Shown in pieces: positions 1-64,000 of a stretch of DNA of 64,000 nucleotides. Below the pieces are notes generated by a model. The model saw only the letters and a list, made by a program, of their open reading frames with translations, was not told where the DNA came from and made no database searches. The first letter of the stretch is position 1. Every line of letters starts with the position of its first letter. The stretch spans positions 83,271,995-83,335,994 of the forward strand of contig OX393555.1 in assembly GCA_947650365.1 (NCBI GenBank). Direction: 5' to 3'. Position numbers and translations under genes: made by a program. The stretch comes from Chamaelirium japonicum. Taxonomy: Eukaryota > Streptophyta > Magnoliopsida > Liliales > Melanthiaceae.

Positions 1-1243
1 GTACGAATGAATTAGAATAGCTCATACGAATGAATTAGAATGAATCGTACGAATGAATTAGAATGGATACATTCGAACGAATGAATTAGAATGGATCGTA
101 CGAATTAATTAGAATGGATCGTACGAATGAATTAGAATAGATACATTTGTGCGAATGAATTAGAATGGATCGTGCGAATGAATTAGAATGGATCGTACGA
201 ATGAATTAGAATGGATACGTTCGTGCGAATGAATTAGAATGGATCATAGGAATGAATTAGAATGGATCGTACATATAAATTGGAATGGATCGTGCGAATG
301 AATTAGAATGGATCGTACGAATGAATTAGAATGGATCCACCGAATGAGTTAGAATGGATTGTACGAATGAATTAGAATGGATCGTACGAATGAATTAGAA
401 TGGATCGTGCGAATGAATTAGAATGGATCGTACGAATGAATTAGAATGGATACATTTGTGCGAATGAATTAGAATGGATCGTACGAATGAATTAGAATGG
501 ATCGTACGAATGAATTAGAATGGATCGTGCGAATGAATTAGAATGGATCGTACAAATGAATTAGAATGGATACATTTGTGCGAATGAGTTAGAATGGATC
601 ATACGATTGAATTAGAATGGATCGTACGAATGAATTAGAATGGATCATACGAATGAATTAGAATGGATCGTGCGAATGAATTAGAATGGATCGTACGAAT
701 GAATTAGAATGGATCATATGAATGAATTAGAATGGATTGTACAAATGAATTAGAATGGATCGTGCGAATGAATTAGAATGGATCGTACGAATGAATTAGA
801 ATGGATACATTTGTGCGAATGAATTAGAATGGATCATACGAATGAATTAGAATGGATCGTACGAATGAATTAGAATGGATCGTGCGAATGAATTAGAATG
901 GATCGTACGAATGAATTAGAATGGATACATTTGTGCGAAGGAGTTAGAATGGATCATACGAATGAATTAGAATGGATCGTACAAATGAATTAGAAAGGAT
1001 CATACGAATGAATTAGAATGGATCGTGCGAATGAATTAGAATGGATTGTACGAATGAGTTAGAATGGATACATTAGAGCGAATAAATTAGAATAGATCGT
1101 AGGAATGAATTAGAATGGATCATACGAATGAATTAGAATGGATCGTGCGAATGAATTAGAATGGATTGTACGAATGAATTAGAATGGATACATTCGTGCG
1201 AATGAATTAGAATGGATCGGACGAATGAATTAGAATGGATCGT
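1..1243 (+). repeat. satellite block, plus orientation
   Basis: Begins in mid-array at the window edge. Several 28-bp monomers (GGATACATTTGTGC type) are spaced through it. It ends at a palindromic flip centred at 1243/1244, preceded by a monomer with the rare variant GGATCGGACG, a mark shared with other flips. Confidence 0.95.
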
Positions 1244-2385
1244 ACGATTCATTCTAATTCATTCGTATGATCCATTCTAATGCATTCGTACGATTCATTC
1301 TAATTCATTCGCACGATCCATTCTAATTCATTCGTACGATCCATTCTTATTCATTCATATGATCCATTCTAATTCATTCGTATGATCCATTCTAATTCAT
1401 TCGTACGATCCATTCTAATTCATTCGTACGATACATTCTAATTTATTCGTATGATCCATTCTAACTCATTCGATGGATCCATTCTAATTCATTCGTACGA
1501 TCTATTCTAATTCATTCGCACGATCCATTCTAATTTATTTGTACGATCCATTCTAATTCATTCCTATGATCCATTCTAATTCATTCGCACTAATGTATCT
1601 ATTCTAATTCATTTGCACGATTCATTCTAATTCATTCCTATGATCCATTCTAATTCATTCATACGATCCATTCTAATTCATTCGCTCAAATGTATCCATT
1701 CTAATTCATTCGTACGATCCATTCTAATTCGTTCGTACGATCCATTCTAATTCGTTCGTACGATCCATTCTAATTCGTTCGTACGATTCATTCTAATTCA
1801 TTCGTACGATCCATTCTAATGCATTCGTACGATTCATTCTAATTCATTCGTATGATCCATTCTAATTCATTCGTACGATCCAAACTTATTCATTCATACG
1901 ATCCATTCTAATTCATTCACACAATCCATTCTAATTCATTCGTACGATCCATTCTAATTCATTCGTATGTTCCATTCTAACTTATTCAGTGTATCCATTC
2001 TAATTCATTCGTACGATCCATTATAATTCATTCGCACGATCTATTCTAATTTATTCGTACGATCCATTTTAATTCATTCGTACGATCTATTCTAATTCAT
2101 TCGCACGAATGTATCCATTCTAATGCATTCGTACGATTCATTCTAATTCATTCGCACAATCCATTCTAATTCATTCGTACGATCCATTCTTATTCATTCA
2201 TACGATCCATTCTAATTCATTCGCACAATCCATTCTAATTCATTCGTATGATCCATTCTAACTCATTCGGTGGATCCATTCTAATTCATTCGTACGATCC
2301 ATTCTAATTCATTCGCACGATCTACTCTAATTCATTCGTACAATCCATTCTAATTCATTCGTACGATCCAATCTAATTCATTTGT
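1244..2385 (-). repeat. satellite block, minus orientation
   Basis: Reads CCATTCTAATTCATTC on the plus strand. It ends where TTCATTTGTGCGAATGAA switches back, centred near 2385. Confidence 0.95.
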
Positions 2386-3803
2386 GCGAATGAATTAGAA
2401 TGGATCGTACGAACGAATTAGAAAGGTTACATTTGTGAGAATGAATAAGAATGGATCGTACGAATGAATTAGAATGGATCGTACGAATGAATTAGAATGG
2501 GTCGTACGAATGAATTAGAATAGCTCATACGAATGAATTAGAATGAATCGTACGAATGAATTAGAATGGTTACATTCGTGCGAATGAATTAGAATAGATC
2601 ATACGAATGAATTAGAATGGATCGTACAAATGAATTAGAATGGATACATTTGTGCGAATGAATTAGAATGGATCGTATATTCGTGCAAATAAATTAGAAT
2701 GGATCGTACAAATGAATTAGAATGGATCGTACGAATGAGTTAATATGGATCGTGCGAATGAATTAGAATGGATCGTACGAATGAATTAGAATGGATCCAC
2801 CGAATGAGTTATAATGGATCATACGAATGAATTAGAATGGATTGTACGAATGAATTAGAATGGATTGTGCGAATGAATTAGAATGGATCGTATGAATGAA
2901 TAAGAATGGATCATACGAATGATTTAGAATCGATCGTGCGAATGAATTAGAATGAATCGTACGAATGCATTAGAATGGATACATTCGTGCGAATGAATTA
3001 GAATAGATCGTACGAATGAATTAGAATGGATCGTACGAATAAATTAGAATGGATCGTGCGAATGAATTAGAATGGATCATACGAATTTATTAGAATGGAT
3101 CCACCGAATGAGTTAGAATGGATAATACGAATGAATTAGAATGGATCATACGAATGAATTAGAATGGATTGTGCGAACGAATTAGAATGGATCGTATGAA
3201 TGAATAAGAATGGATCGTACGAATGAATTTGAATGAATCGTACGAATACATTAGAATGGATCGTACGAATGAATTAGAATGAATCGTACGAACGAATTAG
3301 AATGGTTCGTACGAACGAATTAGAATGGATCGTATGAACGAATTAGAATGGATCGTACGAATGAATTAGAATGGATACATTCGAGCGAATGAATTAGAAT
3401 GGATCGTACGAATGAATTAGAATGGATCGTGCAAATAAATTAGAATGGATACATTCGTGCGAATGAATTAGAATGGATCATAGGAATGAATTAGAATGGA
3501 TCGTACGAATAAATTAGAATGGATCGTGCGAATGAATTAGAATGGGTCGTACGAATGAATTAGAATGGATCCACCGAATGAGTTAGAATGGATCGTATGA
3601 ATGAATTAGAATGGATCATAGGAATGAATTAGAATTGATCGTACGAATGAATTAGAATGGGTCGTACGAATGAATTAGAATGGATCATATGAATGAATAA
3701 GAATGGATCGTACGAATGAATTGGAATGGATCGTGCGAATGAATTAGAATGGATTGTACGAATGCATTAGAATGGATCATACGAATCAATTAGAATGAAT
3801 CGT
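2386..3803 (+). repeat. satellite block, plus orientation
   Basis: It ends at a flip centred 3803/3804 in GAATCGTACGATCC. The next monomer carries CGTCCG, the reverse complement of the CGGACG mark seen before the flip at 1243. Confidence 0.95.
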
Positions 3804-4656
3804 ACGATCCATTCTAATTCATTCGTCCGATCCATTCTAATTCATTCGCACGAATGTATCCATTCTAATTCATTCGTACAATCCATTCTAATTCATTCGC
3901 ACGATCCATTCTGATTCATTCGTATGATCCATTCTAATTCATTCCTACGATCTATTCTAATACATTCGCTCGAATGTATCCATTCTAATTCATTCGTGCA
4001 ATCCATTCTAATTCATTCGCACGATCCATTCTAATTCATTCGTATGGTCCATTCTAATTCATTCGTATGATCCATTCTAACTCATTCGCACAAATGTATC
4101 CATTCCAATTCATTCGTACGATCCATTATAATTCATTCGCACGATCCATTCGAATTCATTTGTATGATCCATTCTAATTCATTTGTACGATCCATTCTAA
4201 TTCATTCGCACAAATGTATCCATTCTAATTCATTCGTACGATCCATTCTAATTCATTCGCACGATCCATTCTAATTCATTCGTACGATCCATTCTAATTC
4301 ATTCGTACGATCCATTCTTATTCATTCATACGATCCATTCTAAATCATCCGTACGATCCATTCTAATTCATTCGTACGATCCATTCTAATTCATTCGCAC
4401 GATCCATTCTAATTCATTCGTACGATCCATTCTAATTCATTCGCACGATCCATTCTAATTTATTCGTACGATCCATTCTAATTCATTCGTACGATCTATT
4501 CTAATTCATTCGCACGAATGTAACCATTCTAATTCATTCGTACGATTCATTCTAATTCATTCGTATGAGCTATTCAAATTCATTCGTACGATCCATTCTA
4601 ATTCATTCGTACGATCCGTTGTAATTCATTCATATAATCCATTCTAATTCATTTGT
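3804..4656 (-). repeat. satellite block, minus orientation
   Basis: Mixed 23- and 28-bp monomers. Switches back within TTCATTTGTATGAATGAA near 4656. Confidence 0.95.
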
Positions 4657-5016
4657 ATGAATGAATTAGAATGGATCGTACGAATGAATTAGAATAGATC
4701 GTACGAATGGATTAGAAAGGTTACATTTGTAAGAATGAATTATAATAGATCGTACGAATGGATTAGAATGGATCGTACGAATGGATCAGAATGGATCGTA
4801 CGAATGGATTAGAATGGATCGTATGAATGAATTAGAATGGATCATACAAATGAATTAGAAAGGTTACATTCATGAAAATGAATTAGAATGGATCGTACGA
4901 ATGAATTAGAATGGATCGTGCGAATGAATTAGAATGGATTGTACGAATGAATTAGAATGGATACATTCATGTGAATGAATTAGAATGGATCGGACAAATG
5001 AATTAGAATGGATCGT
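4657..5016 (+). repeat. short satellite block, plus orientation
   Basis: About 360 bp. Contains GAATGGATTAG-type monomers and a GGTTACATT 28-bp monomer. Ends in the same CGGACA/CGTACG flip cassette as at 1243. Confidence 0.93.
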
Positions 5017-5815
5017 ACGATTCATTCTAATTCATTCGTACGATCCATTCTAATGCATTCGTACGATTCATTCTAATTCATTCGCACGATTCATTCTAAT
5101 TCATTCGTACGATCCATTCTTATTCATTCATACGATCCATTCTAATTCATTCGCACAATCCATTGTAATTTATTCGTACGATCCATTCTAATTCATTCGT
5201 ATGATCCATTCTAACTCATTCAGTGGATCCATTCTAATTCATTCGTACGATCCATTCTAATTCATTCGCATGATCTATTCTAATTTATTCGTACGATCCA
5301 TTCTAATTCATTCGTACGATCTATTCTAATCCATTCGCACGAATGTAACCATTCTAATTTATTCGTATGAGCTATTCTAATTCATTCGTACGATCCATTC
5401 TAATTCATTTGTACGATCCATTGTAATTCATTCATACAATCCATTCAGATTCATTCGCACAATTGTATCCATTCAAATTCATTCGTACGATCCATTCTAA
5501 TAAATACGCACGATCCATTCTAATTCAGTCGTATGAATGTATCCATTTTAATTCATTCGTATAATCCATTCTAATTCATTCGTATGATCTAATTCATTTG
5601 TACGATCTATTCTATTTCATTCCCACAAATGTAACCATTCTAATTCATTCGTACGATCCATTCTAATTCATTCGTACGATCCATTCTAATTCATTCGCAC
5701 GAATGTAACCATTCTAATTCATTCATACGATCCATTCTAATTCATTCGCACAATCCATTCTAATTCATTCGTACAATCCATTCTAATTCATTCGTATGAT
5801 CCATTCTAACTCATT
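5017..5815 (-). repeat. satellite block, minus orientation
   Basis: Ends abruptly inside a monomer (ACTCATTTTAGAATGG near 5815) with no palindrome centre, unlike most other flips. Confidence 0.93.
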
Positions 5816-8800
5816 TTAGAATGGATCGTACGAACGAATTAGAATGGATCGTATGAACGAATTAGAATGGATCGTATGAATGAATTAGAATGGATACATT
5901 CGAGCGAATAAATTAGAATGGATCGTACGAATGGATTAGAATGGATCATACGAATGAATTAGAATGGATCATACAAATGAATTAGAAAGGTTACATTCGT
6001 GAGAATGAATTAGAATTGATCGTACGAATGAATTAGAATGGATACATTCGAGCGAATGAATTAGAATGGATCGTACGAATAAATTACAATGGATCATAGG
6101 AATGAATTAGAATGGATCGTGCAAATGAATTAGAATGGATACATTCGTGCGAATGAATTAGAATGGATCGTAGGAATGAATTAGAATGGATCGTACGAAT
6201 GAATTAGAATGGTTAGATTCGTGCGAATGAATTAGAATGGATCATAGGAATAAATTAGAACGGATCGTGCGAATGAATTAGAATGGATCGTACGAATGAA
6301 TTAGAATGGATCGTACGAATGAATTAGAATGGATACATTCGAGCGAATGAATTAGAATGGATCGTACGAATAAATTAGAATGGATCGAACGAATGAATTA
6401 GAATGGATACATTCGAGCGAATGAATTAGAATAGATCGTTGGAATGAATTAGAATGGATCATATGAATGAATTAGAACAGATCGTAGGAATGAATTAGAA
6501 TGGATCATACGAATGAATTAGAATGGATCGTATGAACGAATTAGAATGGATCGTACGAATGAATTAGAATGGATCGTATGAACGAATTAGAATGGATCGT
6601 ACGAATGAATTAGAATGGATACATTCGAGCGAATGAATTATAATGGATCGTACGAATGAATTAGAATGGATAATAGGAATGAATTAGAATGGATCATGCA
6701 AATGAATTAGAATGGATACATTCGTGCGAATGAATTAGAATGGATTGTGCGAATGAATTAGAATGGATCGTACGAATGAATTAGAATGGATATATTTGAA
6801 CAAATAAATTAGAATGGATCATACGAATGAATTAGAATGGATCGTACGAATGAATTATAATGGATCGTGCGAATGAATTAGAATCGATCGTATGAATAAA
6901 CTAGAATGGATCATACGAATAAATTAGATCGTACGAATGAATTAGAATGGATCGTACGAATGAATTAAAATGTATACATTCATACGACTGAATTAGAATG
7001 GATCGTGCGAATGAATTAGAATGGATCATACGAATGAATTAGAATGGAAACATTCGAGCGAATGAATTAGAATAGATCGTAGGAATGAATTAGAATGGAT
7101 CATACAAATGAATTAGAATGGATCCAACGAATGAATTAGACTTGATCGCACGAATAAATTAGAATGGATACATTCATGCAAATGAATTAGAATGGATCGT
7201 ACGAATAAATTAGAATGGATCATACGAATGAATTAGAATGGATCGTACGAATGAATTAGAATGGATCATATGAATGAATTAGAATGGTTACATTCGTGCG
7301 AATGAATTAGAATGGATCGTACGAATGGATTAGAATGGATCGTCTGAATGGATTAGAACGCATTGTACGAATGAATTAGAATTGATACATTTGTGCGAAT
7401 GAATTAGATTGCATCGTACGAATGAATTAGAATGGATCGTGCGAATGAATTAGAATGGATCGTACGAATGAATTAGAATGGATCCACCGAATGAGTTAGA
7501 ATGGATCATACGAATGAATTAGAATGGATCGTACGAATAAATTAGAATGAATACATTCGAGCAAATGAATTAGAATAGATCATAGGAATGAATTAGAGTG
7601 GATCATACGAATAAATTAGAATGGATCGTGCGAATGAATTAGAATGGATTGCACGAATGAATTAGAATGGATACATTCGAGCGAATGAATTAGAATAGAT
7701 CGTAGGAATGAATTAGAATGGATCATACGAATGAATTAGAATGGATCGTGCGAATGAATTAGAATGGATTGTATGAATGAATTAGAATAAATACATTCGA
7801 GCGAATGAATTAGAATAGATCGTAGGAATGAATTAGAATGGATCAAACGAATGAATTAGAATGGATCATGTGAATGAATTAGAATGGATTGTACGAATGA
7901 ATTAGAATGGATATATTCGTAGGAATGAATTAGAATGGATCATGCGAATGAATTAGAATAGATCGTGCGAATGAATTAGAATGGATTGTACGAATGAATT
8001 AGAATGCATACATTCGAGCGAATGAATTAGAATAGATCGTAGGAATGAATTAGAATGGATCATACGAATGAATTAGAATGGATCGTGCGAATGAATTAGA
8101 ATGGATTGCACGAATGAATTAGAATGGATACATTCGAGCGAATGAATTAGAATAGATCGTAGGAATGAATTAGAATGGATCATACGAATAAATTAGAATG
8201 GATCGTGCGAATGAATTAGAATGGATTGTATGAATGAATTAGAATGGATACATTTGAGCGAATGAATTAGAATAGATCGTAGGAATGAAATAGAATGGAT
8301 CATACGAATTAGAATGGATCGTACGAATGAATTAGAATGGATTGTACGAATGAATTAGAATGGATACATTCATAGGAATGAATTAGAATGGATCATGCGA
8401 ATGAATTAGAATAGATCGTGCGAATGAATTAGAATGGATTGTACGAATGAATTAGAATGGATACATTCGAGCGAATGAATTAGAATAGATTGTAGGAATG
8501 AATTAGAATGGATCATACGAATGAATTAGAATGGATCATGCGAATGAATTAGAATGGATTGTACGAATGAATTAGAATGGATACATTCGTGCGAATGAAT
8601 TAGAATGGATCGTACGAATGAATTAGAATGGATCCACCGAATGAGTTAGAATGGATTATACGAATGAATTAGAATGGATCGTACGAATGAATTAAAATGG
8701 ATACATTCGAGCGAATAAATTAGAATAGATCGTAGGAATGAATTAGAATGGATCATATGAATGATTTAGAATGGATCGTGCGAATGAATTAGAATGGATT

Positions 8801-9295
8801 GTACGAATGAATTAGAATGGATACATTCGAGCGAATGAATTAGAATAGATCGTAGGAATGAATTAGAATGGATCATACGAATGAATTAGAATGGTTCGTA
8901 CGAATGAATTAGAATGGTTCGTACGAATGAATTAGAATGGATACATTCGTACGAATGAATTAGAATGGATCATGTGAATGAATTAGAATAGATCGTACGA
9001 ATGAACTAGAATGGATCGTACGAATAAATTAGAATGGATCGTGAGAATGAATTAGAATGGATCGTATTAATGAATTAGAATGGATCCACCGAATGAGTTA
9101 GAATGGATCGTATGAATGAATTAGAATGGATCGTTCGAATGAATTAGAATGGATTGTGCGAATGAATTAGAATGGATCGTATGAATGAATAAGAATGGAT
9201 CATACGAATGAATTAGAATGTATCGTGAGAATGAATTAGAATGAATCGTACGAATGCATTAGAATGGATCGTACAAATGAATTAGAATGAATCAT
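5816..9295 (+). repeat. longest plus-orientation satellite block
   Basis: About 3.5 kb without a flip. Contains the clearest higher-order repeat of the window at about 7669-8600. Ends at a flip centred 9295/9296 of the CGTCCG class. Confidence 0.95.
7669..8600 (+). repeat. 120-bp higher-order satellite repeat
   Basis: 28-bp monomers (ATACATTCGAGCG type) recur near 7669, 7789, 7909, 8006, 8126, 8246, 8362, 8459 and 8579. Most spacings are 120 bp, that is one 28-bp plus four 23-bp monomers. Two spacings are 97 bp (one monomer fewer) and one is 116 bp (4-bp deletion). Within a unit the linkers keep the order GAGCG, AGATCGTAGG, CATACG, CGTGCG, TTGTACG. Confidence 0.85.
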
Positions 9296-10363
9296 ACGAT
9301 CCATTCTTATTCATTCGTCCGATCCATTCTAATTCATTCGCACGAATGTATCCATTCTAATTCATTCGTACAATCCATTCTAATTCATTCACACGATCCA
9401 TTCTAATTCATTCGTATGATCCATTCTAATTCATTCCTACGATCTATTCTAATTCATTCACTCGAATGTATCCATTCTAATTCATTCGTACAATCCATTC
9501 TAATTCATTCGCACGATCCATTCTAATTCATTCGTATGATCCATTCTAATTCATTCGCTCGAATGTATCCATTCTAATTCATTTGCACGATCCATTCTAA
9601 TTCATTCCTATGATCCATTCTAATTCATTCATACGATCCATTCTAATTCATTCGCTCGAATGTATCCATTCTAATTCATTCGTACGATCCCTTCTAATTC
9701 GTTCATACTATCCATTCGAATTTGTTCGTACGATCCATTCTAATTCGTTCGTACGATCCATTCTAATTCATTCGTACGATCCATTCTAATTCATTCTCAC
9801 AAATGTAACCTTTCTAATTCATTTGTACGATCCATTCTAATTCATTCGTACGATCCATTCTAATCCATTCGTACGATCCATTCTAATCCATTCGTATGGT
9901 CCATTCTAATTCATTCGCACGAATGTAACCATTCTAATTCATTCGTACGATCCATTCTTATTCATTCCTACGATCCATTTTAATTCATTCGCACGAATGT
10001 ATCCATTCTAATTCATTTGCACGATCCATTCTAATTCATTCCTATGATCCATTCTAATTCATTCGTATGATCCATTCTAATTCATTCGCTCGAATGTATC
10101 CATTCTAATTCATTCGTACGATCCATTCTAATTCATTTATACGATCCATTCTAATTCATTCGCACGATCCTTTCTAATTCATTCCTATGATCCATTCTAA
10201 TTCATTCGCACGAATGTAACCATTCTAATTCATTCGTACGATCCATTCTAATTCATTCGCACGAATGTATCCATTCTAATTCATTGGCACGATCCATTCT
10301 AATTCATTCGTACGATCCATTCTAATTCATTCACTCGAATGTATCCATTCTAATTCATTCGTA
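9296..10363 (-). repeat. satellite block, minus orientation
   Basis: Contains both monomer classes and CCATTCGTAC-type monomers. Returns to plus at about 10363 through a non-palindromic join (CGTAGATCGTAGG). Confidence 0.93.
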
Positions 10364-13300
10364 GATCGTAGGAATGAATTAGAATGGATCATACGAATGA
10401 ATTAGAATGGTTATATTCGTGCGAACGAATTAGAATGGATCGTACGAATGGATTAGATTGGATCGTATGAATGAATTAGAATGGATCGTACACATGAATT
10501 AGAAAGGTTACATTTGTGAGAATGAATTAGAATGGATCGTACGAATGGATTAGAATGGATCCTACGAATGGATTAGAATGGATCGTACGAATGAATTATA
10601 ATGGATCGTACAAATGAATTAGAAAGGTTACATTCGTGAGAATGAATTAGAATGGATCGTACGAATGAATTAGAATGGATCATGCGAATGAATTTGAATG
10701 GATCGTACGAATAAATTAGAATGGATCGAACGAATGAATTAGAATGGATACATTCGAGCGAATGAATTAGTATAGATCGTAGGAATGAATTAGAATGGAT
10801 CGTACGAATGAATTAGAATGGTTACATTCGTGCGAATGAATTAGAATGGATCATAGGAATGAATTAGAACGGATCGTGCGAATGAATTAGAATGGATCGT
10901 ACGAATAAATTTGAATGGATCGTACGAATGAATTAGAATGGATACATTCGAGCGAATGAATTAGAATGGATCGTACGAATGAATTAGAATGGATCATAGA
11001 AATGAATTAGAATGGATCGTGCAAATGAATTAGAATGGATACATTCGTGCGAATGAATTAGAATGGATCGTATGAATGAATTAGAATAGATCGTACGAAT
11101 GAATTAGAATGGTTACATTCGTGCGAATGAATTAGAATGGATCGTACGAATGGATTACAATGGATCGTACTAATGGTTTAGAATGGATCGTACGAATGAA
11201 TTAGAATGGATCGTACAAATGTATTAGAAAGGTTATATTAGTAAAAATGAATTAGAATGGATCGTACGAATGAATTAGAATGGATCGTACGAACGAATTA
11301 GAATGGATCGTACAAACGAATTAGAATGGATCGTAGGAATGAATTAGAATGAATCTTGCGATTGAATTAGAATAGATCGTACGAATGAATTAGAATGGTT
11401 ACATTCGTGCGAATGAACTAGAATGGATACATACATTCATGCGAATGAATTAGAATGGATCATATGAATGAGTTAGAATGGATCGTATGAATGAAATAGA
11501 ATAAATTGCATGAATGAATTAGAATGGATCATACGAATGAATTGGAATGGATCGTACGAATGAATTAGAATGGGTACATTCATGCAAATGAATTAGAATG
11601 GATCGTACGAATGAAATAGAATGGATCATACAAATGAATTAGAATGGTTATATTCATGTGAATGAATTAGAATAGATCGTACGAATGAATTAGAATGGAT
11701 CGTACGAATAAATTAGAATGGATCGTGCGAAAGAATTAGAATGGATCGTACGAATGAGTTAGAATGGATCCACCAAATGAGTTAGAATGGATCATACGAA
11801 TGAATTAGAATGGATCGTATGAATGAATTAGAATGGATTGTGCGAATGAATTAGAATGGATCGTACGAATGGATTTGAATGGATCTTACGAATGAATTAG
11901 AGTGGATCGTACAAATGAATTAGAAAGGTTACATTTGTGAGAATGAATTAGAATGGATCGTACGAATGAATTAGAGTGGATCGTACGAATGGATAAGAAT
12001 GGATCGTACGAATGGATTAGAATGGATCGTGCGAATGGATTAGAATGGATCTTACGAATGGATTAGAATGGATCGTACGAATGAATTAGAATGGATCATA
12101 TGAATGAATTAGAATGGATCATACAAATGAATTAGAAAGGTTACATTCGTGAGAATGAATTAGAATGGATCGTACGAATGAATTAGAATGGATCATGCGA
12201 ATGATTTTGAATGGATTGTACGAATGAATTAGAATGGATCGAACGAATGAATTAGAATGGATACATTCGAGCGAATGAATTAGAATAGATCCTAGGAATG
12301 AATTAGAATGGATCATACGAATGAATTAGAATGGATCATGCGAATGAATTAGAATGGATTGTACGAATGAATTAGAATGGATATATTCGTGCGAATGAAT
12401 TAGAATGGATCGGATGAATGAATTAGAATGGATCGTACGAATGAATTAGAAGGGATCGTGCGAATGAATTAGAATGAATCGTACGAATGCATTAGAATGG
12501 ATCGTACGAATGAATTAGAATGAATCGTACGAATTAATTAGAATGAATCGTACGAATGAATTAGAATGGATCGTGCGAATGAATTAGAATGGATCGTACG
12601 AATGAATTAGAATGGATACATACAAATGAATTAGAAAGGTTACATTCGTGAGAATGAATTAGAATGGATCGTACGAATGAATTAGAATGGATCATAGGAA
12701 TGAATTAGAATGGATCGTGCAAATGAATTAGAATGGATACATTCGTGCGAATGAATTAGAATGAATCGTAGGAATGAATTAGAATGGATCGTACGAATGA
12801 ATTAGAATGGTTACATTCGTGTGAATGAATTAGAATGGATCGTATGAACGAATTAGAATGGATCGTATGAATTAGAATGGATACATTTGTGCGAATGAAA
12901 TAGAATGGATCGTACGAATGAATTAGAGTGGATCGTACGAATGGATTAGAATGGATCGTGCGAATGAATTAGAATGGATCGTATGAATAAATTAGAATGG
13001 ATCGTACGAATGAATTAAAATGGATACATTTGTGCGAATGAATTAGAATGGATCATACGATTGAATTAGAGTGGATCATGCGAATGAATTTTAATGGATC
13101 GTACGAATGAATTAGAATGGATCGAACGAATGAATTAGAATGTATACATTCGAGCGAATGAATTAGAATAGATCGTAGGAATGAATTAGAATGGATCATA
13201 CGAATGAATTAGAATGGATCGTGCGAATGAATTAGAATGGATTGTATGAATGAATTAGAATGGATACATTCATGCGAATGAATTAGAATGGATCGGACGA

Positions 13301-13432
13301 ATGAATTAGAATGGATCGTACGAATGCATTAGAATGGATCGTACGAATGAATTTGAATGGATACATTCGAGCGAATGAATTAGAATGGATCGTGCGATGA
13401 ATTAGAATGGATCATACAAATGAATTAGAATG
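10364..13432 (+). repeat. satellite block, plus orientation
   Basis: About 3.1 kb. Carries two copies (from about 10626 and 12139) of a roughly 170-250-bp cassette that starts with GGTTACATTCGTGAG and contains the TTTGAATGG marker; other copies lie elsewhere in the window. The flip at 13432 is centred within AGAATGGATTCT, not within TCGTACGA. Confidence 0.95.
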
Positions 13433-14801
13433 GATTCTAATCCATTCGTACGATCCATTCTAATCTATTCTAATTCATTCGCACAAATATATCCATTTTA
13501 ATTCATTCTCACGAATGTAACCTTTCTAATTCATTTGTATTATCCATTCAAATTCATTCATACGAATGAATAGAATGGATCGTACGAATGAATCATACGA
13601 ACGAATTAGAATGGATCGTACGAACGAATTAGAATGGATCGTACAAATGAATTATAATAGATCGTACGAATGGATCATGCGAATGAAATAGAATGGATCG
13701 TACGAATGAATTAGAATAGATACATTCGTGCGAACGAATTAGAATGGATAGTAGAAATGAATTAGAATGAATCGTACGAACGAATTAGAATGGTTACATT
13801 CATGCGAATGAAATAGAATAGATCGTACGAATGAATTAGAATGGATCGTATGAATAAATTAGAATGGATCGTGCGAATGAATTAGAATGGATCGTACGAA
13901 TGAATTAGAATTGATCCACCGAATGAGTTAGAATGGATCATACGAATGAATTAGAATGTATCGTACGAATGCATTCGAATGGATCGTACGAATGAATTAG
14001 AATGAATCGTATGATCTATTCTAATTCATTCGCACGATCCATTCTAATTCATTCGCACAATCCATTCTAATTAATTCGTACGATCCATTCTAATTCATTC
14101 GTATGATCCATTCTAACTCATTCGGTGGATCCATTCTAATTCATTCGTACGATCCATTCTAATTCATTCGCACGATCCATTCTAATTTATTCGTATGATC
14201 CATTCTAATTCATTCGTACGATCTATTCTTATTCATTCGCACAAATGTAACCATTCTAGTTCATTCGTACGATCCATTAGAATGGATCGTACGAATGAAT
14301 TTGAATGGATCGTACGAATGAATTAGAATGGACAGAACGAATGAATTAGAATGGATACATTCGAGCGAATGAATTAGAATAGATCGTAGGAATGAATTAG
14401 AATGGATCATACGAATGAATTAGAATGGATCGTGCAAATAAATTAGAATGGATTGTTCGAATGAATTAAAATGGATACATTCGTGCGAATGAATTAGAAT
14501 GGATCGTACGAATGAATTAGAATGGATCGTACGAATGAATTAGAATGAATCGTACGAATGAATTAGAATGGATCGTATGAATGAATTAGAATGGATACAT
14601 TTGTACGAATAAATTAGAATAGATTGTACTAATGAATTAGAATAGATACATTCTTGCGAATAAATTAGAATGGATCGTATATTCGTGCAAATAAATTAGA
14701 ATGGATCATACGAATGAATTAGAATGGATCGTGCGAATGAATTAGAATGAATCGTACGAATGCATTAGAATGGATCGTACGAATGAATTAGAATGAATCG
14801 T
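13433..14801. repeat. satellite mosaic with four orientation flips inside
   Basis: Orientation runs minus 13433-13561, plus 13562-14010, minus 14011-14279, plus 14280-14801. The flip at 14279 is centred in GATCCATTAGAATGGATC. The flip at 14801 is a CGTCCG-class copy. Confidence 0.9.
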
Positions 14802-15884
14802 ACGATCCATTCTAATTCATTAGTCCGATCCATTCTAATTCATTCGCACAAATGTATCCATTCTAATTTATTCGTACAATCCATTCTAATTCATTCGCAC
14901 GATCGATTCTAATTCATTCGTATGATCCATTCTAATTCATTCCTACAATCTATTCTAATTCACTCGCTCGAATGTATCCATTCTAATTCATTCATTCGAT
15001 TTATTCTAATTCATTCGTACGATCCATTCAAATTCATTCGCATGATCCATTCTAATTCATTTGTACGATCCATTCTAATTCATTCTCACGAATGTAACAT
15101 TTCTAATTCATTTGTATGATCCATTCTAATTCATTCGTACGATCCATTCTAATCCATTCGTACGATCCATTCGTTCAAATATATCCATTCTAATTCATTC
15201 GTACGATCCATTCTAATTCATTCGTACGATCCATTCTAATTCATTTGTACGATCCATTCTAATTCATTCGTACAATCCATTCTAATTCAGTCGTATGAAT
15301 GTATCCATTTTAATTCATTCGTACGATTTATTCTAATTCATTCGTACGATCTAATTCATTCGTACGATCCATTCTAATTCATTCGTACGATCAATTCTAA
15401 TTCATTCGCATGATCCATTCTAATTCATTCATACGATCCATTCTAATTCATTCGTATGATCCATTCTAATTTATTCGTTCAAAAATATCCATTCTAATTC
15501 GTTCGTATGATCCATTCTAATTCATTCGCATGATCCATTCTAATTCATTCGTACGATCCATTCTAATTCATTCGTATGATCAATTCTAATTCATTCGCAC
15601 GATCCATTCTAATTCATTTGTTCGATCTATTCTAATTCATTCGTACGATCCATTCTAATTCATTCGCACGAATGTGTCCATTCTAATTCATTCGTACGAT
15701 CCATTCTAATTCATTCGCACTATCCATTCTAATTCATTCGTACGATCCATTCTAATTCATTCGTACGATCCATTCTAATTCATTCGTATGATCCATTCTA
15801 ATTAATTCACACAAATGTATCCATTCTAATTCATTCGTACGATCCATTCAAATTCAATCGTATGATCCATTCTAATTCATTCGT
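14802..15884 (-). repeat. satellite block, minus orientation
   Basis: Contains a reverse-oriented copy of the GGTTACATT/TTTGAATGG cassette at about 15020-15120. Near 15287-15305 it has an AGTCGTATGAATGTATCC sequence that elsewhere sits at a flip but is not at one here. Ends at TTCGTACGAA, centred 15884/15885. Confidence 0.93.
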
Positions 15885-17677
15885 ACGAATGAATTAGAAT
15901 GGATTATACAAATAAAATAGAATGGATCGTACGAATGAATTAGAACGGATAAGAATGGATCGTACGAATGAATTAGAATAGATCGTACGAATGAATTAGA
16001 ATGAATCATACGAATGGATTAGAATGGATCGTACGAATGGATTAGAATGGATCATACGAATGGATTAGAATGGATCATACGAATGAATTAGAATGGATTA
16101 TACAAATGAATTAGAAAGGTTACATTTGTGAGAATGAATTAGAAAGGATCGTACGAATGAATTAGATCGTACGAATGAATTAGAATGGATCGTACGAATG
16201 AATTAGAATGGATCGTGCCAATGAATTAGAATGGATACATTCGTGCGAATGAATTAGAATGGATCGTGCGAATGAATTAGAATGGATCGTACGAATGTAT
16301 TATAATTGATCATGCGAATGAATTAGAATGGATCATACGATTGAATTTGAATGGATCGTACGAATAAATTAGAATGGTTACATTTGTGCGATGAATAAGA
16401 ATGGAGTGTACGAATGAATTAGAATGGAGCGTACGAATGAACTAGAATGGATACATTCGTGCGAATGAATTAGAATGGATCATATGAAAGAATTAGAATG
16501 GATACATTCGAGCGAATGAATTAGAATGGATCGTACGAATGAATTAGAATGGATCATAGGAATGAATTAGAATGGATCGTGCAAATGAATTAGAATGGAT
16601 ATATTCATGCGAATGAATTAGAATGGATCGTACGAATGAATTAGAATGGATACATTCGTGCGAATGAACGAATTAGAATGGATCGTACGAATGAAGTAGA
16701 ATGGATCGTAGGAATGAATTAGAATAGATCATACGAATGAATTAGAATGGATCGTGCGAATGAATTAGAATGGATCGTGCGAATGAATTAGAATGGATCA
16801 TACGAATGAATTAGAATGAATCATACGAATGAATTAGAATGGATCATATGAATGAGTTTGAATGGATCGTACAAATGAATTAGAATGGATCGTGCGAATG
16901 AATTAGAATGGATACATTAGAGTGAATGAATTAGAATGGATCGGACGAATGGATTAGAATGGATCGTACGAATGAATTAGAATGGATATATACAAATGAA
17001 TTAGAAAGGTTACATTAGTGCGAATGAATTAGAATGAATCGTACGAATGAATTAGAATGGACCGTGCGAATGAATTAGAATGAATCGTACGAATGCATTA
17101 GAATGAATTAGAATGGATCATACAAATGAATTAGAATGGATCGTACGAATAAATTAGAATGGATCGTACGAATGAATTAGAATGGATAGTGCGAATGAAT
17201 TAGAATGGATACATTTGAGCAAATGAATTAGAATGGATCGTGCGAATGAATTAGAATGCATCGTACGAATGAATTTGAATGGATCGAACGAATGAATTAG
17301 AATGGATCGTACGAATGAATTAGAATGGATCATAGGAATGAATTAGAATGGATCGTGCAAATGAATTAGAATGGATACATTCGTGCGAATGAATTAGATT
17401 AGATCGTAGGAATGAATTAGAATGGATCGTACGAATGAATTAGAATGGTTACATTTGTGCGAATGAATTATAATGGATCGTACGAATGAATTAGAATGGA
17501 TCGTGCGAATGAATTAGAATTGATCATACGAATGAATTTGAATGGATCGTAGGAATGAATTAGAATGGATCGTGCAAATGAATTAGAATGGATACATTCG
17601 TGCGAATGAATTAGAATAGATCGTAGGAATGAATTAGAATTGATCGTACGAATGAATTAGAATGGTTACATTCGTGC
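15885..17677 (+). repeat. satellite block, plus orientation
   Basis: Irregular monomer mix with several 28-bp monomers and small truncations. Joins the next block at ATTCGTGCGATCC near 17677. Confidence 0.93.
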
Positions 17678-18828
17678 GATCCATTCTAATTCATTCGTAT
17701 GATCCATTGTAATTCATTCTCACAAATGTAACCTTTCTAATTCATTTGTACGATCCATTCTAATTCATTCCTACGATCCATTCTAATTCATTCCTACGAT
17801 CTATTCTAATTCATTCCTACGATCCATTCTGATTCATTCGTATGATCCATTCTAATCCATTCGTACGATCCATTCTAATTCATTCGTACGTACGATTCAT
17901 TCTAATTCATTCGTACGATCCATTCTAATTCATTTGTACGATCCATTCTAATTTATTCGCACGATCCATTCTAATTCATTCGTACGATCCATTCGAATTC
18001 ATTCGCACGATCCATTCTAATTCATTCCTATGATCCATTCTAATTCATTCGTACGAGCCATTCTAATTCATTCGCTCGAATGTATGTATTCTAATTCATT
18101 CGTACGATCCATTCTAATTCATTCGTACGATCCATTCTAATTCATTCGCTCGATCCATTCTAATTCATTCGTACGATCCATTCTAATTCATTTGCATGAT
18201 CCATTCTAATTCATTCCTATGATCCATTCTAATTCATTCGTACGATCCATTCTAATTCATTCGCTCGAATGTATCCATTCTAATTCATTTGTACGATCCA
18301 TTCTAATTCGTTCGTACGATCCGTTCTAATTCGTTCGTACGATCCATTCTAATTCATTCGTACGATCCATTCTAATTCATTCGTATGATCCATTCTAATT
18401 CATTTCTACGATCTATTCTAATTCATTCGCTCGAATATATTCATTCTAATTCATTTGTTCGATCCATTCTAATTCATTCGTACGATCTATTCAAATTCAT
18501 TCGCATGATCCATTACGATCCATTCTAATTCATTCGTACGATCCATTCTAATTCATTCATATGATCCATTCTAATTCATTCGTACGATTCATTCTAATTC
18601 ATTCGTATGATCCATTCTAATTCATTCGCACGAATGTATCATAACCTTTCTAATTCATTTGTATGATCCATTCTAATTCATCCGTACGATCCATTCTGAT
18701 CCATTCGTACGATCCATTCTACTCCATTCGTTCGATCCATTCTAATTCATGCGCATGATCCATTCTAATTCATTCGTACAATGCGTTCTAATTCATTCGC
18801 TCGAATGTATCCATTCTAACTCATTCGC
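17678..18828 (-). repeat. satellite block, minus orientation
   Basis: Ends at the palindrome CATTCGCACGAATG, centred about 18828. Includes small truncated monomers near 18510 and 18640. Confidence 0.93.
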
Positions 18829-20361
18829 ACGAATGAATTAGAATGGATCGGACGAATGAATTAGAATGGATCATACGAATGGATCGTACGAATGAATTAG
18901 AATGGATCATACGAATGAATTAGAATGGATCGTACGAACGAATTAGAATGGATCGTATGAACGAATTAGAATGGATCATACGAATGAATTAGAATGGATA
19001 CATTCGTCCGAATGAATTAGAATGGATCGTACGAATGAATTAGAATGGATCGTGCGAATAAAATAGAATGAATCATACGAATGAATTAGAATGGATCGTA
19101 CGAATGAATTAGAATGAATACATTTGTACGAATAAATTAGAATGGATTGTACGAATGAATTAGACTGGATACATTCTTGCGAATAAATTAGAATGGATCG
19201 TAAATTCGTGCAAATAAATTAGAATGGTTCATACGAATGAATTAGAATGGATCGTGCGAATGAATTAGAATGAATCGTACGAATGCAATAGAATGGATTG
19301 TACGAATGAATTAGAATGAATCGTACGATCCATTCTAATTTATTTGTACGATCCATTCTAATCTATTCTAATTCATTCGCACAAATGTATCCATTCTAAT
19401 TCATTCTCTCGAATGTAACCTTTCTAATTCATTTGTATGATCCATTCTAATGCATTCGTACGATCCATTCTAATCCATTCGTACGATCAATTCTAATCCA
19501 TTCATTCGTACGAATGAATTAGAATAGTTACATTCGTGCGAATGAATTAGAATGGATCATACAAATGAATTAGAATGGATCGTACGAATGAATTAGAATG
19601 GATACATTCGAGCGAATGAATTAGAATGGATCGTACGAATGAATTAGAATGGATCATAGGAATGAATTAGAATGGATCATGCAAATGAATTAGAATGGAT
19701 CGTATGAATGAATAAGAATGGATCGTACGAATGAATTAGAATGGATACATTTGTGCGAATGAATTAGAATGGATCATACGAATGAATTAGAATGGATCAT
19801 AGGAATGAATTAGAATGGATCGTGCAAATGAATTAGAATGGATACATTCGTGCGAATGAATTAGAATGGATCGTAGGAATGAATTAGAATGGATCGTACG
19901 AATGAATTTGAATGGATCGTACGAATGGATTCGTACAATGCATTCTAATTCATTCGTACGATTCATTCTAATTCATTCGTATGAGCTATTCTAATTCATT
20001 CGTAGGATCCATTCTAATGAATTTGTACGATTCATTCTAATTCATTCGTACGATCCATTCTAATTCATTCGTACGATCCATTCTACTTCATTCGCACGAA
20101 TGTATCTATTATAATTCATTCGTATGATACGTTCTAATTCATTCGTACGATCCTTTCTAATTCATTCGTACGATCCATTCTAATTCATTCGCACAAATGT
20201 ATCCATTCTAATTCATTCGTACGATCCATTCTAATTCATTTGCACGATCCATTCATTCATTCGCATGATCCATTCTAATTCATTCATACGATCAATTCTA
20301 ATTCATTCTCACGAATATATCCATTCTAATTCATTCGCATGATCCATTCTAATTCATTCGT
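18829..20361. repeat. satellite mosaic with flips
   Basis: Orientation runs plus 18829-19324, minus 19325-19509, plus 19510-19934, minus 19935-20361. Flips at 19324 and 19509 are centred on CGTACG. Confidence 0.9.
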
Positions 20362-21576
20362 ATGAATGAATTACAATGGATCGTACGAATGAATTAGAAT
20401 AGATCGTACGAATGAATTAGAATAGCTTATACGAATGAATTTGAATGAATCATACGAATGAATTAGAATAGATCGTAGGAATGAATTAGAATGGATTTAT
20501 ACGAATGAATTAGAATGGATCGTACGAATGAATTAGAATGGTTACATTTGTGCGAATGAATTAGAATGGATCGTATGAATGAATTAGAATGGATCGTGCG
20601 AATGGATTAGAATGGATCGTACGAATGGATTAGAATGGATCGTACGAATGGATTAGAATGGATCGTACGAATGAATTAGAATGGATCATACAAATGAATT
20701 AGAAAGGTTACATTCGTGAGAATGAATTAGAATGGATCATACGAATGAATTAGAATGGATCATGCGAATGAATTTGAAAGGATTATACGAATGAATTAGA
20801 ATGGATCGAACGAATGAATTAGAATGGATACATTTGAGTGAATGAATTACAATAGATCGTAGGAATGAATTAGAATGGATCATACGAATGAATTAGAATG
20901 GATCGTGCGAATGAATTAGAATAGATCATACGAATGAATTAGAATGGATCGTGCGAATGAATTAGAATAGATCATACGAATGAATTAGAATGGATCGTAC
21001 AATTGAATTAGAATGGATCGTACGAACGAATTAGAATGGTTACATTCATGCGAATGAATTAGAATGGATCGTACTAATGGCGTAGAATGGATCGTACGAA
21101 TGGATTAGAATGGATCGTACGAATGAATTACAATGGATTTTGCGAATGAATTAGAATGGATCGTACAAATGAATTAGAAAGGTTACATTCGAGCGAATGG
21201 ATTAGAATGGATCGTACGAATGGATTAGAATGGATCGTACGAATGGATTAGAATGGATCGTACGAATGAATTAGAATGGATACATACAAATGAATTAGAA
21301 AGGTTACATTCGTGCGAATAAATTAGAATGAATCATACGAATGAATTAGAATGGATCTTGCGAATGAATTAGAATGAATCGTACGAATGCATTAGAATGG
21401 ATCATAGGAATGAATTAGAATGGATCGTGCAAATGAATTAGAATGGATACATTCGTGCGAATGAATTATAATGGATCGTAGGAATGAATTAGAATGGATC
21501 GTACGAATGAATTAGAATAGATACATTCGTGCGAATGAATTAGAATGGATCGGACGAATGAATTAGAATAGATCGT
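20362..21576 (+). repeat. satellite block, plus orientation
   Basis: Carries a TTTGAAAGG cassette copy from about 20706. Ends in the CGGACG/CGTACG flip cassette centred 21576/21577. Confidence 0.93.
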
Positions 21577-22316
21577 ACGATTCATTCTAATTCATTCGTA
21601 CGATCCATTCTAATGCATTCGTACGATTCATTCTAATTCATTCGCACGATCCATTCTAATTCATTCGTACGATCCATTCTTATTCATTCATACGATCCAT
21701 TCTAATTCATTCGCACAAACCATTCTAATTCATTCGTACGATCCATTCTAATTCATTCGTATGATCCATTCTAACTCATTCTGTGGATCCATTCTAATTC
21801 AGTCGTACGATCCATTCTAATTCATTCGCACGATCCATTCTAATTCATTAGCACGATCCATTCTAATTCATTCGCACGATCCATTCTAATTCATTCGTAC
21901 GATCCATTCTAATTCATTCGCACGAATGTATCCATTCTAATGCATTCGTACGATCCATTCTAATTCATTCGTACGATCCATTCTAATTCATTCGTACGAT
22001 CCATTCTAATCCATTCGTACGATCCATTCTAATTCATTCGTACGATCCATTCTAATTCATTCTTACAAATGTAACCTTTCTAATTCATTTGTACTATCCA
22101 TTCTAATTCATTCGTACGATCCATTCTAATTCATTCGTACGATCCATTCTAATTCATTCTCACAAATGTAACCTTTCTAATTCATTTGTACGATCCATTC
22201 TAATTCATTCGCATGATCCATTCTAATTCAATCGTACGATCCATTCTAATTCATTCGTACGATCCATTCTAATTCATTCGTACGATCCATTCGTACGCTC
22301 CATTCTTATTCATCGC
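21577..22316 (-). repeat. satellite block, minus orientation
   Basis: Begins with the same monomer order as the block after 1243 (GATTCATTC, then TAATGCATTCG, then GATTCATTC). Joins the next block through a truncated monomer, CATCGCATAAATG. Confidence 0.93.
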
Positions 22317-23998
22317 ATAAATGAATTAGAATGGATCGTACGAATGAATTAGAATGGATACATTCGAGCGAATGAATTAGAATAGATCATAGGAATGAAT
22401 TAGAATGGATCGTACGAATGAATTAGAATGGATCGTGCGAATGAATTAGAATGGATCATACGAATGAATTAGAATGGATCGTACGAATGAATTAGAATGG
22501 ATCGTGCGAATGAATTAGAATGGATCGTACGAATGAATTAGAATGGAGATATTTGAACGAATAAATTAGAATGGATCATACGAATGAATTAGAATGGATC
22601 ATAGGAATGAATTAGAATGGATCGTGCAAATGAATTAGAATGGATCGTGCGAATGAATTAGAATGGATCGTACAAATGAATTAGTACGGATCGTACGATT
22701 CATTATAATTCATTCGTACGATCCATTCTAATGCATTCGCACGATCGATTCTAATTCATTCGCACGATCCATTCTAATTCATTCGCACGATCCATTCTAA
22801 TTCATTCGTACGATCCATTCTAATTCATTTGTGCGATGAATAAGAATGTAGTGTACGAATGGATCGTACAAATGAATTAGAATGGATCGTACAAAAGAAT
22901 TAGAAAGGTTATATTTGTGCGAATGAATTAGAATGGATCGTACGAATGAATTAGAATGGATCGTGCGAATGAATTAGAATGGATCGTAGGAATGAATTAG
23001 AATCGATCGTGCGAATGAATTAGAAGTGAACGTGCGAATGAATTAGAATGGATCGTGCAATCTTATTCATTCGTACAATGCATTCTAATCTATTCGTACG
23101 ATCCATTATAATTCATTCGTACGATCTATTCTAATTCATTTGCACGATCTATTCTAATTCATTAGTCCGATCCATTATAATTCATTCGTACGATCCATTC
23201 TAATTCATTCGCACGAATGTATTATACGAATGAATTAGAATGGATCGTATGAATGGATCGTGTGAATGAATTAGAATGGATCGTATGAACGAATTAGAAT
23301 GGATCGTACGAACAAATTAGAATGGATCGTATGAACGTATTAGAATGGATCGTACAAATGAATTAGAATGGATACATTCGAGCGAATGAATTAGAATGGA
23401 TCGTACGATGCAATCTAATTCATTCGCACGATCCATTCTAATTCATTCGTACGATCCATTCTAATTCATTCGTATGATCCATTCTAATTTATTCATTCAA
23501 ATATATCCATTCTAATTCATTCGTACGATCCATTCTAATTCATTCGCACGATCCATTCTAATTCATTCGCACGAATGTAACCTTTCTAATTCATTCGTAT
23601 GATACATTCAAACGACTGAATTAGAATGGATTGTACGACTAAATTAGAATTGATCATACGAATGAATTAGAATGGATTGTATGAATGAATTACAATGGAT
23701 CCGTACGAACGAATTAGAATTAGAATGGTTACATTCGTGCGAATGAATTAGAATGGATCGTACAAATGGATTAGAATGGATGTACGAATAGATTAGAATG
23801 CATTGTACGAATGAATTAGAATAGATACATTCATGCAAATGAATTAGATTGCATCGTACGAATGCCGTACGCTCCATTCTAATTCATTCATACGTTCCAT
23901 TCTTATTCATCGCACAAATGTATCCATTCTAATTTATTCGTACGATCCATTCAAATTCAATCGTATGATCCATTCTAATTCATTCGCACAAATATATC
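22317..23998. repeat. densest inversion mosaic of the satellite
   Basis: Eight blocks in about 1.7 kb: plus to 22694, minus to 22832, plus to 23057, minus to 23220, plus to 23404, minus to 23611, plus to 23868, minus to 23998. Blocks are 130-380 bp. Several joins fall within truncated monomers. Confidence 0.9.
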
Positions 23999-25854
23999 GT
24001 ACGAATGAATTAGAATGGATTATACAAATGAATTAGAAAGGTTACATTCGTGAGAATGAATTAGAATGGATCGTATGAATGAATTAGAATGGATCATGCG
24101 AATGAATTTGAATGGATCGTACGAATGAATTAGAATGGATCGAACGAATGAATTAGAATGGATACATTCGAGCGAATGAATTAGAATAGGTCGTAGGAAT
24201 GAATTAGAATGGATCATACGAATGAATTAGAATGGATACATTCATGCGAATGAATTAGAATGGATACATTCGTGCGAATGAATTAGAATTGATTAGAATG
24301 GATCGTACGAATGAATTAGAATGGATCGTGCGAATGAATGAGAATGGATCGTATGAATAAATTAGAATGGATCGTACAAATGAATTAAAATAGATATATT
24401 TGTACGAATGAATTAGAATGGATCATACGATTGAATTAGAATGGATCGTACGAATGAATTAGAATGGATCATGCGAATGAATTTGAATGGATCGTACGAA
24501 TGAATTAGAATGGATCGAATGAATGAATTAGAATGGATACATTCGAGCGAATGAATTAGAATAGATCGTAGGAATGAATTAGAATGGATCGTACGAATGA
24601 ATTAGAATGGATCGTGCGAATACATTAGAATGGATAGTGCGAATGAATTAGAATGGATCGTACGAATGAATTAGAATAGATACATTCGTGCGAATGAATT
24701 AGAATGGATCGTACGAATGAATTAGAATGGATCGTAGGAATGAATTAGAATGGATCCACCGAATGAGTTAGAATGGATCATACGAATGAATTAGAATGGA
24801 TCGTACGAATGAATTAGAATGGATCGTACAAATGAACTAGAATGGATACATTTGTACGAATAAATTAGAATGGATTGTACGAATGAATTAGAATGGATTG
24901 TATGAATAAATTAGAACAGATCGTACGAATGAATTAGAATTGATCGTGTGAATGAATTAGAATGGATACATTCTTGCGAATGAATTTGAATGGATCGTAC
25001 GAATAGATCGTACGAATGAATTAGAATGGTTACATTCGTGCAAATGAATTAGAATGGATCATACGAATAAATTAGAATGGATACATTCGTTCGAATGAAT
25101 TAGAATGGATCGTACAAATGAATTAGAATAGATCGTACGAATGAATTAGAATGGATCATGCGAATGAATTAGAATGGATTGTACGAATGAATTAGAATGG
25201 ATAGATTTGTGCGAATGAATTAGAATGGATCGTGTGAATGAATTAGAATGGATCGTACGAATGAATTAGAATGGATCCACCGAATGAGTTAGAATGGATC
25301 ATACGAATGAATTAGAATGGATCGTACAAAAGAATTTGAATGGATCGTTCGAATGAATTAGAATGGATCGTGCGAATGAATAAGAATGGATCATACGAAT
25401 GAATTAGAATGGATCGTACGAATTAATTAGAATGGTACATTCGTACGAATGAATTAAAATGGATCGTACGAATGAATTAGAATGGATCGTACGAATGAAT
25501 TAGAATTGATTGTACGAATGAATTAGAATGGATCGTGCGAATGAATTAGAATGGATCGTACGAATGAATTAGAATGGATCGTACGAATGAATTAGAATGG
25601 ATATATTCGTGCGAATGAATTAGAATGGATCGTGTGAATGAATTAGAATGGATCATACGAATGAATTAGAATGGATATATTTGTGAGAATGAATTAGAAC
25701 ATACAAATGAATTAGAAAGGTTACATTCGTGAGAATGAATTAGAATGGATTGTACGAATGAATTAGACTGGATCGTATGAATGAATTAGAATGGATACAT
25801 TCGAGCGAATGAATTAGAATGGATCATACGAATGAGTTAGAATGGATCATACGC
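23999..25854 (+). repeat. satellite block, plus orientation
   Basis: Contains the GGTTACATTCGTGAG cassette from about 24040 and TTTGAATGG monomers again near 24480. Ends at about 25854 (ATACGCGATGCAATC). Confidence 0.93.
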
Positions 25855-26444
25855 GATGCAATCTAATTTATTCGCACAAATGTATCTATTCTAATTCATT
25901 CGTACAATGCGTTCTAATCCATTCGTACGATCCAGTCTAATCCATTTGTACGATCCATTCTAATTCATTCGCACGAATGTAACCATTCTAATTCTAATTC
26001 GTTCGTACAGATCCATTCTAATTCATTTGTACAATCCATTCTAATTCATTCGTATGATCAATTCTAATTCATTCGTACAATCCATTCTAATTCAGTCGTA
26101 TGAATGTATCATACGAATGAATTAGAATGGATCATACGAATGAATTAAAATGGATCGTACAAATGAATTAGAATGGATCGTACGAATGAATTAGAATACA
26201 TTATGTGAATGAATTAGAATGGATCGTGCGGATGAATTAGAATGGATCATACGAATGAATTAGAAAGGTTACATTCCTGCGAATTAATTAGAATGGATCA
26301 TGCGAATGAATTAGAATAGATCGTACGAATGAATTAGAATGAATATATTTGAAGGAATAAATTAGAATGGATCATACGAATGAATTAGAATGGATCGTAC
26401 GAATGAATTAGAATGGATCGTGCGAATGAATTAGATTACATCGT
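25855..26444. repeat. satellite mosaic, minus then plus
   Basis: Minus 25855-26109, plus 26110-26444. The flip at 26109 is the reverse complement of flips at 23611, 39570 and 45633: it carries AGTCGTATGAATGTATC. Confidence 0.9.
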
Positions 26445-27608
26445 ACGATCCATTCTAATTCATTCGCTCGAATGTATCCATTCTAATTCATTCGTACGAT
26501 CCATTCTAATTCGTTCATACGATCCATTCTAATTCGTTCGCACGATCCATTCTAATTCATTCGTATGATCCATTCTAATTCATTCGTACGATCCATTCTA
26601 ATTCATTCGTATAAATGTATCCATTCTAATTTATTCGTACGATCCAGTCTAATTCATTCGTACGATCCATTCTAATTCATTCGCACGAACGTATCTATTC
26701 TAATTTATTCCTATGATCCATTCTAATTCATTCGTACGATCCATTCTAATTCATTCGCTTGAATGTATCCATTCTAATTCATTCGTACGATCCATTCTAA
26801 TTCATTCTCATGTATGTAACCTTTCTAATTCATTTGTATGTATCCATTCTAATTCATTCGTACAATCCATTCTAATTCATTCGCACGATCCATTCTAATT
26901 CATTCGTACGATCCATTCTAATTCATTCGCACGAATGTATCCATTCTAATTCATTTGCACGATCCATTCTAATTCATTCATATGATCCATTCTAATTCAT
27001 TCGTACGATCCATTCTAATTCATTCGCTGGAATATATCCGTTCTAATTCATTCATACAATCCATTCTAATTCGTTCATACGATCCATTCTAATTCGTTCG
27101 TACGATCCATTCTAACTCGTTCGTACGATCCATTCTAATTCATTCATACGATCCATTCTAATTCATTCGCACGATCCATTCTAATTCATTCGTACGATCC
27201 ATTCTAATTCATTCCTACGATCTATTCTAATTCATTCGCTCGAATGTATCCATTCTAATTCATTCGTATGATCCATTCTAATTCATTCGTGCGATCCATT
27301 CTAATTCATTCGTACGATCCATTCTAATTCATTCGTACAAATGTATCCATTTTAATTCATTCGTACAATGCGTTCTAATCCATCGTACGATCCATTCTAA
27401 TTCATTCTCACAAATGTAACCTTTCTAATTCATTTGTACGATCCATTCTAATTCATTCGTACATTCCATTCTAATCCATTCGTACGATCCATTCTAATCC
27501 ATTCGTACGATCCTTTCTAATTCATTTGTATGATCCATTCTAATTCATTCGTACGATCCATTCTAATCCATTCGTACGATCCATTCTAATCCATTCTATT
27601 TCATTCGT
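26445..27608 (-). repeat. satellite block, minus orientation
   Basis: Ends at TTCGTACGAA, centred 27608/27609. Confidence 0.93.
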
Positions 27609-28344
27609 ACGAATAAATTAGAATGGATTCATTCATGCAAATGAATTAGAATGGATCGTACGAATGAATTAGAATGGATCGTACGAATGAATTAGAATGG
27701 ATCATGCGAATGAATTAGAAAAGATCATACGAATGAATTAGAATGGATCGTACGAATAAATTAGAATGGATTGTGTGAATGAATTAGAATGGATCGTACG
27801 AATGAATTAGAATGGATCCACCGAATGAGTTAGAATGGATCATACGAATGAATTAGAATGGATCATGCGAATGAATTAGAATAGATCGTACGAATGAATT
27901 AGAATGGATCGTACGAATAAATTAGAATGGATTGTGCGATTGTGCGAATGAATTAGAATGGATCGTATGAAGGAATAAGAATGGATCGTACGAATGAATT
28001 AGAATGGATCATGCGAATGAATTAGAATGAATCGTACGAATGCATTAGAATGGATCGTACGAATGAATTAGAATGAATCGTACGCTCCATTCTAATTTGT
28101 TCGTCCGATCCATTCTAATTCATTCGCACAAATGTATCCATTCTAATTCATCCGTACAATCCATTCTAATTCATTCACACAATCCATTCTAATTCATTCG
28201 TATGATCCATTCTAATTCATTCCTACGATCCATTCTAATTCATTCTCACGAATGTAACCTTTCTAATTCATTTGTATGATCCATTCTAATTCATTCGTAC
28301 AATCCATTCTAATCCATTCGTACGATCCATTCTAATTTATTCGT
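27609..28344. repeat. satellite mosaic, plus then minus
   Basis: Plus 27609-28081, minus 28082-28344. The flip at 28081 belongs to the CGTCCG class. Confidence 0.92.
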
Positions 28345-29501
28345 ACGAATAAATTAGAATGGATCGTACGAATGAATTAGAATGGATACATTCGTGTGAA
28401 TGAATTAGAATGGATCGTAGGAATGAATTAGAGTGGATCGTACGAATGAATTAGAATGGTTACATTCGTGCGAATGAATTAGAATGGATCGTACGAATGA
28501 ATTAGAATGGATCGTGCGAATGAATTAGAATTGATCATACGAATGAATTAGAATGGATCAAATGAATGAATTAGAATGGATCGTATGAACGAATTAGAAT
28601 GGATCGTACGAATGGATTAGAATGGATTGTACGAATGAATTAGATCGTACGAATGAATTAGAATGGATCGTACGAATAAATTAAAATGGATACATTCATA
28701 TGACTGAATTAGAATGGATTGTGCGAATTAATTAGAATGGATCGTTCGAATGAATTTGAATGGATAAATTTGTGCGAATGAATCTGAATGGATTGTATGA
28801 ATGAATTACAATGGATCGTATGAATGAATTAGAATGGATCGTACGAATGAATTAGAATAGCTCATAAGAATGAATTAGAATGAATCGTACGAATGAATTA
28901 GAATGGTTACATTCATGCGAATGAATTAGAATAGATCGTACGAATGAATTAGAATGGATCGTATGAATAAATTAGAATGGATCGTGCGAATGAATTAGAA
29001 TAGATCGTTGGCATGAATTAGAATGGATCGTACGAATGAATTAGAATGGTTACATTCGTACGAATGCATTAGAATGGATACATTCATGCGAATGAATTAG
29101 AATGGATCGTACGAATAAATTAGAATGGATACATTCATACGAATGAATTAGAATGGATCGTACGAATGGATTAGAATGGATCGTATGAATGGATTAGAAT
29201 GAATCGTACGAATGAATTAGAATGGATCGTACAAATGAATTAGAAAGGTTACATTTGTGAGAATGAATTAGAATGGATCGTACGAATGAATTAGAATGGA
29301 TCGTACGAATAAATTTGAATGGATCGTATGAATGGATTAGAATGGATCGTACGAATGGATTAGAATGGATCGTACGAATGAATTAGAATGGATCATACAA
29401 ATGAATTAGAAATGTTACATTTGTGAGAATGAATTAGAATGGATACATTTGTGCGAATGAATTAGAATAGTTTAGAATGGATCGTACGAATGGATTAGAA
29501 T
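28345..29501 (+). repeat. satellite block, plus orientation
   Basis: Includes an uninterrupted CATATGACTG monomer near 28698, a form otherwise seen at flips. The flip at 29501 lies between GGATTAGAAT and CCATTC. Confidence 0.93.
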
Positions 29502-30154
29502 CCATTCTAATTCATTTGTATGATCCATTCTAATTCATCGCACGATCCATTCTAATTCATTCGATCGAATATATCCATTCTAATTCATTCGTATGATCCA
29601 TTCTAATGCATTCGTACGATCCATTCTAATTCATTCATACTATCCACTCTAATTCATTCGTATGATCTATTCTAATTCATTCGCGCGATCCATTCTAATT
29701 CATTCGTTCGAATATATCCATTCTAATTCATTCATACGATCCTTTCTAATTCATTCTCACAAATGTAACCTTTCTAATTCATTTGTATGATCCATTCTAA
29801 TTCATTCGTTCGATCCATTCTAATCTATTCGTACGATCCATTCTAATCCATTCGTATGATCCATTCTAATTCATTCGTACGATCCATTCTAATTCATTCG
29901 TATGAATGTATCCATTCTAATTTATTCGTACGATCCATTCTAATTCATTCGTACGATCAATTCAAATTCATTCGCATGATCCATTCTAACTCATTCGTAC
30001 GATCAATTCTAATTCATTCGCATGAATATATCTATTCTAATTCATTCGTATGATCCATTCTAATTTATTCGCACGATCTATTCTAATTCATTCGTATGAT
30101 CCATTCTAATTCATTCGTACGATCCATTATAATTCATTCGCATGATCCATTTGT
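29502..30154 (-). repeat. satellite block, minus orientation
   Basis: Returns to plus at CCATTTGTGCGAATG near 30154. Confidence 0.93.
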
Positions 30155-31093
30155 GCGAATGAATTGGATTGCATCGTACGAATGAATTAGAATGGTTACA
30201 TTCGTGCGAATGAATTAGAATGGATCGTACGAATGAATTAGAATGGATCGTATGAATGAATTAGAATGGATCGTACGAATGAATTAGAATGGATACATTT
30301 GTGCGATTGAGTTAGAATGGATTGTGCGAATGAATTAGAATGGATCGTACGAATAAATTAGAATGGATACATTCGTGCAAATGATTTAGAATTGATCGTA
30401 CGAATGAATTAGAACGGATCATACGAATGAATTAGAATGGATCGTACGAATGGATTAGAATATATCGTACAAATGGATTAGAACGCATTGTACGAATGAA
30501 TTAGAATAGATACATTTGTGCGAATGAATTAGATTGCATCATACGAATGAATTTGAATGGATCGGACGAATGAATTAGAATGGATCGTACGAATGAATTA
30601 GAATGGATCATAGGAATGAATTAGAATGGATCGTGCAAACGAATTAGAATAGATACATTCGTGCGAATGAATTAGAATAGATCGTTCGAATGAATTAGAA
30701 TGGATCGTACGAATGAAAATTAGAATGGATCGTACGAATGAATTACAATGGATCGTACGAATGAATTAGAATGGATACATTCGAGCGAATGAATTAGAAT
30801 GGATCGTACGAATGAATTAGAATGGATCATACGAGTGAATTAGAATGGATCATACGAATGAATTAGAATGGATCATACGAATGAATTAGAATGGTTCGTA
30901 TGAATGGATTAGAATGGATACATTCGAGCGAATGAATTAGAATAGACCGTAGGAATAAATTAGAATGGATCATACGAATAAATTATAATGGATCGTGCGA
31001 ATGAATTAGAATGGATTGTACGAATGAATTAGAATGGATACATTCCTGCGAATGAATTAGAATGGATCGGACGAATGAATTAGAATAGATCGT
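30155..31093 (+). repeat. satellite block, plus orientation
   Basis: Ends in the CGGACG/CGTACG flip cassette centred 31093/31094. Confidence 0.93.
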
Positions 31094-32442
31094 ACGATTC
31101 ATTCTAATTCATTCGTACGATCCATTCTAATGCATTCCTACGATCTATTCTAATTCATTCGCTCGAATGTATCCATTCTAATACATTCGTACGATTCATT
31201 CTAATTCATTCGTATGATCCATTCTAACTCATTCGTACGATCCATTCTAATTCATTCATATGATCCATTCTAATTCATTCGTACGATCCATTCTAATCCA
31301 TTCGTACGATCCATTCTAATTCATTCTCACAAATGTAACCTTTCTAATTCATTTGTACGATCCATTCTAATTCATTCCTACGATCCATTCTAATCCATTC
31401 GTACGATCCATTCTAATTCATTCGCACGAATGTAACTATTCTAATTCATTCGCACGATCCATTCTAATTCATTCCTATAATCCATTCTAATTCATTCCTA
31501 TAATCCATTCTAATTCATTCCTATAATCTATTCTAATTCATTCGCTCGAATGTATCCATTCTAATTCATTCATACGATCCATTATAATTCGTTCATACGA
31601 TCCATTCTAATTCATTCCTATGATCCATTCTAATTCATTCGTACGATCCATTCTAATTCATTTGCTCGAATGTATCCATTCTAATTCATTCGTACGATCC
31701 ATTCTAATTTGTTCATACGATTCATTCTAATTCGTTCGTACGATCCATTCTAATTCATTCGTACGATCCATTCTAATTCATTCGTACGATCCATTCTAAT
31801 TCATTCGCACAAATGTATCCATTCTAATTCATTTGTACGATCCATTCTAATTCATTCTCACAAATGTAACATTTCTAATTCATTTGTACGATCCATTCTA
31901 ATTCATTCGTACGATCCATTCTAATCCATTCGTACGATCCATTCTAATCCATTCGTACGATCCATTCTAATTCATTCGCACGAATGTAACCATTCTTATT
32001 CATTCGTACGATCCATTCTAATCCATTCGTACGCTCCATTCTAATCCATTCGTACGATCCATTCTAATCCATTCGTACGATCCATTCTAATTCATTCTCA
32101 CAAATATAACCTTTCTAATTCATTTGTGCGATCCATTCTAATCCATTCGTACGATCCATTCTAATTCATTCGTACGATCCATTCTAATTCATTCGCACAA
32201 TCCATTCTAATTCATTTGTACAAATGTATCCATTCTAATTCATTCGCACAATCCATTCTAATTCATTTGTACAAATGTATCCATTCTAATTCATTCGTAC
32301 GATCCATTCTAATTCATTCGTACGATCCATTCTAATTCATTCGCACAAATGCATCCATTCTAATTCATTCGTATGATCCATTCTAATTCATTCGCACGAT
32401 CCATTCGTACGATCCATTCTAATTCATTCGTATGATACATTC
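31094..32442 (-). repeat. satellite block, minus orientation
   Basis: Rich in TAATCCATTCG monomers and CTCACAAATGTAACC 28-bp monomers. The flip at about 32442 joins at TATGATACATTCGTGCG. Confidence 0.93.
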
Positions 32443-33310
32443 GTGCGAATGAATTAAAATGGATCGTACGAATGAATTAGAATGGATCGTGCGAATGAAT
32501 TAGAAAGGATCGTACGAATGAATTAGAATGGATCGTACGAACGAATTAGAATGGATCGTATAAACGAATTAGAATGGATAGTATGAATGAATTAGAATGG
32601 ATACATTCGAGCGAATGAATTAGAATGGACCGTGCGAATGAATTTGAATGGATTGTACGAATGAATTAGAATGGTTACATTCGTGAGAATGAATTAGAAT
32701 GGATCATACGAATGAATTAGAATGGATCATGCGAATGAATTTGAATGGATCGTACGAATGAATTAAAATGGCCATTCTAATTCATTCGCACAATCCATTC
32801 TAATTCATTTGTATGATCCATTTTAATTCATTCGCATGATCCATTCTAATTCATTCGTATGATACATTCGTGCGAATGAATTACGTACGATCCATTCTAA
32901 TTCATTCGTACGAACTAATTCATTCGTATGATCCATTCTAATTCATTCGCACGAATGTAACCATTCTAATTCATTCGTACGATCCATTCTAATTCATTCG
33001 TACGATCCATTCTAATTCATTCATACAATCCATTCTAATTCATTCGCACGATCCATTCTAATTCATTCGTATGATCCATTCTAATTCATTCCTATGATCT
33101 ATTCTAATTCAATCGCTCGAATTTATCCTTTCTAATTCATTCGTACAATCCATTCTAATTCATTCGCACGATCCATTCTAATTCATTCGTATAATCCATT
33201 CTAATTCATTCCTACGATCTATTCTAATTCATTCGCTCGAATGTATCCATTCTAATTCATTCGTACAATCCATTCTAATTCATTCGTACGATCCATTCTA
33301 ATTCATTCGC
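32443..33310. repeat. satellite mosaic with a micro-block
   Basis: Plus to 32771 (flip centred on TGGCCA), minus to about 32869, plus for only about 15 bp (CGTGCGAATGAATTA), then minus 32885-33310. The join at 33310 is non-palindromic. Confidence 0.88.
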
Positions 33311-36300
33311 AAATTAGAATGGATCGTACGAATGAATTAGAATGGATCATGCGAATAAATTTGAATAGATCGTACGAATGAATTAGAATGGATCATGCGA
33401 ATAAATTTGAATGGATCGTATGAATGAATTAGAATGGATCGAACGAATGAATTAGAATGGATACATTCGAGCGAATGAATTAGAATAGATCGTAGGAATG
33501 AATTAGAATGGATCATACGAATGAATTAGAATGGATCGTGCGAATGAATTAGAATGGATTATACGAATGAATTAGAACGGATCATACAAATGAATTAGAA
33601 TGGATCGTACGAACGAATTAGAATGGTTACACTCGTGCGAATAAATTAGAATGGATCGTACGAATGAATTAGAATGGATCCAACGAATGAATTAGAATGG
33701 ATACATTCGAGCGAATGAATTAGAATAGATCGTAGGAATGAATTAGAATGGATCATACGAATGAATTAGAATGGATCGTACGAACGAATTAGAATGGATC
33801 GTACGAATGAATTAGAATGGATACATTTGAGCGAATGAATTAGAATGGATCGTACGAATGAATTAGAATGGATCGTGCGAATGAATTAGAATGAATCGTA
33901 CGAATGCATTAGAATGGATCGTATGAACGAATTAGAATGGATCGTACAAATGAATTAGAATGGATGCATTCGAGCGAATGAATTAGAATGGATCGTACGA
34001 ATGAATTAGAATGGGTCGTGCGAATGAATTAGAATGGATCGTACGAATGAATTAGAATGGATCGTGCGAATGAATTAGAATCGATCGTACGAATGAATTA
34101 GAATGGATCGTACGAATGAATTAGATCGTACGAATGAATTAGAATGGATCATACGATTGAATTTGAATGGACCGTACGAATGAATTAGAATGGATACATT
34201 TGTGCGAATTAATTACAATGGATCGTACGAATGAATTAGAATGGATAGTACGAATTAATTAGAATGGATCGTACGAATGAATTAGAATGGATCGTACGAA
34301 TGAATTAGAATGGATACATTCGTGCGAATGAATTAGAATGGATCGTACGAATGAATTAGAATGGATCATGCGAATGAATTTGAATGGATCGTACGAATGA
34401 ATTAGAATGGATCGAACGAATGAATTAGAATGGATACATTCGAGCGAATGAATTAGAATAGATAGTAGGAATGAATTAGAATGGATCATATGAATGAATT
34501 AGAATGGATCGTGCGAATGAATTAGAATGATTCGTACGATTGAATTAGAATGGATCATACAAATGAATTTGAATGGATCATACGAATGAATTAAAATGGA
34601 TACATTCGTACGAATGAATTAGAATTGATCATACGAATGAATTAGAATGGATCGTACGAATGAATTAGAATGGATCATGCGAATGAATTTGAATGGATCG
34701 TACGAATGAATTAGAAGGGATCGAACGAATGAATTAGAATAGAAACATTCGAGCGAATGAATTAGAATAGATCATAGGAATGAATTAGAATGGATCGTAC
34801 GAATGAATTAGAATAGATCATACGAATGAATTAGAATGGATCGTACGAATGAATTAGAATGGATCGTACGAATGAATTAGAATGGATCATATGAATGAAT
34901 TAGAATGGTTACATTCGTGCGAATGAATTAGAATGGATCGTACAAATAGATTAGAATGGATCATACCAATGGATTAGAACGCATGAATTAGAATGGATCG
35001 TACGAATGAATTAGAATGGATCATACGAATGAATTAGAATGGATAATACGAATGAATAAGAATGGATCGTACGAATGAATTAGAATGGATCATACGAATG
35101 AATTTGAATGGATCGTACAAATGAATTAGAATGGATCGTGCGAATGAATTAGAATGGATCGAATGAATGAATTAGAATGGATCGTACGAATGAATTAGAA
35201 TGGATCGTACGAATGAATTAGAATGGATCGCACGAATGAATTAGAATGGATTGTGCGAATGAATTAGAATGGATCGTATGAATGAATAAGAATAGATCGT
35301 ACGAATGAATTAGAATGGATCGTGCAAATGAATTAGTATGGATACATTCGTGCGAATGAATTAGAATGGATCGTGCGAATGAATTAGAATGGATCGTACG
35401 AATGAATTAGAATGGATATATTTGAACGAATAAATTAGAATGGATCATACGAATGAATTAGAATGGATCGTACGAATGAATTAGAATGGATAGTGCGAAT
35501 GAATTAGAATGGATCGTACGAATGAATAAGAATGGATCATACGAATGAATTAGAATGGATCGTGCAAATGAATTAAAATGGATACATTCGTGCGAATGAA
35601 TTACAATGGATCGTGGGAATGAATTAGAATGGATCGTACGAATGAATTAGAATGGATATATTTGAACGAATAAATTAGAATGGATCATACGAATGAATTA
35701 GAATGGATCGTACGAATGAATTAGAATGGATCGTTTTATTGAACTAGAATAGATCGTACGAATGAATTAGATCGTACGAATGAATTAGAATGGATCGTAC
35801 GAATGAATTAAAATGGATCGTACAAATGAATTAGAATAGATCATAGAAATGAATTAGAATGGATTGTGCGAATGAATTAGAATAGATTGTACAAATGAAT
35901 TAGAATGGATACATACAAATGAATTAGAAAGGTTACATTCGTGAGAATGGATTAGAATGGATCGTAGGAATCAATTAGAATGGATCGTACGAATGAATTA
36001 GAATGGATCGTACGAATGAATTAGAATGGATCGTGCGAATGAATTAGAATGAATCGTACGAATGCATTAGAATGGATACATTCGTGCGAATGAATTAGAA
36101 TGGATCGTACGAATTAATTAGAATGGATCGTGCGAATGAATTAGAATGGATCATACGAATGAATTAGAATGGATCGTGCGAATGAATTAGAATGGATCGT
36201 GCGAATGAATTAGAATGGATCGTACGAATGAATTAGAATGGATCGTACAAATGAATTAGAAAGGTTACATTCGAGCGAATGAATTAGAATGGATCGTACG

Positions 36301-36463
36301 AATGAATTAGAATGGATCGTGCGAATGAATTAGAATGGATCGTGTGAATAAATTAGAATGGATCGCGCGAATGAATTAGAATGGATCGTACGAATGAATT
36401 AGAATGGATCGTACAAATAAATTAGAAAGGTAACATTTGTGAGAATGAATTAGAATGGATCGT
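33311..36463 (+). repeat. satellite block, plus orientation
   Basis: About 3.15 kb without a flip, with both monomer classes and TTTGAATGG markers. Flip centred 36463/36464. Confidence 0.94.
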
Positions 36464-38845
36464 ATGATTCATTCTAATTCATTCGTACGATCCATTCAAA
36501 TTCATTCGCACGATCCATTCTAATTCATTCGCATGATCCATTCTAATTCATTCGTACGATCCATTCTAATTCATTCGCACGATCCATTCTAATTCATTCG
36601 TACGATCTATTCTAATTCAATCGCACGAATGTATCCATTCTAATACATTCGTACGATTCATTCTAATTCATTCGCACGATCCATTCTAATTCATTCGTAT
36701 GATCCATTCTTATTCATTCGTCCGATCCATTCTAATTCATTCGCACGAATGTATCCATTCTAATTCATTCGTACAATCCATTCTAATTCATTCGCACGAT
36801 CCATTCTAATTCATTCGTATGATCCATTTTAATTCATTCCTACAATCTATTCTAATTCATTCGCTCAAATGTATCCATTCTAATTCATTCGTATGATCCA
36901 TTCTAATTCATTCGTACGATCCATTCTAATTCATTTGTACGATCCATTCTAATTCATTCGTATGATCCATTCTAACTCATTTGTATGATCCATTCTAATT
37001 CATTCTCACGAATGTAACCTTTCTAATTCATTTGTATGATCCATTCTAATTCATTCGTACGATCCATTCTAATCCATTCGTATGATCCATTCTAATCCAT
37101 TCGTACGATCCATTCTAATTCATTCGTACGATACGTTCGAGCGATCCATTCTAATTCATTTGCACGATCTATTCTAATTCATTCCTATGATCCATTCTAA
37201 TTCATTCATACGATCCATTCTAATTCATTCGCTCGAATGTATCCATTCTAATTCATTCGTACGATCCATTCTAATTCGTTCATCCGATCCATTCTAATTC
37301 GTTTGTACGATCCATTCTAATTCGTTCGTACGATCCATTCTAATTCATTCGCACGATCTATTCTAATTCATTCGTACGATCCATTCTAATCCATTTGTAT
37401 GATCAATTCTAATTCATTCGCATGATCCATTCTAATTTATTCTCACGAATGTATCCTTTCTAATTCATTTGTATGATCCATTCTAATTCATTCGTATGAT
37501 CCATTCTAATCCATTCGTACGATCCATTCTAATTCAATTCGTGCAATCCATTCAAATTCATTCGCACAAATGTATCCATTCTAATTCATTCGTATGATCC
37601 ATTCTAATTCATTCGCATGAATGTATCCATTCTAATGCATTCGTACGATCCATTCTAATTCATTCATATGATCCATTCTAATTCATTCGTATGATTAATT
37701 CTATTTCATTCGCACGATCCATTCTAATTCATTCGTACGATCTAATTCATTCGTATGATCCATTCTAATTCATTCGTACGATCAATTCTAATTCATTCGC
37801 ACGATCCATTCTAATTCATTTGTATGAATGTATCCATTCTAATTTATTCGTACGATCCAGTCTAATTCATTCGTATGATCCATTCTAATTCATTCGCACG
37901 AATATATCCATTCTAATTCATTCGTACGATCCTTTCTAATTCATTCGCACGATCCATTCTAATTCTTTCATATGATCCATTCTAATTCATTCGCACGAAT
38001 GTATCCATTCTAGTTCATTCGTACGCTCCATTGTAATTCATTCGTACACTCCATTCTTATTCATCGCACAAATGTATCCATTCTAATTTATTCGTACGAT
38101 CCATTCAAATTCAATCGTATGATCCATTCTAATTCATTCGCACGATCAATTCTAATTCATTCGTCCGATCCATTCTAATTCATTCGCACGAATGTATCCA
38201 TTCTAATTCATTCATACGATCCATTCTAATTCATTCGCGCGATCCATTCTAACTCATTCGGTGGAACCATTCTAATTCATTCGTACGATCCATTCTAATT
38301 CATTCGCATGATCCATTCTAATTTATTCGTACGATCCATTCTAATTCATTCGTACGATCTATTCTAATTCATTTGCATGATCCATTCTAATTCATTCGTA
38401 TGATCCATTCTAATTCATTCGTACAATCCATTCAAATTCATTCGTACGATGCAATCTAATTCAGTCGCACAAATGTATCTATTCTAATTCATTCGTACAA
38501 TGCGTTCTAATCCATTCGTACGATCCATTCTAATTCATTCGTATGATCAATTCTAATTCATTCGCACGATCCATTATAATTCATTCGTACGATCCATTAT
38601 AATTCATTCGCACGAATATATCCATTATAATTCATTCGCACGATCCATTCTAATTCATTCGTACGATTCATTCTAATTCATTCACATGATCCATTCTAAT
38701 TCATTCGTACGATCCATTCTAATTCATTCTCACGAATGTAACCTTTCTAATTTATTCCTATGATCCATTCTAATTCATTCGTATGATCCATTCTAATTCA
38801 TTCGCTCGAATGTATCCATTCTAATTCATTCGTACGATACATTCG
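36464..38845 (-). repeat. satellite block, minus orientation
   Basis: About 2.4 kb. Ends at CGATACATTCGAGCG near 38845. Confidence 0.94.
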
Positions 38846-40240
38846 AGCGAATGAATTAGAATGGATCGTACGAATGAATTAGAATGAATCGTACGATCCA
38901 TTCTAATTCATTCGTCCGATCCATTCTAATTCATTCGCACGAATGTATCCATTCTAATTCATTCGTACAATCCATTCTAATTCATTCGCACGATCCATTC
39001 AAATTCATTCGTACGATGCAATCTAATTCATTCGCACAAATGTATCTATTCTAATTCATTCGTACAATGCGTTCTAATCCATTCGTACGATCCATTCTAA
39101 TCTATTCGTACGATCCATTCTAATCCATTCGTACGATCCATTCTAATTCATTCGTTCGATCCATTCTAATTCATTTGTACGATCCATTGTAATTCATTCG
39201 CACAAATGTATCCATTTTAATTCATTCGTACGATCCATTCTAATTTATTCGTACGATCCATTCTAATTCATTCGCACGAATGTAACCATTCAAATTCATT
39301 CGTACGATATATTCTAATTCATTCCTACGATCCATTCTAATTCATTCGCACGAATGTATCCATTCTAATTCATTTGCACGATTTATTCTAATTCATTCGT
39401 GCAAATGAATAAGAATGGATCGTACGAATGAATTAGAATGGATCATACGAATAAATTAATTCATTCACATGATGTATTCTAATTAATTCGTACGATCTAT
39501 TCCAATTCATTCGTACGATCCATTTTAATTCATTCGCATGATCAATTCTAATTCATTCGTATGATACATTCATACGACTGAATTAGAATGGATTGTACGA
39601 ATGAATTAGAATTGATCATACAAATGAATTAGAATTGATCGTACGAATGAATTAGAATGGATCGTGCGTACGATCCATTCTTATTCATTCGTACGATCTT
39701 TTCTAATTCATTCGCATGATCCATTCTAATTCATTCGTACGATCCATTCTAATTCATTCGTACAATCCATTCAAATTCATTCGTACGATCCTTTCTAATT
39801 TATTCACACGATCCATTCTTATTCTTTCATATGATCCATTCTAATTCATTCATACGATCCATTCTAATTCATTCGTATGATCAATTCTAATTCATTCGCA
39901 CGATCCATTCTAATTCATTCGTACGATCTATTCTAATTCATTCGTACGATTCATTTGTACCATCTATTTCATATGATCCATTCTAATTCATTCGCACGGA
40001 TGTAATCATTCTAGTTCATTCGTACGATCCATTTTAATTCATTCCTACGATCCATTCTAATTTATTCGCACGAATATATCCATCCTAATTCATTCGTATG
40101 ATCCATTCTAATTCATTCCTATGATCTATTCTAATTCATTCGTTCGAATGTATCCATTCTAATTCATTCGTTCGATCCATTCTAATTCATTCGTACGATC
40201 CATTCAAATTCATTCGCATGATCCATTCTAATTCATTCGT
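38846..40240. repeat. satellite mosaic with short plus blocks
   Basis: Plus 38846-38892 (47 bp), minus to 39400, plus to 39457, minus to 39570, plus to 39668, minus to 40240. The flip at 38892 is a CGTCCG-class copy. The flip at 39570 carries the CATACGACTG mark. Confidence 0.9.
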
Positions 40241-41537
40241 GCGAATGAATTAGAATCGATCGTACGAAAGAATTAGAATGGATCGTACGAATGAATTAGA
40301 TCGTACGAATGAATTAGAATGGATCGTACGAATGAATTAAAATGGATACATTCTTACGACAGAATTAGAATGGATCGTGCAAATTAATTAGAATGGATCG
40401 TACGAATGAATTTGAATGGATACATTTGTGCGAGTGAATCTGAATGGATTGTATGAATGAATTACAATGGATCGTGCAAATCAATTAGAATGGATACATT
40501 TGAGCGAATGAATTAGAATGGATCGTACGAATGAATTAGAATGGTTACATTCGTGCGAATGAATTAGAATGGATCGTACGAATGGATTAGAATGGATCGT
40601 ACGAATGGATTAGAATGGATCGTACGAATGAATTAGAAAGGTTACATTTGTGAGAATGAATTAGAATGGATCGTACGAATGGATTAGACTGGATCGTACG
40701 AATGGATTAGAATGGATCGTACGAATGGATTAGAATGGATTGTATGAATGAATTAGAATGGATCATACAAATGAATTAGAAAGGTTACATTCGTGAGAAT
40801 GAATTAGAATGGATCGTACGAATGAATTAGAATGGATCATGCGAATGAATTTGAATGGATCGTATGAATGAATTAGAATGGATCGAAGGAATGAATAAGA
40901 ATGGATCGTATGAACGAATTAGAATGGATCGTACGAATGAATTAGAATTGATACATTCGAGCGAATGAATTAGAATGTATCGTACGAATGAATTAGAATG
41001 GATCATAGGAATGAATTAGAATGAATCGTACGAATGCATTAGAATGGATACATTCGTGAGAATGAATTTGAATGGATCGTACGAATGAATTAGAATGGAT
41101 CGTACAAATAAATTAGAAAGGTTACATTCGTGAGAATGAATTAGAATGGATCATACGAATGAATTAGAATGGATCATGCGAATAAATTTGAATGGATCGT
41201 ACGAATGAATTAAAATGGATCGAACGAATGAATTAGAATGGATACATTCGAGCGAATGAATTAGAATAGATCGTAGGAATGAATTAGAATGGATCGTGCG
41301 AATGAATTAGAATGAATCGTACGAATGAATTAGAATGGATCGTACAAATGAATTAGAATGGATACATTCGTGCGAATGAATTAGAATGGATCGTACGAAT
41401 GAATTAGAATGGATCGTGCGAGTGAATAAGAATGGATCGTGCGAATGAATTAGAATGGATTGTACGAATGAATTAGAATGGATACATTCGTGCGAATGAA
41501 TTAGAATGGATCGGACGAATGAATTAGAATGGATCGT
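40241..41537 (+). repeat. satellite block, plus orientation
   Basis: Holds two GGTTACATTCGTGAG cassettes (from about 40783 and 41119). Ends in a CGGACG-marked flip at 41537. Confidence 0.93.
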
Positions 41538-42533
41538 ACAATTCATTCTAATTCGTTCGTACGATCCATTTTAATTCATTCGTATGATCCATTCTAACTT
41601 ATTCGGTGGATCCATTCTAATTCATTCGTACGATCCATTCTAATTCATTCGCACTATCCATTCTAATTTATTCGCACGATCTATTCTAATTCATTCGTAC
41701 GATCCATTCTAATTCATTCGCACAAATGTATCCATTCTAATTCATTTGTACGATCCATTCTAATTCATTCGTACAATGAGTTCTAATCCATTCGTACGAT
41801 CCATTCTAATTCATTCCTATGATCCATTCTAATTCATTTGTACGATCCATTCTAATTCATTCACTCGAATATATCCATTCTAATTCGTTCGTACGATCCA
41901 TTCTAATTCGTTCATTCGATACATTCTAATTCATTCGTTCGATCCATTCTAATTCATTCGTACGATCCATTCAAATTCATTCGTATGATCCATTCTAATT
42001 CATTCGTACGATCCATTCTAATTCATTCTCACGAATGTAACCTTTCTAATTCATTTGTATGATCCATTATAATTCATTCGTACGATCCATTCCAATCCAT
42101 TCGTACGATCCATTCTAATCCATTCGTACGATCCATTCTAATCCATTCGTATGATCCATTCTAATTCATTCTCACAGATGTAACTTTTCTAATTCATTTG
42201 TACGATCCATTCTAATCCATTCGAACGATCCATTCTTATCCATTCTAATTCATTCGCACGAATGTAACCATTCTAATTCTTTCGTACGATCCATTCTAAT
42301 TCATTTGCTCAAATGTATCCATTCTAATTCATTTGCACGATCTATTCTAAAATTCATACGATCCATTCTAATTCATTCATATGATCCATTCTAATTCATT
42401 CCTACGATCTATTCTAATTCATTCGCTCGAATTTATCCATTCTAATTCATTCGTTCGATCCATTCTAATTCATTCGTATGACCCATTCTAACTCATTCGG
42501 TGGATCCATTCTAATTCGTTCGTATGATCCATT
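41538..42533 (-). repeat. satellite block, minus orientation
   Basis: Includes a reverse cassette copy with CCATTCAAATTC at about 41965-42060. Ends at GATCCATTAGAATGG near 42533. Confidence 0.93.
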
Positions 42534-43048
42534 AGAATGGATCGTACGAATGGATTAGAATGGATCGTACGAATGAATTAGAATGGATCATACAAATGAA
42601 TTAGAAAGGTTACATTCGTGAGAATGAGTTAGAATGGATCGTACGAATGAATTAGAATGGATCATGCGAATGAATTTGAATGGATCGTACGAATGAATTA
42701 GAATGGATCAAACGAATGAATTAGAATGGTTACATTCAAGCGAATGAATTAGAATGGATCGTAGGAATGAATTAGAATAGATCATACGAATGAATTAGAA
42801 CGGATCGTACGAACGAATTAGAATGGATCGTACGAACGAATTTGAATGGATCGTATGAACGAATTAGAATGGATCGTACGAATGAATTAGAATGATTACA
42901 TTCGAGCGAATGAATTAGAATGGATCGTACGAATGAATTAGAATGGATCATAGGAATAAATTAGAATGGATCGTGCAAATGAATTAGAATGGATACATTC
43001 GTGCGAATGAATTAGAATGGATCGGACGAATGAATTAGAATGGATCGT
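42534..43048 (+). repeat. satellite block, plus orientation
   Basis: Carries a GGTTACATTCGTGAG cassette from about 42608 and ends in the CGGACG/CGTACG flip cassette centred 43048/43049. Confidence 0.93.
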
Positions 43049-45633
43049 ACGATTCATTCTAATTCATTCGTACGATCCATTCTAATGCATTCATACGATT
43101 CATTCTAATTCATTCGTACGATCCATTCTAATTCATTCGCACGAATGTAACCATTCTAATTCATTCGTACGATCCATTCTAATTCATTCCTATGATCCAT
43201 TCTAATTCATTCGCACGAATGTATCCATTCTAATTCATTTGCACGATCCATTCTAATTTATTCCTATTATCCATTCTAATTCATTCGTACGATCCATTCT
43301 AATTCATTCTCACGAATGTAACCTTTCTAATTCATTTGTATGATCCATTCTAATTCATTCGTACGATCCATTCTAATCTATTCGTACGATCCATTCTAAT
43401 TCATTCGTACGATCCATTCTAATTCATTCTCACAAATGTAACCTTTCTAATTCAGTTGTACGATGCATTCTAATTCATTCGTACGATCCATTCTAATCCA
43501 TTCGTACGATCCATTCTAATTCATTCGTATGATCCATTCTAATTCATTCGCACGAATGTATCCATTCTAATTCATTCGTACGATCCATTCTAATTCATTC
43601 GTATGATTCATTTTAATTCATTCGCACGATACATTCTAATTCATTCCTACGATCTATTCTAATTCATTCGCTCAAATGTATCCATTCTAATTTATTCGTT
43701 CGATCCATTTTAATTCATTCGTACGATCTATTAAAATTCATTCGCATGATCCATTCTAATTCATTCGTACGATCCATTCTAATTTATTCTCACGAATGTA
43801 ACCTTTCTAATTTATTTGTATGATCCATTCTAATTCATTCGTACGATCCATTCAAATTCATTCGCACAAATGTATCCATTCTAATGCATTCGTACGATTC
43901 ATTCTAATTCATTCACACGATCCCTTCTAATTCATTCGTACGATCTATTCTAATTCATTCGCACGATCCATTCTAATTCATTCGTACGATCCATTCTAAT
44001 TCATTCGCACGATCCATTCTAATTCATTCGTACGATCCATTCTAATTCATTCGCACGAATGTATCCATTCTAATGCATTCGTATGATCCATTCTAATCCA
44101 TTCGTACGATCCATTCTAATTCATTCGTACGATCCATTCTAATTCATTCTCACAAATGTAACCTTTCTAATTCATTTGTACGATCCATTCTATTTCATTC
44201 GTACGATCCATTCTAATCCATTCATACGATCCATTCTAATTCATTCGCACGAATGTAACCATTCTAATTCATTCGTACGATCCATTCTAATTCATTCCTA
44301 CGATCCATTCTAATTTATTCGCACGAATGTATCCATTCTAATTCATTTGCACGATCCATTCTAATTCATTCCTATGATCCATTCTAATTCATTCGTACAA
44401 TCCATTCTAATTCATTTGCTCGAGTGTATCCATTCTAATTCATTCGCACGATCCATTCTAATTCATTCGTACGATCCATTCTAATTCATTCGTACGATCC
44501 ATTGTAATTCATTCATGCCATCCATTCAGATTCATTCGCACAAATGTATCCATTCAAATTCATTCGTACGATCCATTCTAATTAATTCGCACGATCCATT
44601 CTAATTCATTCTCACGAATGTAACCTTTCTAATTCATTTGTATGATCCATTCTAATTCATTCGTACGATCCATTCTAATACATTCGTACGATCCATTCTA
44701 ATCCATTCGTACGATCCATTCTAATTCATTCGTACGATATATTCTAATTCATTCTCACAAATGTAACGTTTCTAATTCATTTGTACGATCCATTCTAATT
44801 CATTTGTACGATCCATTCTAATCCATTCGTACGATCCATTCTAATATATTCGTACGATCCATTCCAATTCATTCGCGCGAATGTAACCATCTAATTCATT
44901 CGTACGATCCATTCTAATTCATTCGTACGATCCATTCTAATTCATTTGTACGAATGTATCCATTCAAATTCATTCGCACGATCCATTCTAATTAATTCGC
45001 ACGATCCATTCTAATTCACTCCTATGATCCATTCTAATTCATTCGTACGATCCATTCTAATTTATTCGCACAAATGTATCCATTCCAATTCATTCGTACG
45101 ATCCATTCTAATTCATTCGTACGATCCATTCTAATTCATTCGCACGATTCATTATAATTCATTCGCACGATCCATTCTAATTCATTCCTACGATCTATTC
45201 TAATTCATTCGTACGATCCATTCTAATTCATTCGCACGATCCATTCAAATTCATTCGCACGATCCATTCTAATTCATCGCACAAATGTATCCATTCTAAT
45301 TCATTCGTACGATCCATTCTAATCTATTCGTACGATCCATTCTAATCCATTCGTACGATCCATTATAATCCATTCGTACGATCCATTCTAATTCATTCTC
45401 ACAAATGTAACCTTTCTAATTCATTTGTACGATCCATTCTAATTCATTCGTATGATCCATTCTAATCCATTCGTCCGATCCATTCTAATTCATTCGCACG
45501 AATGTAACCATTCTAATTCATTCGTACGATCCATTCTAATTCATTCCTACGATCCATTCTAATTCATTCGCACGAATGTATCCATTCTAATTCATTTGTA
45601 CGATCCATTCTAATTCATTCCTATGATACATTC
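43049..45633 (-). repeat. satellite block, minus orientation
   Basis: About 2.6 kb. The return flip near 45633 carries ATACATTCATACGACTG, as at 39570 and 23611. Confidence 0.94.
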
Positions 45634-47421
45634 ATACGACTGAATTAGAATGGATTGTACGAATGAATTAGAATTGATCATATGAATGAATTAGAATGGA
45701 TCGTACGAATGAATTAGAATGGATCGTGCGAATGGATTAGAAGGGATATATTTATGCGAATGAATTAGAATGGATCGAACGAATGAATTAGAATGGATAT
45801 ATTTGTGCGAATGAATTAGAATGGATCATACAAATGAATTAGAATGGATTGTACGAATGAATTAGAATGGATCGTACGAATGGATTATAATGGATCGTAC
45901 GAATGAATTAGAATGGATCGTACGAACGAATTAGAATGGATCGTATGAACGGATTAGAATGGATCGTACGAATGAATTAGAATGTATACATTCAAGCGAA
46001 TGAATTAGAATGGATCGTACGGATGAATTAGAATGGATCATAGGAATGAATTAGAATGGATCGTGCAAATGAATTAGAATGGATACATTCGTGCGAATTA
46101 ATTAGAATGTATCGTAGGAATGAATTAGAATGGATCGTACGAATGAATTATAATGGTTACATTTGAGCGAATGAATTAGAATAGATCGTAGGAATAAATT
46201 AGAATGGATCATACGAATGAATTAGAATAGATCGTAGGAATGAATTAGAATGGATCGTACGAATGAATTAGAATGGATCGTAGGAACAAATTAGAATGGA
46301 TCGTACGAACGAATTAGAATGGATCGTACGAATGAATTAGAATGGATCGTATGAATGAATTAGAATGGATCGTACGAATGAATTAGAATGGTTACATTCG
46401 TGCGAATGAATTAGAATGGATCATACGAATTTATTAGAATGGATCGTACGAATGGATTAAAATGGATCGTACGAATGAATTAGAATGGATCGTACAAATG
46501 AATTAGAAAGGTTACATTTGTGAGAATGAATTAGAATGGATCGTACGAAAAAATTAGAATGGATCGTACGAATGAATTAGAATGGATACATTTGTGCGAA
46601 TGAATTTGAATGGATCGTACGAATGAATTAGAATGGATCGTATGAATGAATTAGAATGGATCGTACGAACGAATTAGAATGGATCGTATGAACGAATTAG
46701 AATGGATCGTACGAATGAATTAGAATAGATACATTCGAGCAAATGAATTAGAATGGATCGTAGGAATGAATTAGAATGGATCGTATAAACGAATTAGAAT
46801 GGATCGTATGAATGAATTAGAATGGATACATTTGAGCGAATGTATTAGAATAGATCGTAGGAATGAATTAGAATGGATCATACGAAAAAATTAGAATGGA
46901 TCATACGAGTGAATTAGAATGGATCATACAAATGAATTAGAATGGATCGTACGAATGAATTAGAATGGATCATACGAATGAATTAGAATGGATCGTGCGA
47001 ATGAATTCGAATGGATCGTGCGAATGAATTAGAATGGATACATTCGTACAAATGAATTAGAATGGATCGTGCGAATGAATTTGAAAGGATCATACGAATG
47101 AATTAATGGATCGTACGAATGAATTAGAATGGATCGAACAAATGAATTAGAATGGATACATTTGAGCGAATGAATTAGAATAGGTCGTAGGAATGAATTA
47201 GAATGGATCATACGAAAAAATTAGAACGGATCGTACGAATGAATTAGAATGGATTGTACGAATGAATTAGAATGGATACATTCGTGCGAAAGAATTAGAA
47301 TGGATCGAGGAATGGATATATTTATGCGAATGAATTAGAATGGATCGAACGAATGAATTAGAATGGATACATTTGTGCGAAAGAATTAGAATGGATCGTA
47401 CGAATGAATTAGAATGGATAT
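45634..47421 (+). repeat. satellite block, plus orientation, cut by retrotransposon
   Basis: Plus-oriented monomers continue up to the element. The last bases are the target duplication GATAT (47417-47421). The block resumes in the same orientation after the element. Confidence 0.95.
47417..47421. repeat. target site duplication, left
   Basis: GATAT immediately before the element terminus TGTTCGG. The same five bases follow the other terminus at 60818. Five bp is the usual duplication for a Ty3/gypsy integrase. Confidence 0.95.
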
Positions 47422-48025
47422 TGTTCGGGGGATTTTTCGCTGGTCCGTGCAGGCTGCCTGCAAGACAAAGAAAAGAGAACGTGAGAACGGCTGGCTCCCT
47501 CAGGAGCGCAGACCCTCCGACGCTCAAGTCAGTCACAGTGGCACAACGGCGAGCTGTAATGGACCAAAGAGGAAGGAAAAGGGATTTCGAACCTGTACTA
47601 TGGAGCCTGGGGGTGAGCATTTATAGCAATCGGCGGCCTACCGTGGCCCGACACGTGGAGATTCTTCCGGCGCCTTCTAGACCCCCCACGTTCTGGCTCG
47701 CGTGGGTCTGACAGTCCTTGGTACTCGCGCCCTGACATTCTGTCGTCAGGCCTGCCAGGCGGTTTGAGTGGGGGAGGGAATCTTTCTTGTCGTGGCCAGG
47801 TGGCCCTTCTGGAATGTTCAAGTCTGGGAGGTCTCGAACTGATTCGAGCGAGCTTCCGTGGACCACGTAGCTTCCGTGGGGTTTTGACACCTGGCATCCT
47901 CTCATACATTGTGGGCGACCTCCGACGGGGAGCTAAGGTGAGCTCGCCCTCCATTGCTCCGCCTTCTCTTCCACATCTATCAAGAGTCGGACCTCACGGG
48001 AGCAACCTCCTCGATAAACTGGGGA

Positions 48026-48355
48026 ATTCTGGCGAGCTTGGGTGAGCTCCTGAGCGAGCTAGGGGCGAGCTCCTGCGCGAGCTAGGGGCGTCCGCGATGC
48101 CGGTGTCTTCGTTATGCATGACGGTCTAACTCCCGCTATCACTGCCAGCGAGTTCTCGCGCGGGCTTGGCGAACTCCGGGGCGAGCTCCTGAGCGAGCTT
48201 AGGCGAGCTCCTGGGTGAGCTTGGCGAGCTGCGGGGCGAGCTCCTGAGCGAGCTTCCGGGCGATCTCAGGCGAGCTCCATCGAGCTCAGGCGAGCTCCTG
48301 AGCGAGCTTCTGGGTGATCTCAGGCGAGCTCCATCGAGCTCAGGCGAGCTCTTAA
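48026..48355. repeat. GCGAGCT-rich degenerate subrepeats in 3' LTR
   Basis: The motif GCGAGCTCCTGAGCGAGCT and shorter forms recur irregularly, including a repeated CGATCTCAGGCGAGCTCCAT segment. The counterpart lies in the right LTR at about 60167-60496. The motif is rich in the palindrome GAGCTC and lies in U3. Confidence 0.8.
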
Positions 48356-48442
48356 GAGTGCTCTTGGCCTGGGCCCTTTCAGCCTAATGTGGATCTCGCT
48401 CCCTGTCAAGGTGATTTGGTGAGCACGGGGGAGCGAACACCT

Positions 48443-48582
48443 GCGAGCTGCACTCAGATACAAGGTGTCCATCCAGCTCCCTGCGGGGCGAGCTCCTGAG
48501 GGGTTGGGAGAGGCGAGCTGCACTCAGATACAAGGTGTCCATCCAGCTCCCTGTGGGGCGGCGAGCTCCTGATGGGCTGGGA
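48443..48582. repeat. 70-bp direct duplication in 3' LTR
   Basis: Two copies with a 70-bp offset, starting at 48443 and 48513. Each contains GCGAGCTGCACTCAGATAC and AGGTGTCCATCCAGCTCC. The same pair occurs in the 5' LTR. Confidence 0.85.
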
Positions 48583-48679
48583 GGGCGAGCTTTTTGGACG
48601 GGCTCCCTCGAGAACTCTTATCTCAGATGCGTTTGCAATGCTACCCAAGATATGTGGTTTCTGTCTACCCCCAACATTA

Positions 48680-48688
48680 CCCCCTCCT
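48680..48688 (-). other. polypurine tract
   Basis: The minus strand reads AGGAGGGGG then TAA directly before the LTR start TGTTGGGGG. This position and composition fit the primer site for plus-strand DNA synthesis. Confidence 0.85.
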
Positions 48689-48826
48689 GAGGGAGTGATC
48701 GAGGAAACTCGACGCTTGCTCAGGAGTCTTAGCGAACTCCTATCCCCGGCTATGTGCCTGATATCAATGTCTGCCGTAACAGTTTTCTTGCGGGGCGAAG
48801 ATAGTAGCGATGGCGGCCTACGCCGA
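48689..48826. other. spacer between polypurine tract and tandem array
   Basis: About 140 bp of element 3' region. I see no gene or motif here. Confidence 0.6.
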
Positions 48827-49556
48827 GAGCTTTGACTGCCAGTATTTCACAAACGCTGGGCGGGCCACGAGCATCAGCCATGAGCGATCTTCTGCGATGC
48901 GAGCTCCTCACCTGCGGTCAGGGTCAGCTTCGGGCAAGCTTGGGCGCCTGCCGTGGGCGGTCTGCATCGAGAGTTTTGACTCTCAGTACTTTTCAAAAAC
49001 GCTGGGCGGGCCACGAGCGTCAGCCACGAGCGATCTCCTTCCGGTGCGAGCTTGTCGCACGCGGCCAGGGTCTGCCTCGGGCGAGCTGCGGGCACCTGCC
49101 GCGAGCGATCTGCGTCGAGAGTTTTGACTCTCAGTACTTCACAAACGCTGGGCGGGCCACGAGCGTCAGCCACGAGCGATCTCCTTCCGGTGCGAGCTTG
49201 TCACACGCGGTCAGGGTCTGCTTCGGGCGAGCTTGGGCGCCTGCCGTGGGCGGTCTGCATCGAGAGTTTTGACTCTCAGTACTTTTCAAAAACGCTGGGC
49301 GGGCCACGAGCGTCAGCCACGAGCGATCTCCTTCCGGTGCGAGCTTGTCGCACGCGGCCAGGGTCTGCCTCGGGCGAGCTGCGGGCACCTACCGCGAGCG
49401 ATCTGCGTCGAGAGTTTTGACTCCCAGTATTTCACAAACGCTGGGCGGGCCACGAGCGTCAGCCACGAGCGATCTCCTTCCGGTGCGAGCTAGTCACACG
49501 CGGTCAGGGTCTGCTTCGGGCGAGCTTGGGGCGCCTGCCGCGGGCGATCTTGTGAC
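48827..49556. repeat. tandem array of ~146-bp units, alternating A-B-A-B-A
   Basis: Five units begin at GAGYTTTGAC: 48827, 48971, 49119, 49264 and 49412, with spacings 144, 148, 145 and 148 bp. Units 1, 3 and 5 have TTCACAAACGCTGG. Units 2 and 4 have TTTTCAAAAACGCTGG and are almost identical to each other, so a dimer of about 293 bp was duplicated. Short open frames on both strands here are products of the repeat, not genes. The array lies upstream of the antisense promoter. Tat-lineage 3' regions are known to carry such hypervariable tandem repeats. Confidence 0.93.
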
Positions 49557-49858
49557 TTGGGTATCGCACCGAATCTCCAACGGTCGCTTCACCTTAACTG
49601 CGGCGCGAGGCTCAACGCTGATACAGCGAATCTCATCATGAGACCCCGATCGGCGCGAGACGTGTGTCTCCTCCTCATTTGTCCCTTTCTCTGTCAATAA
49701 AGGACAGTGCTGGCGCCGGCGCAGCTTTTTCCACGCGTGGTCCACGTGGCGCTCGACGATTTGAGAGAAGCGAGCTGTCGCTTTGATCGCCGTCACATCG
49801 CCTCGCCGAGCACGCTTGGGCATTAACTGCGGGTCGATTCACCTGTCTCTCGCTCGCC
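49557..49858. other. upstream region of antisense gene
   Basis: About 300 bp between the tandem array and the plus-strand TATA box. It contains no convincing ORF. It is the expected place for promoter elements of the antisense gene, but I cannot name specific factor sites. Confidence 0.5.
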
Positions 49859-49866
49859 TATAAATA
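49859..49866 (+). promoter_or_regulatory. TATA box of the antisense gene
   Basis: TATAAATA followed by GGGG, 96 bp before the likely start codon at 49962. A start site about 30 bp downstream would give a leader of roughly 65-75 nt, normal for a plant mRNA. Confidence 0.75.
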
Positions 49867-49961
49867 GGGGACGGGGGGCAATTTTTACTGCTGCGTGAAA
49901 ACAGCTCTCCCTTCTCCCTTTGCTTCTAGTGCTTTCAGCTCGCTTTAGCCCTTCTGCTCTC

Positions 49962-51848
49962 ATGGCTTCCGCTGCTGACGTTGCTGCTGCTGTTGCTGCC
50001 GCTGCTGCTGCCGCCCAGGCCGCTGAGCCCGCCATCGAAAGAGCGGTGGTCTGGCTGCAAAACCCCGTCGGGGTGCCTGTCGGGGACAGTATCTGGGCGG
50101 CGATCGATCTCCCTCGGGAGATCCTCGTCACCGAGATGCCACTCTCGGGGAGGCCGCCCCAGGGCACAGTAGCTTCTGTCGGGCTGCTGTGGTCCGGGCT
50201 GCGGTTCCCCCTGAGTCATCTCGCCGGGGAGCTCCTGGAGTTGACGGGGCTTTGCCCCGCCCAACTCTCAGGAAACTCCTGGGGGATACTCTACGGGCTG
50301 TCCCAGCTGGAGACCGCTCTGAAGGCGAGGATCCCACTGAGCTACTTGCTCAAAAAGTGGCTCCTCAAGCCCTCACCGGTCTTCAGCACCGCGGGCTGCG
50401 GCTACTTTTACCTCGCCGGGCGGCCTGGCGAGGTGCTCCCCTTCTCCACCATCGAGAGCAAGGACCGCCACTGGAAGGACTATCCTTTCGTGGCGGTCGG
50501 CGACTGGCGCGGGCGGCACAGCGGAGTCCCGGCTCACCCCGGGGTTCCCCCGACGGCGGTCTTCCGGGAGATCTCCTTCTACAAGGCGGGGAAGAAGAAG
50601 TGCATCGCTCCCGACCGGGAGCGATCTCTGGACGATGCGATCCTCCACTACCTCGGTGGGCGGACTCCGGAGAAGATCACCGCCCCCGACTTCGCCTTCC
50701 AGCTGAAGGACGGGAAGACCGGCGCTATTCTGCTGAAGCAGAAGACCGTCCGGAAGAAGAAAGAGGAGGAGGTCGGCGCTATTCCGTCGATGCAGAACGC
50801 CCCTCCCTCCAAAGGGGCCAGCAAGGGGGCCGGGAGCTCGGGAGGCAACCCCCGTAAGAAGACGGTCCGGAGGCGGGCTTCGCCCATCCGCCTCAACGAC
50901 CCCGATACCATGGAGATGCTTCACCAGGGCGAAGCTTCCGCTCCTCCGCAACCTCCTCGCCCGGACGCCGGCCCAGGTCAGCCTCCCGCCCCAACTCCGA
51001 TTGTTCGCCGCAAGATCCAAATGGTTGAGCCCGACGACCCGAACATCGACCTCCCGCTTACCATGGCGGAAGTCGAGTCCGGGATGGCTCAAATTCTAAT
51101 GGGCTACTTCCCGGGCGATCTGACCGTCCCGCTTCGTGTAGCAGTGCTGACGCCGGAGATGGAGGCCCGCGGGAAGAAGAAGGCCAAACGCGCGGGGCCT
51201 GCGCCTTCTAACGTCCAGGCGGAGCAACGGCGGAAAGCGCTGGAGGAGGCGGGCTTGGACTCGGAGCCCAGCTGGACGGACTCTGCGGAGGAAGCAACAG
51301 GCTCCGAGGAAGAAGAGCCCGCCCCTCAAGCTCCTCGGGCGGAGCCTGTTGCTCCCGCCCAAGGGATGAAGCCCGCGACTCCATCAGCTCCCGCACCATG
51401 GCCGGGATCGAGCGGGCAGGAGCCTCCATCTCCCGCCGACGGGGCAGGGGTCCAGCAGGGCGAGTCCGACGCCGTCGCTGCGACCTCCTTGCCGGCCTCG
51501 GCTCCAACTCCCGCGGCCTCTACACCGGCGACCGCTCCAGCTCCCGCCCCTCCGGCCTCGCCTCCTGCAGAAGGCCAGGAGGGAGCGGGCTTCCAGCAGG
51601 GCTTAGGGGACCTGGTCTACAGGTCCCCTAGCTTTGTTGACATTGGCTCCGACTCCGAGTCCTTCAGCTCGGAGCCAGAGGCCAAGGGGGCCACCGCGGA
51701 CCCTCCGAGCCCGCCAGGAGCCAGAGCTCGCCCGGGGGAGGTGATAGCCCCCACTCCTCCTGGCGTGCCCCCTCCTTCCGGAGCTCCCGGGGGTCCCAGC
51801 GCGGGCTCCTCTGCGGAGGAGGGGAGGGCGCCCCACTACGTGCGGTAG
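49962..51848 (+). CDS. antisense-gene exon 1: plant gypsy-specific domain protein, interrupted by TAG
   Basis: The frame is open from an upstream ATG at 49920. I prefer the ATG at 49962 because its context (CATGGCTTCC) is the usual plant one and it begins MASAADV, followed by an alanine run. It has 628 codons before TAG at 51846-51848. The region about 70-210 residues into this protein (GLLWSGLRFPLSHLAGELLE and following, W/F/Y-rich) resembles the domain annotated as putative gypsy-type transposon / Transposase_28, known from antisense ORFs of Tat elements. Then come KKK-rich basic stretches and a long Pro/Ala/Glu-rich, probably disordered region. It runs opposite to gag-pol. After the TAG the same frame stays open for 21 more codons to a good splice donor, so the stop may be a recent nonsense change. 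Its molecular function is unknown to me. Confidence 0.8.
   Translation: MASAADVAAAVAAAAAAAQAAEPAIERAVVWLQNPVGVPVGDSIWAAIDLPREILVTEMPLSGRPPQGTVASVGLLWSGLRFPLSHLAGELLELTGLCPAQLSGNSWGILYGLSQLETALKARIPLSYLLKKWLLKPSPVFSTAGCGYFYLAGRPGEVLPFSTIESKDRHWKDYPFVAVGDWRGRHSGVPAHPGVPPTAVFREISFYKAGKKKCIAPDRERSLDDAILHYLGGRTPEKITAPDFAFQLKDGKTGAILLKQKTVRKKKEEEVGAIPSMQNAPPSKGASKGAGSSGGNPRKKTVRRRASPIRLNDPDTMEMLHQGEASAPPQPPRPDAGPGQPPAPTPIVRRKIQMVEPDDPNIDLPLTMAEVESGMAQILMGYFPGDLTVPLRVAVLTPEMEARGKKKAKRAGPAPSNVQAEQRRKALEEAGLDSEPSWTDSAEEATGSEEEEPAPQAPRAEPVAPAQGMKPATPSAPAPWPGSSGQEPPSPADGAGVQQGESDAVAATSLPASAPTPAASTPATAPAPAPPASPPAEGQEGAGFQQGLGDLVYRSPSFVDIGSDSESFSSEPEAKGATADPPSPPGARARPGEVIAPTPPGVPPPSGAPGGPSAGSSAEEGRAPHYVR
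51846..51848 (+). other. in-frame TAG before the splice donor
   Basis: TAG lies between CGG and CTG in a frame that otherwise continues to the exon end at 51911. One C-to-T change in a CAG codon (a CHG methylation context) would produce it. Alternatively, a weaker donor at 51840 (TAC|GTGCGG), also phase 0, would splice it out. Confidence 0.6.
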
Positions 51849-51911
51849 CTGCTGGGCCGCAACGTTTTCGCGCGGGCTCCCTTCGCTTCCATAAGCGAAG
51901 GCCTTGCCGAG

Positions 51912-51983
51912 GTACTCACCGCACCTGCCTCCTTATAAATCTTAGTCTCAATTTTTGCTAACTGTTTCACCTTCCTTATGCAG
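51912..51983 (+). other. probable 72-bp intron of the antisense gene
   Basis: Donor GAG|GTACTC at 51911/51912. Acceptor TTCCTTATGCAG|GCG at 51983/51984, preceded by a T-rich tract and a branch-point-like GCTAAC. Both ends are phase 0, so exon 1 and exon 2 join in frame. Length is near the lower limit for plant introns. The alternative donor at 51840 would give 144 bp. Confidence 0.7.
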
Positions 51984-52511
51984 GCGGAGAAGCAGAGCCA
52001 GGCGCTGGCCGCGGAGGTCGCTGGGGCCGGGAAGGCACTGGCCGCCTTGTTCGATGATTCCCTTCGGGGGTCCGAGCGCAAGGTAGACGAGCACATCCAC
52101 GAGCTTCAGCGAGCCAAGGGCTCCGAGGAGCTGAGGGTGGAGTCAGAGGCACTGCACCGCAGGGTCAAAACCCTGGCGTCAGGCCTCGCCATGGCCGAGG
52201 TAGCCAAAGGCCTGTCCGCTACTGCCCTCCTCAAGGCCAAGGCGGAGCGAGACGAAGCTGTGTCCGCCCGGGAGGTCGCACAGCGGGAGGCGGCTCAACT
52301 TCAGGGCGAGGTCGCTGCTCTGAAGACGGAGATTGCGGCCTTGAAGGAGACACACGCCAACGGCCTTCGGGCTCAGCAAGGCCGCCTCCAAGCCCAACTG
52401 GACGATCTCCTCAAGAAAGGCGCCCTGGCCGCTGTGGAGAAATACAAGACCGAAAGGTCGAAGAAGCGGCGCCGAGGGGACGACAGTGGGGCGGAGACAA
52501 GCAAGCCTTGA
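51984..52511 (+). CDS. antisense-gene exon 2: coiled-coil C-terminus
   Basis: 175 codons plus stop. Nearly the whole exon is Ala/Glu/Lys/Leu-rich with heptad spacing, for example LQGEVAALKTEIAALKETHA, which indicates a long coiled coil. It ends with a basic, nuclear-signal-like SKKRRRGDD stretch. An ATG at 51978 falls inside the acceptor region and is probably not the start. A coiled coil after the gypsy-specific domain is common in antisense proteins of Tat elements, which suggests self-association; partners are unknown. Confidence 0.75.
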   Translation, partial: AEKQSQALAAEVAGAGKALAALFDDSLRGSERKVDEHIHELQRAKGSEELRVESEALHRRVKTLASGLAMAEVAKGLSATALLKAKAERDEAVSAREVAQREAAQLQGEVAALKTEIAALKETHANGLRAQQGRLQAQLDDLLKKGALAAVEKYKTERSKKRRRGDDSGAETSKP

Positions 52512-52551
52512 GCTTGCTGCCTTGTAACTACTTTTGTAATTTTTGCCAATC

Positions 52552-52557
52552 AATGAA
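52552..52557 (+). terminator. probable polyadenylation signal of the antisense gene
   Basis: AATGAA about 40 bp after the stop codon, with TGTAA-rich sequence just upstream (TTTTGTAATTTTTG). Fits plant near-upstream and far-upstream elements loosely. Confidence 0.5.
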
Positions 52558-52985
52558 ATTTATCTTTCTGGGCCCGCATATGCGTTTCTTTCTTTCTATG
52601 TGCCTTTTATGAGTCCGCTTTGGGAGTTCGCAGCGACCTCGAGAGCGATACCCCGGGCGAGGCAGCTAATTCGATTCAACCCTTTTATTTTTAAGTATAT
52701 GCAAACGAAAAACTCGGCATGCTCGTAAAAACTCGATAGTCTCTGAGCCCGGAAAATGTTAAAACGAATCAAAAGACTTCAAAAACTTCCCTACACTCAG
52801 AGACTTAAGCGATTTTTATTTTTAAAGGAAACTAATAAGTGCTAGCTGCCCCCTGCCCGGTTAATTTCTCTCGATGATCCTGTTTGGCGGGCTCGCCCTT
52901 TGAGGGGTTTGCCAACGCCAGGATGCTTCCGTTCATGGCAGGTGAACGCAAAGGATCCTAGTTAGGTTTAGAGTCCACTAGGCAG
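52558..52985. other. spacer between the convergent genes
   Basis: AT-richer than the coding parts. I see no ORF of note and no recognisable motif, apart from a decayed partial unit of the 78-bp repeat at its right end (from about 52966). Confidence 0.6.
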
Positions 52986-53382
52986 CGGACTTCCCCGGAA
53001 AGCTCAAGGTCGCCCACCGGCTGCCTCTGAGGATCCTGGTCTTGCTTTAAGTCCGCACAACGGCGGACTGCCCCGGGAAGCTCAAGGTCGCCCACTGGCT
53101 GCCTCTGAGGATCCCGGTCTTGCTTTAAGTCCGCACAACGGCGGACTGCCCCGGGAAGCTCAAGGTCGCCCACTGGCTGCCTCTGAGGATCCCGGTCTTG
53201 CTTTAAGTCCGCACAACGGCGGACTGCCCCGGGAAGCTCAAGGTCGCCCACTGGCTGCCTCTGAGGATTCCGGTCTTGCTTTAAGTCCGCACAACGGCGG
53301 ACTGCTCCGGGAAGCTCAAGGTCGCCCACTGGCTGCCTCTGAGGATCCCGGTCTTGCTTTAAGTCCGCACAACGGCGGACTG
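52986..53382. repeat. 78-bp tandem repeat downstream of pol
   Basis: Five full units start at 52986, 53064, 53142, 53220 and 53298, plus a partial at 53376. Each contains AAGCTCAAGGTCGCCCA and GTCCGCACAACGGCGGACT; the latter has inverted arms (GTCCGC/GCGGAC) able to form a hairpin. Units 2-5 are almost identical and the first is more diverged. Because 78 is a multiple of 3, a 164-codon frame stays open on the minus strand (52958-53452) with a 26-residue periodic product; I do not regard it as a proven gene. Confidence 0.93.
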
Positions 53383-53495
53383 TTTTGTAGATTAAGCGAG
53401 CTCTTGGTGCGGCGAGCTTCCGGGTGGAATTCTTTGTGGAAAATCCCGTCATTCATTCATAACCTCTTCAAAAAGAAAATTTTACAAAAATTTCC
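53383..53495 (-). other. region just downstream of pol stop
   Basis: About 110 bp of T/A-rich sequence following the pol stop in the sense direction. No feature recognised. Confidence 0.5.
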
Positions 53496-56400
53496 TTAGG
53501 CATAGAACTTGCGAAGGTGTAAAGCATTCCAAGGCCGCTCTAACAGGTCGCCTTCAGCGGTCATCAACTGGTAAGCCCCCTGGCCTCGCGCTTCGCGTAT
53601 TATGTAAGGGCCTTCCCAGTTCGCCGCGAGCTTTCCTGCATTAGGCTCTTGAGTGTTTGCGAACACCTTCCTCATCACCATGTCCCCGGCTTTGAATGCC
53701 CGATGGCGGACTCTTTTATCATAGGCGCGCTTCATCTCTTGTCGGTATCCGGCGAGGTGTAGATTGGCGCGCTCTCGTCTTTCTTCAAGTTGATCAAGGG
53801 AGTCGACTAGCAGTTTGTCGTTGTCGACCTCCGCCGATGCAAACCTTCTTTCAGTGGGCAGCTCGGCCTCTATGGGTAGCACGGCTTCGCAACCAAAAGT
53901 GAGACTGAAAGGGGATTCGTTAGTTGAGCGACGTGGAGTAGTGCGATAGGCCCACAAGACTCCATCGAGCTCCTGCTCCCACAATCCTTTTTTCCCTTCC
54001 AGCCTCTTCTTGAGGTTGTCCAAGATCACGCGATTCGTCGCTTCGGCCTGCCCGTTGCTTTGAGGGTACCTCAGGGATGAGAACCTTAGGTCGACCCCAT
54101 ATTCAACACAAAAGCTTCTGATCAAGCGATTGTCGAACTGGCGACCATTGTCGGTGATCAGCACTCGTGGCAGCCCAAAGCGGCAGAAGATATTCTTCCA
54201 AAGGAAGTCCTTGACTTGCTTCTCGCCTATCTTAGCTAGCGGGACCGCTTCCACCCATTTGGTGAAGTAGTCCGTAGCTACTAGGATGAATTTCTTTTGC
54301 CGGGCTGACACAGGGAAAGGTCCCACAATGTCCAACCCCCATTGCTGGAAAGGCCAGGGGCTCGCCAGAGGATGCAGTTCTTCTGCGGGCATATGGTTCG
54401 TGGTGGCGTGCTTCTGGCACTGGATGCACCTCTGGGCGACCTTCAAAGCGTCTTGCTCCAGAGTGGGCCACCAGTATCCTTGCCTTCGTACTTTCGCAGC
54501 AAGAGACCGCCCACCGGCGTGGTTTCCCAGCTCGCCAGAGTGAATGCACTTTAGAACTTCTTCGGTTTCCGGGCTCTCGACGCAACGGAGACTTGGCCCG
54601 CCAAAGGATCTTCGAAAAAGGCGATCCCAGCGAATGAGATAGCGCCCAGCGCATTTCTCCACTCGCCGGGCTTCCTCTCTATCCTCTGGTAGCTCGCCCT
54701 TCTGGAGAAAGCGAAAAATGGGGGCGGTCCACCCGCTGAGTGGTACGTTGGCGGAGACTTGGTTAACAGCGGGCTCCATCAGTTGGAGCCGAGACTGACT
54801 TTGGACTTTGATGAGAATCTGGTGAGCCTCTGATGTTCCCAGCAAAGAGGCGGCGTTTGCCAAAGCATCAGCTCGCCTATTATCGGCTCGCGGAATTTGT
54901 TCGAAGGAAATCTTTTCGAACTCCGCGGCCTTGTGCTTCACCAGATCCACGTAGCCCGCCATTCGTGCGTCCCGAGAGGCGTACTCCCCATTGACTTGGC
55001 AAACAATTAGCTGGGAATCGCTAAAGACCTTCAGGCGTTCGGCGCCTACCTCTTTGGCGAGCTCCAGGCCGGCCAGCAGCGCCTCATATTCCGCCTCATT
55101 GTTGGTAGCGGCGAAATCCAGTCGGACTGACTTTTCCAGAAGTACCGACTGGGCGATCAGTGCGACCCCGATCCCAGCCCCCAAAGCGTTGGAGGATCCA
55201 TCGACGAATAATTCCCAGCCTGCCTCCTCTGAACGCTTAGTCGGAGGATGCTCGCCTTGATTGTCCAAGAACCTCGCCTTCCCAGGGTGTGCCTCAGTTG
55301 GCTCATCCTCCCGGTACTGGACCGGTTCTTCTATGGGGAAGTCCGCCAAGAAATCGGCGAGCGCCTGTCCTTTGACCGCAACTCGAGGGACATACTCCAA
55401 GCCGTAGGCGGCGAGCTCGGCGGACCAACGGTAGAGCCTGCCGGCTACTGAGGGCCTGGAGAGAGCGCTCTTTAGAGGGTGCTCTGTGATGACCCTGACA
55501 GGGTGCGCCGAGAAGTAGGGGTGGAGCTTTCTCGTGGTAAGGACCAAGGCCAATGCGACCTTCTCGATTGGTCGATACCGGAGCTCGGCGGGAAGCATCG
55601 TGTGGCTTACAAAGTAGACAGGCCGCTCCACCTTTGCTTCTTCCACAACAAGGACCCTGCTCACCGCATTCTCAGTGACCGCAAGGTACACGCCGAGTTC
55701 GGCGCCCTCTTTGGGTGCCGCTAAGATCGGTGGGCTCGCCAGGTAGTCCTTGATCTTTTGGAAGGCGTGCTCGCACTTCTCATCCCAACAAATGCTTGCT
55801 CCTTTTCGTAGCAGCTCGAAAAGAGGTCGGCAGTTGTCTGAGGATTTGGAGATGAACCGATTGAGCGCGGCGATTCGCCCGCTCAGCCTCTGGACTTCCT
55901 GCCGGGTCCTCGGCGCGGGCATCTCGACAAGTGCTCGGATCTGCCCAGGGTCGGCCTCGATCCCCCTGTGGGTGACCAGGTACCCGAGGAATTTCCCCGA
56001 CGTCACCCCGAATGCGCACTTCGCCGGGTTTAGCCTCATTTGGTACTTTCTCAGTACCTCGAAGGTTTCGCGGAGATCGGCAACATGCCCCTCCCTCTCC
56101 CGACTCTTCACCAGGAGGTCGTCTACATAAACTTCGACGTTTCTGCCGATCTGATCTTTGAACATCTGAGTGACTAGCCTTTGGTAGGTCGCTCCAGCGT
56201 TCTTAAGTCCGAACGGCATCACTCGATAGCAGTACAACTTCTGGTAGCCCGCTCCGGAGTAGAAGGCGGTCTTCTCCTGATCATCGGCGTGGAGAGGTAT
56301 CTGGTTATACCCAGAATATCCATCCATGAAGGACAGGGCCTGGAACCCGACAGCTGCGTCGACCAGTGCGCCTATTCTCGGAAGAGGAAATCCATCCTTC

Positions 56401-56957
56401 GGGCATGCCTTGTTGAGGTCGGAGAAGTCGATGCACACCCTGACCGCTCCGCTCTTCTTTGGCACCGCCACGATATTGGAGATCCACTCGGGGAAGTGCG
56501 CCTCGCGGATGAAGCCGGCTCGCTCCAGCTTGTCTATCTCTGCCGCCACTGCAATGGACTTTGCAGCAGGTATGTGCCGAGCTTTCTGCTTGACCGACGG
56601 GAACTCCTTCATGGTGTGCAGACGATGACAGGCGACCTCCGGGTCAATCCCTGGCATGTCCGCGAAGCTCCAGGCGAATACGTCACGGTATTCCCTGAGC
56701 AAGTTGGTTATGGCCAGGACCTCGCCCTTGGTTAGCGAGGTCCCGAGGCTAACAACTCCTGGCCCTTCCTTGCCGCCAATGTCGACCTCTTGAAGTGGTT
56801 CGGCAATTGGAAAACTTCCTCTCTTGGGGGTTGTCGGGCGACCTCCCTCCTCCAACTTAAGGTCCACACCGCTCCCACCCGGGGGTGGAGTAGGGGACTT
56901 AAGCGAGGAGGCCTCCAGCGGGCTCCCCACTAGCTCGCTCGTAGCGGGCGGTAATTG
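53496..56957 (-). CDS. pol: pol: RT, two RNase H domains, integrase
   Basis: Copies element RNA into DNA and integrates it. The frame continues that of gag-pro after the UAG at 56958-56960. There is no ATG at its head (the first start-like codon is GTG at 56928-56930), so translation most likely enters by stop readthrough. Numbering from that GTG (1144 residues): RT about 118-320 with FMDGYSG (D203) and YVDD (268-271). RNase H 1 about 380-530 is degenerate: the usual TDAS Asp is replaced (VYLAVTE) and TDH reads TEH. The second, archaeal-type RNase H, about 571-695, is intact: FVDGSS D577, NNEAEYEAL E614, FSDSQ D638, RADAL D688. Integrase has a zinc-binding H797, H804, C835, C838 and the D,D35,E triad D867, D927, E963, then a GPY motif (WEGPYII, about 1105-1111) and no chromodomain. 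It ends in TAA. Confidence 0.95.
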   Translation of the reverse strand, partial: QLPPATSELVGSPLEASSLKSPTPPPGGSGVDLKLEEGGRPTTPKRGSFPIAEPLQEVDIGGKEGPGVVSLGTSLTKGEVLAITNLLREYRDVFAWSFADMPGIDPEVACHRLHTMKEFPSVKQKARHIPAAKSIAVAAEIDKLERAGFIREAHFPEWISNIVAVPKKSGAVRVCIDFSDLNKACPKDGFPLPRIGALVDAAVGFQALSFMDGYSGYNQIPLHADDQEKTAFYSGAGYQKLYCYRVMPFGLKNAGATYQRLVTQMFKDQIGRNVEVYVDDLLVKSREREGHVADLRETFEVLRKYQMRLNPAKCAFGVTSGKFLGYLVTHRGIEADPGQIRALVEMPAPRTRQEVQRLSGRIAALNRFISKSSDNCRPLFELLRKGASICWDEKCEHAFQKIKDYLASPPILAAPKEGAELGVYLAVTENAVSRVLVVEEAKVERPVYFVSHTMLPAELRYRPIEKVALALVLTTRKLHPYFSAHPVRVITEHPLKSALSRPSVAGRLYRWSAELAAYGLEYVPRVAVKGQALADFLADFPIEEPVQYREDEPTEAHPGKARFLDNQGEHPPTKRSEEAGWELFVDGSSNALGAGIGVALIAQSVLLEKSVRLDFAATNNEAEYEALLAGLELAKEVGAERLKVFSDSQLIVCQVNGEYASRDARMAGYVDLVKHKAAEFEKISFEQIPRADNRRADALANAASLLGTSEAHQILIKVQSQSRLQLMEPAVNQVSANVPLSGWTAPIFRFLQKGELPEDREEARRVEKCAGRYLIRWDRLFRRSFGGPSLRCVESPETEEVLKCIHSGELGNHAGGRSLAAKVRRQGYWWPTLEQDALKVAQRCIQCQKHATTNHMPAEELHPLASPWPFQQWGLDIVGPFPVSARQKKFILVATDYFTKWVEAVPLAKIGEKQVKDFLWKNIFCRFGLPRVLITDNGRQFDNRLIRSFCVEYGVDLRFSSLRYPQSNGQAEATNRVILDNLKKRLEGKKGLWEQELDGVLWAYRTTPRRSTNESPFSLTFGCEAVLPIEAELPTERRFASAEVDNDKLLVDSLDQLEERRERANLHLAGYRQEMKRAYDKRVRHRAFKAGDMVMRKVFANTQEPNAGKLAANWEGPYIIREARGQGAYQLMTAEGDLLERPWNALHLRKFYA

Positions 56958-56960
56958 CTA
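56952..56960 (-). promoter_or_regulatory. leaky UAG between gag-pro and pol (UAG-CAA-UUA)
   Basis: On the minus strand the gag-pro stop reads TAG followed by CAATTA. This matches the CARYYA readthrough context first defined in tobamoviruses, in which plant ribosomes read a fraction of UAG codons as sense. The downstream frame stays open through all of pol with no frameshift, so readthrough would make a gag-pro-pol fusion of about 1988 codons. The motif is seen directly; its function here is inferred. Confidence 0.8.
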
Positions 56961-59462
56961 GGAGGGTGCGGGCCTCTTGGCCTCGGCGACCTCCATGTCC
57001 CTGAGGTGAAGGACATCCTGCTCGCATCGGGTAGCGGCTACCTGATCACCCCGAATTACTACGACCCCGCTCGCGGTCGGGAATTTGAGGGCCTGATGGT
57101 TGGGTGAAGCTACCGCATTCATTTGCCTTAGCCAAGGCCGCCCAAGGATGGCGTTAAATGCGGAACTTCCATCCACTACCGCGAAGCGGACTTGGCGAGC
57201 CTCTGGGCCAGCGGTCACCGTAAGGGTTATCTCCCCTGCCACTCTGGCGACCTCTCCGGTGAACCCACTGAGGGAGCTCGTCGAGGGAGACAGGTCGGCG
57301 AGTCTCAACCCCATTCGCAGGTAGGCCGACAGAAAAAGGATGTCCACGGCGCTCCCCGGATCAACCAGAGCTCGCCTCACCTCGATGTTAGCCATCATCA
57401 GGCGTATGACGAGGGGGTCATTGTGGGGCGTAACGACCCCAGTCATGTCATCTTCCGAAAACCAGAGAAAATCGCGGGCTTCCACCCTTGGTGCTTGAAG
57501 TAAAGTAGGAGTTAGCGAGACGGAAAATACCTTTTGTGCCCGCTCCATCTCCCTGACTCGTCGGCGGGCTTCATTACTGGATCTCGGGCCGCACAGCCGC
57601 CCGCTGATGGTATGGCAGATCGCCGGTCCTTCCGCGGGAGGCGGAGGCAGGGCGGGCTCAGCGGGCCCCGGGCGATCTCCCTCCCGAGGGGCCCGTGTCG
57701 GTACTACCTCGAACCTCCTTGGAGGCGAAATAAACTGATTCAAGTGGCCCTGGGTGACCAAGTCCTCGAGGTGGTTCTTGAGAGCCCGGCATCTGTTAGT
57801 GTGATGCCCAGGGCTTCGATGAAAGGCGCACCGCCGCGAGTTGTCGGTAGAGCCAGGCTCTCCGACCTGTAGGGGTGGCAGGTACTGGAAGAAAGGTTCA
57901 TTCCGAATCTGATGGAAGATTTGTCCTGGCGAGTCGGTCAGCACGGTGAAATCCCGCTCCCCGGGTCCTGGAGGCAGGCGCCAGTTCGCCGGCCTTCCAG
58001 CGACAGCCGTGGGGGCTTCAGCGGGCTGTTCAGCAGGAACAGCGGGCGGTCCAGGCAAAGCCACCGCCAGGGGCACCTCCCTTATCTCCACGGCCTTGAC
58101 GACGAGCGGTCGCGGGGCCGGAGGAGGTCGCTGCTCGACTGCCTTTCCCTTTCGGTCTAGCACAGCGTCTTCGAGCTTGATGTGTTGCTGGACCAGGGCA
58201 AATAGTTCAACCATCGTGCGAGGGTCCTTGATCACTAGAGCGTCATGAAGCTTGCAACCCTCGGGGAGGGCGCTTCTGAAAGCGCTCACCATGGTACGAT
58301 CTTGGCCCGCCGCGTCTTCCAGAGCGAGGTAGGCGCTCCGGAATCGCGTTGCGAAGCACCGGAGCGTCTCGCGAGCTCCCATGGTTAAAGTGAACAGAGA
58401 CTCGATTCTCTTCGGGGGCTGCCTATTGCAGCGATACTGCTCCAGGAATAGCCTAGAGAGAGTTGGAAAGTCGGGGATCGTGCCGGGCGGCAACTTGTGG
58501 AACCAGTTCAATGCCGAGCCGGTCAAACTGCTCGGGAATGCTCGGCACAAGACGTGGTCTTGGTCCCGGAAAAACAGAAGCTTTCTGTAAGCCAAGAGAT
58601 GGTCAACGGGATCCTGCGACCCGTCGAACAATACAAACTTCGGGGGGGTCCAGTGGTGCGGAAAACCCCCTTGGTGGACCTCGCTGGTGAAAGGCGAGCT
58701 ACCTCCGTGGGCGGCAAGGTCTTCAAGTAAATCTACTGGCGCACTAGGTCGCCGCCAGCGCCCGGGGAGAACTCCCAGAGGCGGCTGCGCAGGTCCTAGG
58801 CGGTCTCGTACGCTCCCTTGTGGCGAGGTCGGCCCCACCCCGCGGCGACCCTCGGGGGCAACCGCTCGGCGGGCTCCTTGCTGTCCACCCACGGATTCCT
58901 TCGGCGCGTCAGTTGGTCTGTGGGAGGCCGTTGCCTCTCGAGCTCCTGAAGATATTTCCACCGCGGGCTCTTTCCCTCGTCGCCGATGGCGTGGGTCGCG
59001 ATCCCGCTCTAGAGATCTTGCCTCCGACCCCTCAGAATCGGCGCTCCGGCTACGGCGGCAGGGAATGGTCGCGCGCGAGGTCGCCTGGTTGCTAGATCGC
59101 TGGGTGACTAGCTTCTGCAACCTTGTGAGCGGGGTTTCCGGCACCCCGCGTACAGCCGCTCTCCCGACTGGGGGTTCCGGTTGGGAAACCTGCCGCACCG
59201 GAGCGACCGTGGGCGGTCGCGATGCTGACGCCGGTGGTCGCACCGGAGACACCGTCTTCGCCGGCCCAGATCGTCGGCTGGCCGCCGGAGCCTGACGCAA
59301 TCGTGTCAGCTCCTCCATCATCGCCCGCTGGGTGGCCAACATCTCCAACAAGAGTTGGTCGCTGAGCGGGACCTGGGGCTGAGGGGTCTCGACCGGAAGC
59401 TCGCTGCGCGCAGATCTGGCACGAGTCCTCGGTCGCCTGCGTCCCCTTGTCGCCGGAGCCAT
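56958..59462 (-). CDS. gag-pro: gag-protease polyprotein
   Basis: 834 codons from ATG at 59460-59462 (context AGGATGGC, purine at -3 and G at +4), about 90 bp after the primer-binding site. The N-terminal ~270 residues are Arg/Pro/Ser-rich and probably disordered. A retrotransposon gag (capsid) domain spans about 273-435 (PPKFVLFDGSQDP, LNWF, LSRLFLEQY). A C-x2-H-x4-H-x4-C zinc knuckle at 545-558 (CAFHRSPGHHTNRC) is the Tat variant of CCHC. The aspartic protease is about 685-795, with the active-site segment RALVDPGSAVDIL (D701) and ILGRPWL (772-778). The active site reads D-P-G where D-S/T-G is usual. The ORF ends at the leaky UAG. No frameshift is visible. Confidence 0.93.
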   Translation of the reverse strand: MAPATRGRRRPRTRARSARSELPVETPQPQVPLSDQLLLEMLATQRAMMEELTRLRQAPAASRRSGPAKTVSPVRPPASASRPPTVAPVRQVSQPEPPVGRAAVRGVPETPLTRLQKLVTQRSSNQATSRATIPCRRSRSADSEGSEARSLERDRDPRHRRRGKEPAVEISSGAREATASHRPTDAPKESVGGQQGARRAVAPEGRRGVGPTSPQGSVRDRLGPAQPPLGVLPGRWRRPSAPVDLLEDLAAHGGSSPFTSEVHQGGFPHHWTPPKFVLFDGSQDPVDHLLAYRKLLFFRDQDHVLCRAFPSSLTGSALNWFHKLPPGTIPDFPTLSRLFLEQYRCNRQPPKRIESLFTLTMGARETLRCFATRFRSAYLALEDAAGQDRTMVSAFRSALPEGCKLHDALVIKDPRTMVELFALVQQHIKLEDAVLDRKGKAVEQRPPPAPRPLVVKAVEIREVPLAVALPGPPAVPAEQPAEAPTAVAGRPANWRLPPGPGERDFTVLTDSPGQIFHQIRNEPFFQYLPPLQVGEPGSTDNSRRCAFHRSPGHHTNRCRALKNHLEDLVTQGHLNQFISPPRRFEVVPTRAPREGDRPGPAEPALPPPPAEGPAICHTISGRLCGPRSSNEARRRVREMERAQKVFSVSLTPTLLQAPRVEARDFLWFSEDDMTGVVTPHNDPLVIRLMMANIEVRRALVDPGSAVDILFLSAYLRMGLRLADLSPSTSSLSGFTGEVARVAGEITLTVTAGPEARQVRFAVVDGSSAFNAILGRPWLRQMNAVASPNHQALKFPTASGVVVIRGDQVAATRCEQDVLHLRDMEVAEAKRPAPS

Positions 59463-59532
59463 CCTTGAGGTTACGAGAGCGAACTGCGCTCAACCGCGTG
59501 GTCGTGGGCGTTCTCGCAGGAACCAGTCGAAG
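59463..59532 (-). other. gag leader
   Basis: Short untranslated leader between primer-binding site and gag start. No upstream ORF resembling the extra Ogre-type ORF1 is present. Confidence 0.7.
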
Positions 59533-59550
59533 ATCCCACAGACGGCGCCA
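59533..59550 (-). other. primer-binding site
   Basis: The minus strand reads TGGCGCCGTCTGTGGGAT, starting two bases (TT) after the 5' LTR end. It begins with TGG, as required to pair with the CCA end of a tRNA. I recall similar sites in other Tat elements, but I do not assign the tRNA with confidence. Confidence 0.85.
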
Positions 59551-59748
59551 AATGTTCGGGGGATTTTTCGCTGGTCCGTGCGGGCTGCCTGCAAGACAAA
59601 GAAAAGAGAACATGAGAACGGCTGGCTCCCTCAGGAGCGCAGACCCTCCGACGCTCAAGTCAGTCACAGTGGCACAACGGCGAGCTGTAATGGACCAAAG
59701 AGGAAGGAAAAGGGATTTCGAACCTGTACTATGGAGCCTGGGGGTGAG

Positions 59749-59756
59749 CATTTATA
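59749..59756 (-). promoter_or_regulatory. TATA box in 5' LTR
   Basis: The minus strand reads CTATAAATGC. Transcription would start about 30 bp further on (near 59720), leaving about 170 bp of R-U5 before the LTR end at 59553. No competing TATA box was noticed in the LTR. Confidence 0.65.
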
Positions 59757-60583
59757 GCAATCGGCAGCCTACCGTGGCCCGACACGTGGAGATTCTTCCG
59801 GCGCCTTCTAGACCCCCCACGTTCTGGCTCGCGTGGGTCTGACAGTCCTTGGTACTCGCGCCCTGACATTCTGTCGTCAGGCCTGCCAGGCGGTTTGAGT
59901 GGGGGAGGGAATCTTTCTTGTCGTGGCCAGGTGGCCCTTCTGGAATGTTCAAGTCTGGGAGGTCTCGAACTGATTCGAGCGAGCTTCCGTGGACCACGTT
60001 TGTCCACGTAGCTTCCGTGGGGTTTTGACACCTGGCATCCTCTCATACATTGTGGGCGACCTCCGACGGGGAGCTAAGGTGAGCTCGCCCTCCATTGCTC
60101 CGCCTTCTCTTCCACATCTATCAAGAGTCGGACCTCACGGGAGCAACCTCCTCGATAAACTGGGGAATTCTGGCGAGCTTGGGTGAGCTCCTGAGCGAGC
60201 TAGGGGCAAGCTCCTGCGCGAGCTAGGGGCGTCCGCGATGCCGGTGTCTTCGTTATGCATGACGGTCTAACTCCCGCTATCACTGCCAGCGAGTTCTCGC
60301 GCGGGCTTGGCGAACTCCGGGGCGAGCTCCTGAGCGAGCTTAGGCGAGCTCCTGGGTGAGCTTGGCGAGCTGCGGGGCGAGCTCCTGAGCGAGCTTCCGG
60401 GCGATCTCAGGCGAGCTCCATCGAGCTCAGGCGAGCTCCTGAGCGAGCTTCTGGGCGATCTCAGGCGAGCTCCATCGAGCTCAGGCGAGCTCTTAAGAGT
60501 GCTCTTGGCCTGGGCCCTTTCAGCCTAATGTGGATCTCGCTCCCTGTCAAGGTGATTTGGTGAGCACGGGGGAGCGAACTCCT

Positions 60584-60723
60584 GCGAGCTGCACTCAGAT
60601 ACAAGGTGTCCATCCAGCTCCCTGCGGGGCGAGCTCCTGAGGGGTTGGGAGAGGCGAGCTGCACTCAGATACAAGGTGTCCATCCAGCTCCCTGTGGGGC
60701 GGCGAGCTCCTGATGGGCTGGGA
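60584..60723. repeat. 70-bp direct duplication in 5' LTR
   Basis: Counterpart of the duplication in the left LTR, with unit starts at 60584 and 60654. Its presence in both LTRs shows that it predates this insertion. Confidence 0.85.
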
Positions 60724-60817
60724 GGGCGAGCTTTTTGGACGGGCTCCCTCGAGAACTCTTATCTCAGATGCGTTTGCAATGCTACCCAAGATATGTGGTT
60801 TCTGTCTACCCCCAACA

Positions 60818-60822
60818 GATAT
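60818..60822. repeat. target site duplication, right
   Basis: GATAT directly after the terminus CCCCCAACA. Removing the element and one copy restores a regular 28-bp monomer of the GGATATATTTGTAC type. Confidence 0.95.
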
Positions 60823-61253
60823 ATTTGTACGAATAAATTAGAATCGATCATACGAATAAATTAGAATGGATCGTACGAATGAATTAGAATGAATCGTGCG
60901 AATGAATTAGAATGGATCGTGCGAATGAATTAGAAAGGTTACATTTGTGAGAATGAATTAGAATAGATCGTACGAATGAATTTGAATGAATCGTACGAAT
61001 GGATTAGAATGGATCGAACGAATGGATTAGAATGGATCGTACGAATGGATTAGAATAGATCGTATGAATGAATTAGAATGGATCGTACGAATGGATTAGA
61101 ATGGATCGTGCAAATTAATTAGAATGGTTACATTCATGCGAATGAATTAGAATGGATCGTATGAACGAATTAGAATGGATCGTATAAATTAGAATGGATA
61201 CATTCATGCGAATGAATTAGAATGGATCGGACGAATGAATTAGAATAGATCGT
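60818..61253 (+). repeat. satellite block, plus orientation, after the element
   Basis: Same orientation as the block before the element, so together they formed one block of about 2.2 kb. Ends in a CGGACG-marked flip at 61253. Confidence 0.95.
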
Positions 61254-64000
61254 ACGATCCAATCTAATTCATTCGTACGATCCATTCTTATTCATTCATA
61301 CGATCTATTCTAATTCATTCGTACGATCCATTCTAATTCATTCGTACGATCCATTATAATTGATTCGTATGATCCATTCTAACTCATTCGGTGGATCCAT
61401 TCTAATTCATTCGTACGATCCATTCTAATTCATTCGCACGATCCATTCTAATTTATTCGTACGATCCATTCTAATTCATTCCTATGATCCATTCTAATTC
61501 ATTCGCACGAATGTATCCATTCTAATGCATTCGTACGATTCATTCTAATTCATTCGCACGATCCATTCTAATTCATTCGTACGATCCATTCTTTTTCATT
61601 CATACGATCAATTCTAATTCATTCGCATAATCCATTCTAATTTATTCGTACGATCCATTGTAATTCATTCATACGATCCATTCTAATTCATTCCTATGAT
61701 CCATTCTAATTCATTCATACGAATGTATCCATTCTAATTCATTTGCACGATCTATTCTAATTCATTCCTATGATCCATTCTAATTCATTCGTACGATCCA
61801 TTCTAATTCATTCGCTCGAATGTATCCATTCTAATTCATTCGTACGATCCATTCTAATTCGTTCATACGATCCATTCTAATTCGTTCGTATGATCCATTC
61901 TAATTCGTTCGTACGATTCATTCTAATTCATTCGTACGATCTACTCGAATGCATTCGTACGATTCATTCTAATTCATTCACACGATCCATTCTAATTCAT
62001 TCGTACGATCCATTCTTATTCATTCATATGATCCATTCTAATTCATTCGCACAATCCATTCTAATTCATTCGTATGATCCATTCTAATTCATTCGTATGA
62101 TCCATTCTAACTCATTCGGTGGATCCATTCTAATTCATTCGTACGATCCATTCTAATTCATTCGCACGATCCATTCAAATTTATTCGTACGATCCAGTCT
62201 AATTCATTCGTACGATCTATTCTAATTCATTCGCATGAATGTATCCATTCTAATGCATTCATACGATTCATTCTAATTCATTCGCACGATCCATTCTAAT
62301 TCATTCGTACGATCCATTCTTATTCATTCATACGATCCATTCTAATTCATTCGCACAATCCATTCTAATTCATTCGTACGATCCATTCTAATTAATTCGT
62401 ACGATCCATTCTAATTCATTCGTACGATGCATTCTAATCCATTCGTACGATCCATTCTAATACATTCGCACGATCCATTCTAATCCATTCGCATGATCCA
62501 TTCTAATTCATTTGTACGATCCATTCTAATTCATTCGTACGATCCATTCTAATTCATTCGCACGATCCATTCTAATTTATTCATACGATCCATTCTAATT
62601 CATTCGTACGATCCATTCTAATTCATTCGTACGATCCATTCTAATTAGTTCTTACGATCCATTCTAATTCGTCCGTACGATCCATTCTAATTCATTCGTA
62701 CGATTCATTCTAATTCATTCGTACGATCCATTCTAATTCATTCGCACAAATGTATCCATTCTAATTCATTCGTATGATCCATTCTAATTCATTCGCACGA
62801 TCCATTCTAATTCATTTGTACGAATGTATCCATTCTAATTCATTCGCACGATCCATTCTAATTCATTCGCACGATCCATTCTAATTCATTCGTATGATCC
62901 ATTCTAATTTATTCGTATGATCCATTCTAATTCATTTGCATGAATGTATCCATTCTAATTCATTCGTACGATCCATTCCAATTCATTCGTATGATCCATT
63001 CTAATTCATTCATGCAATCCATTCTAATTCATTCATACGATCCATTCTAACTCATTCATACGATCCATTCTAATTCATTCGCATGAATGTATGTATCCAT
63101 TCTAGTTCATTCGCACGAATGTATCAATTCTAATTCATTCGTACGATCTATTCTAATTCAATCGCAAGATCCATTCTAACTCATTTGTACGATCCATTAT
63201 AATTCATTGGTACGATCCATTCTAATTCATTCGCACGATACATTCTAATTCATTCGTACAAATGTATCCATTCTAATTCATTCGTACGATCCATTCTAAT
63301 TCATTCGTACGATTCATTCTAATTCATTCGCACAAATGTATCCATTCTAATTCATTCATACGATCCATTCTAATTCATTCGCACGATCCATTCTAATTCA
63401 TTCGTACGATCCATTTTAATTCATTCGCACGATCCATTCTAATTCATTCGTACGATCCATTCTAATTCATTCGCACGAATGCATCCATTCTAATGCATTC
63501 GTACGATTCATACTAATTCATTCGCACGATCGATTCTAATTCATTCGTACGATCCATTCTAATTCATTCGTCCGATCCATTCTAATTCATTTGCACGAAT
63601 GTATCCATTCTAATTCATTCGTACGATCCATTCTAATTCATTCGTACGATCCATTCTAATTTATTCGCATGATCCCTTCTAATTCATTCGAACGATCCAT
63701 TCTAATTAATTCGTACGATCTAATTCATTCGTATGATCCATTCTAATTCATTCGTACAATCTAATTCATTCGTACGATCCGTTCTAATCCATTCTTACTA
63801 TCCATTCTAATCCATTCGTACGATCCATTCTAATCCATTCGTACGATCCATTCTAATTCATTCCTACGATCTATTCTAATTCATTCGCTCGAATGTATCC
63901 ATTCTAATTCATTCGTATGATCCATTCTAATTCATTCGTATGATCCATTCAAATTCATTCGCACGATCCATTCTAATTCATTCGCACAAATGTATCCATT
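61254..64000 (-). repeat. satellite block, minus orientation, to window end
   Basis: About 2.75 kb with no flip. Contains both monomer classes, including repeated TAATGCATTCG monomers (near 61525, 61950, 62250 and 63490), which suggests higher-order organisation. Truncated monomers occur near 63715-63775. Confidence 0.95.

Follow-up and report, generated by a model that had tools for sequence, protein, structure and literature searches.

The window, i.e. the entire 64-kb stretch of DNA analyzed here, holds a short-period satellite array which is split by a 13.4-kb Ty3/gypsy retrotransposon of the Tat lineage (47422-60817). A two-strand Viterbi segmentation of the 64-kb window assigned 50,603 bases to the satellite with 94.1% identity to the model monomer; in this score, both A and G were accepted as a match at one position. 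The satellite extent of about 50 kb given in an earlier note on this DNA thus holds (50.6 kb), but its range of 1-64000 does not, since 47422-60817 is retrotransposon. The following features were located:

1-47421, no single strand: Chio-type satellite array whose + and - blocks alternate, with monomers of 23 bp (GATCGTACGAATGAATTAGAATG) and 28 bp (GATACATTCGTGCGAATGAATTAGAATG) (Viterbi segmentation, monomer counts, Tandem Repeats Finder)
1240-1247, no strand: example of a '+-' flip with its axis on TCGT/ACGA, break after 1243; member of an 11-copy junction family
47417-47421, no strand: target site duplication GATAT, left copy, within the satellite
47422-48676, - strand: LTR of 1,255 bp (3' LTR in element orientation), TGTT...AACA
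49920-52511, + strand: two extra ORFs at 49920-51848 and 51978-52511, on the 3' side of gag-pol and in antisense to it
53496-56930, - strand: pol ORF with reverse transcriptase, RNase H, second RNase H (RVT_3), integrase zinc binding and integrase core (Pfam)
56958-59462, - strand: gag ORF (Retrotrans_gag), in frame with pol, with one TAG at its end
59553-60817, - strand: LTR of 1,265 bp (5' LTR in element orientation)
60818-60822, no strand: target site duplication GATAT, right copy
60818-64000, no single strand: continuation of the satellite array, + up to 61253, then - to the window end (Viterbi segmentation)

The satellite contains 2,076 full monomers, of which 1,646 are exactly 23 bp and 347 exactly 28 bp long; 83 have other lengths. 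Intermixed 23- and 28-bp monomers, as claimed before, were therefore confirmed, and Tandem Repeats Finder returned an identical 23-bp consensus in a different rotation. Majority consensus monomers, built per length class, are one 5-bp indel and one substitution apart. This lone substitution sits within the dyad, which reads TCGTACGA in the 23-mer and TCGTGCGA in the 28-mer; the 23-mer consensus also carries the 9-mer TTCGTACGA in reverse complement. The 28-mers are mostly separated by two to five 23-mers. The array is composed of diverged copies, with a mean identity of the 23-mers to their consensus of 93.6%. BLAST found no self-match of at least 97% over 200 bp within the satellite, all three such matches being located in the retrotransposon; large recent duplications of the satellite were therefore rejected. 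The best satellite self-matches include one of 359 bp with 95% identity and one of 1,151 bp with 92%. The exact 23-mer had no match in prokaryotic and viral contig collections, from which records of its own genome are possibly absent; a satellite source outside plants was rejected, the missing match counting only against prokaryotes and viruses.

These features were compared by description with the Chio1/Chio2 satellite of Chionographis (Kuo et al. 2023, PMC10264360). There, Chio1 and Chio2 differ by a 5-bp deletion and a 1-bp substitution, contain three and four dyad symmetries, respectively, and are intermingled in mixed forward and reverse arrays. The array in the window resembles them in its 23- and 28-bp monomers with a dominant 23-mer, in the 5-bp indel plus one substitution, in the intermingling of variants in both orientations and in its higher-order spacing. 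It further shares with Chio the 9-mer TTCGTACGA, which Chio has in common with Chama (Fig. 2 legend, PMC12722358). Judged from these described features and the 9-mer, the window very probably lies inside a Chio1/Chio2 array of Chionographis, most likely C. japonica; a different species of the genus with this satellite would look alike. The Chionographis-type reading proposed earlier hence gains support, as every described feature that was tested was found; in the comparison with the published descriptions of the monomers, lengths, indel plus substitution and 9-mer agree, and the presumed dyad is less conserved than described. This system has been known since its publication in 2023, and the present additions are details of repeat decay and direction change. 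A text search of the literature with six 10-mers of the monomer listed only papers with unrelated titles; for TCGTACGA, PMC12722358 was the only Chionographis paper among the matches listed.

Chama, found at the macro-monocentromeres of Chamaelirium luteum, a sister plant, shares not only the 9-mer and the tribe but also a hairpin-forming dyad. Its monomer is 60 bp long, however, and its arrays are homogeneous and consistently oriented, none of those identified having interspersed retrotransposons (Kuo et al. 2025, PMC12722358). In the window, monomers of 23 and 28 bp, 57 strand flips and a retrotransposon were found, and neither a 60-bp monomer nor a uniform orientation; that the array is Chama, or an intermediate, is hardly credible.

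The retrotransposon carries two RNase H domains, the second being located between RNase H and integrase (RT_RNaseH 414-509, RVT_3 577-694 and integrase 786-954 of the pol ORF). This is the arrangement described for angiosperm elements of the Tat lineage (PMC6317226), in which RVT_3 would correspond to the published aRH domain; the element therefore points to an angiosperm host. A chromodomain of CHD or CHDCR type was found in none of the four ORFs scanned (Pfam, E 1e-3), so a centromeric CRM element seems unlikely. As 22% of CRM elements also have no chromodomain (PMC6317226), the argument against CRM rests on the two RNase H domains. The extra ORFs had no Pfam match at E 1e-3; below this threshold, the first showed a weak match to Transposase_28 (E 0.11, 13.2 bits with a cut-off of 26.2) and the second weak matches, all below cut-off. 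The position of the second RNase H, the extra ORF, the 5-bp target duplication and internal tandem repeats are as in the Ogre/Retand branch of Tat (Neumann et al. 2019, PMC6317226); unlike in this branch, gag and pol form one frame broken by a TAG, and the assignment is made at lineage level. The LTRs differ by six substitutions and one gap over 1,255 aligned positions, and on the basis of these few differences the element is young and recently inserted. A retrotransposon in such an array is not new, since LTR elements are also present in (peri)centromeric regions (Fig. 4 legend, PMC10264360).

The 2023 text names a 'conserved' 8-bp dyad without giving its letters; we infer that TCGTACGA is meant. 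'Conserved' fits poorly, since the substitution between the consensus monomers falls inside it. The earlier note was wrong in assigning the palindrome TCGTACGA to each monomer: it is exact in 650 of the 2,076 full monomers, about a third (631 of 1,646 23-mers and 3 of 347 28-mers), and the 28-mer consensus has TCGTGCGA. TCGTACGA is counted 673 times in the satellite, whereas 50 base-shuffled versions of it contain the octamer 0.56 times on average. Transitions at CpG amount to 12.0% per site, as against 2.8% at other sites, which fits the high CpG methylation reported for Chio arrays; the CpGs of the dyad have about fourfold the transitions of other sites. The CpG-bearing dyad of the array is decaying; although presumably the 'conserved' one of the published text, it is the least conserved section of the 23-mer.

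The window provides a usable test of a question left open in the 2023 paper, namely whether the 8-bp dyad matters. The dyad is a candidate in that work, and a hairpin or a bound protein might specify the centromere, with selection keeping the dyad. A dimer of the consensus 23-mer formed an 8-bp stem through the dyad (-6.8 kcal/mol), in agreement with the stem between neighbouring monomers in the published Fig. 3 legend, and adjacent monomers from the array folded better than base-shuffled ones (-3.25 vs -1.32 kcal/mol). They folded no better, however, than column-permuted monomers (-3.25 vs -3.24 kcal/mol, P 0.85). The intact octamer was present in 38.3% of the 23-mers as compared to 79.5% for the best of 16 octamers tested, and the palindromic fraction was 0.400 with 0.402 expected under independent decay. 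That the dyad is the most decayed section and its palindromicity is at the level of independent mutation argues against a monomer-by-monomer selection for hairpins. No sign of selection for a hairpin was seen in the window, and maintenance of the dyad by selection is improbable. Weak selection on the dyad could be masked by CpG hypermutability.

The strand flips described earlier were confirmed: the satellite is divided into 59 strand blocks of 20 to 3,480 bp (median 501 bp, Viterbi), with 28,114 bp on the + and 22,489 bp on the - strand, and 57 flips connect them (29 '+-' and 28 '-+'). That they are assembly artefacts is very improbable. Short-period satellites are difficult to assemble, and artefacts might be expected for this reason. 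Copies of one junction, however, are mutually diverged, which a repeated single error would not yield; the LTRs of the retrotransposon are clean and a 5-bp duplication flanks it, and forward and reverse blocks are described as a property of every unit (PMC10264360).

The mirror axis lies exactly on the dyad in 27 of 57 flips (19 of 29 '+-' and 8 of 28 '-+'). One flip junction was found as many copies in both orientations, and copies of one junction account for 11 of the 29 '+-' flips (clustering at an identity cut-off of 86%). For each flip type, copies were therefore collapsed under 20 settings that combined two flank lengths, two linkages and five cut-offs, and the axes were compared with a uniform null of 1 in 23. 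After collapsing, clusters with their axis on the dyad ranged between 11 of 20 (P 1e-10) and 1 of 8 (P 0.3) for '+-' flips; for '-+' flips, the extremes were 8 of 22 (P 2e-6) and 0 of 2 (P 1). Support was weakest under single linkage. Average linkage, at its weakest, gave 2 of 9 (P 0.06) for '+-' and 2 of 10 (P 0.07) for '-+', in both cases with the loosest cut-off, which is near background identity. It is suggestive that independent flips reuse the dyad, the evidence varying with the way of collapsing copies. In the 42 of 57 junctions with at least 150 bp on both sides, the two arms resembled each other no more than random + and - pieces do (mean 0.754 as compared to a null mean of 0.785), and none of the 42 fell into the top 5% of the null. 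Recent foldback copies were thus not seen, and foldback inverted duplication was rejected as a recent source of flips; old foldbacks may still exist.

Flips might arise at short dyads by microhomology-type exchange or template switching and could then spread together with their flanks via conversion-like copying. We tentatively propose, as a possibility short of even odds, that the dyad acts as a flip point and not as a hairpin signal: exchanges at TCGTACGA would reverse the strand and the junctions would be recopied in both orientations. The 28-bp Chio2 may itself be a flip fossil, because its core CATTCGTGCGAATG differs by one base from the sequence that a switch from '-' to '+' centred on the dyad would give. 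With flips concentrated on it, the dyad may shape array structure instead.

Chio arrays are megabase-sized and bind CENH3, and 7 to 11 units per chromosome form a line-like holocentromere (PMC10264360). The window would be part of such a unit, and its DNA would then serve as a platform for epigenetically maintained CENH3 chromatin and kinetochores. A pericentromeric or relict Chio array, not bound by CENH3 at the window, is rather unlikely; this alternative concerns activity only and is compatible with the Chio identity. The diverged monomers (93.6% mean 23-mer identity), the dense flips and the inserted chromodomain-less retrotransposon might suit an array edge. Against it, nothing marking an array border was seen in the window, and assembly-wide mapping assigned CENH3 enrichment to Chio arrays generally (PMC10264360). 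Among the centromeres of plants, a holocentromere that consists of only a few megabase-sized arrays with so short a satellite stands out as an exception.

A two-strand Viterbi segmentation assigned 50,603 of the 64,000 bases in the window to satellite DNA in 59 strand blocks and left one non-satellite insert only, of 13,397 bases (47421-60817). The same division was apparent in base composition, with a GC content of about 33% in the array and 56-66% in 2-kb steps inside the insert. The satellite yielded 2,193 monomer pieces including 2,076 full monomers; 1,646 of these were exactly 23 bp long, 347 exactly 28 bp, and 83 had other lengths. The majority consensus was GATCGTACGAATGAATTAGAATG for the 23-mer and GATACATTCGTGCGAATGAATTAGAATG for the 28-mer, the two differing by ACATT and one A/G change; Tandem Repeats Finder returned the identical 23-mer, rotated. 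An earlier note had described 23- and 28-bp monomers mixed over about 50 kb in arrays that flip strand, and both points were confirmed by the monomer counts and by 57 flips between strand blocks. Its range of 1..64000 holds for the satellite bases and fails for the insert.

The satellite had also been attributed, as probable, to Chionographis or a relative. The published centromeric satellite of this genus comprises the dominant 23-bp variant Chio1 and the 28-bp variant Chio2, Chio1 lacking 5 bp present in Chio2 and showing one further base change; both intermingle in forward and reverse arrays that include a higher-order repeat cluster, and an 8-bp dyad makes a hairpin between two monomers possible (PMC10264360). 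Compared by described features, the window agrees with Chio in monomer lengths, dominance of the 23-mer, the contrast of 5 bp plus one substitution, intermingling, both orientations, higher-order spacing and the 8-bp stem, the consensus dimer folding with an 8-bp stem and a 15-base loop. Furthermore, TTCGTACGA, common to Chio and to Chama, a satellite of Chamaelirium (PMC12722358), is present in the 23-mer consensus read on the opposite strand; by our own arithmetic, a random 23-mer contains this 9-mer on either strand with a chance of about 2 in 10,000. As every compared feature, the shared 9-mer included, was found, the attribution to Chionographis satellite is very probably correct. The text of the published article terms the 8-bp dyad conserved and does not spell out its letters (PMC10264360); we infer that it is TCGTACGA, and if so the one substitution sets the 28-mer consensus of the window apart from it. 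In the holocentromere, Chio arrays are units that bind CENH3 (PMC10264360), and the window would form part of one such unit.

Successive 28-mers were most commonly separated by four 23-mers (70 of 253 intervals), followed by two (52), three (38) and five (34); these 253 intervals were free of odd-sized monomers, and 44 intervals with such monomers were excluded. Adjacent 28-mers were observed once, as compared to 60 times expected from shuffles of the whole window's monomers with block ends ignored. The spacing by two to five 23-mers is consistent with autocorrelation peaks at 74, 97, 120 and 143 bp.

The claim that each monomer carries the palindrome could not be upheld: exact TCGTACGA was present in only 650 of the 2,076 full monomers, namely in 631/1,646 23-mers, in 3/347 28-mers and, for the remainder, in odd-sized monomers. 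Its 673 occurrences nevertheless lie far above chance, as 50 base shuffles of the satellite yielded 0.56 on average. Mean conservation in the 23-mer was 0.891 for the eight dyad positions and 0.960 for the other positions. Among 16 octamers beginning at 23-mer positions 0 to 15, the intact fraction was lowest where overlap with the dyad was greatest (0.38-0.40) and highest for ATTAGAAT (0.795). Both CpGs of the monomer sit within the dyad, and transitions per site reached 12.0% at these CpGs as compared to 2.8% at the remaining sites. This CpG loss is likely driven by methylation, because high mCpG has been reported for Chio arrays (PMC10264360). A non-CpG dyad site also varied strongly (A to G, 297/1,646); since G is the 28-mer's own base there, exchange with 28-mers may explain this change. 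Low dyad conservation alone is no proof against function, CpGs being hypermutable. The window shows a diverged, flip-rich array with decaying CpGs.

Perfect palindromes at the dyad made up a fraction of 0.400, as compared to 0.402 under independent variation of positions. Furthermore, 400 pairs sampled from 1,224 neighbouring 23-mer pairs folded at -3.25 kcal/mol, better than base-shuffled pairs (-1.32 kcal/mol) and with no difference from column-permuted pairs (-3.24 kcal/mol, P = 0.85) or random-partner pairs (-3.42 kcal/mol, P = 0.36). Palindrome fraction and pair folding therefore identify hairpin potential as a property of the consensus, with no sign of its upkeep within the window.

The mirror axis lay exactly on TCGT|ACGA in 27 of the 57 flips, comprising 19/29 of type '+-' and 8/28 of type '-+'. 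Other '-+' flips were offset by -10 modulo 23 (10/28), with the axis in most of them, judged by inspection, probably on GAT(C) beside a 28-mer, or by -1 (5/28). The flips are not all independent, because 11/29 '+-' junctions belong to one family (86% identity cut-off, 150 bp); going by the variant CGGACG, the complementary CGTCCG or a close form of these at each junction, seven copies face one way and four the other. Thirteen junctions chosen by eye as members of this family or near it gave 78 pairs, 18 of which fall within a single co-linear self-match (86% or more, up to 2.25 kb). Once copies were collapsed, significance of the dyad axis ranged from very strong to none, depending on the method. 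Junction arms showed no unusual likeness at the 42 of 57 junctions tested; recent foldback duplication as the source of flips is therefore unsupported. No published flip-axis analysis was found among the paper listings and article texts searched. Additionally, very short strand blocks were seen at 32772-32883 (92 and 20 bp) and at 38839-39668 (54, 65, 107 and 103 bp, plus one 501-bp block among them), and their clustering suggests local flipping hot spots.

Reversal from '-' to '+' about the dyad axis would spell CATTCGTACGAATG. The 28-mer consensus contains CATTCGTGCGAATG, which resembles this product, so the 28-mer could be the relic of a flip of this kind; this is a hint only, since about 1 in 64 random 5-base insertions would lengthen the dyad by three pairs (own arithmetic, the broken central pair set aside).

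The insert splitting the array is a Ty3/gypsy LTR retrotransposon of the Tat lineage with the following features.

47422-48676: LTR
53496-56930, - strand: pol ORF with reverse transcriptase, RNase H, second RNase H and integrase, in order
59553-60817: LTR

A GATAT duplication flanks the insert on both sides, and the two LTRs, aligned over 1,255 positions, show 6 substitutions plus one gap. Plant substitution rates of 0.65-1.3e-8 per site per year would place the insertion at 0.2-0.4 million years ago. Two RNase H domains are unique to the Tat lineage, and in angiosperm Ogre and Retand the second lies between RNase H and integrase (PMC6317226), the same place as in this pol ORF. No chromodomain was found in the four ORFs of the insert scanned. 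The insertion point is satellite sequence, and the array resumes beyond the insert with its strand unchanged. Such an insert is not unexpected because LTR elements have been reported both from intercentromeric and from (peri)centromeric regions (PMC10264360, Fig. 4 legend).

The gag and pol ORFs share one frame and are split by a single TAG codon (56958-56960), which may reflect either decay or a programmed feature. Two extra ORFs (49920-52511), located 3' of gag-pol and on the opposite strand, are possibly one gene with an intron; the second gave weak, sub-cut-off Pfam matches, several of them to coiled-coil families. Internal tandem repeats were located at 48824-49550 (about 146 bp x 5) and 52985-53382 (78 bp x 5.1).
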